From positions 14,827,820-14,891,819 of the forward strand of contig NC_135248.1 in assembly GCF_947623445.1 (NCBI RefSeq): a stretch of 64,000 nt of DNA, written 5' to 3'. Below, piece by piece: positions 1 to 64,000 of the stretch (positions within the stretch are counted from its first letter, which is position 1; the number at the start of each line of letters is the position of its first letter). The stretch comes from Clavelina lepadiformis (Eukaryota > Chordata > Ascidiacea > Aplousobranchia > Clavelinidae). The position numbers and the translations under genes were made by a program. Under the pieces are notes generated by a model. The model worked only from the letters and a program-made list of their open reading frames with translations, did no database searches and had not been told where the DNA came from.

Positions 1-3000
1 CTGACAGATACTCGACGCTCAGTGTACGCGAGGAATCCCCTTGGCACGTGACATCCAAAAGGCCACCAATTGGCCGATACGCGAAGTGTTTAGGGACGCA
101 GTTGTAAGGTTGAAGATCGATGACGTCATTGTCGTACAGCAAGGTCGAAAGGTCAAGTTTATAGATTTTCTGACAAAAATTTCAACTTTTCGTGCTTATA
201 ATTTTCGTGCAGAAGAAAGAGTGACAATAAAATTCTAGATGATAAACAGAATTAAATAATTAAGGATTATTCGTCACCGGCGACTCTCTTGTATTGTTGA
301 AATGTTGACAATGCCACAATAGCAGAGCAGGTATTACGCTTTTTTCTCTTATAATTACAATCAATAAATTTTGAACAAACCAATTATATTGTCAACGAAT
401 GTTCGATGCGAACAATCTGTAGCTTTGTTTTGTCATAAAATAATAAAATCCGCATGCATTATTGTACTCGTTTGACCCACCGGCTGGCCTTTGTGCGCGA
501 CAAATCCGTGCTTTATTTCTTCATTTACCGAACTCTCTGGTGGCAAAAAGAAATTAAATACAGATAAATCTATATCATTGCTGCCAGCAAATGGCTGTAT
601 TTGAACTGAAGAATGGACACCGGGGACGCTGGCGGCATAAATGACTTGCAGAACCGACATCCCACATGTTTGATCAATCCAAGATAACACGAACAACTAA
701 AAAAAAATCAAATTACACTAAAAATTGCTTTTCAACTTTGTTAAAATAGATTTTGTTTCGTTTACAATAAGAAAATAACTCATTTGAAATTTTAATTATT
801 AACAAAGTATTCTTATTAACATTAAAGCTACCAAATGAAAAAAGAAAAATGTGAAGCAAGTATTTAGGTGTAAAATGTACTTGAACACTTCTTACGAGTT
901 CAACGTAACTTTAGTGCTTCGCAATGAAAAATAACTTTCACGACAGACTACAAGACGTTATTTAATGCTGGGATGCCAACAATTGCAACGTTTTCAATCA
1001 AACCTGGTCAGAGGAGGCAGCATAATGAAGAGATACAGGGAAAGCGTCGGTTGCGATCACTTCAACCAGTTTATGCAATCTCGTGTCCAAGACAACCAAT
1101 CTGTTCTCGTCCGGTTGAGCCGCATAAACAAACCTCGATCCAACTGACACTGCACTGGACCATCTACACTGTGGTTCGCCTTCTTTTGTGCTTTTGCAGA
1201 GTTTGTTCTGACAAGACAAGAAACTCTGTGATATTTACTAAAGGGTAGTTTAATTGAAAACTGTAGTCTATTGTTGGGTTATTGAAGTTCCCAAAGCAGC
1301 GTTGTTATTCCAAGCGTTGCGTTTTTATGGTGCATTATATATAAAATTAAAACATTTCATTCTTTATCTCTCAGGTTTATTTCGTCCAGGCGATACCTGC
1401 TTTAATAAGCCAGGAACCATGTCAGTGGCATCTATTCGTCGAAGAATGGCGCAGTTCTCTGAACTGATCATCAAAATGCCTCCTCGATGAAAGACAAAGT
1501 AAGCTGCAAGATGTTTTGGAGCTGTTTCTGGATGATGTCGATTATAAATGATGAAATTGTGAGCATAAATACATCTATCAGACATCTCATTAAATCTTTT
1601 TACACCAACCTGTTTGCAAAGTTCCGTTTTCAACAAATACAATTCCGTCGTTTTCATCTAGACCGGCGTTGTTGCTTGCTACGCAGCTGTAAGCTCCGCT
1701 ATCTGAAGGCAATGCTTGGTTGATGTGGACCTCGGTGTTGTTTTCTGCAAAAAGTAAAAGGGTCATATCATGTGTAATAATTGCTTAACTGCATTAACTT
1801 AAATCGTTTAAGTTTTTACGAGTTAATATGCAACCTTTCTACTTGTAAACTCCATAATGGTGAAATGACACATCCCCGTTCATCAACACGTCTGATTTAA
1901 AGAAATGTACAACAATGACGTGATAAGCTTACCCATTATGAGGTACCTTCCGCTATCAACATCCAAATCTTCCCCATTTTTCATCCATTTTATCAGGGGA
2001 GTTGGCATCCCGACCACTTTACAAGTTATAGTTACTCCACTGCCGGCAACAACTTGCTGCGATCTTGGATGCACCTACATGCAAAGGAACGCAATAAAGA
2101 AGATGACTCCTGAAATGATCAGGGGAACAGTTTGTCAAAAACTTTAACGTGACAAAATGTCGCGCGCACTATCCAGAATGTTTTCCAGTGCATTTGCTTT
2201 TACAATTTCCTTTCCCTTCTCAAAGTTACAACTCAGGAATAATTAAATTCACCAAACTCGTGCGTTAAACAGAACATACTTGCACCCGTGGCTTGGTATT
2301 CACTGACAATTTTATCACTTGCTGAATGTCTGGTCGAATCTGCGTATGACAGCTGAAGTCACCAGCAAGCTTTGGATGAGCAGCACTAAAGCTCACCTTC
2401 GATCCTTCAACCTTTTAATTCAAGTTCGAAACTGTGATTTGCAATTACTTTTGTGAAAGAATCAGAAATCTAAGGTCTATTTGAGACTGAAATATAATTA
2501 CGATTTGCGAAGATACGTTTTCAACACAGAACACTACGGTCTGTAGTTTTCATGACACTTTACCCGGATTCCATTTTCTTCTTGTGACGTAAGACTGTAA
2601 CCACGTCGAGTCCATATGGGGTTTGGTTCCCCATCGATATCGCATTGAAGAGTAAATTCTTCTCCATATACCGCCGCCTGGTGGATCAACTTCAAATCAT
2701 CAGCAAGTTGCACAATAGTGATATCTAGCGGAAGATGAATAAGACAACAAAAACACAGATTGATCGCTTTATTGATCACTGTTTTAGAGGTTTCTTACAA
2801 TGAATAATTTACAAGTACTGTATACTTTAGCATGCTGTAGCGTATAATCAATAGTTAGAACATTTACAAAGCCGCTGAGAATTGGCCAAAAGCTATCTTG
2901 TAACAAGAAACCTAATTACATCTCTGTGGCTTTATTACCGAAAAGCACAAAAATTTTAAGCTTTTATACAAAAATAAAACTAAAACAGGGGATTTCAGAA

Positions 3001-5376
3001 ACACCTTTCTGGTTTGGCAAGAAAAAGTTTATGAGCTTGATGCAAATGAAAAAAAAAAGAAGCTTGTTTTGTAATTTATGTTGGTTCGAACATTCAAATT
3101 CACGATAGGTCCAATCTAACTCACTGTATATTTTGAAAAGTTCGCGAATGTCCATCGATCCATCTTCATTTGCATCCGAGTTATGGACGAGGTGAAATAA
3201 TGAGCATGGAAAAGGTAAAACAACGTCGAAATTCTGAATAATACCCACCTGCGTTCATCAAATAAGTCGTTCTTTACTGTGTCTGTGTCTCTGCTATTTC
3301 AAAGGCTTTAATCATTAAGATGATTCATATAGGGTTTTATACCTGGTACACTTCCTCGCTGCCCACCAAACCATCCATGTCAAGATCCATGGTCTTGAAT
3401 AGATGCTTCACGAGATCGCCTCTGACATCATTCGTGATGATGTCATCGCCCCAAAAATTATTTTCAACTGCTTCAAGTTCCAACTTTTTTAAAATATTTT
3501 CGCTCGTTGAATCGATTGCGGCTGGGTTGATGACATCATTTTCATTGCTTTCATCAATTACGTCATCTAAAATGGTTTTACTGTTTGCATCTTCAAGTGT
3601 TACATCATCGCTTATATCATTTGTCGTTTGGTTGTTTGCAGACGTTGCCTCGTTCATGTTTTTCTCCCAAACTAAGCTCTCGATGGAAATGGTTGCTGTC
3701 GTCACTTCCTTATCTTTAACCTGCTTTTCCAAATCCCTAATCAAACTTTCCGGATGTGCGTCACCGCGGAAGTGAAGTGACGGTGGTTGAACGTCAACCG
3801 CATCCGTCAACTTGTGATCAACTTCAGCAACATCAGGAGACCTCGCGATCGTGGTCGTGAAGGAAGTTGTTTTTGTTGAATTCCGAACCCGGTCTTCATC
3901 ATCCAGATCTTCACTCAAACTTGACCGATACGCGTCAATATGGAAGACAGGCGGTGGTGAAGGCTGCTTCTTTTGGTGAGTACGACCCGCTCTTCTTTTA
4001 TAACGTTTTCCACCCTTCACTTTACCGGGGTTTGATGACACCACCGTTACGTCATCAGCGTTTGACGTCATCGTCAAAGTAGCGTCCAGATACTCCAGCA
4101 GAGCGTCCAGAAAATTGAAGAAATCGACTTCGTTACACGTCGTTTCTAAATTGATGCAACACACAAAAACCAAATTAGCATCTAAAGCGATCGAGACTTC
4201 TGCTAACGACCATGTCTGGTGCTAGTCTATGTGTCATACTTTTATAGAAACAATCCTTGTTTCGTGCGTCGTATACGCTTGCCCCGGAAATACAGGACGA
4301 TCGATACATTTCGCAAGGGCTGGAATAATAGGAGCCGTCAGTCCCACAAACAGGCTGTACACACAGAATGAGGTAAAACAAATGAGGTTTAAATTGTCAC
4401 TCAATGTTTATTCTTTTGTTACAAACATGTTCTCACCCTGTTTGACTTCTTGCAATGAGTTCTGCACACGCATGTTGCTCTCCTGGTTATTCCGTCGAGA
4501 ACACATTTTTGCCCGGGTTTACACCGCTTGAAATAACAACGATTGGGAAAACGGAATGAAACTTTACCAGGAGAATGTTCTCTTTTTGGGTGATTTTTCT
4601 TGTGAATTGTCTTCCGGGGAAGATCCTCAGTCGGATTTGGGAAATACTGAACAAAAGGAAATTTTCAGGCATATTTCTACTTATTCGGTAGGCCTACTTG
4701 CAAACAAAACAATCGTTTTTTTATGAAAGGATTTTCTCAATAACATATAATAGCATCGCAGACAATTAAACAAAACAGAAATGCTTGGAAAGCTTTTGAT
4801 AAATGTTAGTTGTCGCTAATTTTTTTGTGACCAAACTGCCTGTAAGGGAGAAGAAACAAAGATAAAGAATCTTATCAAGTATCTACTCAGCAATTTATTG
4901 ATTTCCTCAACAATTATTTTATGCTGGCAAGTTTGTTATGAAATATTAAAACAGTCTTTTTTAACATTAAGTAATTGAAGGTTAATCAATTTTCCCCATA
5001 AGTGGAATTTTAAGTCTATTTGCGAAAAGCATACAGAGTAAGTAGGAATTTGAAATTGTTAATAGGCTTCTATTAGTAATGACAAAATCTACCCGAAAAA
5101 AATTGTATAAATATTTTTTGTGCTGTCAAAGCCGAGTTATGCAATAATTCTGCGACTATTAACAAAACATTTGCCGATCCATAGCCTACAATATTGCATT
5201 TCATAACTGACCTCAGGATCTGCAGCTTGATCGAATGCATTTCGAGATTTATCCAACGTTTCAGTTTTGCTCAAAGTATCTGCTGATGTAGGCCTACTTT
5301 GAAAAATAGGCATCGCAAAAACATGAACGGAAACGCACAGAAGGATCGTGTTTGCCAAGATCATTGCTGATAACAT
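1..5376 (-). CDS. Fstl4/5-like: Follistatin-like 4/5 protein, 3' end outside the window
   Basis: Secreted glycoprotein of the follistatin-like 4/5 family; its exact role is not known from sequence. Exons in gene order: 5212-5376, 4563-4646, 4437-4526, 4198-4354, 3343-4145, 3125-3233 (possibly to 3248), 2564-2724, 2280-2411, 1933-2074, 1610-1744, 1397-1503, 1004-1207, 481-696, 1-169. All phases agree. Residues 1-21 are a signal peptide (MLSAMILANTILLCVSVHVF). A cysteine-rich follistatin module and a Kazal domain (PVCGTDGSYYSSPC) follow at about 84-160. Then come a long polar insertion, an EF-hand (DLDMDGLVGSEE), a second EF-hand (DANEDGSMDIRE), two Ig domains (about 470-660; DSGAYSCVASNNAG in the second) and the family's long C-terminal domain (AAQPDENRLVVLDTR, VLSWID, YNCVPKHFAY). 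About the last 140 residues of the family are missing because the gene leaves the window. The donor at 4197 (gtctcg) and its 52 bp intron are weak and could be modelled differently. The domain order matches vertebrate FSTL5 from memory. Confidence 0.9.
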
Positions 5377-7359
5377 AAATTAAGAAAACAACTGCTCCAA
5401 CAGGTTTATTAGCCTACATACAAACGAGAGATACAATTCGGCCAAGTTAGAAGTCATTAGGGCAATTGCCCCTGCTTTTACGATAATTTTAGAACTTAAC
5501 CATATGTTTAAAAATTAATCTTTCATTCTTACGGCGACTTAAGAGCTGGTACTCGAAATAAATTTAACATCGACACCAATTTCAATTTAACATGAAGCCT
5601 AGCTCAAAATCTTTTCCAGTTTTTGGAGATCTATCCATATGGGGCGCCGCCTATAATGCCTAATGCCGAAGTTGGTTTCTTACAGTTAAACAAATACTGA
5701 GTTGGGTTTATAGCAGAACCAAGAAACTAAAACCAGCAGATGTTTCTTTTTTTCTTGACCTTATCCATCGATCTTCAACGTTGCCTAATTACTTTTGCTT
5801 TAGCTCAGTGCGCATCGGTGTGGCCCATCCGTCCATTAAAAAACGAGCATTGGAATAAGGTAACGCAGCTATAGAAAATCCGCCGCATGTAATGATGACA
5901 TTGGCTGGAAGAAATAGGCTGCTCTAATACTGATCGATAATATCGAGTCAAATCGATGAAAGCTGCTGCAGCTTAAGTACGTCATTGGCTTTTAAATTAT
6001 GTATAAGCTTTTTTGTCATAACGAACATCTGCGAAACGATGGCGAGAAATGCTGAACAGTCAACATTCTATTAAATGCAAGGAAAAATTGATACTTCACT
6101 TTATGGGAACTCTTTCAACAAAAAATCATTCTTGTTCCAACTATGATCACAACTTCGGAATATTCCACACCACACAATGAGGTAGGCTACTTAACTGCTG
6201 AATTACGATAGTTTCATGAAGAATGTTTAATAATAAAGTCCAAACAACTTACTCAAACTTTGACAACTATCCTAAATTTTGGGAGTTATCGACCAATTTG
6301 AGTTTTATGGCGATTTTGTTATTAATTCTGGAGTTATTCATATATATTGTGTACATTATTGATATGTCTACATGTACGCCATTTAAAATTCACATTCTTA
6401 TCATATCATATCGTTAGGCCCAACTGTGCGGAGCGACAAACAAAGCCAAAATCCACAGTTATCCGTTGCTACAGTTTTTATAATAGACCTGTATAAACAA
6501 GCTCTTTTTGCAAAGGGAGAAGTATACTTTGTTTTTTCCTGGTTACATTTGTCGACAGCAAATTCTTATCCAGTAGTTCCGTTATTTTCTTTTGGGCCAC
6601 TGATAAACGTTTTAAGTTCAAGTTCAAACTAAACTTTTTTTAGGACTTACTGTAGATTAACCTTTTTATCAGTCGTTTTAGACACGGAGACGCACAAAAG
6701 CTCTTTGGAAACGTCTCTCCGCAAAAACATAGCCAATCAATAAAATAAACTCAAGTTTGTCTGAGTTCTGGACCTGAACGTGCTAAGTAATTTGTAGGTT
6801 ACAAGCCTGTAGCGTAATATTTCTTGTTGGCCTATTAACAAACACATTTTGTGATTTCTAAAGAAAATGTTTCAGCTGATAATATTCATATACAGTGCAT
6901 CATAATGGAATAAAGGTTTTGCAGGACTTTCACAAGCGACAAAGATTCCTCATTGCTCGAGTTCAGTTATCGAGCTCTCGTTTGGGCAAAGTTTCCACTG
7001 TCACACATTTTTTGTTCCAGGCTTTTGTTTTATTCAGTTTTTCTTATTTTGTCCGCTAATTAAGCACTGTTTACCAGGTTTACTAGGTGAACAAAAGCAA
7101 GCGTCGTTAATGCCTTGCCCAAAGACATTACTTACAATGCCAGCGACACTGAGTGTTGAACACGTAACACAACTCATATTTACTGCAATGCCTGGTTTCG
7201 CAAATTTTGTTTATTTTTCATGACTGGGAATTTCCCCATAATGGCAGCCATTACCAGTGGTAAAATGAAAATTACTGATCCACGGTCCTGGCTAAGCCTA
7301 ACTTGAATGCATTTTTGGAAGCAGCACGGCTACCTTGCTCACCTAAAATTAACTGGTTG
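5377..7359. other. Intergenic region between divergent genes
   Basis: About 2 kb between the start of the follistatin-like gene (-) and the first CYP4 gene (+). It must hold both promoters and 5' UTRs. I see no convincing ORF, RNA gene or transposon ends. Short open frames at 6223-6417 and 6426-6632 have no recognisable similarity and lie in AT-rich sequence. Confidence 0.5.
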
Positions 7360-10300
7360 ATGAATGCAACGATGAATTACGTTCTGTATATATTTACACC
7401 TGGAAGTGGAATTGTTTTCTCTAAAGCTGGCATAGACTTGATCATTTTTTCACTCATAATTTTAATCTTGCATCATTACGTCCTCATATTTTACAAAGCG
7501 TGGAAAGAAACAAAACATCAAGACAGGATTGCTGGATTTCATCTTAGTTCGAGCAAATACAAAAAATTGCACTGGCTTAAGGGACATTCTGCTTTTGTAA
7601 GTACCAACATGTTTATTGCCAGTCCAGACAGGCCAATTGTTTTCAAGCGTAGTGTTTAAATAACTTGAAAAGTAAAAAATGATTTCACTAAAAGTAGGTT
7701 CAGTCTATTAATAAAATAAATGGTTAGGTTAGGAAAATGTGTATGCAAAAAATTGATATTGATATGTCAATATACAGCATTTATAACTAATCCGTTAGGC
7801 TGCCACTATTTCACCAAGAAAACATCTTTCGTTCAAAGATATGTTTTAAAGATTCTTGTTCGCCTAACTTGAATACTATAAAATAGCAACCTAAACCTGA
7901 ATCTAAATCTAACTCCAACAAAACCTTAAACAGCTTAAATTGACTTTTGCATGATATTTATTCTCCCAACCTAACCACCTACCTCTAACAATGGATTGAG
8001 TGACCTACATGCTGTGCTGTGAAATAGTCACTTGGATCTAGTTATTACTACTAGCTTGAAATTAGATTTAGTTCAGAACATTAGAAGGTCAAAATGGAGA
8101 TTTAGGTTAGATACCGGTATGGCTCACTGTGTTAAAGTTAGGTTAAGAAGAAACTTGAAAAAGATTTGAATGTATCATGCTTTCATTCTTTTTGGCAAAG
8201 TAGTGCCAGCCTATTATAATCTACCTTTTACTGTCATAAGTTTAAGTGATAAGTAGTGTTTTGAATTGAATTGCACAGAAAACATACTTTTGTACGAGGT
8301 ATGTGTGCACAAATGTTGTAATGAATCTTAAGCATTAGTTAGCTTGGGTGAAGCCGAAGTCTAGCTAACTCGCACTAGCTTTACTTTGCACTAACTGCAG
8401 TAGTACACAATAGCACTATGTTATGTGTGCACTGCAAAGGTAAGCCAGCAATTGTGGTGCCACAAGCACAAGCAAGATATGTCCTGTTTCTGGTATTCTT
8501 TTGGTATATGCTGTGTAAAGGGTGCTAAATGCATTGAATGATACTGATTCCTGGGCATTTTGACAAACTGACAGACAAAGTCGTAGTGAAAAACTTTTGA
8601 CATAGCATAATGTTTCTCTGTCTGCTCATATTGAGTTTTTACTAAACTACAACTCAACCACCTTTTTATGCGAAAACTCTCCAAAATACCAAGATGATAT
8701 GTTTTATGTATCTTGACAGCCAAGTTATTGCAGTTTCTTCTTGGTTATGTTAGAATTAGGTATTAAAACTTTGCCTAAGAGCATTTATCTTGATAAGTTT
8801 ACAACCAAAATATATTTATGGCTCTAATGTTACAATTATTGCATATATAAGCTGTTTTTTTTGCTCATAGGTTTGACCATTTTTTATATATGCAGTTTGC
8901 CAACCATGCATTTTGAAATAGGCTAAAGCTTGCATGTGGAACCTTCATTGCTGACAGTGTTGCATATCAACTAAAGATCTCATCGAAAATTTAAACCATG
9001 CATTTTTGATTCAAAATGCTCACGCTAAATGCAAACAATACATAAAAGCTGTAATAAATAATTATCAACCATTTTTTACAGTATACTTCCACTGAAGAAG
9101 GGTTACTTAAAGCTGTTGAAAGGACAACTGAGTTTCCTGGCTTATTTAATTTCCATGTTGCTTCGTATTTTTCATTCCTCACCCTTCATCATGCCGACAC
9201 AGTAAAACCTCTACTGGCCAGCACAGGTAAAGATTTCTAATGTTAAAAGGTGATTTTGGAACTGTTTTGCATTTCTGATGAAAAAATCGTGTAATACTGG
9301 TATGTGCAGGTATGCACTGTTTGATAGGTTGTTAGGGCTGTATCACTTTAGTTTCGTTTAAGTTTTTTCAAATTTTTAATTTTCTTTTCTTCATGTATTA
9401 TTTCAAATTCTTGGAGCTGTTGGATTTGAACATAAGCAACAGTTTTTTTGTCAGTTGCACTTGACAAGAAAGGTTGATAGAATACAGCATAAAATCTTGC
9501 ACTTTAATTTGGAAACTTATAATGAAATATATAAAACTTCTCTGGAATCATGTGTTTTATTAATTTTTTTATACTGTAAAAGCCATTAAAGAGAAGAATA
9601 TTTACGGGTTTTGGGAACCCTGGATAGGCGAAGGATTGCTCACCAGCAATGGCAAGCTTTGGCAGAGACATCGACGTTTGTTGACTCCAGCTTTCCACTT
9701 TGGGATCTTAAAATCGTGAGTTATTTGCAAGAAAAAATAAAACCAGACCATCGACATCTTAAGCAGAATATGTGGGTTGGTGCAGATACATTGGGATTTT
9801 CAACGAATGCAGTAAAGTTATGTTGGATAAGTGGCAAGATGTAATGAAACAACCAATAGAAGTGTTTGAAGACATCGGTCTTCTTACTCTGGACACAATG
9901 ATGCGTTGCACCATGTCGTCAACAACTGATTGTCAAAAAATCAAGTATTTCCTATTACAGTTTCATAAACATTTTTTTTGTATTGCAACTATGAATTATT
10001 GTGTATAAATTGAATTATGTTAGTGATTGCTTCAAATAACTGTGGTATTGGCTTAACCTATGTAAATCTTTAGAGGACATCCATACATCAAATCTATTCA
10101 TGCGTTGAGTAAAATATCTGTGAAACGTCTTGACCAGCCTTTGTATTTGATTGATTGGTTGTTCTGGCTTTTACCAATTGGGCGAAGATATCGCAAAGAG
10201 ATAGAGTTTGTCCATTCCTACACGGCTAAGGTTTGTACAATATGAACATATTTTGTGTTTTTTGTCATAATATGAATCGGTAAAAGATGTCCACTTTGTC

Positions 10301-12878
10301 CATTGTGTTAACACCCACCTCTGTTGTCTGAAAATTTCTTTCAGTAGATCATATCGGATCGACGCAAACAACTGACACAAACTGTTGGTTCCATTCAAAC
10401 AATTGCAACAGAAGAAAATGATGAAGTTTTTTCGAAACAGCGTAAAGTTCTTGATTTCATCGATGTTCTCTTGCAGTCGAAAGTAAGAGAAATCTTTGCA
10501 GCGAAGTACTTGTTGGGCACTGGATGCTTTTATCTGCCAGTTTATCCTATCGATTATTTTCATGTTGATACTTGTTTTTATTGGATACCTTAAACGAAGT
10601 TATCTTTCAAAATGTTTAAAGGATGAAGATGGTTCTGGGTTAAGTGATAAAGAGATAAGAGACGAAGTGGACACTTTTCTATTCGAAGGTCACGACACAA
10701 CATCAAGTGGTAAGTTTTACCATTATTTTTGTAAGTCACACGTCAAAACGTTGTACAATGTAAAATGCATACATTTTAACCATAGACATAAAATGTGAAA
10801 TTAATATGATATTTTTTTAAACTTGACAACTTCCTTACGAGATTTTTGTTGGATCAGATTACACATAAAGGTCTATATTTTGTGTTATTTTTGCACTTCA
10901 CCTAAACTTGGTTGTTTTCCTCATACCGTATCCGCAGTGTCCTGTTTGACGCATGATGTATTCAGCATTTTTATATTTATATTCTGCATCACTTATTTCA
11001 TGTAAAACACTGAATTAAAGTTAAGATAGAGATAGGATTTTTGGAAAACATTGACTTTTTACAATACCATTGCTCTAAATTTTTGAAATTTTTTTGTGCA
11101 GCTATGTTTTGCTTTTCACTTCACTGTTGTGTACAATATTTTTCTCTGCAAGAGAATTATTGTTGTTGCTTTCAACACCTTTATGCCCAACCACTTAATG
11201 CTGTTGTTATGCTATTGTTTATGCTGCACCAATTACTCTACATTTTTGAAACCGTTTTGTACAACTAGCATTCTTGTTCTTAGGAATATCTTGGGCATTG
11301 TACAATCTTGCAAAATACCCAAAATTTCAAGAAAAATGCAGAAACGAAATTCATGATGTGATTGGACTGAAACCAAATGTGGAATGGTAAGTCTATGATT
11401 TTGTAAATACATCAATTGGCAATAGTAGGATCATTTTTGCCTCTGTTGTACTTGAAAATAGCACAACTATTTAAAGTGTTTCAGTGCATATGTATGATAA
11501 TGCAGTTTTTATTTCAAACGTTTTCTAATGTTCCAAGTTATAAATAGGATTTTAATTGAAATGCAGCAGAATTTAAAACTTTATTTTTTGTTCAGGGAAG
11601 ATTTGCATAAATTGTCTTATCTGACAATGTTTATTAAAGAAAGCCTAAGGTTATACCCACCAGTCTGGCTCATAGCCCGTGAGCTCACAGAAGACTTGTC
11701 AATATCAAGCAAGTACAATAAATCTGGCAGGGATATTCCAAAGGGCACTCGCATGGTCGTTCATTTTTTCTCGCTTCATCGCAACCCACACTTATGGGAA
11801 AACCCAAATGTACGTAATGAACATGTAGTGGTTTGCAATACATCTTGGATAATATTTATCTGCAAAACCTTGCTAATGTAGTAACACATAGAGTGCAAGC
11901 ATGGTAGTGTACAAGTTTATAGTTATAATATTTTTACTTACTTTTGTTTAATGTACATCTATGTTTCAGGACTTTATTCCGGAAAGATTTTCCAAATTAA
12001 ATGTGACCAAATTATCATCTCATGCTTACCTGCCGTTTTCTGCTGGTTCTAGGTAGTTATTAAGCATTGCATGTCTTTGTCATAAAGTCTACTTACTTTT
12101 ACTCAATCTTCTGTTTTGGGTAATTTTTATTCAACTTATCAGTTCCAGCGTTGCATATTGAGATAGTTATTGACAAACGTTTTGATCAGCTTTAGTACTG
12201 GACTGAACAACAAGCTACTGTTTTCGATAACTACATTATTAGTTAGTTATTTATGCCAAAAAAATTATAGTTTGCTGTTTAAGTTTTCGTCCTAAATATT
12301 GGCTTTTATCTTTTTTGCAATCTTTAAAACTCCACTAAAATCAATATATTTCTCATACCTTTACTATGAATAAAAATTTTGTTAGCACACATCAATTGTC
12401 CTTCAGACCTGTGTTTACTTTGCAAGCGAAATAATATTTAATGCTGAAGTTGCTCTGATTATTATTACATACTAAATAATTCAATTATTTCAACAAACTG
12501 TCATTTTTTGCTTAAATTTGCCTGATTTTTATGGAAAATTATAATTGTTGATACAAAGTAAAAAATTTAGATTTTAAAATAAATATGATTTGAATTTTAC
12601 AAAAATGTTGAAAAAACGAAGTTTTTAAAATAGTTAGTAAGAATTTCTGAATAAGATGTGCTTTGGTGTTTATCAGAGACAATTTGTTGTTTTAGTTGTA
12701 TTTTTATAGAAACTGCATCGGACAAAACTTTGCAATGAATGAAATTAAAGTTGTTCTCGCTCAAACTCTTCGTCGATTTCTGCTCTCATTGCCTGAGGAT
12801 GAACCACCTCCTGTCATGGCTCCCATGATTGTACTGAAGGCTAAAGATGGAATAAAGATCAACTTCTCTGTTCTTTAA
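7360..12878 (+). CDS. CYP4-like: Cytochrome P450 family 4 (CYP4F-like), gene A
   Basis: Heme-thiolate monooxygenase of the ER membrane; the family typically omega-hydroxylates fatty acids and eicosanoids. Eleven exons: 7360-7596, 9082-9226, 9583-9715, 9786-9944, 10074-10230, 10348-10482, 10622-10709, 11284-11386, 11596-11809, 11970-12052, 12710-12878. They give 540 residues, normal for CYP4. An N-terminal anchor ([19 protein letters not shown]) is followed by the C-helix WQRHRR, with the CYP4 stretch RLLTPAFHF. The I-helix is [17 protein letters not shown]; Glu344 is the residue that covalently binds heme in this family. ESLR (401-404) is the ExxR motif, and FSAGSRNCIG (480-489) has Cys487 as heme ligand. 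The frame stays open upstream to 7303 but has no earlier in-frame ATG; 7372 is an alternative start. The donor of exon 4 (gtattt) is weaker than the rest. It points at gene B, tail to tail. Confidence 0.95.
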
Positions 12879-14013
12879 AACATAATTCACTGATATGCTG
12901 GGTGAGCTTGAAATGCGTTCCTTTATGAAGCCATGAATTGTAGTTTTACTGCTACTACTTTTAGTTCTATTCAAACATATTCATCTGATTCAGCTATATA
13001 AAACTTTTAGTGCAATATGTTACAACACAAAGAACTGTCATGACTTATTTATTGCTTTGCTGCACTTTCTACGTCGGAAGTGGTCTCCTTGTGTTAACAT
13101 TTGATTCTCTGATTTTTAATACAAGTCATTTGTTTTCTGTATTAGACTTATAACAGCCAATTTTGCAACCAGCAATTCACTGCTTCCATTAAAATAAATC
13201 ACAATTGATCGACATTTTTATTTCCCTGTTTAATATAATCATTTCTTAACTTTAATTTTTTTTATCTTATGTTATATTTATACTTCATAGGGATGTACAA
13301 TTGTAATCGGAAGACACTTTGGTGATTTTATTTATGATAACCGCTAGAGGGTGGAAGAAAGTTGCAACAATCAAACCTCAGTGTTGTTAAATGCAAATGC
13401 AGTTGCCTGTTTAACAAGGGTACAACATTTTAAAACCAAACTAAATCAAATTAATAACATTGTAATGGAATGGGTTGTTTATGGTTGTTGAACTTAACAG
13501 GTTGACCCACTTCACTACAATGTTTACTATTCGAATTGTTTATTGCGGATGATGATATATGAGTCTCATAAGGTCGTTGTCTGCTTTTCTCAACCTTAGA
13601 CTTAATTGTTCACCTTAACGAATTATTGTCTTGTGAAGATGACAACAAAGTTATCTAACTTGATACTGAACTTCTTCAAATTGATTTCAACAATGTTACA
13701 CAGGAATGACAACTGTATATACTGATTATATTGAAGCTTCTTTGAACGATTACATTTGAACAGAACATTGGCACAGCAACAGCATAAAAACCTCCATGTT
13801 ACAGAGCTGATCTTACTAGACGAATGAATGAACGAATAGCTTAGGCAATATATACGCATGATATTTAATGCCACGAATTAAAACGGTAAATAGGAAGTCA
13901 TTGGCACACAATGCTTAAGCCTTGCTAAGCAGATTTGCAAAACCAGGAAGTATGCTTTATAATCAATCTATATGCACAACATACACCGATTATCACAACA
14001 TCATGAAGATACC
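12879..14013. other. Intergenic region between convergent CYP4 genes
   Basis: About 1.1 kb between the stop codons of CYP4 genes A (+) and B (-), which should hold both 3' UTRs. An AATAAA-like signal lies near 13192 for gene A. No ORF or transposon was recognised; the 83-codon minus frame at 13623-13874 looks fortuitous. Confidence 0.5.
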
Positions 14014-17000
14014 TTATATAGGTTTGAAATTAATATAAATTCCATCCGTGGATTTCAGCACCAGCTGAGGACTCATTTCTGGAGTAGGTAGGTTGTCCAG
14101 AGACATCTTATATCGTCGCAGGGCTTGAGCCAAAACAACCTTCATTTCGTTCATCGCAAAATTCTGCCCAATGCAGTTTCTAAACAGATGAACAGGTTAA
14201 AAAATGAGAGAAAAAGTAAACTGTAGGAAACCGGGGGTTATTTACAGACTAAATAATGAGGAGCTGAAGGAAGGACAAAGTAAAAGAAAAAAGGTAAAAT
14301 TAACAATTCAAGCAAAATGCTTCGGATTCAGTCAGAAAGTTTTATTCGATAACTTGCAGGAATCGTGCAATGTTACTTCGTCATAATCAAAATGCAAACC
14401 TCGACCCGGCCGAAAACGGAAGGTATGTGAGTGGGGGGCGCTTTGCCGTGTTCTCTTTTGAAAATCTTTCGGGGATAAACTCCTGTTTGGAAAGAAATAA
14501 CAAATATTGTTACATGTAGAATAAGTGACATTCCAACCAAAGCTGCATTTTTTCATGTTACCCGATTATCTTCAAGTTTAATACAAACTGGCTTGAAGAT
14601 TTGACCGAATTAATACGTACTTCAACTTTTTCCCATAAATTGACATTCCGATGAAGGGTGAATATGTGGACAACGGCAGATGTGCCTTTGGGGATGTCCC
14701 CGCCTGATTTGTTAAATTCACTTTCCATTGGAAGGTCTTCTTTGAGCTGTCGAGCAATCAGCCACACCGGGGGATACAGGCGCAAGCTCTCCTTTATAAA
14801 CATAGTTAGGTACTCAAGCTTGGGTAGATCTGACCTAATGGAGATGTAAGTTAGGTTTTAACCTTTCAGCGAAATCATAGCACCTACAAACCATAAAACT
14901 GGAAACAAGGTTAAGTGGATACACGAGCGCTATAATATTATAATTATTAATGGATACTACACAAAATTAATTAATCAGTCACCATTGCACATTCAGATTG
15001 TTGCCAATTACTTCTTGGACTTCCTTCCTACATTGCTCTTGAAATCCTGGATATTTTGCCAAATTATACAAAGCCCATGATATCCCTGAACAAAAACCGT
15101 ACATTAAGTAGATAAATCTAAGAGGATGATTTTGCAATCAAAATTCTTGGCCTAGTTGCTTCACCAAGACCAAAATAAGAACATAAACCAGCAGTTATGC
15201 AAATAAAATCTAAAATGTGACTGCATGCTACATTTTAAACAGAAGACTTTTCTTACCACTTGATGTTGTGTCGTGACCTTCAAATAAAAAAGTGTCCACT
15301 TCGTCTCTTATCTCTTTATCACTTAACCCAGAACCATCTTCATCCTTTGAGACAAACATATAAAGAAAACAACAATGTTGGCGCTTTTGCTATGTGGTTG
15401 CTAACAATGTACAAACATCAAAATATTGACAGAGTTATCAAAGAATCAAGCAATCAATGGTGGATTGCTCGAATTCTTCCAAAAAAAACCTATTCTTAAA
15501 TTTACTTTTGCTTTTAGAAGAATATCAATAAAGTCCAGAAGCTTCTTCCGTTTTCTACCAGAATCATCCTTCAAAGTTGGATCACTGCTTTCGGTGTTTA
15601 TTTGGTCAGTTTTTAGGCAGTTACGCCGACTTTTTATAATCTATCAAAATGACTTCATTATTGAGTTTAGGCATTCAACGGCATCACTTCTGTTATCAGC
15701 CACATTATGAAAATACCCGAAGAAACCTTTAGTCAACACTTAAGCCAAACCAAAAAAATCCATGTTAAAAAAATTGCCAAATAATCTTGAGTTTTGAAAT
15801 GTCATCGTTTCAACAGAACAAAGGTCAGAAAAATGAGAATAAAACCATTTACGGTTCCCAGATGAAGTTTATGAAAGAGGTCAAACCTTTTCAGTGTACG
15901 CATGAACAAAGTTAACTTGTTTTCGGAACTTCCATCCAACAGGCGAAATCCAAAATATCCAGTCAATCAACAAGATTGGATATTTGAATCGAAGCATTGT
16001 AATTTCACCCAGAATCTGTACCGCTTTGATATAATTCTGTTCCGCTCTGAATAAAAAAAAAATAGGACTTATTACATTCACGTTTGCATCAATCAGTCTT
16101 AACTTCCAAACCAATCCCCCTAAACCTAAACCCTTGTCACACTAATATCACTAACTTGCCGTTTCATGCTACTGAGTTCAGCAGTAAAGTCAATTCAAAC
16201 TTACACTGCATTTTGGCAATCGGTGTGTGATGACATGGCGCATTGCATCATTGTGTTTAGAGTTAGAAATCCAACATCTTTGAATACTTCTATCGGCTCA
16301 TCTACAACTGCTGCCCATTTGTCCAGCATTTCTCTTGCACAGTTGTTAAAGATGGGAATATACCTCAAAATAATTTAAATCGGCTTTTACGCATCATTTC
16401 AGCCATTTGGAATTACTTAAACATGCCCTAAACTTAAACTACAATGTAGCAAGTTGTGGGAAAAGATGGCAACCAGCAATGTAAAATTGAGACAATTGAC
16501 TTGTACTCGTGTCAGAGCAACCTAACCACTAACCAGTTGACTTGACATAAATGAAGCAGATAATCAAGTGGAGTCTTAGTGTTTTAACAAAGCTGTAAGA
16601 TAATTGCTTTCAAGTTGAAGTTACAGTTTCTTAAATTTGACCTACTTTCCAAATAGTTGATTTAAAGAGCTTTTTGTGTCCAATCAGATGACCGCAAAGC
16701 TTTCTCAAAAAACAGAGGCGTGACGACTGTTTCATAATTCATTACAACATTTCACTGTTTGTTGAAAATGGGTGGACATGCAACATTGTTCACTGAACAA
16801 AACAATGAAAAGACTTAACTTGCAACTACACAGCACACACATAAACTTGATAAAATTTTCAGGGATGCCAGTCGCAGAAAATAGAAAAGTTGCTAATTAG
16901 CGCTTATGTATGATGTACACACGTTTGATTTCATTGAGTTTAACTTTTCGAAAAAAATCATTTGTACAAATTTAATCAAGTATATATGGTACATATCTCT

Positions 17001-18077
17001 TACGATGTAAGAATGTTGAAATGAAATGCAGGTGTGATGAGACGACGATGTCGATGCCAATGCTTTCCGCTACTCGTAAGCAATCCCTTCCCGATCCAAG
17101 GCTCTAAAAATCTGTACCCCCATTTACCCTTCGGAGCTAGAAAGAAAATATGTCATTTAACATTCCGATACAAGTTGAGGCCACAAGTTCAAGTTTTATA
17201 CATAATTTACCCCTCTGCTGCCTCAGGGACGTTCATCTTGAAAGGCAGTTAACTTTTTTGAGAGAACATTTCAAGGAACATATATACTACAAAGGTGACA
17301 TGACTAACTGTTTTATTGCCATTTGAAGGTACCTCTTTTGAAAGTTTTGAAACCCCTACTACAGGTGTCTATGCAGTATGCATCACAAACTAATATCAAC
17401 TGAAAACGTTGGGGAAATTCTTCTCCTTGCCACGACAGCATTTATTCACATACATTCAAATATATCTACAGGATTGTCAACAAAAAACTAGAGTTGACGT
17501 CCCCTTGACTCTGCCTGGTGTACCTCAACTACAAACATTTAAATCTTACCGGAGCTTGCCAGTACAGGCTTGATCACTTCAGGATGATAAAGATGCAAAA
17601 AGGAGAGATTTTTCACTACTTGGAAGTTAAATAGTCCAGGAAAATGAGAAGTCCGACCTGCTGCCTTTAAAAATCCTTCTTCATTTTGGGGGTACTGCAA
17701 TAAAGCTCTTAGTCAGTGTAATTCTTACATAATAGAAATTAACATTTAATGGATTAATCAACAACTGGATTACTGCATAGGTTTTTGAGTCACTAGTTTC
17801 TAATCCACATATAGTAAAATGATATATAGTTAAATGAGGCTAAAAATTTTATTTGTATTCTGCTTACAAAGTGTGTGTGTCCTTTCAGCCAATGCAAGGA
17901 GCTATATACACTTTTTTTTAGGTGAAACCCAGATACTGTGTCAAGCTGTTTAGTCAGTTGCCGCGAAGAATTGAACATAGAAATCAAACGATGCAGAAGA
18001 AGAACAATAAGTGAGAAGATCAAAAGGTCCAGGCTCAAGTGGGAGAGGATGTACCCACTGCACCATTGTTGGCTCAT
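14014..18077 (-). CDS. CYP4-like: Cytochrome P450 family 4 (CYP4F-like), gene B, complete copy
   Basis: Same predicted activity as gene A. Exons in gene order: 17868-18077, 17550-17694, 17004-17136, 16205-16363, 15887-16046, 15506-15640, 15257-15344, 14983-15085, 14621-14834, 14400-14482, 14014-14179. They give 531 residues with all phases matching gene A. Visible motifs: membrane anchor [22 protein letters not shown] in helix [15 protein letters not shown] (Glu336, heme-linking), ESLR at 393-396 and FSAGSRNCIG with heme ligand Cys479. ATG 18077 is the first in-frame start and gives a normal N-terminus. Exons 1-10 lie inside the tandem duplication (copy 1). The last exon (14014-14179, with the heme cysteine) lies just outside it, so this is the only copy of gene B that can encode a whole P450. 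The initial segment may use a nearby acceptor at exon 3, but the chosen one matches gene A residue by residue. Confidence 0.95.
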
Positions 18078-21000
18078 AATAAACAGTGTTTAGCAGGGAG
18101 AAACTTTACCGACATTTAAGTTAGCTGAAATAAATTTGTAGAGATGAGTAGTTACATGGAGTACGCTCTCAATGCCATGAAATAACCACTATATTTGTGA
18201 GCACAAGATAACAAATTCAACATAAAAATTAATTTAGTATTTTTTCTTCACAAAAGGTCACGGCAAGACAATGATATATGATGCTCCGCTGTTGTCACAA
18301 AACAGCACTCTTCTAATTTATCAGCAACTTCATGATTTCACACTTGCAGTTTTTAAGGCTAACACACAGCTGTGGAAGTGTAAACTCACAACATCACAAT
18401 TCTTCTGCTATACTCACAAACGTACAGAATAGTTAACAATGGCTACATAAAACAAGAGATATTATAGAAGTTATTGTGAAATATTGATACAAAGTAAGGA
18501 TATCTACAATTTGTGCATCTCTGTGTACTTTCTGCTCATTTTGGCAAGCAGAGATTTCACAGAGCAGTTTCTAAATAAGTGCTAGGTACAGAAAGTAGTG
18601 GCTGCATTATTTTAAACCATTTTGCTAACATATGTGTAGTAAGGCACAACCTTTCACATAACACAGCTAGATGCCTTATTGCAAGTTGATGGGCAAGTAA
18701 AAGGTAATCGGAAATTTTCCACAGAGCTCGCATATTATCCCCATCTTGACTACGCTTGTACAGCTTTAGATTCAAAACAGCAGAGTAACAACCTAACTTT
18801 TTGAAATCATTATGCGCCAGGTATAGACAGTCAAGTGATATGATTGGCTGGTATTCATGTCAGTTTTTGAAGTAAATTGTGTGCGAAAAGACACATATTT
18901 TGGCATGCACAGAAACCTTAATTCTTTGTGTATTTATCATAACTTTCCCTTTTTTGCTTCCGGTGAAGCAGAAAAGGGAAATTTGGCTTCTGTTCGACTT
19001 TCGTTTGGCAAAAGAGAAATTTGGCTTTTGTTTAATTGGTTGGAGTGAACTTCAAAAAGTTTGGCGTGCACATTGAGCCTGTTGTGTTTGTGTACCATTA
19101 CCACATATTCTGCTACAGGTGAATATGTAACGATTTTACGCCAACATAGTCCCGAAAACTACACAATGTTTTTCGAATATCGTTCCTTTACTGTGTAAAG
19201 AAATTGACGTGTTAGCCACCTGTGCAAAATTTTCATAAGCTGATGTCCAAAACACTTGCGATTCAAAAAAGAATCAAAGGGGGTTGAAAATAATTTCTAT
19301 TGTTAAGTGTAAGCAAACGGAAAAATCTTGCCAGTCAAAACAAGCTTAGAAAGGTTCTTTTCACTGCTAGATCTTCAACAAAGGTTTGTGTTGTGCTTAA
19401 GCATAAAAACCGGTAAATACAAAAAAATTTAAGAACATATGCAATCGCAAAGACTACTCACAATGTCAAATTACAATGTACTTATAGGCTTATCGCTTAC
19501 GACTATCTCTATTTGAAACAAGCGTGTGCCTAACCTAACCCGATCTGCAGAGTTGGACAAGTGCGCACTCAAATTTGGTTACTAAAGTTACAGTTATATT
19601 CAGTAGCACCCTTCAGATGCAACAACAAGCAGGTTTATGTAAACTTAGCTGAAGTTTGCATGCTACTACCCAATTTTTGACATAGTTGTTAAATGCATGT
19701 TTACATAATTCATAGCAATTCTTTAGCAGAAAACTTTTGGGTTTGGTGGCCGTGCTGAAGCTTATATCTTTTTTACATTCTCTGATTGGTCCGTAATGCA
19801 CGTTTTTGACCTCAAGGCCATGTCACATTTTTCCCGTCCAATTTGTGGAAATTATTGCTGATAACTACTAACATGTTTGCGACTACTTATCAGCATCAGC
19901 AAAATTTATTCGTTCCTCACATTGAAGACGAAAAATAAAATGAATGACAGGCTGACAGGGGCTAAATCATCAAATTCAGTACCTGGCAGCCTGTGAGTGC
20001 GCACTTGCAGTGCACTTTTAGGTCTCTTGCGGAGTCAAGATTTTGTTGAAAAAGACTGAAATATGAGGCCTGGCTCCTAATGAAAGCTTCAATGTGGGCT
20101 ACTGGATATTTGCAGTTAATGATATCGATTTTTAAAGGTTGTGTGTTTTCCTTGCAGGCTAACCTAATTCAGAATAAACCCGGCCCCTCTGTTTGGTCGT
20201 AGCCATAAGACTTTTACAACCTGTACTACGTGCATTGTCCCAGCTTATTTCATCTTTTATAACAACCATAGGCAATAAATGAAAGGTACTATTGCAACAG
20301 CATGTAGTTAAATCATCCAATATCAGTGCAGTAGCGCTGGCCTACCAGCCTGCTAATAGTATAAACTGGTTGTTTCAAACCAGCAGGGCCTCAGGGGTCT
20401 CTTACGTCTTATAGGCTAATGTACTTCTGCACTGTGATTATGATGTAATAATTCCTTAACACTCGATCCTGATATGGGCACGCGAAAGTAAAGGAGTCTC
20501 AGACAGGGGAAGCTGCACACAGTTTTGTAGGATTTAGGACTGCTACCGTACTCTTCGATCCTTATTCATAAACTACTTGTTATTTTGCTTCCAATTTGTT
20601 AACGGGGAATTTCCCTTCAGCGAGTCGAAAACAACAACAAATCAAATCATTTTCAGGCACAGCCCCAAACGATGTAAACAAATCTGGTGTTTAAATCTCT
20701 TTGTTCAACCCAAGTGCTTCCAATTAAAAAAAAATGAATAAAAAAATATTGAGCGCTTTGAAAGAAAAAACAGAAAACTGAAATGTTTAGTGTTTTGTTT
20801 TATTTGTTTTGGACAAAAATTACAGAAGTAAATATTTTTACGAGCCGCCCCTGCTGATGATGCTGTTCTCACGAAATCATCCGTCTTAACTACTTAATTC
20901 AGCAAGCAAGCAAAGTGTAGCCTATTGTGTACTTTAAGGCAACTACAGGACTTGAAAATGGTTGTTTACAGAATGGCTCTGGTTATCAACGTCTTGGCTT

Positions 21001-21504
21001 ATGACATCAAAAATGATGATCTTCACTCACCAGCTAAGAAACCAGTTGTAAACAAACTCGATGTCGAACGAAGCTTGGAAATATTAAAGTTGCTCTTTTA
21101 AATTTTGTGTGCAATATTGTCGTAACATTCCGTAGGCTATGGGTTTGGCTACCGTGCTAAGCTTCTTTCGTAGTGCTACCACTGTAGTTCACATTAATCA
21201 CATAATGCACGTTTTTAACTCTTCAAGGCCCTACCGCTTTGATTGATTGTATGTGAGCGTAGACTACTTTTTTGACTATGCTGAAGCAAGGTGAGGTCAA
21301 CATGATCGTTTCCGATCCAGATGTTTTCCAAACGTAGGCTTATGACGTAGCATAGAGTCACGTGGTTATGGTTCGGTTGTCACAAAGTAGACAAATCAAT
21401 TTCAATCATGATTGCCACGGTATATCATAAATTCCGTAAAAGAAATTTTTACTCCGTTGAAAGTGTGTAGTGTTGGTTTCAAGTGGATGACTACCGCAGG
21501 TTAA
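18078..21504. other. Intergenic region with a dispersed repeat pair
   Basis: About 3.4 kb between CYP4 gene B and the MS4A-like gene, both on the minus strand. It should hold the CYP4 promoter and the MS4A 3' UTR. Short open frames (18557-18775, 18857-19076, 19613-19801, 20957-21100) have no recognisable domain, and their identity in copy 2 (33195 onward) is uninformative because the duplication is so recent. A pair of diverged direct repeats is present at 19739-19824 and 21141-21235. They share ggtttgg..ccgtgct..aagctt and taatgcacgttttt followed by caaggcc. Confidence 0.5.
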
Positions 21505-24500
21505 TTATATGGAATAGGGTGGTGGATGAGATGGATTTCCCTCTGCTGAAGCTCGCATACTGTTGAAAGCTTGTTGTTGTTTCTGTTGGATGGCGTCAGA
21601 GTCTAATTGATCAAGTGCCATGGCTTGGCCTAAATGGGCGGTAGTCGTCGGTGGAAGTGCTGGTGTAGCAGGTTGTGGCATTCCCCTTAGTACCGTTTGA
21701 ACAACGTAACCCGTCTGTTGTTGGTCAGGCTGCACATCTGCAAGCAAAGGCTGCAAATTTTTTACCATTTCAAAAGAGAAGAACTGAACACGTGACACGG
21801 AACTTTCTGTAACGACTTACTTTGAACATACGCCGGTGGCTGACCGGTCGTGTTAGCAATGTACATTACCTGGTGGTTAGGAACGGAATAAATCTAGTAA
21901 TCACATGTTAAATCTTAAAACCTAAATTTGATTGAATTAACATCGAATATTAATTGTCGAACCTGATTTTAGAAAACACTCCTTACCTGTCCACATCCTC
22001 CACCGCAACATCCATGAGGATTCACATAACACGTCAACGATGCGCTTGCAATAAGGAGGATAAACAATACCATGGAAGCAGCAATATTCACGACAGTTAG
22101 TCCAAACGCCAAACTCTGCCGAAATAGGGAGGAGATTACTTCTTTGAAATATATGAAGAAAAATATCTACAAGATCACGCACCAATGTGGCATCTGAAAC
22201 CATCCCAAGTTCGAACCCGAAGAGTATTGCGGAGAATACAGCTGTAGTGATTGCAAAACCCATATGGCAATTGACCTAAAAACAATTAGACATCTCGTTT
22301 GTAACTGACGGATCTTCACTTTCTCGTATTTGAATCTACTCACAATACAAGGCGATGCACTTTTTCTACCAGCCGCTATTCCAAGTCCCCCAGCAACGAC
22401 TGCCTAAACATAAAATTTTTAAAAAATCCATAATTTACTGCGCTTAGCACTTTAATACGAAGAACAGACTTGAAAGTGTCGATCGTTTGTTTGAGTATTT
22501 TATAGTTCTTACCCAAACTCCACACCATAGTCCTTGAGACCGACCGTATATGTAGAAAAAGCTAAATGTCCAATTTCGGTGGATAGATAGACCGGCCACC
22601 CCCAATACGATGCATAATGATCCAAGCACCACTTCTACAGCCTATTGCAATTTCTTCCGTAAATAATGTAAAATTACACATTCAAATCTTAAAGACTTAT
22701 CGCGCATGCTCTATGCATATGTCATTACACTCAGATCACTTTAATATGCTTAAAGTGAGGCGCAATTCCAAGAACCAGTTGGCACCAATCTCCAGAAATC
22801 AAAAAGTAGCGGCCAGTAAACATGCCAGTGTAAGGATTTTTAATAAGATGTAGTAGTTAAACAGTTAGGCCTATTACCAAAAATCTATCGCAAAGAGCAT
22901 ACCGTTGTTGTATTGGTCCTTGTTAGTACCTATGCAATGCAGTGCAGTCTTGGATTTAGCTAGTCCGGTAATTACGGTAAAAACAAGAATACTCCGCCAG
23001 TTCATGTACTGTACTATGCTGAATACTAATCTATCTATGGTCTATGGAGAGGCCATATTCCATCTAAAACGCGTTAGTGGTGTACCGACACTTAATCACG
23101 CGACACTTGATCACGCGACGCTTAATCACCGACACATAATCACTAGGACATTTAATCACGCGACACATAATCACTAGGACATTTAATCACGCGACACATA
23201 ATCACTAGGACATTTAATCACGCGACTTGGATACTTAATCACGCGACATTTAATCACGCGACATATAATCACTTGGATGTCGGAAAAGCGTGAGGAAAAT
23301 TCAGTAATTCAAGCTCGTGTGCATCTCTCTGTGGGAATGGCGATGTGGATTGCTTTTAAAATTGGCCTAAAGCCAAGGGCTGTTAGTCTTTCTTTTAGAA
23401 CTCCCCGACAATTGTCTTTGACTCCGTTGCGCCGGCTTTCTCTATAATGTTTCTTTAAATCAACACCAGCTTCATAAAGTCTAATTGTTATATTGTCCGA
23501 AGTAAGTTGTATCACAATAGAAACATTTTCATCATCTTTTCACATTTAAACAAAACCATAACCATGTGTAGAGACAAGAAGGGGAGATTTTAACCAAACC
23601 TTAGTTTTTGTACAAACACATTAGCCAATCAGGAAATAACATGTCATTTTGCATTGCTACGTATAACCTATGTAATATTAATATCTAACATTATTCTATT
23701 GTCACAACGTGCAACGTGCACAAATGCAACGTGCAACGTTTCTGCAAGGAATTGCTGGTACTCAACCTTCTATTCCAATGCGGTACAAGGCACTGAAACT
23801 GCGCGTGCAAAACACAGTTGACCGTTATCTGTCAAGCGAGATTTTAGTGCAGTTGCTTACATTTCCCATGCATAACATTGCTGTGAATTGTAAATGTAAA
23901 TAAACATTGTAAATGTGTGATTAAATGTCGCGTGATTAAATGTCCTAGTGATTATGTGTCGCGTGAATAAATGTCCTAGTGATTATGTGTCGCGTGATTA
24001 AGTGTCGCGTGATTAAATGTCCTAGTGATTATGTGTCGGTGATTAAACGTCGCGTGATCAAGTGTCGCGTGATTAAGTGTCACCAAACCTTAGCTAGCCT
24101 ACCACACCTTCTGTACCTACAGTAGAGCTATAGAGTTTTGGTAATAACTGTTCAACCACTACATATTATCAAAAATTCTTTCACTAGCAGTATGTTTACT
24201 TTACTACTATATATTCTTTGATTTAAGGCCTACTTGTTTTTAGATTTGCCCTTCACTTTAATTATAATCGACCGCTGACGTATCGGATACATTTCCTGTT
24301 TTATGTCTCAGCTATTCCTTACAAAGTAAACTAATCTTCTTAACATCAATAAGCATTCACGAGCAATCAGCAAGATAGATCATTTCCAGCCGCCCGAAAT
24401 TAACCATTGAAAGTGCTCACCGCGATTCCTCGGAGTTTTCTGGCTTTACTGGAGTTGAAAGCCTGTTGGGGTTGAATGAAAATTTGTGCTTGAGGCTGCA

Positions 24501-24549
24501 CCACCGCTGATGTCGGCGTGTTCGACGGGTAGGAAGCGGTCATGTTCAT
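21505..24549 (-). CDS. MS4A/CD20-like four-transmembrane protein, copy 1
   Basis: Predicted membrane protein of the MS4A/CD20-like superfamily; ligand and function cannot be told from sequence. Exons in gene order: 24421-24549, 22513-22641, 22344-22403, 22183-22275, 21987-22115, 21821-21893, 21505-21737. Total 281 residues with consistent phases. The N-terminus is cytosolic and Gln/Ser-rich. It leads into KARKLRGIAAVEVVLGSLC, the family's usual run into TM1. Helices lie at about 44-63, 80-99, 111-131 (MGFAITTAVFSAILFGFELG) and 143-167 (VNIAASMVLFILLIASA). A cysteine cluster (CCGGGC) follows TM4. The C-terminal tail is Pro/Gln-rich with two PPxY motifs, PPAY at 199-202 and PPPY near the end, which typically bind WW domains of Nedd4-type ligases. 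I start at the ATG 24549; the frame continues upstream without another ATG. Intron 1 holds the foldback transposon. Confidence 0.85.
23078..24089. mobile_element. Foldback DNA transposon with arrayed terminal inverted repeats
   Basis: A 1012 bp insertion in intron 1 of MS4A copy 1, absent from copy 2 (empty site 37725-37728). It is flanked by the 4 bp target-site duplication TTAG (23074-23077 and 24090-24093). Both ends are long inverted repeats built from tandem short units: taatcacgcgacac alternating with ataatcactaggacat, a higher-order period of about 31 bp. The left arm spans about 23078-23275 and the right arm about 23918-24089. The interior has no transposase. Its two short frames (23309-23515 minus, 23709-23903 plus) match nothing I know. 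This fits a non-autonomous foldback element, family unassigned. Confidence 0.85.
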
Positions 24550-26487
24550 GGCAAATCTTAAGTTGATGCACTGTAGCGAAGTCAATCAATTACGAACGTT
24601 GAAATCATTAAATACAACTAAGCTACGGCTATTAGTTTTTTGACATTTCGACCATTGCTGAAAATTGGCCTATGTATGATACCTCGACTATCTATCAGAC
24701 ACAATAGGCCTACTTGAAGGTATTTCTACATACGCTTTCCTACACAAAATGATTTTGGTTGAACCTCATGTCTGCCGTTTACTGTAATAACCCGAGGGCA
24801 CTTTTATTACAGTATTTTGACAATTAAACTTTAATATCTCTAGATTACGTGTACGTGATACTAACTCTATAGGATAATTATACATACGTGTTATAGTTAA
24901 GTTATCTATATCAATTTCCTTGTCGACATGTTGTGTACGTGTAGGCTTAATGTACAAATGGCCAGAGGCAATATTTTCCGCGCTGGTCCTGCCCGCTTCA
25001 TCGATTGTCACAAGGAGACAGCTGTATATAACGTGACCAGGGCCAAACAGGATTATTATAGTCTACTTGCAAAGTGAGGTGTACAATCGATGACTCCAGA
25101 ATGACCAGGGAAAAATAACATATTTGCGGACCACGGAATGACGATTTTGTCGGTGGAAAAAGTGATTCGCTGCGTCAGGTTGTGAAGTTCATCATTTCTT
25201 TGCCGGTTTAAACGTTTTCCACAGTTTCGAACGAATTTTCTCCACACTTGTTTCTGGACCGAGAAAAATCGTTGCTCTAAAATAAGACTTAACTATCTGT
25301 AAAACTGTGACGTCCAACGGGAAGTAGTCTGATGTACTTTCAGTAACTTCACATGAGAGTTGCGATAAGTGTAATGTTTCCGTAAGATCGCATGTAGCGA
25401 AAGGAAAGTATAGACGAGAGCTAGCTGGTAACCATGTTGGCCACTTGCAAAATAAATGATGACAAAAATGTAGGTTTCTCGTTACTTCAAGAAAGTTGGA
25501 ACTCTTGCAATTTCCTACGCCATTTCCTGCGCTCCCAAACACGTCCGGAGGGCAAGCAATATTTTTAAAGCATGGTTTAGGTCGTCAGATGTGCAAAATG
25601 AAAGAATGTGGCTTTTTTCATGGAGAACTGCTTAGTTCAAATCTACCACCGCTTTGAAACACGACGTCAATAGGAACAAGCATCATAAAACCATGGCAAT
25701 ACGCAGTAAGGTTCACAACGCAAGGATACTACCCAGAGCCGGAGAAAGGGCCACATGCTAAAACGAGGCCCCCAAATATGACTGAAAGCTTAATATTATG
25801 CATAGAAACAACTAATACTGACCCCACGCCTTTCCCCTTTCCACATTCATATTTATTTATCTTAATGATACGGTGATGACGAGAGAGCTTGGAAATTTTC
25901 TGATCACAGTTATTTTGTTTTTTTTGCTTGCAAGTTAGCCCTTTCTATTCATATACAGCTTCGTTCATCGTGATTATTCACAATACCGTTGGCCTACGCT
26001 AACTTAGTATGCGCACTGTACAATATGGTTTGCGGACGGCAGCTTTCTTGCCAGCGACATCTCCATTTCTCACCGATCACTGTCTGATTTTCAATTGTCG
26101 TTTCAGATTTTCGCTGATGGGTTTATGACACTGATCCTGGACGAGGAAAACAAAACAATGCAGTAGCGTCATGCTTAATTGTGATGCTCGAATGGTAAAG
26201 GTCTCGGGTTTGAATATTGTTATTGTTTGGTTTTGTTTTGTTCAAATTAATTTTTAATGTAATTTAGTCATGAGAGGTGAGAGTTTGGGTCGGTGGGGAT
26301 TAGTTTTAAATTAATTTAGAGTTCGGAAAAATTGTGATTTTTAGTTGAAAAACGACGTTTGTTTCTAATTGCAACCTAGCACCGGAACTGATACCACCTG
26401 CGATGATTATACACCCACATTGGTCTGAAACTAAACCATGTTTAAAATGATTTCAATTTTTGGAAAGAGAGAAAAAGACTGATTAAA

Positions 26488-27299
26488 GACTAAGGTACCT
26501 GTACCGAATAAGGCCCACCTAACACTTTTTTGAAAATAATTCAAGAACCATAAATGAGAATAGACTGAAAAATCGTATTCTATTAGTGAGGGTATATGAC
26601 TACAACATATTAAAACCACAATACCTGACAACCCCTAAAAAATTTTTATAAAGAAATTAAAAATTCCAAAAAAAGGGGCCTTATTAGGAGCATAGGCTCC
26701 TAATAAGGCCCACCAATTTTGTGAGTATTTTGATTCAAAACATAGTAATAGACAACATATAACATTATTAGAAATTTCACATTTTAAGTTGTACAAACAT
26801 TTAAAAAGATTCCACTAGGCGCATCAAAGTAATTGCAACAATTTGCCAACTGAGGACTGGAACCACTCTTGAAGTCTGGACATCAATTAGCCAAGCATCT
26901 TGTATGGGCCTTATTAGGCGCATGTGGCATCCACGAAAAAATGTCACATTTTTATCATCAGAAAAATTTTAGCAAAAAAAAGTGCATTATCCTTTTCAAT
27001 ACTAAGTTGGTTGTTACATGAAAATTTCAGCCGGCTGACAACAGTTCATTTAACCTGCCAAATTCTCACTTACTTTTTTTCTAAATTAACAAAACCACCT
27101 TAACTGCAAATATCAAATTTTTGTTGTGCTCTAGCGAATCGGTCGATCACGTGACAAGGATGAAATCTGGTAAACCATCATGAATTTATATTAGTTATTA
27201 TGTAGGGACAAAATCTTTCATTTATTTGCACGGGTTTGCGAAATATGAGCAATGGGCCTTACTAGGGACCGGGCCTTATTCGGTACAGGTACCTTAGTC
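26488..27299. mobile_element. MITE with 29 bp terminal inverted repeats (copy 1)
   Basis: An 812 bp element bounded by perfect inverted repeats of about 29 bp, beginning gactaaggtacctgtaccga and continuing to aaggccc. Variants of gggccttattagg recur inside it, including a near-perfect palindrome at about 26677-26722. No coding capacity is seen. The flanks (ttaaa before, aaag after) do not give a clear target-site duplication, so the superfamily is not assigned. It sits at the same place in copy 2 and so predates the duplication. Confidence 0.8.
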
Positions 27300-27772
27300 A
27301 AAGTAAGCCAATGCTTTTTACTGTAATAAGCGAAGAGCAATAATATTTTATGCGATTTAACAACCAAACTTAACCATTAATTTAAGGCAAAGCAAATATA
27401 TACGAAGCATATACATACAACGTTTTTGACCGTATAATCTTGGACAACGTTATAATCTTGGAACAAATACTCTTAAAGCAGTTTCCAAAGCTGAAAAACG
27501 TCTTTGATGTTTTGGGAACAGTCAGGTTACTGGCGTTCGCTTGAACCGACTGGTCATAATAGCTTTCTGAGTTCGCTACCGAAGTGCAGCTAGTTGTTAG
27601 GGAATTGCAACGGAGTAAGTCGACTAGTTTTGGGCGAATGAATGTCTTCATCTTACGTAATTTTGAGAGCAAATTTGCACCTTAATCAGTGAGGTGTGAG
27701 CCAGAAATTATTGCAATAAAGATTTTCAAAAGATTTTCTTTTCAGACTAGGAAGCTTAGGATAACTTATAAG

Positions 27773-28010
27773 CAATGTTCCCTCTAATTTTTCACGAGTC
27801 TGAGCAAACACACTAACTCCCTGAGCGGTCCCTTGGACCACTGTGAGCAACATCAGACGAGCCACGTGCGCACTGTGGCCATTATTATGTGTTTATTTTA
27901 TTTTCAATTCAGGTTGGAATTTTTTCTTGTGCGCAGCACAGATTTTCTGTGCGCGGAGACCGTGTCAGCAGTGCGCATTTGCGCACGCGCGCAGCTTAGA
28001 GGGAACATTG
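27773..28010. mobile_element. hAT-type MITE (copy 1)
   Basis: A 238 bp element with inverted ends caatgttccctctaa and ttagagggaacattg. It is flanked by an 8 bp target-site duplication, cttataag, at 27765-27772 and 28011-28018, the size and pattern (T at 2, A at 7) known for hAT transposons. It lies about 90 bp upstream of the ATG of the unknown gene, so it may be part of that gene's promoter or 5' UTR. No transposase is encoded. Confidence 0.85.
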
Positions 28011-28104
28011 CTTATAAGTTATTGGAGGACAATCAGCGTTCACCTTTATTTTTGAAGTTCTTTTGGTAGATACACAAAGAGGTTTCTGATTTAAGAATTG
28101 AAAG

Positions 28105-28852
28105 ATGGCCGACAAACAAGCCAGAACCGATACAGGCACACCAGTACAGAATACATTTAACCAGTGCGACTTTCGAAACAGCCCATTCAATCAAAACTCT
28201 TCACGCACAAACTACACATGTACAGATTTTACTTTACGATAGTTTTAGAAATGCGACATAACTTGCGAGCTAAAACGGACATGTTATTTATAACTTAATG
28301 TTCCAACTCGTCTGGTTGTGTTGTGTTCATCATAGCTAATTTTTTCTAACTGGCTAGAAATTTAAACCTGGAACTTTGTTTTTTATAGACAGGGGAGACA
28401 ATTACTGTGAAGATGACGACACAACTATCCCACGGAACAGACGACAAAGTTTCAATGAGTATGACGGCAACGCTGAATTTTTTAACTATCTCCGGGAGAC
28501 GGCACCAGTCCCATCCAGCGAACAATCCCGGGTAATGACCGAACAAGCTTCGCCTGTTAGCCCGTTTGGTTTCGTGATCCATCCTCGCAATATTCCTTCT
28601 TCCGGATTTTCATCTAATGGTTGGAACCCACCGTTACAGCATATGATTCATCACTCATTGCATGATATGAGAATGAGGCAACATGGATCTCGCGACCTTG
28701 TACGCATTCCCAGAAGTCATCCTGCATCTGCACATAGAAGCCAGCCAGTCGCTATGAGACCTACAGTACATGGCCCGAGATCTACTCACATATCAACGCA
28801 TGCTCGGTTAGGCTCGAACAGGTTAAAAAATGAGAGAAAAAGTAAACTGTAG
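28105..28852 (+). CDS. Two-exon gene of unknown function, copy 1, C-terminus altered at the duplication junction
   Basis: Not recognised. Proposed exons 28105-28219 and 28389-28852 joined in phase (donor gtacag, acceptor tttttatag). They give 192 residues, against 173 in copy 2. The ATG is in good context (aaagATGG). The protein begins MADKQARTDTGTPVQNTFNQ, is Asn/Gln/Ser-rich at first, carries an acidic patch (CEDDD) and ends rich in His, Arg, Ser and Pro. It has no membrane segment or known domain and is probably disordered. In copy 2 the frame ends RSTHI then TGA. Here that codon is TCA and translation runs through the duplication junction, adding about 19 residues from CYP4-intron sequence before a TAG. 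The model rests on frame and splice sites only. Confidence 0.45.
28807..28815. other. Junction filler of the tandem duplication
   Basis: Nine bases (gttaggctc) lie between the end of copy 1 (tgctcg) and the start of copy 2 (gaacagg). They match neither native flank: left flank ctaaacagat before 14190, right flank cgctactcc after 42436. Such filler is typical of end joining. The adjacent ctcg on both sides could also mean local templated insertion. Confidence 0.7.
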
Positions 28853-29027
28853 GAAACCGGGGGTTATTTACAGACTAAATAATGAGGAGCTGAAGGAAGT
28901 ACAAAGTAAAAGAAAAAAGGTAAAATTAACAATTCAAGCAAAATGCTTCGGATCCAGTAATAAAGTTTTATTCGATAACTTGCACGAATCGTGCAATTTG
29001 TTACTTCGTCATAATCAAAATGCAAAC

Positions 29028-32000
29028 CTCAACCCGGCCGAAAACGGAAGGTATGTGAATGGGGGGCGCTTTGCCGTGTTCTCCTTTGAAAATCTTTCGG
29101 GGATAAACTCCTGTTTGGAAAGAAATAACAAATATTGTTACATGTAGGATAAGTGACATTCCAACCAAAGCTGCATTTTTTCATGTTACCCGATTATCTT
29201 CAAGTTTAATACAAACTGGCGTGAAGATTTGACTGAATTAATATGTACTTCAACTTTTTCCCATAAATTGACATTCCGATGAAGGGTGAATATGTGGACA
29301 ACGGCAGATGTGCCTTTGGGGATGTCCCCGCCTGATTTGTTAAATTCACTTTCCATTGGAAGGTCTTCTTTGAGCTGTCGAGCAATCAGCCACACCGGGG
29401 GATACAGGCGCAAGCTCTCCTTTATAAACATAGTTAGGTACTCAAGCTTGGGTAGATCTGACCTAATGGAGATGTAAGTTAGGTTTTAACCTTTCAGCGA
29501 AATCATAGCACCTACAAACCATAAAACTGGAAACAAGGTTAAGTGGATACACTAGCGCTATAATATTATAATTATTAATGGATACTACACAAAATTAATT
29601 AATCAGTCACCATTGCACATTCAGATTGTTGCCGATTACTTCTTGGACTTCCTTCCTACATTGCTCTTGAAATCCTGGATATTTTGCCAAATTATACAAA
29701 GCCCATGATATCCCTGAACAAAAACCGTACATTAAGTAGATAAATCTAAGAGGATGATTTTGCAATCAAAATTCTTGGCCTAGTTGCTTCACCAAGACCA
29801 AAATAAGAACATAAACCAGCAGTTATGCAAATAAAATCTAAAATGTGACTGCATGCTACATTTTAAACAGAAGACTTTTCTTACCACTTGATGTTGTGTC
29901 GTGACCTTCAAATAAAAAAGTGTCCACTTCGTCTCTTATCTCTTTATCACTTAACCCAGAACCATCTTCATCCTTTGAGACAAACATATAAAGAAAACAA
30001 CAATGTTGGCGCTTTTGCTATGTGGTTGCTAACAATGTACAAACACACAAACATCAAAATATTGACAGAGTTATCAAAGAATCAAGCAATCAATGGTGGA
30101 TTGCTCGAATTCTTCCAAAAAAAACCTATTCTTAAATTTACTTTCGCTTTTAGAAGAATATCAATAAAGTCCAGAAGCTTCTTCCGTTTTCTACCAGAAT
30201 CATCCTTCAAAGTTGGATCACTGCTTTCGGTGTTTATTTGGTCAGTTTTTAGGCAGTTACGCCGACTTTTTATAATCTATCAAAATGACTTCATTATTGA
30301 GTTTAGGCATTTAACGGCATCACTTCTGTTATCAGCCACATTATGAAAATACCCGAAGAAACCTTTAGTCAACACTTAAGCCAAACCAAAAAAATCCATG
30401 TTAAAAAAATTGCCAAATAATCTTGAGTTTTGAAATGTCATCGTTTCAACAGAACAAAGGTCAGAAAAATGAGAATAAAACCATTTACGGTTCCCAGATG
30501 AAGTTTATGAAAGAGGTCAAACCTTTTCAGTGTACGCATGAACAAAGTTAACTTGTTTTCGGAACTTCCATCCAACAGGCGAAATCCAAAATATCCAGTC
30601 AATCAACAAGATTGGATATTTGAATCGAAGCATTGTAATTTCATCCAGAATCTGTACCGCTTTGATATAATTCTGTTCCGCTCTGAATAAAAAAAAAAAA
30701 TAGGACTTATTACATTCACGTTTGCATCAATCAGTCTTAAATTCCAAACCAATCCCCCTAAACCTAAACCCTTGTCACACTAATATCACTAACTTGCCGT
30801 TTCATGCTACTGAGTTCAGCAGTAAAGTCAATTCAAACTTACACTGCATTTTGGCAATCGGTGTGTGATGACATGGCGCATTGCATCATTGTGTTTAGAG
30901 TTAGAAATCCAACATCTTTGAATACTTCTATCGGCTCATCTACAACTGCTGCCCATTTGTCCAGCATTTCTCTTGCACAGTTGTTAAAGATGGGAATATA
31001 CCTCAAAATAATTTAAATCGGCTTTTACGCATCATTTCAGCCATTTGGAATTACTTAAACATGCCCTAAACTTAAACTACAATGTAGCAAGTTGTGGGAA
31101 AAGATGGCAACCAGCAATGTAAAATTGAGACAATTGACTTGTACTCGTGTCAGAGCAACCTAACCACTAACCAGTTGACTTGACATAAATGAAGCAGACA
31201 ATCAAGTGGAGTCTTAGTGTTTTAACAAAGCTGTAAGATAATTGCTTTCAAGTTGAAGTTACAGTTTCTTAAATTTGACCTACTTTCCAAATAGTTGATT
31301 TAAAGAGCTTTTTGTGTCCAATCAGATGACCGCAAAGCTTTCTCAAAAAACAGAGGCGTGACGACTGTTTCATAATTCATTACAATATTTCACTGTTTGT
31401 TGAAAATGGGTGGACATGCAACATTGTTCACTGAACAAAACAATGAAAAGACTTAACTTGCAACTACACAGCACACACATAAACTTGATAAAATTTTCAG
31501 GGATGCCAGTCGCAGAAAATAGAAAAGTTGCTAATTAGCGCTTATGTATGATGTACACACGTTTGATTTCATTGAGTTTAACTTTTCGAAAAAAATCATT
31601 TGTACAAATTTAATCAAGTATATATGGTACATATCTCTTACGATGTAAGAATGTTGAAATGAAATGCAGGTGTGATGAGACGACGATGTCGATGCCAATG
31701 CTTTCCGCTACTCGTAAGCAATCCCTTCCCGATCCAAGGCTCTAAAAATCTGTACCCCCTTTTACCCTTCGGAGCTAGAAAGAAAATATGTCATTTAACA
31801 TTCCGATACAAGTTGAGGCCACAAGTTCAAGTTTTATACATAATTTACCCCTCTGCTGCCTCAGGGACGTTCATCTTGAAAGGCAGTTAACTTTTTTGAA
31901 AGAACATTTCAAGGAACATATATACTACAAAGGTGACATGACTAACTGTTTTATTGCCTTTTGAAGGTACCTCTTTTGAAAGTTTTGAAACCCCTACTAC

Positions 32001-32715
32001 AGGTGTCTATGCAGTATGCATCACAAACTAATATCAACTGAAAACGTTGGGGAAATTCTTCTCCTTGCCACGACAGCATTTATTCACATACATTCAAATA
32101 TATCTACAGGATTGTCAACAAAAAACTAGAGTTGACGTCCCCTTGACTCTGCCTGGTGTACCTCAACTACAAACATTTAAATCTTACCGGAGCTTGCCAG
32201 TACAGGCTTGATCACTTCAGGATGATAAAGATGCAAAAAGGAGAGATTTTTCACTACTTGGAAGTTAAATAGTCCAGGAAAATGAGAAGTCCGACCTGCT
32301 GCCTTTAAAAATCCTTCTTCATTTTGGGGGTACTGCAATAAAGCTCTTAGTCAGTGTAATTCTTACATAATAGAAATTAACATTTAATGGATTAATCAAC
32401 AACTGGATTACTGCATAGGTTTTTGAGTCACTAGTTTCTAATCCACATATAGTAAAATGATATATAGTTAAATGAGGCTAAAAATTTTATTTGTATTCTG
32501 CTTACAAAGTGTGTGTGTCCTTTCAACCAATGCAAGGAGCTATATACACTTTTTTTCAGGTGAAACCCAGATACTGTGTCAAGCTGTTTAGTCAGTTGCC
32601 GCGAAGAATTGAACATAGAAATCAAACGATGCAGAAGAAGAACAATAAGTGAGAAGATCAAAAGGTCCAGGCTCAAGTGGGAGAGGATGTACCCACTGCA
32701 CCATTGTTGGCTCAT
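29028..32715 (-). pseudogene. CYP4-like: CYP4 gene B, copy 2, lacking the heme-cysteine exon
   Basis: Exons in gene order: 32506-32715, 32188-32332, 31642-31774, 30843-31001, 30523-30682, 30142-30276, 29885-29972, 29611-29713, 29249-29462, 29028-29110. These equal exons 1-10 of the intact gene, about 476 of 531 residues, with open frames and intact splice sites. The next sequence downstream is the duplication junction, so the last exon is missing. That exon holds the cysteine that ligates heme (Cys479 in the intact copy) and the C-terminal beta region. A catalytic P450 cannot be made from this unit alone. Differences from copy 1 include KGKW to KGKR in exon 3, LGEIT to LDEIT in exon 5, and PLTY to PFTY and FSAGS to FSAGL in exon 10. 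Splicing onto the distant exon at 14014-14179 would have to skip all of copy 1 and is unlikely. Confidence 0.9.
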
Positions 32716-35700
32716 AATAAACAGTGTTTAGCAGAGAGAAACTTTACCGACATTTAAGTTAGCTGAAATAAATTTGTAGAGATGAGTAGTTACATGGAGT
32801 ACGCTCTCAATGCCATGAAATAACCACTATATTTGTGAGCACAAGATAACAAACTCAACATAAAAATTAATTTAGTATTTTTTCTTCACAAAAGGTCACG
32901 GCAAGACAATGATATATGATGCTCCGCTGTTGTCACAAAACAGCACTCTTCTAATTTATCAGCAACTTCATGATTTCACACTTGCAGTTTTTAAGGCTAA
33001 CACACAGCTGTGGAAGTGTAAACTCACAACATCACAATTCTTCTGCTATACTCACAAACGTACAGAATAGTTAACAATGGCTACATAAAACAAGCGATAT
33101 TATAGAAGTTATTGTGAAATATTGATACAAAGTAAGGATATCTACAATTTGTGCATCTCTGTGTACTTTCTGCTCATTTTGGCAAGCAGAGATTTCACAG
33201 AGCAGTTTCTAAATAAGTGCTAGGTACAGAAAGTAGTGGCTGCATTATTTTAAACCATTTTGCTAACATATGTGTAGTAAGGCACAACCTTTCACATAAC
33301 ACAGCTAGATGCCTTATTGCAAGTTGATGGGCAAGTAAAAGGTAATCGGAAATTTTCCACAGAGCTCGCATATTATCCCCATCTTGACTACGCTTGTACA
33401 GCTTTAGATTCAAAACAGCAGAGTAACAACCTAACTTTTTGAAATCATTATGCGCCAGGTATAGACAGTCAAGTGATATGATTGGCTGGTATTCATGTCA
33501 GTTTTTGAAGTAAATTGTGTGCGAAAAGACACATATTTTGGCATGCACAGAAACCTTAATTCTTTGTGTATTTATCATAACTTTCCCTTTTTTGCTTCCG
33601 GTGAAGCAGAAAAGGGAAATTTGGCTTCTGTTCGACTTTCGTTTGGCAAAAGAGAAATTTGGCTTTTGTTTAATTGGTTGGAGTGAACTTCAAAAAGTTT
33701 GGCGTGCACATTGAGCCTGTTGTGTTTGTGTACCATTACCACATATTCTGCTACAGGTGAATATGTAACGATTTTACGCCAACATAGTCCCGAAAACTAC
33801 ACAATGTTTTTCGAATATCGTTCCTTTACTGTGTAAAGAAATTGACGTGTTAGCCACCTGTGCAAAATTTTCATAAGCTGATGTCCAAAACACTTGCGAT
33901 TCAAAAAAGAATCAAAGGGGGTTGAAAATAATTTCTATTGTTAAGTGTAAGCAAACGGAAAAATCTTGCCAGTCAAAACAAGCTCAGAAAGGTTCTTTTC
34001 ACTGCTAGATCTTCAACAAAGGTTTGTGTTGTGCTTAAGCATAAAAACCGGTAAATACAAAAAAATTTAAGAACATATGCAATCGCAAAGACTACTCACA
34101 ATGTCAAATTACAATGTACTTATAGGCTTATCGCTTACGACTATCTCTATTTGAAACAAGCGTGTGCCTAACCTAACCCGATCTGCAGAGTTGGACAAGT
34201 GCGCACTCAAATTTGGTTACTAAAGTTACAGTTATATTCAGTAGCACCCTTCAGATGCAACAACAAGCAGGTTTATGTAAACTTAGCTGAAGTTTGCATG
34301 CTACTACCCAATTTTTGACATAGTTGTTAAATGCATGTTTACATAATTCATAGCAATTCTTTAGCAGAAAACTTTTGGGTTTGGTGGCCGTGCTGAAGCT
34401 TATATCTTTTTTACATTCTCTGATTGGTCCGTAATGCACGTTTTTGACCTCAAGGCCATGTCACATTTTTCCCGTCCAATTTGTGGAAATTATTGCTGAT
34501 AACTACTAACATGTTTGCGACTACTTATCAGCATCAGCAAAATTTATTCGTTCCTCACATTGAAGACGAAAAATAAAATGAATGACAGGCTGACAGGGGC
34601 TAAATCATCAAATTCAGTACCTGGCAGCCTGTGAGTGCGCACTTGCAGTGCACTTTTAGGTCTCTTGCGGAGTCAAGATTTTGTTGAAAAAGACTGAAAT
34701 ATGAGGCCTGGCTCCTAATGAAAGCTTCAATGTGGGCTACTGGATATTTGCAGTTAATGATATCGATTTTTAAAGGTTGTGTGTTTTCCTTGCAGGCTAA
34801 CCTAATTCAGAATAAACCCGGCCCCTCTGTTTGGTCGTAGCCATAAGACTTTTACAACCTGTACTACGTGCATTGTCCCAGCTTATTTCATCTTTTATAA
34901 CAACCATAGGCAATAAATGAAAGGTACTATTGCAACAGCATGTAGTTAAATCATCCAATATCAGTGCAGTAGCGCTGGCCTACCAGCCTGCTAATAGTAT
35001 AAACTGGTTGTTTCAAACCAGCAGGGCCTCAGGGGTCTCTTACGTCTTATAGGCTAATGTACTTCTGCACTGTGATTATGATGTAATAATTCCTTAACAC
35101 TCGATCCTGATATGGGCACGCGAAAGTAAAGGAGACTCAGAGTCTCAGACAGGGGAAGCTGCACACAGTTTTGTAGGATTTAGGGCTGCTACCGTACTCT
35201 TCGATCCTTATTCATAAACTACTTGTTATTTTGCTTCCAATTTGTTAACGGGGAATTTCCCTTCAGCGAGTCGAAAACAACAACAAATCAAATCATTTTC
35301 AGGCACAGCCCAAAACGATGTAAACAAATCTGGTGTTTAAATCTCTTTGTTCAACCCAAGTGCTTCCAATTAAAAAAAAAATGAATAAAAAAATATTGAG
35401 CGCTTTGAAAGAAAAAACAGAAAACTGAAATGTTTAGTGTTTTGTTTTATTTGTTTTGGACAAAAATTACAGAAGTAAATATTTTTACGAGCCGCCCCTG
35501 CTGATGATGCTGTTCTCACGAAATCATCCGTCTTAACTACTTAATTCAGCAAGCAAGCAAAGTGTGGCCTACTGTATTGTGTACTTTAAGGCAACTACAG
35601 GACTTGAAAATGGTTGTTTATAGAATGGCTCTGGTTATCAACGTCTTGGCTTATGACATCAAAAATGATGATCTTCACTCACCAGCTAAGAAACCAGTTG

Positions 35701-36156
35701 TAAACAAACTCGATGTCGAACGAAGCTTGGAAATATTAAAGTTGCTCTTTTAAATTTTGTGTGCAATATTGTCGTAACATTCCGTAGGCTATGGGTTTGG
35801 CTACCGTGCTAAGCTTCTTTCGTAGTGCTACCACTGTAGTTCACATTAATCACATAATGCACGTTTTTAACTCTTCAAGGCCCTACCGCTTTGATTGATT
35901 GTATGTGAGCGTAGACTACTTTTTTGACTATGCTGAAGCAAGGTGAGGTCAACATGATCGTTTCCGATCCAGATGTTTTCCAAACGTAGGCTTATGACGT
36001 AGCATAGAGTCACGTGGTTATGGTTCGGTTGTCACAAAGTAGACAAATCAATTTCAATCATGATTGCCACGGTATATCATAAATTCCGTAAAAGAAATTT
36101 TTACTCCGTTGAAAGTGTGTAGTGTTGGTTTCAAGTGGATGACTACCGCAGGTTAA
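32716..36156. other. Intergenic region of copy 2
   Basis: Duplicate of 18078-21504, with the same dispersed repeat pair (34377-34462 and about 35793-35887) and no supported gene. Small differences include a 10 bp tandem repeat of the gactcaga type near 35132 and a few-base insertion near 35574, which lengthens a short plus frame (35562-35753). That shows the frame is not conserved. Confidence 0.45.
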
Positions 36157-38187
36157 TTATATGGAATAGGGTGGTGGATGAGATGGATTTCCCTCTGCTG
36201 AAGCTCGCATACTGTTGAAAGCTTGTTGTTGTTTCTGTTGGATGGCGTCAGAGTCTAATTGATCAAGTGCCATGGCTTGGCCTAAATGGGCGGTAGTCGT
36301 CGGTGGAAGTGCTGGTGTAGCAGGTTGTGGCATTCCCCTTAGTACCGTTTGAACAACGTAACCCGTCTGTTGTTGGTCAGGCTGCACATCTGCAAGCAAA
36401 GGCTGCAAATTTTTTACCATTTCAAAAGAGAAGAACTGAACACGTGACACGGAACTTTCTGTAACGACTTACTTTGAACATACGCCGGTGGCTGACCGGT
36501 CGTGTTAGCAATGTACATTACCTGGTGGTTAGGAACGGAATAAATCTAGTAATCACATGTTAAATCTTAAAACCTAAATTTGATTGAATTAACATCGAAT
36601 ATTAATTGTCGAACCTGATTTTAGAAAACACTCCTTACCTGTCCACATCCTCCACCGCAACATCCATGAGGATTCACATAACACGTCAACGATGCGCTTG
36701 CAATAAGGAGGATAAACAATACCATGGAAGCAGCAATATTCACGACAGTTAGTCCAAACGCCAAACTCTGCCGAAATAGGGAGGAGATTACTTCTTTGAA
36801 ATATATGAAGAAAAATATCTACAAGATCACGCACCAATGTGGCATCTGAAACCATCCCAAGTTCGAACCCGAAGAGTATTGCGGAGAATACAGCTGTAGT
36901 GATTGCAAAACCCATATGGCAATTGACCTAAAAACAATTAGACATCTCGTTTGTAACTGACGGATCTTCACTTTCTCGTATTTGAATCTACTCACAATAC
37001 AAGGCGATGCACTTTTTCTACCAGCCGCTATTCCAAGTCCCCCAGCAACGACTGCCTAAACATAAAATTTTTAAAAAATCCATAATTTACTGCGCTTAGC
37101 ACTTTAATACGAAGAACAGACTTGAAAGTGTCGATCGTTTGTTTGAGTATTTTATAGTTCTTACCCAAACTCCACACCATAGTCCTTGAGACCGACCGTA
37201 TATGTAGAAAAAGCTAAATGTCCAATTTCGGTGGATAGATAGACCGGCCACCCCCAATACGATGCATAATGATCCAAGCACCACTTCTACAGCCTATTGC
37301 AATTTCTTCCGTAAATAATGTAAAATTACACATTCAAATCTTAAAGACTTATCGCGCATGCCCTATGCATATGTCATTACACTCAGATCACTTTAATATG
37401 CTTAAAGTGAGGCGCAATTCCAAGAACCAGTTGGCACCAATCTCCAGAAATCAATAGTCGCGGCCAGTAAACATGCCAGTGTAAGGATTTTTAATAACAT
37501 GTAGTAGTTAAACAGTTAGGCCTATTACCAAAAATCCATCGCAAAGAGCATACCGTTGTTGTATTGGTCCTTGTTAGTACCTATGCAATGCAGTGCAGTC
37601 TTGGATTTAGCTAGTCCGGTAATTACGGCAAAAACAAGAATACTTCACCAGTTCATGTACTATACTATGCTGAATACTAATCTATCTATGGTCTATGGAG
37701 TGGCCGTATTCCATCTAAAACGCGTTAGCCAGCCTACCACATCTTCTGTATCTACAGTAGAGCTATAGAGTTTTGGCAATAACTGTTCAACCACTACATA
37801 TTATCAAAAATTCTTTCACTAGCAGTATGTTTACTTTACTACTATATATTCTTTGATTTAAGGCCTACTTGTTTTTAGATTTGCCCTTCACTTTAATTAT
37901 AATAATCGACCGCTGACGTATCGGATACATTTCCTGTTTTATGTCTCAGCTATTCCTTACAAAGTAAACTAATTTTCTTATCATCAATAAGCATTCACGA
38001 GCAATCAGCAAGATAGATCATTTCCAGCCGCCCGAAATTAACCATTGAAAGTGCTTACCGCAATTCCTCGGAGTTTTCTGGCTTTACTGGAGTTGGAAGT
38101 CTGTTGGGGTTGAATGAAAATTTGTGCTTGAGGCTGCGTCACTGCTGATGCCGGCGTGTTCGACGGGTAGGAAGCGGTCATGTTCAT
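36157..38187 (-). CDS. MS4A/CD20-like four-transmembrane protein, copy 2
   Basis: Paralogue of the gene at 21505-24549. Exons in gene order: 38059-38187, 37165-37293, 36996-37055, 36835-36927, 36639-36767, 36473-36545, 36157-36389. They give 281 residues. Exons 2-7 encode the same protein as copy 1: four membrane helices, the CCGGGC cluster and the PPAY and PPPY motifs. Exon 1 differs at four residues in the cytosolic N-terminus (T to A, V to T, A to T, F to S), and its donor is gtaagc instead of gtgagc. Intron 1 is short here (about 0.77 kb) because the foldback element is absent. Both copies appear able to encode full proteins. Confidence 0.85.
37725..37728. other. Empty insertion site of the foldback element
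   Basis: A single TTAG between acgcg and ccagcc. In copy 1 it is duplicated around the 1012 bp foldback transposon. It proves that the element is a discrete insertion and fixes its ends and target-site duplication. Confidence 0.85.
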
Positions 38188-40117
38188 GGCAAATCTTAAG
38201 TTGATGCACTGTAGCGAAGTCAATCAATTACGAACGTTGAAATCATTAAATACAACTAAGCTACGGCTATTAGTTTTTTGACATTTCGACCATTGCTGAA
38301 AATTGGCCTATGTATGATACCTCGACTATCTATCAGAGACAATACTTGAAGGTATTTCTACATACGCTTACCTACACAAAATGATTTTTGTTGAACCTAA
38401 TGTCTGTCGTTTACTGTTATAGCCCGAGGGCACTTCTATTACAGTATTTTGACAATTAAACTTTAATATCTCTAGATTACGTGTACGTGATACTAACTCT
38501 ATAGGATAATTATACATACGTGTTGTAGTTAAGTTATCTATATCAATTTCCTTGTCGACATGTTGTGTACGTGTAGGCTTAATGTACAAATGGTCATAGG
38601 CAATATTTTCCGCTGGTCCCGCCCGCTTCATCGATTGTCACAAGGAGACAGCTGTATATAACGTGACCAGGGCCAAACAGGATTATTATAGCCTACTTGC
38701 AAAGTGAGGTGTACAATCGATGACTCCAGAATGACCAGGGAAAAATAACATATTTGCGGACCACGGAATGACGATTTTGTCGGTGGAAAAAGTGATTCGC
38801 TGCGTCAGGTTGTGAAGTTCATCATTTCTTTGCCAGTTTAAACGTTTTCCACAGTTTCGAACGAATTTTCTCCACACTTGTTTCTGGACCGAGAAATATC
38901 GTTGCTCTAAAATAAGACTTAACTATCTGTAAAACTGTGACGTCCAACGGGAAGTAGTCTGATGTACTTTCAGTAACTTCACATGAGAGTTGCGATAAGT
39001 GTAATGTTTCCGTAAGATCGCATGTAGCGAAAGGAAAGTATAGACGAGAGCTAGCTGGTAACCATGTTGGCCACTTGCAAAATAAATGATGACAAAAATG
39101 TAGGTTTCTCGTTACTTCAAGAAAGTTGGAACTCTTGCAATTTTTTACACCATTTCCTGCGCTCCCAAACACGTCCGGAGGGCAAGCAATATTTTTAAAG
39201 CATGGTTTAGGTCGTCAGATGTGCAAAATGAAAGAATGTGGCTTTTTTCATGGAGAACTGCTTAGTTCAAATCTACCACCGCTTTGAAACACGACGTCAA
39301 TAGGAACAAGCATCATAAAACCATGGCAATACGCAGTAAGGTTCACAACGCAAGGATACTACCCAGAGCCGGAGAAAGGGCCACATGCTAAAACGAGCCC
39401 CCCAAATATGACTGAAAGCTTAATATTATGCATAGAAACAACTAATACTGACCCCACGCCTTTCCCCTTTCCACATTCATATTTATTTATCTTAATGATA
39501 CGGTGATGACGAGAGAGCTTGGAAATTTTCTGATCACAGTTATTTTGTTTTTTTTGCTTGCAAGTTAGCCCTTTCTATTCATATACAGCTTCGTTCATCG
39601 TGATTATTCACAATACCGTTGGCCTACGCTAACTTAGTATGCGCACTGTACAATATGGTTTGCGGACGGCAGCTTTCTTGCCAGCGACATCTCCATTTCT
39701 CACCGATCACTGTCTGATTTTCAATTGTCGTTTCAGATTTTCGCTGATGGGTTTATGACACTGATCCTGGACGAGGAAAACAAAACAATGCAGTAGCGTT
39801 ATGCTTAATTGTGATGCTCGAATGGTAAAGGTCTCGGGTTTGAATATTGTTATTGTTTGGTTTTGTTTTGTTCAAATTAATTTTTAATGTAATTTAGTCA
39901 TGAGAGGTGAGAGTTTGGGTCGGTGGGGATTAGTTTTAAATTAATTTAGAGTTCGGAAAAATTGTGATTTTTAGTTGAAAAACGACGTTTGTTTCTAATT
40001 GCAACCTAGCACCGGAACTGATACCACCTGCGATGATTATACACCCACATTGGTCTGAAACTAAACCATGTTTAAAATGATTTCAATTTTTGGAAAGAGA
40101 GAAAAAGACTGATTAAA

Positions 40118-40929
40118 GACTAAGGTACCTGTACCGAATAAGGCCCACCTAACACTTTTTTGAAAATAATTCAAGAACCATAAATGAGAATAGACTGAAA
40201 AATCGTATTCTATTAGTGAGGGTATATGACTACAACATATTAAAACCACAATACCTGACAACCCCTAAAAAATTTTTATAAAGAAATTAAAAATTCCAAA
40301 AAAAGGGGCCTTATTAGGAGCATAGGCTCCTAATAAGGCCCACCAATTTTGTGAGTATTTTGATTCAAAACATAGTAATAGACAACATATAACATTATTA
40401 GAAATTTCACATTTTAAGTTGTACAAACATTTAAAAAGATTCCACTAGGCGCATCAAAGTAATTGCAACAATTTGCCAACTGAGGACTGGAACCACTCTT
40501 GAAGTCTGGACATCAATTAGCCAAGCATCTTGTATGGGCCTTATTAGGCGCATGTGGCATCCACGAAAAAATGTCACATTTTTATCATCAGAAAAATTTT
40601 AGCAAAAAAAAGTGCATTATCCTTTTCAATACTAAGTTGGTTGTTACATGAAAATTTCAGCCGGCTGACAACAGTTCATTTAACCTGCCAAATTCTCACT
40701 TACTTTTTTTCTAAATTAACAAAACCACCTTAACTGCAAATATCAAATTTTTGTTGTGCTCTAGCGAATCGGTCGATCACGTGACAAGGATGAAATCTGG
40801 TAAACCATCATGAATTTATATTAGTTATTATGTAGGGACAAAATCTTTCATTTATTTGCACGGGTTTGCGAAATATGAGCAATGGGCCTTACTAGGGACC
40901 GGGCCTTATTCGGTACAGGTACCTTAGTC
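40118..40929. mobile_element. MITE with 29 bp terminal inverted repeats (copy 2)
   Basis: Duplicate of the element at 26488-27299, with the same ends (gactaaggtacc..ggtaccttagtc) and internal aaggccc palindrome. Confidence 0.8.
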
Positions 40930-41402
40930 AAAGTAAGCCAATGCTTTTTACTGTAATAAGCGAAGAGCAATAATATTTTATGCGATTTAACAACCAAAGT
41001 TAACCATTAATTTAAGGCAAAGCAAATATATACGAAGCATATACATACAACGTTTTTGACCGTATAATCTTGGACAACGTTATAATCTTGGAACAAATAC
41101 TCGTAAAGCAGTTTCCAAAGCTGAAAAACGTCTTTGATGTTTTGGGAACAGTCAAGTTACTGGCGTTCGCTTGAACCGACTGGTCATAATAGCTTTCTGA
41201 GTTCGCTACCGAAGTGCAGCTAGTTGTTAGGGAATTGCAACGGAGTAAGTCGACTAGTTTTGGGCGAATGAATGTCTTCATCTTACGTAATTTTGAGAGC
41301 AAATTTGCACCTTAATCAGTGAGGTGTGAGCCAGAAATTATTGCAATAAAGATTTTCAAAAGATTTTCTTTTCAGACTAGGAAGCTTAGGATAACTTATA
41401 AG

Positions 41403-41640
41403 CAATGTTCCCTCTAATTTTTCACGAGTCTGAGCAAACACACTAACTCCCTGAGCGGTCCCTTGGACCACTGTGAGCAACATCAGACGAGCCACGTGCG
41501 CACTGTGGCCATTATTATGTGTTTATTTTATTTTCAATTCAGGTTGGAATTTTTTCTTGTGCGCAGCACAGATTTTCTGTGCGCGGAGACCGTGTCAGCA
41601 GTGCGCATTTGCGCATGCGCGCAGCTTAGAGGGAACATTG
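41403..41640. mobile_element. hAT-type MITE (copy 2)
   Basis: Duplicate of 27773-28010 with the same ends and the same cttataag target-site duplication, again about 90 bp upstream of the unknown gene. Confidence 0.85.
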
Positions 41641-41734
41641 CTTATAAGTTATTGGAGGACAATCAGCGTTCACCTTTATTTTTGAAGTTCTTTTGGTAGA
41701 TACACAAAGAGGTTTCTGATTTAAGAATTGAAAG

Positions 41735-42425
41735 ATGGCCGACAAACAAGCCAGAACCGATACAGGCACACCAGTACAGAATACATTTAACCAGTGCGAC
41801 TTTCGAAACAGCCCATTCAATCAAAACTCTTCACGCACAAACTACACATGTACAGATTTTACTTTACGATAGTTTTAAAAATGCGACATAACTTGCGAGC
41901 TAAAACGGACATGTTATTTATAACTTAATGTTCCAACTCGTCTGGTTGTGTTGTGTTCATCATAGCTAATTTTTTCTAACTGGCTAGAAATTTAAACCTG
42001 GAACTTTGTTTTTTACAGACAGGGGAGACAATTACTGTGAAGATGACGACACAACTATCCCACGGAACAGACGACAAAGTTTCAATGAGTATGACGGCAA
42101 CGCTGAATTTTTTAACTATCTCCGGGAGACGGCACCAGTCCCATCCAGCGAACAATCCCGGGTAATGACCGAACAAGCTTCGCCTGTTAGCCCGTTTGGT
42201 TTCGTGATCCATCCTCGCAATATTCCTTCTTCCGGATTTTCATCTAATGGTTGGAACCCACCGTTACAGCATATGATTCATCACTCATTGCATGATATGA
42301 GAATGAGGCAACATGGATCTCGCGACCTTGTACGCATTCCCAGAAGTCATCCTGCATCTGCACATAGAAGCCAGCCAGTCGCTATGAGACCTACAGTACA
42401 TGGCCCGAGATCTACTCACATATGA
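41735..42425 (+). CDS. Two-exon gene of unknown function, copy 2 (native stop)
   Basis: Not recognised. Exons 41735-41849 and 42019-42425 give 173 residues ending RSTHI and TGA. The acceptor here is ttttttacag, stronger than the tttttatag of copy 1. Since sequence beyond this stop continues into unduplicated DNA, this is presumably the ancestral form. The composition is polar, with an acidic patch after the junction of the exons and a His/Arg/Pro-rich tail; there is no membrane helix or cysteine pattern. The combined length is a multiple of three, which supports the two-exon model. Confidence 0.45.
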
Positions 42426-44396
42426 ACGCATGCTCGCGCTACTCCAAAAGTTGTGCATCGACGGAGATAAAGATTTATCGCTTTTTGGTCGGAAAAAATG
42501 TTTTGTGCTTTGATAAAACAAGGAAGGTTTTTTTGGACGGTAAAAGTTAATGACGCATTATAATCTTGTTACATACGCTGTTACATACGCTGTTACATAC
42601 GCTTGTTCTCTTCTGTACTGAGTCTTATTATTCTATAATCGGTTGAATGCATGGTTTTCAACCCAAAAATCTTTTTGTGTTTTTTCAAGCTGAGTTGTGC
42701 CGGGCTTCCATGTTATGATGCGTTTCGTTGTAAAAATGAATCAAGCGCATTTACTTTGCATATAAAACACCTGTGGTCGTTGTGAAAGTTTTTGTTATAT
42801 ACGTGTCACCTTTGCGAAATATGAATAACTTTTTCATGGAAGCAGTCTTGAAAATGTTGAGGAATAAGATTGGAAAGGTTTTTATTTGATGTCGTCCAGA
42901 AGGGCGGCATGGAAAAGGGCAAGGTAACAACACTTTATGATGTTAAATTTAGAGATCTGACCCAGTACAGTTCACATGGGGATCCACCGACTAAAATTTT
43001 ACAACAAAACATAACAAAGTTCAAGACCCTCAAAAAATCTCTGGTTGATATTTAATCACGACCGATTGACATCACTTTAGTGTGACGCGCATATTTATTT
43101 GAGACCAATGTAAAGAAACAAGTTGCCTAACCTATACCCATATATCACCACCCATAACGCAGTACCTGCGGATTTCCTGGACATGAGGTTATTTTTGTAG
43201 GGGATGCCCTGTAGGTATAACACAGATAGGTACAACACCGGCTCGTGCGAACCCATATATCATGAAGGTCGACACGAATGAATCCCGAATCTATTCGTAT
43301 TAGAACCAAACAATAAAATTTCCTCCAAAAGTAATCAACTCTTGCTTCTAAAATGACGTAAACGATAAACAAATCGCTTTCTTTCGAAAAATAGTGTTTA
43401 AAAAACGATCGTAAAAGCAAAATCGTTAGGAAAACGACCTTCATTGTAAATACTGCTGACTCTAGTTTAGCATTGTCGGGAAACTAGTTCATCATTTTTA
43501 ACTAAAGTCAGTAAATTTATAAGTAATATTGTATTCGTGTTCGCCATTGTTGGTATTCGTGTTCGCCTGAATCTTCCATAAAGGCGATATTTGGCGAATC
43601 TATTCTGGTTTGGGTTCGTATCGGCCCATCCCTACCAGTTAGTTAGCTATTGCGTCCATATAGACACAAAATTGCCCTCAGGTTATTGCCATTTTATATC
43701 TCTCTTCGCTGTGTGCGCCAGTTACATGCTCACTCATGCAATGCGCACTTTAGCGCTTGGTGATGTTTAACTTGTAGATTCAACAAAAGATTATTTGCTG
43801 CTCGCGTTATGTGTAGCAACGAGCTTGATGTTATATTGAAAGCCACGAACTCGATATAATTTGGGCAGTCTGCTAACTTATACCCAGGCCTACCTACGTA
43901 CTGCGAGTTGCTGTATTTTGAAGCAATCGAGTTATGATGTCAGGATACACTAAGCGAGTTTGATACAGCGTGAGAAAGAATCCGAGCGCAGCAGGTGCTT
44001 TATGAAACGCTGAACAACATAAACAACTCAAGATATGTACGTTGGGGTAGCTGTAGCTAACAAAATTGTTTAGTGCGGCGAAAATACCAGCAAGAGCAAC
44101 TACAAAAGTACTTTAAAGCATGTAGGACAATTGGATAGCGTTGCATGAATGTTTGGCGACTTGAAGTTAACTGTGGTGTTGTGCACTTTGTTGGGTACCA
44201 GAAACGAGACAGCCAAATTTATCGATAAACTAATCCCAACGGTTTTTAACTTCTTTATTTGTTTAAATCTCTTTTGATCACGATTTACTACTTTAGCTTA
44301 CAGCCATGAGTATGTAAAATAGTTCAAGTGTATGAATATAAACATTCAAGTGTATGAATAAATAAAGATTTACTACTTTACCTTACAGTCATAAGT
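42426..44396. other. Intergenic region with short tandem and direct repeats
   Basis: About 2 kb between the unknown gene and the CYP2-like gene. It contains three perfect copies of tgttacatacgc at 42567-42602. A pair of 33 bp direct repeats lies at 44282-44314 and 44367-44399, and the second ends on the CYP2 start codon. The stretch at about 43555-43636, ending ggcccatcccta, resembles one end of a hAT element, but no partner end was found. The frames at 42870-43055 and 43145-43444 have no recognisable similarity. Confidence 0.45.
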
Positions 44397-47300
44397 ATGC
44401 TGATTGTTACTTGTCTGTCTCTGTTTGGTCTCGTCCTAGCTTGCTTGTATTACTGGTACAAAAGACCTAGAAGTTTCCCACCAGGACCAAGAGGAATCCC
44501 CTTTCTTGGGGTGATCCCCTTTCTAGGGAAGATACCAGAAAGGGTCCTGTTTAAATGGAGCAAAATATACGGACCTGTTATGTCATTGCGAATAGGCAGA
44601 AAGGACTGGATTTCATTGAACGACTACGACTCTATAAACCAGGTTATAGATATTACTATTGCAGTATATCAATAGGTTACTTCCCACAACTTCTCAAAAA
44701 AGTTTTAATTTGTTCTATCTGTCTCTATCATAGGCCTGTAGCCTAATTGATAAATTGTTATACTCGTTGTTTGATTCTACATGTCTTGTCCTACTTTGTG
44801 GGTAAATGTCAACAACTTTGTTGTATTGTTGCCTTGTGTCAGGCATTAGCAAAGCAACACACCAAGTTTTCCGGTCGCCCCAAAAATCCGGTTTATGCCC
44901 AGTTCAATCAGGGCTGCGGTGTTGTCAGAATCGATTATGGAGCTCTGTGGAAATCCCAAAGAAAATTTGGTCTCACCACTTTACGAGGGTAAAATATTAA
45001 CACGAAGGTTACTAATTTTACTTTAGACATTTATAAAAGCTTTTAAATAAGTTTTCCCGTAGTTAGGTTGGAGATAAGTTAGTATAGGTTGGGTCTTCTT
45101 GTTGTCAAAGTATTTAAATAAAAACATTTATTTCTTCATCCACTGCATGGAACTTGTCCATCATTTACCAGTCAATACTTTGTGCCAGATTTGGGGTTGG
45201 AAAACGAAGTATGGAAGACCGTATTGTCGAGGAAGCTGCATTTATGAATGAATGGGTCAGATCGCAAAATGGAAAAGCGTTCAGTCCTCTGGTCAGAAGC
45301 ATTAAAGATTGCCATTTTGAAATAAACAAATGAAAACACGTTTTTAAGTAGGCTACATACTGCTGGATTTAAAGCTAAAAATACATTTGTTTAATAACTT
45401 ACAACATTAAATGTGATTTGTTAACGTTACCTTTAAGTGTCTTTTAAATGAATTTCGTTATGGAAATATGGTTTAAGATTAATCTCATAAGAATTTGTAG
45501 GATATTTTACACAAAGCAGCAGCCAGTAACATTGGAAGCGTCGTATTCGGCCAAAGATTTGACTACGACGATGAAATTCTCAACAAGCTGATATCTTTGA
45601 TCACCGGCGTGTAAGTATTTCATTTTGTTTCAGGCTGTAGTTTCATAAATCTTGTTATATATTTGAAGAGAGCTTATTAGTAGCCTACCAATTGCAGAAT
45701 TCCATCCATATAAATAATTATTAGCATATAGCATATGAGGTGATATCTATTTTCTTTTAAATGTTTGTAATGTATTTAAAACCATAAAGAAACGTAGGGC
45801 GTAGGCAACGCGAGGATAGCTAGTAACACTTTCTAACATTCAAAGTAAATAAATTAATACCTTTTGCGCAGATATGACAACGCAGCGGCCAATTTTGCGC
45901 TACAGTGCATGAACTTGGCTCCTATTTTGATGAACATTCCGCCATTTTCGACACTAAATCATCACATTGTGAATACTTTTAATACTTTACTGGGTAATTG
46001 TTTCACTTATTACTGATAAGCCTTTTTTAAAAATTTTACATGTAGGCCAAGGCTACATCTTGTCTCATTTACTTTAAGCTCAAAATAAGTCAGGCATTGT
46101 CTAATTTGTGTTTTGCAATCAATGAATGAAGTCAAAATTTAATTGAAATTAATGGAATCGTAAGGTTAGCTCATTCCAATTTTTCAGAGTTACTTCATAA
46201 CTTCATCGAACAACATAAAAAAACTTTCCAGAAAAACGAGTTAAGAGACTTCATTGACGCCTTCTTGAAAGAAATGGACGAGGGAAACCCTGGTTTTACC
46301 GTAAGTTTAGACATCTATATTTATGAGGGGTAATTTATTTGCATTTCTTGTATTAAGGCCTTGGTTCCTTTTGATTTTGTAACACTTTTAACCTTATGAT
46401 TTGTCTGCAGAAAGCTTGGGTAATTATTGCAAGTTTTTGGTTTCAGGACGACCAGCTCGTGCAGTATGTTCGGGATCTTTTCAGTGCAGGAACAGACACG
46501 ACGGCAACGACATTGAACTGGGGACTTATCTGCTTGCTGCACTACCCCCAAATACAAACTAAACTCAGGGAAGAAATACTGAAAGTCGTGGGTAAAGTTC
46601 ACGACTAATTTGGAGTTTATCAAAACAAACAAGCGAATTACTTATACCATAAGCCTAAACCTGGCATAGGCGGAAAACCTAGATCATAAATGCAGGCTAA
46701 ATACGGATTAAGTTGTTACTTAGACAGAATTATTATGTGTTAGTTGTAGGATAGCTTAAATATAAATGAAAGTTAACTACAGTAAACGGAAGGCCACCTT
46801 GTTATTTTTACGATTACACAAATAAGCTTAATGTTTGTTCAGGACTGACATCTCCAGTAAGATTGTCACACGCGGCTGATCTGCACTACACTAACGCTTT
46901 CATTCAAGAGTTGATGAGATTTCGCACTATTGTTCCCTTAAGCGTTTTTCACAAAACAAATGAAAATGCAGAAATCAACGGATTTGTTATACCCAAAGAC
47001 ACCGGGGTAAGTTACACAAACAAAAATTTGCGTTTTTTGTAAATTTGCTTTATGCACAAAATTAAGTACGCTGGAATGATCTACCAACAATATTTGGCAA
47101 TAGGCCTGCTTCCTTTGAAGTAACCTACTTAATAGTAGTGAGGTACATATCAGTGGTAGGATTCAAATATTTTAACATCCGGTTCTCTCACTAGCAGCAT
47201 GTCATATTGACCCGATATACACATAAGATATACATACGATATACCTGAATCCCACCACTGGGTACATTACCTTGACAATAATAAAAGCCACAACTTTTTC

Positions 47301-47622
47301 TTAGATTATGGTCAACCTTTGGGCAGTGCACAACGATCCAGACTACTGGAAGGAGCCAGACATATTCAAACCTGAGAGATTTATTGACGAAAAAGGAAAT
47401 TTTGTAAAATCAAGTCACTTAGTTGCGTTTTCGGTTGGACCACGTCACTGTTTGGGCGAGCAATTGGCCCGAATGGAAGTTTTCCTTTTTCTTGTTTCGT
47501 TGGTGCAAAATTTCGAGTTTTTGCCAGATCCTGATTCCGGGGAGCTCCCACCTTTAGACTGCCCAGTGAGCGGTTTCATTTTTACACCTTCTTGCTATAA
47601 AATTGTTGCAAACAATGTATAA
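44397..47622 (+). CDS. CYP2-like: Cytochrome P450 family 2-like
   Basis: ER heme-thiolate monooxygenase of the CYP2 clan (CYP2J/U/R-like by general look); the substrate cannot be inferred. Nine exons: 44397-44642, 44843-44988, 45189-45291, 45501-45610, 45872-45993, 46188-46300, 46447-46591, 46843-47006, 47305-47622. They give 488 residues, the usual family length. An N-terminal anchor (LIVTCLSLFGLVLACLYYW) is followed by the proline-rich hinge FPPGPRGIPFLG (27-38) and the C-helix WKSQR. The FGQRFDYDD segment is typical of CYP2. The I-helix is AGTDTT (294-299), ELMR (351-354) is ExxR, and FSVGPRHCLG (425-434) has Cys432 as heme ligand. Donor 45292 (gtcaga) is unusual, but the join fits the family alignment and phase. 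The gene is complete, and intron 8 holds a small MITE. Confidence 0.95.
47151..47260. mobile_element. Short hAT-like MITE in CYP2 intron 8
   Basis: A 110 bp element with imperfect inverted ends cagtggtaggattc and gaatcccaccactg. Possible target-site duplication is gtacatat before and ggtacatt after, imperfect. The end sequence resembles hAT ends of the cagtggtgggattc type known from other animals. Non-coding. Confidence 0.6.
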
Positions 47623-49007
47623 AAATTTATTATAACTGTTTCTAGTATATTCATTTGCTCAGTTGCCTTTCGGATTAATAAAAATGCTTCATAGCAAATT
47701 TCGTTTGAAATTACGTTTTAGTTTTCAGTTGTCTATGGAAAGTTTTTTTGGCGTGATTTGCACGCTGGTGCTGCTTAGTGCTTAAGCCAAAGACCACGAA
47801 GTTCCCATAAGGCACAGAAATAGACTGCAGAAACACCAGAGAGCCGCAAAAATGATTTTGAAATAGATAACAATAATATTAAGTTCGATTTGGCTTTCCA
47901 TGCTTATACGAAGCGCCTGATTATGCTAATATTAATGAAGAAGAGGAAAAGAAAGCAACGTTAATAAGACTGCGCTTTTTGAAGCCTTTACAATTTTTTT
48001 AATTTTAGGATTCAACTCGGCGAGCCATAAAACATGTCAGCGAGCCACAGTTTGCCCACCGTTGGCATAGAGGGTAATTTAAAGACTTTGTCTGAAGTTG
48101 ACATGCAAATGTACGGTATACCGACTATATCCTAATCAATGAACCGGGGTTGTTTCAATCGGCTCCCACCGGAGTTTGCATGTTTTGCCGGAGTTCGAGC
48201 TAAAGCAGGAGTTGTAAATATAGGCTAGACGTACGCACTGCGTCAAAAGTGGGCTAATAGAAAATATGGCGGGGCGTTTAGAAACGACTGCGGTTCGTAA
48301 AATTGCGAACTGACTTTCTGGCTTTAAAAGCCTAATCAGATATATATAGTTTGATGTATAAACGATGCTTGCTTTCGTATCGAACTTTTCTTTCAAATTC
48401 AGGGAACATGAAAAATTAAAGATTCAAATAAAAAATTTGGCGTCTAGTGCAGAAGTGCACAACCAGAAATAACACATTATTGACCACAGTGGAAAGTGTG
48501 GCACCTGTACGCCGAGATTCATCAACGTCTAAACGTGCACGCCTAACATTGTTACCTTCACGCCGATTCATAATAAATGAAGAAAAAAATGTGGTTGTTT
48601 AGAGGCTTATATATATGATGAACAAACAAAGAATTGAGGCTTTAGTGTATGCCACATGCCAAAATTTGCATCTTTGCACACAGGTTTCTTGACAAAATCT
48701 GACATGCATTCCATTCAAAATTATTGGTAAGACTGAGAGACAGGGCAGAACGTATGCTAGTGTAAGGATTCTAGCCTATACGCTATAGCCAATATACATG
48801 GATGATTTGAACATCCCTACAAACTGACATTTTTAAGCTATAATCTGCCTACCTTATCATATACGCCCACATTTTTAAGGTCACACCATAGAGAAGAATT
48901 AAAAAACTGTTTGTTGTGAAATTCAATGGTTTAATTTAATAACAGTTTTTATTTGTAGCAAATATTTAGGCTTTAGCCAAATTTTTTCTATTTAAATAAT
49001 ATTAACA
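47623..49007. other. Intergenic region with a probable hAT fragment
   Basis: About 1.4 kb between the CYP2-like gene and IMP3. At about 48019-48064 the sequence cgagccat..cgagccacagtttgcccaccgttg reads, on the minus strand, like the GGTGGGCAAACTGTGGCTCG end of a hAT element. No matching left end was found, so it is probably a decayed fragment. The minus frame at 48136-48396 is not supported as a gene. Confidence 0.4.
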
Positions 49008-49553
49008 ATGAGGAAATTACGTTATCATGAAAAGAAACTTTTAAAAAAGGTTGATTTCTTTGCATGGGAAGTTGACAATAACTTGCACGAAGTCCGTGTG
49101 ATGAGGAAATATCGAATTCAGAAACGTGAACATTACACGGCATATAATAAGCTGAGCCGTGAAGTTCGTACCATCTGCCGAAAAATCCGTGATTTAAACG
49201 AAAAAGATCCATTCCGAGTAAAATGTACTGGCAATTTGCTGCAGAAACTTTATAACATGGGAATAATTCCGACGAAGCAGAACTTAGAACTATGCGACAA
49301 AGTGACAGCTTCATCTTTTTGCCGTCGAAGATTACCCGTTGTCATGGTGAAACTGAACATGGCGCAAACGTTGAAAACAGCAACAATGTTTATAGAACAA
49401 GGTCATGTGCGGGTCGGCACTCAGGTTGTTATGGATCCTGCCTTTCTAGTGAGCAGAAATTTGGAAGATTTTATAACCTGGAAGGACACTTCTAAAATAC
49501 GACAACATATCTTGGAGTATAATGACCAGCGCGATGATTATGATTTTGCGTAA
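49008..49553 (+). CDS. IMP3: U3 small nucleolar ribonucleoprotein IMP3
   Basis: Component of the MPP10-IMP3-IMP4 complex of the SSU processome in the nucleolus. It helps U3 snoRNA pair with pre-rRNA for 18S rRNA maturation. A single intronless frame of 181 residues, close to the human length of about 184. It begins [20 protein letters not shown], the family's conserved N-terminus. [16 protein letters not shown]-like and [17 protein letters not shown] segments follow. An S4 RNA-binding domain lies at about 109-170 ([19 protein letters not shown], then IEQGHVRVG). The C-terminus [11 protein letters not shown] is also typical. The ATG follows an AT-rich leader with no upstream in-frame start. 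Absence of introns is unlike its neighbours, and an expressed retrocopy cannot be excluded. Confidence 0.97.
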
Positions 49554-49957
49554 ATGAATGTTTGCTAATATCTTTTGACACACTTTATGGTTTGTAGGGT
49601 TGAAAGTTAATGATTTGCATGGTTTAATTTTTAAGAAATTTAAATGTAGGCAATTTATCTTGTTTTACATTGTTGTCTGTGTATATAGTTAACCATGTAC
49701 TTCTTGCAAAGACTGAAAAATCTATTTACATAACATGCTTAGTTTGGACATGAATAACACATTAAGATACTGCTCGAATAGTTAAACTCAAGTTTATGAC
49801 ATTGATGGTCTCAATATGTGTGTTGTTCTGCAATAATGTGTGTTATGCTGCAGTGCAGTGGCTTCTTTTCACGAGCATTCTGTGTAGCCTTTAATTCTTA
49901 TTTTATCTTATTAGAAATACCTTAATCTGATCTATTAGCGAATATATTGGTGTAGTA
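49554..49957. other. Short intergenic gap
   Basis: About 400 bp between the IMP3 stop codon and the ATG of the matrin-like gene on the same strand. It should hold the IMP3 3' UTR and the promoter and 5' UTR of the next gene. No repeat or RNA gene seen. Confidence 0.5.
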
Positions 49958-52900
49958 ATGGCGTCAAAACACAAATTTAATGCACTAGCTGCGGTTCGGA
50001 TGATGAATCAGTCTGACGAGGAGGAGTCAGATGAAGGAAAAGGTTTGTTTATAAACTTGTGCTAAAAGCTTGCGGTGTAAGAAATGTGCACATAGGTCTA
50101 TAGAGACTATATATAGTTCATATTGTATACTTGTGGTAGTTGATGAAATATTGAGGCCGAAATGAAAGAAAAAAGATTTATATATATGAAAAATGCTGGT
50201 TGTTGATACAAGTTTTAATTTTAGAATCATACTAACTTTGGATACAGTTGGTACAGCCTACCTATATATACGCTTTTGCATACCAAATTACTTTAAAATA
50301 TTGTCAAACGTCCTAGTAATTAGGCACACTTTTTTGGAAACTTACCAATTACAAGTTTGCTTGTGCATCAACTTGCAATAAGTCACACTTGGGTGGAAGA
50401 TGGTACCTACCTACACTTAGTAATTATACAATTTTTAAATAAGAGCATCTACTTTTCGTGTAATTAGCAATTTGCACTGCGAGTTTATTTCGAGCTAAAA
50501 ACATCAAATTAGTTGCACTAGTTTACAAACAGACGCGGTGAGCATAGGTGTTATCAAAAACGATTCACTTGATTTGCTTCACAAGGCACATATATACCAA
50601 ATAAACGGGACAGACGATGCACAACAAAATACGATAACGTACAACTCCACTGAATGACTATACTCGGTACCTAACTAGCTCAGAAATTAATTAGTCACTT
50701 TGTTAAATCTGCAACTTTCTTCGTTTATTACTTCGTAGGCCTAATGCTATTAAGTTGCAATTGCAATGCCACTTACGGTTCGAATTAAGACTCACTACTT
50801 TTTATTAATATGTATTATGTTTGGTGAAGGTAAAATGTAAATATCGCAAATAGTATTGTCTGTCAACAATAGAATGGTGTACTGTTAATATCAAAGTCAA
50901 TTATCTGACTCTGAATTTCTTGCTGTGTGGCGTTTTTTCAACTTATTCTGTATCGAATCACCTTATTCATGATTCTTCTTCATTCGGCAATAATTTGGCG
51001 GCTCTATTTACCTTGCAGAAATTCATCATTGGTCCACTGTGTTAAGTTTTTTTTAACCGAACCCTTCGTCATTTTTCAATTAAAACATTCACCAAAAAAA
51101 TTAAAACAATTAATTTCTGAAATTGCTAGACTAGATTAAGTGTCTCCCCTAATCTCGATTAAGCTGTAACGATACTCAAATAACTTTTCTCTTTTTGCGG
51201 TCATCACGATTATGATATCATCTTTGCATTCCAATTGGGAGAGCTTACTCACCACGCTGAAAGTGAAAATGATAAGGCTGAGTGATTTTGAAGTTATAAG
51301 GCAATAAACGCATTAATGCCGGCAGTAGAATTGTAGTGCCCTTAAGCGACAAGTACAATGTAGCTTTTTATCCAAAATTTGAAAGTAGAGACCCGCTTTT
51401 CATGTTTTTAATGGTTTAAAGCAGGGATGTCCAACCTGCGGCCCGCCTGAGATTTTTGTGCGGCCCGTTAGTCATTTTCACTCCAAAAGTATGTACTTTA
51501 TGTACCCATTTTTCTTGAAATTTAATAGGTTTTGCGGCCCATTGAATTATTTCAAGTGACAATGCGGCCCACTTTAATAAAAGGTTGGACATCCCTGGTT
51601 TAAAGGGTTTGTCTTTCGATTTCTTTGTTTAGTAAGTCCACTTTATTAGGTTTTTGCACTGGACAAGGCCGGAAATATACTGTTATATGAAAAATATTTA
51701 AAATATAAAACAAAGGTTTACATTTTAAAAGACACCAAAGAAAAAAAAGGAAAAAACTTTAGTCACGAGAAGAGTCATCTCAAGAACAGTCAGTTGACCT
51801 GCATTTTTTTGTGCAAACCGCAAAATGCGTACAAAAGTCAAATGCATGTTATTGCTTCTGAATCTGTGGAAGGTTTAGAAATGTTTTACCTGTGATTGAA
51901 GACTAAGATCCTCCATTAGTAAATGACATAAAAACCTTTTCGAATTGAACAGCGTGGAACGCACAACAACAAAGTTCAGACAGCCAATACGAAACTTGTT
52001 ATTGGCCTAAAATCAATAGCCTAACAAAATACGTTCAGATAAGAAGGTCAGACCACATGTATTGAGCTTATCTTTAGCGTATGGTTAGATGAAAGATAGG
52101 TCAAGAAAAGGACAAGAAAAGAGATAATTTTTTTCTGTTTGTTTTTATAACTACCGGTGCGCAATTTTCGAGGACAAATCTGTGTGCGCCCGATTTTGGA
52201 CGTTTGATATTTTCTATGCTACTGAATATATACGAATTCTTTTCATTGTACCAAGTATTATTTGGTACTGTATATACTGGTGGTCTTTTTGTATGACATG
52301 ATTGGAATTGTTGTACTTGACAGACGGTGATGATGAGAAAATAGCCGAGTTTTTGAAAGTTGAAGTAAATGAAACTTCACAACCTTTGAAAAGTATTTTG
52401 AAAAAGAAAAATCCTGACGACCTACTAAGCCAGGACAGGTTCGGATTTTGTACAATATATATATATATTTTAAACATATTTTATTTTTACTGATTTTCTA
52501 CTTTTTGAATTTATGTAATGATTGTTTATCATTTAAACTGTATCTTTTTGGAAGTATCGAAACTGTATTCACAATAGATTTGTTAACTGCAGTATTTGCC
52601 TATTTTTTAGTGAGGAAGTTTTAGTTTCTTCAACAGAAACAGGGAATGAAAGCACAGAAAAAGGTGTTGATTGGTTTATTTAAACAATATATATATATAA
52701 TTTCATCCTTCTGTGGAAGTTTGTGCAATTTGAAAAGAAATATTTCGCAAACCAGATAAACTATATAGCCTACTTGGGTATCATAGATGTTATACATTAT
52801 ATACTTATATTTATATACAGTTTGTTTACATATTGCTTGCTTTGTGTGTAGAGGGTATACGGAAACCTGGTCATAATTTGTCTGATGTCAAGAAAGAAGC

Positions 52901-55900
52901 TTCATCTGCATCCAAACCAAATGTGCCAGCTGTTCAGAAAAAGTATTGTACAGTTAACATTACATTCTGCTTACTATGACCACGTTGGGATCAGACCTTT
53001 TTGACTATAATATTCAAGTGGTCACAAGAACTGAAACTGCTACAGCATCGTTTAACCACTCCAGGATTGATACAGTTTGCACAAAATGATGAAAAATATT
53101 AAATTTATCATTTGTTTTATTAACATTAAAGAGCGACATTAAAGTGAACGTATATGAAAAAACACATGGTGCAATTGTAACTGTCAAGTTGCATAATTGA
53201 CCCAAAAAAATGATTAAAAAATGAAAAAGATGGAAACAATGGTTGTAATATATGAAGATGGTCATAGTAAGCGGAGAATTTTATATGGCAAAGTCCTAGA
53301 GTCAGGACTGTACCAAAATGATAAAAGATGCACGGTTATTACTTATAGCAAGCGAAATGTCATTGATAGCATTTTTGCTTTCATCAGGATTGTTTTGAAG
53401 ATCACCGGTCTTCCCTACGACATTAAAGTGAATGAATTGATAACTTTTCTTGGAATTTGGCCAAGGAATGGGACTGATGGTCTAAAGTTCATTTGCGACA
53501 CGTGATTATTTCTTGTTTTACATAATTCTTATTTATCAAACTTTCAGCTCATTTAGTGACTGAAATTTAGTCGCAAGAACACAAATTTTCCACCTGAACA
53601 TATTTTGGAATGCGATAGCCGTTCTATCCTGATTTTATACAAGTTAATACACCACCTATTATTACCACCTATTATCACCACCACCGCGATAGCCACTCTA
53701 TCCTGATTTTATACAAGTTAATACGTCACCTATTATATGAGACTGCAAAATACTCCTAAAACTTTGCACCCCGATCATATTCACAAGTTCCCATTGCAGG
53801 GCTGGGGATCCGACTGGTTATGGCTACATTGAAATCGAGAATCACCAGGACAAGATGGCATGCTTGAAAATGTCTGGCCTGAGGATCAAGTCGCGGCCTG
53901 TGCAGGTGACGCTGTCTTCAGGCAATGCCATGGCACTTGAGTGGATGTCGACGCAGCGCATCCTCAAACAGATCGATCTTTCTCCGGTGAGTGTCACCTC
54001 ATATTGCTCGCATTGATTTCAGCGTATTTGCAAAGCGTGAAGCGACGCATTATATTTCTCAGACAATTCGGAGAGTGTACATAAAATAATGCAATTGTTT
54101 ATGTGAGGAGCTTTAGAGTGTTGTGTGGGCAGTTATCGAGGGAGAAAGCGTTGTTTGAATTTGCGAACAAAGGTTTCGGAATACTTTCTTTTTAACATTT
54201 TGCTATAGATCAAAATCAGTTGTGCAGTTTCCTGCTATGCCAACAGTAATATAATTAACTTGCCAGTTGGCGTTATTGTGTGGCTTTTTTCGCTTCAAAT
54301 GTTAAGGTGAGCAACGTGTAGCATGGTTTACACGATTTTGATACCAACCTAATAAATATCGTTATTGTGCTGCAAGACAATGACAATTGTGCAAGACAAT
54401 GACGGGTTAGAACTATGGTAAACACACCTTTACCAAGAAAATGTTTTTAAGTTTTAACAAGTTTGTTTGAAGCTTTGCAATATTCTTGCAGGGTAGGTTC
54501 GTGTTTTTAAGTCTCAACAAGCCAGGTTTGAAACCAGGTTTCCGAAATTGTAACACAATATGGGAGTCACTGTCAACCATTGCATAGAAACTAGAAAGCA
54601 GTATGGTATACAATTTTAGGCGACAAAATTTCTTTTAAAAGTCAAGCAAATTTAAGTCTGTCTGCACATAACAATAGTTTACCTGCATATTGCATAGGTT
54701 GCCTTATCCATTTGCCATATCCGTTGTACTTGAAAGTCGCTATTCGCGAGTATATCTCACTAATAGAGTGTCACACAGATGTTTTATCAGCTTAACTGTG
54801 TAAATACTCGTATAATTATATTTACAATAATTATGTGGCTACCAGTTATGATTCTTTTGGTAACAATTGTTTTGTAATAAACTTAATTGGAAAACGTTAA
54901 TTCGCTGGCTGAGTCGACATGAATGTTAATTATTATGGTAACAGTGCACACATGCACAATTGTGACTCTTCCCATCTACATCGATACTGATAATATTATA
55001 TAGTTAGTTAAACATAAAATACATGCCCATACAGTTGAATGAACATATTTTTATTGTCATTAAGCCACATATATGTATGTATATGTGATGTTTGTATAAT
55101 TTGTAACCCCTCATGAAGTACCGTCATGCTTACACTAAATTATTTGATACATTTTTTTGTCATCACAAATCTCACATTATTACATCACTCTCTTGGTTGG
55201 ATGAAATTTGACGCAGGTAACTATACGTACGGCTTTCTATTGTTAATTATATCGATCGTTAATTAATTATCGTCAGTGTGTTACTAAAAAAGCATTGGTC
55301 ATTGCAGTATGCGAAAGAAAATAGGAAGTTAATGACCTTACATATAAGCTGGTTGTAGGAAAAGTGCACTTTTTTATGTTTAAACTATGAACACATGTAG
55401 CAGGTAGGTGCAGCTATGTTGCTTGTTTCAAAATATTTTTAGCCTATTAAGTGGTATTTTATTTTTTCATTCACAGTGAGCTGTCGAATTATAGTATGTT
55501 GTTTTATACCGGTAGTGAAACGTAGTAAAATGCTGGGTCATATGCTAAGTATTTTGTATTCTAATTTATTATATATATATCATACATACCTAACATACGT
55601 ATTCATTAAAATACAAAACTATATTTTATTCAATTATATTGTTATGCTTAAAGTTTTACTGAGATATTACATCGTATTGTTGCTTAGTCAGAAGCTTATG
55701 AGTTCATTGTTTAATTAGTCTACAATTTGCAAGTTATTTGTAGTTTGGTCAGTTTTTGATATAAAAAGTACCCTAAAAATTTCTACATAAGCGTTATGTA
55801 CGTGGAAAACATTGCCTATATTGTGCAAGTGGTCAGGTTTGTCATAATCAAACATCTGTGACCTGATAGATGGAAAGATACCAAATCCTGTGCATTATGT

Positions 55901-58900
55901 TTTCAGTTTGTTCGCATTGGTAACTTGGCATATGTTACGTCAAGGCAAGACATTGTACGCCTCCTGTCAACATTTGACAGAAAGCTTGAAGGTAAGAAGC
56001 TTGGCATTTGTAGTAGTTTGTCAGCCATGCTAGGTATCTACCAATTCATTTTTAATCCTTTTAAAAAGATAAGTGATTTATATATGTATATTGAACACTT
56101 GAATTTGAATAAACACATTACCGTATTTTTATTTTGTATTTTTAACTCTAGGTAAGTTTTCTGAACTTGTGTAGGTTAAGCCTAAAAGATAGTTTCAGTA
56201 TTGTCTATGTTTTGCTGTTCATCTAGGCATAACAAGGTTTTGTTCATGATATTTTTTATGAATAAACAAACGTCTAACTTTATGCCTAAATTTACATACA
56301 CAGTAGGCTTGTGTAGGAAGAAACAATGCAGATCATTTCAATGTAGCCATAAATAGGGCTCATAGTGTCATAATAGGCTCATAATAGGCTCATAATAGGC
56401 TCATAGCGTAGCCAGCTTCATGTAAAGGTTTAAATTATGAATTTCTTGTGAAGAACTTTGCTTATAAACAACTGAATGGTGACCAATTTATATAGGAAAG
56501 GTGCTATTGTTATACAGCGTGCCCTTATGATAGCACATGTTGTGTAAGGCTGGTATTGTGGGTGACTTGAAGACTAGAGGTTTGGTTTAGACGACGACAC
56601 AAGCGTAACAAAGCAATCGGTAATTTCTCGTGAAACTTGTGAAGCTCAGTATCAATATCAAGTTTAAGAATCGCTGCTCCATGTCAAGCATTTTGTAACC
56701 AGATCTGTGATAATGTTAATATATGTGCTGTTCACCTTAAAATACTTGCTAAAGAGACTCAAAGTTTCTAAAAACAGAATAATCAAGGGTGGTAAATAGG
56801 TTATTTTCATATTTTCTGATATTATATGTTTGAATATAAGGTAGACAATACATGCTGTAGTTAGGCTTCTTAGGAAGAGTTTTGTTTCCTTTGTTGGACA
56901 CAGGTATTTAAAGTAATTGTTATAATTACAGGACATTTTCGATCTTCTGTGTGAACAAAAATTTCAACTATTTCTTGTTTTTTCTTTACATTTTCTTCCT
57001 GCTATATCAAACGTTTTATTCAGCCAAGGTTTTAGTTTTTTCACGATGTGGCTGCATTCAATAAATGGTGGAAATATTTTCAGTTTTTGTCTGTTACTAT
57101 GCAGTGTGCTTTTCATGCAGTTTTCTATAATTACAAGAGTCAGAAACCAGAAATTACCAAATATCTTAAATTAATGCCGTGGCAACAATTAATAAATATC
57201 AACAATTAATGCCGTGGCATTTCTAAAAACGTTTCTAACTTTACTTGATAAAGGTTTTATTTTCGGCTTGAACATATCAAAAAACTTCACATGTTATTTG
57301 TTTCAATATTACTTAACAACAATACTTGCATATTGCTAATGTTTTTTGTTATGTGTCAGATGTCTATTGTCATACTTATAAACGAGGCATGAATAATTCC
57401 GGATTTGCTTACGCCATTATGGATTCTACAGAGATGGCTCAAGAACTCTGCACTCAAAATTTAATTTTAAATAAAAGGTTTGTTTAGAGTTTCACAAAGT
57501 ACATTTATGGCTGAGTGTGTATAGTTGGTTGTGTGGTTGAAATCATTCCAGTCATTTGGTGATAGCACACAACACAAGAAGAAATTAGTAGAATAGATAC
57601 AATACATTAAAATGAATGTAGTATTGAGAGAAAAGTTTGACCAATAAAATCATTTCTACTGTTTTTGGCTCATGCATTCATTCTACAGACAAGTCGCCAC
57701 TCTCAACAGTTTGAAAGATTTTCCCAACAACTCTAAAGTCGAAAGTTTTTCATTGGTCATGTTTCTATTCTTGAATATTTACGACTTTGCAGGAAGCTTC
57801 CAATGAAGAGAGTTCATCCTGAGCTGGTGTTCAGATGGTGCAGGAGGAATGCAATCAAGCTCAAGATTCGAGACTCCGTCAAGTACAGCATGGAAGTTGA
57901 CGTCCCTGTTCCTGTCCTGGAACCTCAAGAAGGTAGAAATGTCTTCCCCTACTAGATAATAAAACTGCACATTTGTAATGTTTTACTCTTGTTAAAATTT
58001 GCATACCTTAATACAAGACAAAAGGAAATGGAGAAACAAAAGGATTGAAATTATAAACTCAATGTCATTTTAATGCACCATATAACTTGTAAAACGTTTT
58101 TCTGACTTGGATAATTTGAAAATGGTATGGACTGGCTTTTGTTTTCATGTTTATTATTACATGTAAAATAAGAATTGACAATATATTTTCGGTTTATAAT
58201 GTGTGAACTACATTGTTTGTAAGTGTGCCCATCGTAAGATTTAAAAAAGATAATTGCGACAACATTTTGTCCCTGAAATTTTTAGATGATGGAGAATTAC
58301 CATTTTCCGGGCCGCAAGAAACAATCATTAACACAATGATCGATGCAACAAAAGAAGGCAACAGAACTAACAACGTGGAAGATATGAAACTCAAAGCAAT
58401 CAACTCTGACCCCAAGTCGAATATCTTTGTGTATGATGAAGATAAGTTGGTGAGATGAACCTTCGGTTGTTTGTTTTGTCGTTTTAGTTTTCTGTGGCTG
58501 AATAATATAATTTATAAAATATAATTTTTAACAAGGTTTTTGTTTTGTTTGTCATTTTTAACAAGTAAAATAGCAGTGTTAATTTTTATTTTTAATTTCT
58601 CTGCACAAGCTCTTCATATCTTCCAGGACTCTGTGGAGGGATCAAACCTACTTCCTCATAAGAAGAAAGACGAGAAATTGACCAAAGAAGCGGAAAAAAT
58701 AAATTTAGACCCTGATTCAAATGTTTTTTTCTACAACAGTGATGATTCAGGGGTTAGGCAGATCTTTTACTTATAATCAGCAACATATATATATTGTTAC
58801 TAGAATATTGCTATATTGTATATTGATTATATTGAATATCGCTTACCACTGTAACTTCAGCTGATTATTGTGCTTAAGCAAACAAAGTATACCTGATACG

Positions 58901-61900
58901 TGCTTTTGCCAGTAAAAAGAAATGCAAATTTTTCTTGCCTGTGAATGAAGTTATTTGTAGGATGTGGCTGTTCCTTTCTCACCCTCCCAGTCAGAATCGA
59001 AGGCAACAAAAGTGTTCAGAGACGACCCAGCTTCAAATATTTTCATCTATGACGGAGACGATGTTGTAAGTTTTCCCGAAATTTTCATTGTTTTCCTTTA
59101 AGAGACATCATATACCTGTTTTATCTATATCTTAAGAGTTTTCAATTTTAACCCTGTTTTCCACCTTTATCAAGTTTTGTTCATGTTTGTTTGTGAAAAT
59201 TATTTTATGTTTTTTATTCCAAGATGTTGTCAGCCTTTCAATAGTTAGTTGGTAATTTTGTTATGTTTTGAAGGCAAATACTATTTTACGTCACAAAAGT
59301 AATTGATGTGTAACAACAAACCATTAAATGTATCATTACCGGTAACATAATGTCATTTCTTTCACCACAGATCGATGACAACAATAATCAGACTAATCGC
59401 GCATCTAAAGAAACATCAAAGAAAAGGAGCTCTGACTTTGATCGAAAAAAGAGAAAAAAGTATGGCCAAAACAAAAGCCTTCTGTAACTATTGTGAAATG
59501 TATTTTAAAAATAACATTGTTTTTTATTTGAATTCATTGCTTTGTTCTGTATCTGCCAAGAAAACGTTTTTGGTTCAGTGTACTTACATTTCTTCCTTTG
59601 GTTATTAAATTTTCCAACAAGTCAACTTTTAAGCAACTATATTAGCGACTATAAAACTGTTGCACGATTTTTCTGAATTCACTTCCGTCTTATGCCTATA
59701 ACGGCAAATCCTGTTTCGTGTGGTTGTGATTTATGTTTTGTGATCAGAATTTTTTAATGTTGTGAAATTCCTAATTTTTTCAGGCAAAAGAGGAATTCTG
59801 AAAAGGAATCAGCGTCGGGCCGCCACAGAGATTTCATACACCCCTCTGGATCCCACATGAATACAGGACCTTCAGCTCCCAGACCGATGCCACTTGATAT
59901 TGGCCCAATGGGTCCACACGGCCCAGACGCAAGACTGCTTTGCCCCGATGGCCCAATGCTCAGGGGTCCTGACCCAAGAATGATGGGTATGGGACCCAAT
60001 CCGGCAATGGTGGGTCCTATGGGTCCTCAAATGATGCTCCCTGATCAGATACCCCTCGGTCCACAAATGATGGGTCCCAATGGACCATCAGGGATACCTG
60101 TTCTTGGGGTTCCATCTCCAATGATGGGGCTGGGAGGACCCAGAATTATGGGTGCAACGGGACCAGATCCAAGAATATTAGGACCCATGGGTCCAAACAT
60201 AGGTTCCAGGGGTCCCAACCAAAGCAGGCCTGGTATGGGGCCAACGGGCACTGAAAATCAAGGAATGCCAGCACAGATGAGTCATGGTCCCAGAATGGGG
60301 AATATGGGGGCTTCCCCGGTTATGATGAGTGGACCCAATTTTTCATCTTCAGCAATGGGCAGTGGTGAGTAAGTAACTCTATACAAGCTGATACGAATAT
60401 TCAGCATTAATCAGTGTGCATTGCTTAGGCATGATGCCGACCATATACGTGAGAATGTACAACGTTCCAGACCAAGCCAACACCGATGATATAAAGGACT
60501 TTTTTAATCCAGCCCAACCGGCCAAAATTGCTCAGGTTTTGTGACATAATTTGTTTTCCTATTTTTGTTTGATGAAGAACCGTTATAAGTTTAGTGCAGC
60601 ACAAAATCTAATAAACAAGTACAGTAATAATTACGCATTTAAGGTTTTGTAGACTTTTAAAACGGGTTTGATAACAGCTCTTCTCTGTTTGCTTAGAATG
60701 TTGGGTACGATATATATGATATCGATTTCTACAACCCACAAGATGCATTGATGGCATTACAACGGCAGGGGATGATGATTCGGAAAAATTCTGTCAAACT
60801 TGAAATGTTGCCCGGTCCTCCTGTGCCGCTGCCCCCTCGTGCAGCAAAAGTAAGATCAAAAAAAGTACGCAAGGACCTACCCCTAGCAGTGCAAGTAGGC
60901 CAACCCCAACCAATGAAGAGAAGAATATGCGAGGACGATTCCCGGAAAGGTGAGAAAGGAAGAGTTTAGAAGATGTCTGTTGCTGAACCTTCTAATTGCG
61001 GTTTTGCTTTAAATTTCAATTGAGATGTTCTGGCTGAGATAGTTTACTATATGGGTCTACTTTCTGTATAAGTGGTGTGCAGGTTTTTTCTTGTCGTAAT
61101 CGCAGATCCCTTGCGAAGAAAAGAGGCCAAATCACTTCACAACAGGGTCCGAGCAACTGAACCACCTAAAGCAATAATAAATATTGAGGTGTTATGAGAC
61201 GTTAAGTGCTGTAATTGTTTACTCTCTTTTGCTTGCTAGCCTTCAACATTCACTGTATTGCAGGTAGAACCGTTTCCTGATAACCCATTGGACTATCATA
61301 TTCGGCCTTATGACCCCAGCACTCCAGAAGGACAGTGCATGATTAGGCCTATGGAGGTAGCACGACTAGTTGTGTTTGTGTGGAATAGTTGGATGTGGAC
61401 TTTAGAAAAATATGTTTTTAAGTATTGAAGAACGCTGTATGCAGCCAAAGTGCAATACTGTAGTGTTTATTTGAAAGTGTCTGTTTGTGTGAGCACATTC
61501 CAATATGTGGTTATATGCTTGGGATTTGTTGATGCGGCTACCCCAGTCGTCACTACTCCACAGACACACATAGTTTTCACGCTCAAGGTATTTGGCGAAT
61601 GTGCTTCTGACCAATGAGGAAGTCGGATGGTAAACGCATCAAAAACGCAAACAGACACGATTCATTGATTCATCGTATTAGTTAAATTGTGAGAAGATTT
61701 TCATCAGTCCAAGCATGAACCTGTAGTAATGAATACACAAGCCACAATGATAGAGCCCTAGCTAGGTCATATAATAAGCGGTTAAATGCATCCTTCCTCT
61801 TCTATATCATTGCAGGGTTTCTTCTGTACACTATGTCGCAAGTTCTACAAAGCGAAAGCGGCTGGTTACGTCACTCATTGTAAGACTAAGGTCCATTACG

Positions 61901-61974
61901 ACAATGTTAAAAAATATTTGGAAGAGATGAACGAGAAGAAAGAGAATCAAAAAGGAACGAAGTGCGTAAAGTAA
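49958..61974 (+). CDS. Matrin-3/RBM20/ZNF638-type nuclear RNA-binding protein
   Basis: Predicted nuclear RNA-binding protein, probably in pre-mRNA processing. Eighteen exons: 49958-50042, 52324-52438, 52611-52663, 52852-52942, 53388-53501, 53800-53986, 55907-55991, 57360-57477, 57793-57932, 58286-58449, 58627-58752, 58961-59065, 59371-59459, 59784-60364, 60429-60535, 60697-60949, 61106-61188, 61264-61356, plus the terminal 61816-61974; that is 19 coding blocks in all and 915 residues. RRM1 is at about 115-190 (VLKITGLPYD; GYGYIEIE) and RRM2 at about 216-290 (FVRIGNLAYV; NNSGFAYAIM). Then come three exon-encoded DPxSN(I/V)F repeats (about 371-461) and a basic run, KKRSSDFDRKKRKK. A Gly-Pro-Met-rich domain (about 515-685) and RRM3 (from about 687, IYVRMYNVPD) follow. 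The matrin-type zinc finger is Cys867, Cys870, His884, His890. The domain set fits the MATR3/RBM20/ZNF638 group; three RRMs with this finger is not exactly any vertebrate member. Confidence 0.88.
51422..51597. mobile_element. hAT-type MITE in intron 1 of the matrin-like gene
   Basis: A 176 bp element with inverted ends cagggatgtccaacct and aggttggacatccctg and several gcggccc stretches inside. It is flanked by a perfect 8 bp target-site duplication gtttaaag (51414-51421 and 51598-51605). Size, ends and duplication are those of hAT non-autonomous elements. Confidence 0.9.
53612..53736. repeat. Imperfect tandem direct repeat in an intron
   Basis: Two copies (53612-53660 and 53686-53736) of a segment beginning gcgatagcc, then tctatcctgattttatac and cacctattat. 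They are separated by a CCACCTATTA-type simple stretch and lie in the intron between the two exons of RRM1. Confidence 0.75.
56371..56403. repeat. 11 bp minisatellite, three copies
   Basis: Three perfect tandem copies of taataggctca in an intron of the matrin-like gene, with a further degenerate copy just upstream (ataaatagggctca). Confidence 0.8.
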
Positions 61975-62029
61975 CGTATGTAAGTGCATTTCACTGGGCG
62001 TGCTATTTTCTCATTATGCATTCGTGTTG

Positions 62030-62470
62030 TCAAAATTCCGACTTTAGTTTCAAGCTTAGTACAAATGCAGGGACGTTGCTTGCTGTAAAATTGCACGACC
62101 TTGTTTCTCTGTCACAGGTATAGCGAGTCGGCCCTAAGAAGGGGATCTCGGTTATAGGCACCACACGTATGAGTGGACCTACAGCCGCACAATTGCTATC
62201 AATACCAATATCTGCAGAATTGTCATCGTCAGACAATGATGTATTCGTAAAGTCCACTCTGTATTGGGTTGGCAATAATGATTGCAGAGCAAGTGCTTTA
62301 TTTTCATTGGGAACGAGAAGGTCCAGCGTGAAGAATGACCTGAAACCAATCATTTGTGTTCCTTTATTTCTCAAACCAGCCATTCGGTTAACGATTGCGT
62401 CACAGCCACGTGACTTTGTTATTGTGTTGTTGAAATTTGTTTTCAGTTGATCCAGTAAAGTCGTGCTCAA
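62030..62470 (-). CDS. Probable terminal exon of an unrecognised gene
   Basis: An open frame of about 146 codons ending in TGA, with no ATG at its 5' end (it begins TTG AGC). It is therefore best read as the last exon of a gene whose upstream exons lie beyond 62470 or outside the window. A possible acceptor (cgttaag) lies at about 62473-62479. The product has several potential N-glycosylation sites (NNTI, TNTSL, NFTAS) and cysteines (CDRETRSC), suggesting an extracellular protein. The spacing loosely recalls SEA-type modules but I cannot name it. Partial, low confidence. Confidence 0.35.
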   Translation of the reverse strand: MSTTLLDQLKTNFNNTITKSRGCDAIVNRMAGLRNKGTQMIGFRSFFTLDLLVPNENKALALQSLLPTQYRVDFTNTSLSDDDNSADIGIDSNCAAVGPLIRVVPITEIPFLGPTRYTCDRETRSCNFTASNVPAFVLSLKLKSEF

Positions 62471-64000
62471 TGCTTAACGTACCTGGTTACGCTTTGTGTC
62501 GCATTATGTCAGCAGTTAGGGCAGCATGGCGGCAAGGATATTAATTTTAATTAAACATTGCTGGGTTTGCCAGTTCATAGTGATCGAACCCAGTCCGCCA
62601 GTGTTTTTAAGTCCTGGCTAGTAAGAGCTTACTGCCCCGCGAAGTGCGTTTGATTGTTAAATGTTTCCCCACAATCTTATTCCATTCTAGCGCATTGTAT
62701 AACGCTGATCATCTGAACAAGTCTTTCTAATTTGCCTTTGCTTGATGACCCAGGTTTACAATGATTCGAGGCTGTTGAGGGTCGGGAATTAACGGCACTG
62801 TGGCGTAGATGGCCACCTGTGTTGAAGTAAGATTTCTTTAAAGCAATTAATTAATGACGCGCATTGTTTAAAACGATCTCATTTTAAACGCGATACAGTC
62901 TTTAGTAGCTGAGAAAATAACCGTTCGATTCGAGTTATTTCCTTCATTGTTCCGCTTTCGCACTTTGGGGAGGCGTCAAACACCTGAAACTAAGATCTTT
63001 ATGAATTTGTTGGACGTCCTACGTAGGGCTTTAAAAAACATGTTTAGACCAATCAGAATACAGCATGGTTGGAGTTGTTTTCTAGCCTGGGAATTACACT
63101 AGCAGTTGTCATGCTTCAATGTCCCAGGTCGCGTGCAGAATTAGGCTAAAATTTAGCATGAAAGTAGCTAAAATTGGGTTTTTTTAGACCAAAAATTCTA
63201 GTGTTTATTTTACGCCTCTGTAAAAAAAGTTTGAATCATGGTTTTTTGATGACATTTTATCGAATGGTAGTCCAAAGAATACTAGATTAAATTGCAGAGA
63301 GCCCCATATTTTTCGAGTAATCAGTCTTTAAGTAAATTCACTATATAATAAAAGAAACAAAGATTTTATGGCAATTTTTGGTGTTTGACGCCACCTAACC
63401 GCTTTGCGTCTGGCGTTGACACGCCCTTCAAGCTGTGACTGTTAGATATTGGAGTTGTTAGAAGAGATACATCGGCGGCTCTACGGGATTCGAACCTTCA
63501 TAGAGCAAAGCACAGATTAAGTCACAAATTAGTTTGTCGGACACCACACTAACCACCACGTCTGTTACATTGCATGTATTCAGCAAATCACAGTGCAAAA
63601 AGCATGAACACAGTGAAGATGGCAATCGAACACGGGAAGACCATCATTATCAGGGAATATACCTCGTAATTACAGAGTTTGGTGTGATAATTATACAAGA
63701 GGAATTAATGACATAATTTGAATCTGAATATACGTGGAATGGTATTTATAACACTTCATTAGCACAACACCATCCGTTGTGGTGTGTAGTACTTATGGAA
63801 TATTGTATACTCGGGAAGGTAATGTTTACCTACAAACAAACAAACACACATAATGGCAGCAAGTTGGGGCAAAATGCGAATATTGGTGATGTAATAAGGC
63901 AAAAAAAATTCACCAGGAATGCCTGTTTCTAACAAAGCTGTCCTGGCTAGGCGTTAGTTATTAACCAAATATGCCAGGAACAAAAATAACAAGAAGCGCT
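62471..64000. other. Sequence without a supported gene
   Basis: The last 1.5 kb shows no further exon I can support except the SINE-like segment listed separately. The plus frame at 63534-63716 overlaps that segment. Upstream exons of the minus-strand exon at 62030-62470 may be hidden here. Confidence 0.4.
63472..63560 (-). repeat. Possible tRNA-derived SINE head
   Basis: On the minus strand a stretch starts gtggtggttagtgtgg (A-box-like) and about 50 bases on has ggttcgaatcc, a good B box for RNA polymerase III (63486-63496 on the plus strand). The arms do not fold into a standard tRNA cloverleaf by eye, so a decayed tRNA-derived SINE is more likely than a tRNA gene. Confidence 0.35.

What the first reader, a model, noticed from the sequence alone, without database searches (positions are those of the whole stretch)
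14190..42436. Recent 13.6-14.6 kb tandem segmental duplication of a P450/MS4A block
Two head-to-tail copies share gene order, intron sequence and MITEs, with only scattered differences. The duplication is young, perhaps polymorphic. It gives two potentially working MS4A-like genes, two copies of an unknown gene and one intact plus one truncated CYP4. Because the copies are about as similar as two alleles would be in a highly polymorphic ascidian, a false duplication from joined haplotypes must also be considered.
Basis: partly seen in the sequence, partly recalled or inferred. Interest (0 to 1): 0.7.

Follow-up and report, generated by a model that had tools for sequence, protein, structure and literature searches.

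The report
Recent sea-squirt tandem gene-block duplication
A sea squirt chromosome carries a 14-kilobase block of genes twice in a row; it looks like a genuine recent DNA accident rather than an assembly error, left one copy of an enzyme gene without its essential end, and is an ordinary kind of event.

Summary
Confirmed: two head-to-tail copies, A 14190-28806 and B 28816-42436, joined through a 9-bp filler. They differ at 85 of 13,592 aligned bases, by ten small indels, and by a 1,012-bp inverted-repeat element found only in A.

The host is Clavelina lepadiformis: C4 and C8 match published lengths to the base.

Differences are clustered: 14190-14642 and 22712-25184 differ by ~2.6%, the rest by ~0.3%. 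The second patch surrounds the element.

A joined-haplotype artefact is unlikely but not excluded. The window has no gap, the junction carries filler absent from both flanks, and probes of flanks and unit found one and two full-length hits among the candidates scored. Reads could not be examined.

Genes: CYP4-like A is intact; B lacks the haem-cysteine exon because the break lies in the last intron. Both CD20/MS4A-like genes are open, but that label is below Pfam's cut-off. In A an orphan ORF loses its stop and runs 19 codons on.

Side result: exon-limited gene conversion between neighbouring CYP4 genes.

Verdict: real, ordinary, recent tandem duplication, possibly polymorphic, with a history of exchange.

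The parts
14190..28806 (+). copy A of the duplicated unit (14,617 bp)
   Evidence: self-BLAST and global alignment
28807..28815 (+). 9-bp junction filler GTTAGGCTC between the copies, in neither outer flank
   Evidence: breakpoint alignment
28816..42436 (+). copy B of the duplicated unit (13,621 bp)
14190..14642 (.). divergent patch 1 at the left edge of A: 12 of 453 aligned sites differ from B (2.65%)
   Evidence: two-state model
22712..25184 (.). divergent patch 2: 37 of 1,448 aligned sites differ from B (2.56%); surrounds the element that only A carries
   Evidence: two-state model
23078..24089 (.). 1,012-bp non-coding-looking element with inverted arms made of subrepeats, in intron 1 of the MS4A-like gene of A; empty site in B near 37724
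14014..18077 (-). CYP4-like gene, copy A: hand-built model of 11 exons, 531 aa; last exon 14014-14179 (haem cysteine) lies outside the unit
29027..32715 (-). CYP4-like gene, copy B: exons 1-10 only, no haem-cysteine exon; 5 silent and 4 replacement codon differences from A in 476 codons
21505..24549 (-). CD20/MS4A-like gene, copy A: hand-built model of 7 exons, 281 aa
36157..38187 (-). CD20/MS4A-like gene, copy B: open, differs from A by 4 replacement and 2 silent codons, all in exon 1 (low end is the stop codon, inferred from the A model)
28358..28852 (+). unknown ORF, copy A: TCA where B has TGA; frame runs 19 codons further, across the junction
41988..42425 (+). unknown ORF, copy B, with stop TGA 11 bp before the end of the unit

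Best explanation
It is a genuine, recent tandem duplication on chromosome 9 of Clavelina lepadiformis. One non-homologous event (end joining or replication template switching, inferred from the junction) joined the end of a 13.6-kb unit to its own start with 9 bp of filler. The left break fell in the last intron of a CYP4-like gene, so copy B lacks the haem-binding exon and is presumably a dead P450 (missing exon shown, loss of function inferred). The right break fell just past the stop codon of an unknown ORF. Afterwards the copies exchanged sequence with each other or with other haplotypes, leaving most of the unit ~0.3% different and two patches ~2.6% different (pattern shown, cause inferred). 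A 1-kb mobile element probably inserted into copy A, or into an allele that copy A later took up.
For: Exact head-to-tail copies; junction filler found in neither flank and no long homology between the two boundary regions; no N in the window or in 10 kb on either side; flank probes with one full-length hit and two unit probes with two full-length hits each (in each call only 40 of 67 to 1,006 candidates were scored); break inside a gene whose missing exon is still present once, at the left end of A; clustered divergence; published assembly built from 117-fold HiFi reads, with purge_dups, curation and 0.6% duplicated BUSCOs.
Against: Divergence is of the size that two alleles could show, and clustered divergence is also expected between alleles. 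Reads, depth and the alternate haplotype were not available. HiFi fragments of 12-20 kb are about as long as the unit, so the true copy number could also be more than two. The mechanism rests on one junction.
Confidence: 0.8

Rival explanations
1. False heterotype duplication: A and B are the two alleles of the sequenced individual, placed in series by the assembler.
For: Overall divergence of 0.63% with patches at 2.6% is of allelic size; curation of this assembly removed 9 haplotypic duplications, so such errors did occur before curation.
Against: No gap in or near the unit; [quoted passage not shown] The junction has its own 9-bp filler and the copies end at the same points; flank probes found one full-length hit.
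Confidence: 0.08
2. Real duplication, but older (about 2.6% diverged); gene conversion between A and B has homogenised most of it, except near the left breakpoint and around the 1-kb insertion, which blocks pairing.
For: Both patches show the same divergence (2.65% and 2.56%), and the larger one contains the only large heterology; exchange between paralogues is seen next door. This is a sub-case of the best explanation, so the odds overlap with it.
Against: The right edge (25185-28806) is not divergent (14 of 3,622 sites). The conversion tract next door involves another gene pair.
Confidence: 0.35
3. Real and young duplication (about 0.3%); the divergent patches were brought in by recombination with diverged haplotypes, perhaps including single-copy ones. 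Also a sub-case of the best explanation.
For: Patch 1 lies at the outer left edge, where an exchange with a single-copy haplotype can start in the shared flank; no other full-length source of patch 2 turned up in the genome (two full-length hits, 40 of 128 candidates scored).
Against: No population data; heterozygosity of this species was not measured here.
Confidence: 0.4
4. Unequal crossing-over between flanking repeats made the duplication.
For: Dispersed repeats are common around the locus.
Against: The two boundary regions share no long homology (best: 17 nt in inverted orientation) and the junction has filler.
Confidence: 0.03

Closest known systems
Young tandem segmental duplications / copy-number variants formed by non-homologous joining (general knowledge)
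   Same: Head-to-tail order, near identity, junction with short filler, break inside a gene giving one complete and one truncated copy.
   Different: Nothing in kind. Divergence is strikingly two-level, with a mobile element inside the larger divergent patch.
Cytochrome P450 family 4 (closest solved structure CYP4B1, 5t6q, E 9.8e-111)
   Same: Copy A matches Pfam p450 (355 bits, cut-off 22.8) and CYP4B1 over residues 61-531, with the haem-cysteine region.
   Different: Copy B lacks the last exon, hence the haem cysteine.
MS4A/CD20 family
   Same: Weak match to Pfam CD20 over residues 43-123 (E 3.7e-5) and to Fc epsilon RI beta over residues 17-123 (E 0.0043); hydrophobic segments.
   Different: Below Pfam's cut-off for this protein and for a C5 paralogue (24.3 and 20.4 against 27.9 bits). 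PMC2826416 (passages) concluded that invertebrates lack MS4A genes.
Allele-specific true tandem duplication described in PMC9516828 (passages)
   Same: Two copies in one contig without a gap.
   Different: There read depth was known; here it is not.

Membership tests
Recent tandem segmental duplication | Adjacent copies in the same orientation, at least 1 kb and at least 90% identical, coding and non-coding alike | tested here: met
   13.6 kb, 99% identical
Recent tandem segmental duplication | Junction present in the DNA of the animal (spanning reads, depth) | not testable with these tools
   no reads or alternate haplotype available; only indirect support
Recent tandem segmental duplication | Polymorphic in the species | not testable with these tools
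   one assembly only
Cytochrome P450 (CYP4), copy A | P450 domain with the haem-cysteine exon, open model | tested here: met
Cytochrome P450 (CYP4), copy B | Haem-cysteine exon present | tested here: not met
   unit starts in the last intron; nothing downstream of the B donor restores it
MS4A/CD20 | Score above Pfam's gathering cut-off (PF04103) | tested here: not met
   24.3 bits against 27.9; paralogue 20.4
MS4A/CD20 | Four membrane spans | tested here: inconclusive
   hydropathy at threshold 1.6 gave three regions; the candidate span near residues 84-98 stayed below it
MS4A/CD20 | Sequence relation to a solved MS4A protein | tested here: inconclusive
   Fc epsilon RI beta E 0.0043 with the single protein, but 0.22 with a two-sequence profile

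The most novel reading that the evidence does not exclude
The unit is a snapshot of exchange between young duplicates: one 1-kb mobile-element insertion in a single copy shields its surroundings from homogenisation and keeps a 2.6%-divergent island, including the replacement-rich first exon of an MS4A-like gene, inside a pair that is otherwise 0.3% different; the same locus also shows conversion of a single P450 exon between inverted neighbours.
Probability: 0.3. Interest if true: 0.42.

Novelty: new member of a known kind. Interest (0 to 1): 0.25.

Why it matters
A duplicate this young shows how one breakpoint makes a complete and a truncated gene at once, and how sequence exchange and mobile elements may decide which parts diverge. 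It is also a good test case for telling real tandem duplications from joined haplotypes in ascidian assemblies. It does not change any general view.

Tried and rejected
Unequal crossing-over between flanking repeats: disfavoured, no long boundary homology. A template for the filler: no match of 6-12 nt in the four nearby stretches scanned. A third copy as donor for patch 2: no further full-length hit among the 40 scored of 128 candidates. A genome-wide Pfam CD20 search gave nothing, but 0 of 14 control genomes rang either, so it is uninformative. A two-sequence profile did worse against the PDB (E 0.22) than the single protein (E 0.0043). No absolute age is given, because I looked up no mutation rate for this species. 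No structure prediction was run. The upstream exons of the unknown ORF were not modelled. All gene models were built by hand from open frames and GT/AG sites, without RNA.

Papers: PMC10884593, parts 1 and 2 of 3 read (part 3, the remaining references, not read). PMC2826416 and PMC9516828, passages only. PMC12373286, abstract, section list and passages; it concerns lancelets and uses the Clavelina proteome only for orthology, so it does not bear directly on this locus. All other papers were seen only as search listings. Among the listings (2 of 2 papers; 10 of 10 papers), no title or start of abstract reports this duplication; that is the extent of the check.

Full report
What was checked. Self-BLAST of the window shows two head-to-tail copies, A 14190-28806 and B 28816-42436, exactly as reported. 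A global alignment gives 85 substitutions (58 transitions, 27 transversions), ten indels of 1-8 bp and one gap of 1,016 bp. With 13,592 aligned sites, substitution divergence is 0.63%.

Where it is. The window is C9:14827820-14891819 of a 209.06-Mb genome in 95 contigs. The Clavelina lepadiformis assembly kaClaLepa1.1 has nine chromosomes, 210,089,204 bp, 102 scaffolds, N50 25,070,715 and N90 19,509,797 (PMC10884593). C4 and C8 here have exactly these two lengths. C5, C6, C7 and C9 agree with the published values to the rounding; C1, C2 and C3 are shorter by about 5 to 10 kb (C1 by 5,500 bases). So the species is Clavelina lepadiformis, an aplousobranch ascidian; the small length and contig-count differences are unexplained.

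Junction. Copy A ends ...GCATGCTCG, then comes GTTAGGCTC, then GAACAGG..., the start of B. The left flank before A ends ...AAACAGAT and the right flank after B begins CGCTACTCC, so the filler belongs to neither. No match of 6-12 nt overlapping the filler was found in the four nearby stretches scanned. The best similarity between the two boundary regions is a 17-nt inverted match. This is the usual appearance of end joining or template switching (general knowledge), not of unequal crossing-over between repeats.

Is it an assembly artefact? Against: no N in the window or in 10 kb on either side. The left-flank probe has one full-length hit (its middle is a dispersed repeat with dozens of partial hits; 40 of 1,006 candidates scored). 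The right-flank probe has one full-length hit plus the expected 137-bp end of the other copy (40 of 458 scored). Two probes inside the unit have two full-length hits each, both here (40 of 67 and 40 of 128 scored). The published assembly used 117-fold HiFi reads, purge_dups and manual curation, and has 0.6% duplicated BUSCOs. In a systematic study, false duplicates were most often separated by a gap, and this was not found for true ones, among them an allele-specific tandem duplication (PMC9516828, passages). For: the divergence is of a size alleles could show, and no read or alternate-haplotype data could be examined. I put a false duplication at about 8%.

Divergence is mosaic. A two-state model gives 0.29% and 2.6%. 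The high state covers 14190-14642 (12 of 453 sites) and 22712-25184 (37 of 1,448); the rest has 22 of 8,069 and 14 of 3,622. None of 2,000 shuffles reached the observed maximum at windows of 400, 1,000, 1,600 or 2,500 sites. For the likelihood gain only 12 permutations were run: maximum 6.1 against 72.5. Patch 2 contains the element that only A carries. Two histories fit: import of diverged alleles by recombination with other haplotypes, or an older duplication homogenised except next to the left breakpoint and around the insertion. The non-divergent right edge speaks somewhat against the second. Clustering alone would also be expected between two alleles, so it does not argue against an artefact. 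I cannot decide between the two histories.

The element. 23078-24089 has inverted arms built of 15/31-bp subrepeats and is flanked by TTAG on both sides; B has one TTAG at the empty site. In the genome 40 of 829 candidates were scored; among them 17 near full-length copies, at 96-100% by that search, lie at 10.85-11.04 Mb on C3. The C3 copies compared again by BLAST are 99.3-99.7% identical to the window copy, with one partial copy at 95.0%; the 30 kb of C3 examined consists largely of tandem repeats. Copies elsewhere show 8-9-bp target duplications in four places or families (C3 array, L025, L026, L029), whereas truncated matches (L027, L033) show none clearly. TTAG at the window copy is shorter than these, so its flank is damaged or atypical. 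Insertion into A, or into an allele that A took up, is the simplest reading.

Genes. The hand-built CYP A model has 11 exons and 531 aa and is CYP4-like. The unit begins in its last intron, so B has exons 1-10 without the haem-cysteine exon. B differs by 5 silent and 4 replacement codons in 476. The MS4A-like model has 7 exons and 281 aa; A and B differ by 4 replacement and 2 silent codons, all in exon 1, which lies in patch 2. Its family label is weak: Pfam CD20 E 3.7e-5 but below the cut-off, PDB Fc epsilon RI beta E 0.0043 but 0.22 with a two-sequence profile, a paralogue also below the cut-off, three hydrophobic regions rather than four at the threshold used; and an earlier phylogeny held that invertebrates lack MS4A genes (PMC2826416, passages). 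The unknown ORF has no Pfam match and only these two matches in the genome (2 of 2 candidates). In A its stop is TCA instead of TGA and the frame runs 19 codons on across the junction. Whether the longer form is made is unknown, and the ORF itself is supported only by being open.

Side result. A CYP4 relative lies in inverted orientation at about 7.4-12.9 kb. One exon, which carries the [10 protein letters not shown] motif (I-helix, name recalled), is 98% identical over 97 nt to that of CYP A and CYP B, flush with the splice sites. Same-residue codons are identical in 29 of 31 there, against 66 of 169 in six other exon blocks; the remaining exon blocks were not compared, and the last of the six was compared without its gap. 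Elsewhere in the genome the seven other matches to that exon are 78-84% alike. This is best explained by gene conversion limited to the exon, and shows that paralogues exchange sequence here. It predates the A/B duplication or was spread to both copies.

Verdict. It is a recent tandem duplication of an ordinary kind, with a clean non-homologous junction and a mosaic history.

Noticed in passing
window 10618-10714 against 15252-15348 and 29880-29976: One P450 exon ([10 protein letters not shown] motif) of the neighbouring inverted CYP4 relative is 98% identical over 97 nt to that of copies A and B, flush with splice sites, while the other exon blocks compared have diverged (same-residue codons identical 29 of 31 against 66 of 169): exon-limited ectopic gene conversion.
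   Followed up: yes
G000 C3:10854258-11043436 (partly L012-L014, L030-L032): The 1-kb inverted-repeat element of copy A recurs at least 17 times near full length within 190 kb of C3, in stretches of tandem repeats; a mobile element seems to have been amplified as part of an array.
   Followed up: partly
G000 C5:5171062-5186402 (L045, L048, L049): Another MS4A-like gene is also present twice on one strand, about 14.5 kb apart, 94% identical over 3.1 kb. Further partial MS4A-like matches lie at C9:14.426 Mb, C9:14.786 Mb and C7:19.427 Mb.
   Followed up: partly
G000 C2:1998510-2030675: Three equally weak matches (74-78%) to a repeat of the unit, spaced 15.5 and 16.4 kb, hint at another tandem array.
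   Followed up: no
window 44358-47619 (+) and 49008-49553 (+): To the right of the duplication lie exons of a further, more distant P450 and a single-exon gene with ribosomal S4/S9 N-terminal and S4 domains (IMP3-like, recalled).
   Followed up: no
G000 against the published kaClaLepa1.1: The held genome is 1.03 Mb and 7 sequences smaller than published, and C1 is 5,500 bases shorter, although C4 and C8 match to the base.
   Followed up: no
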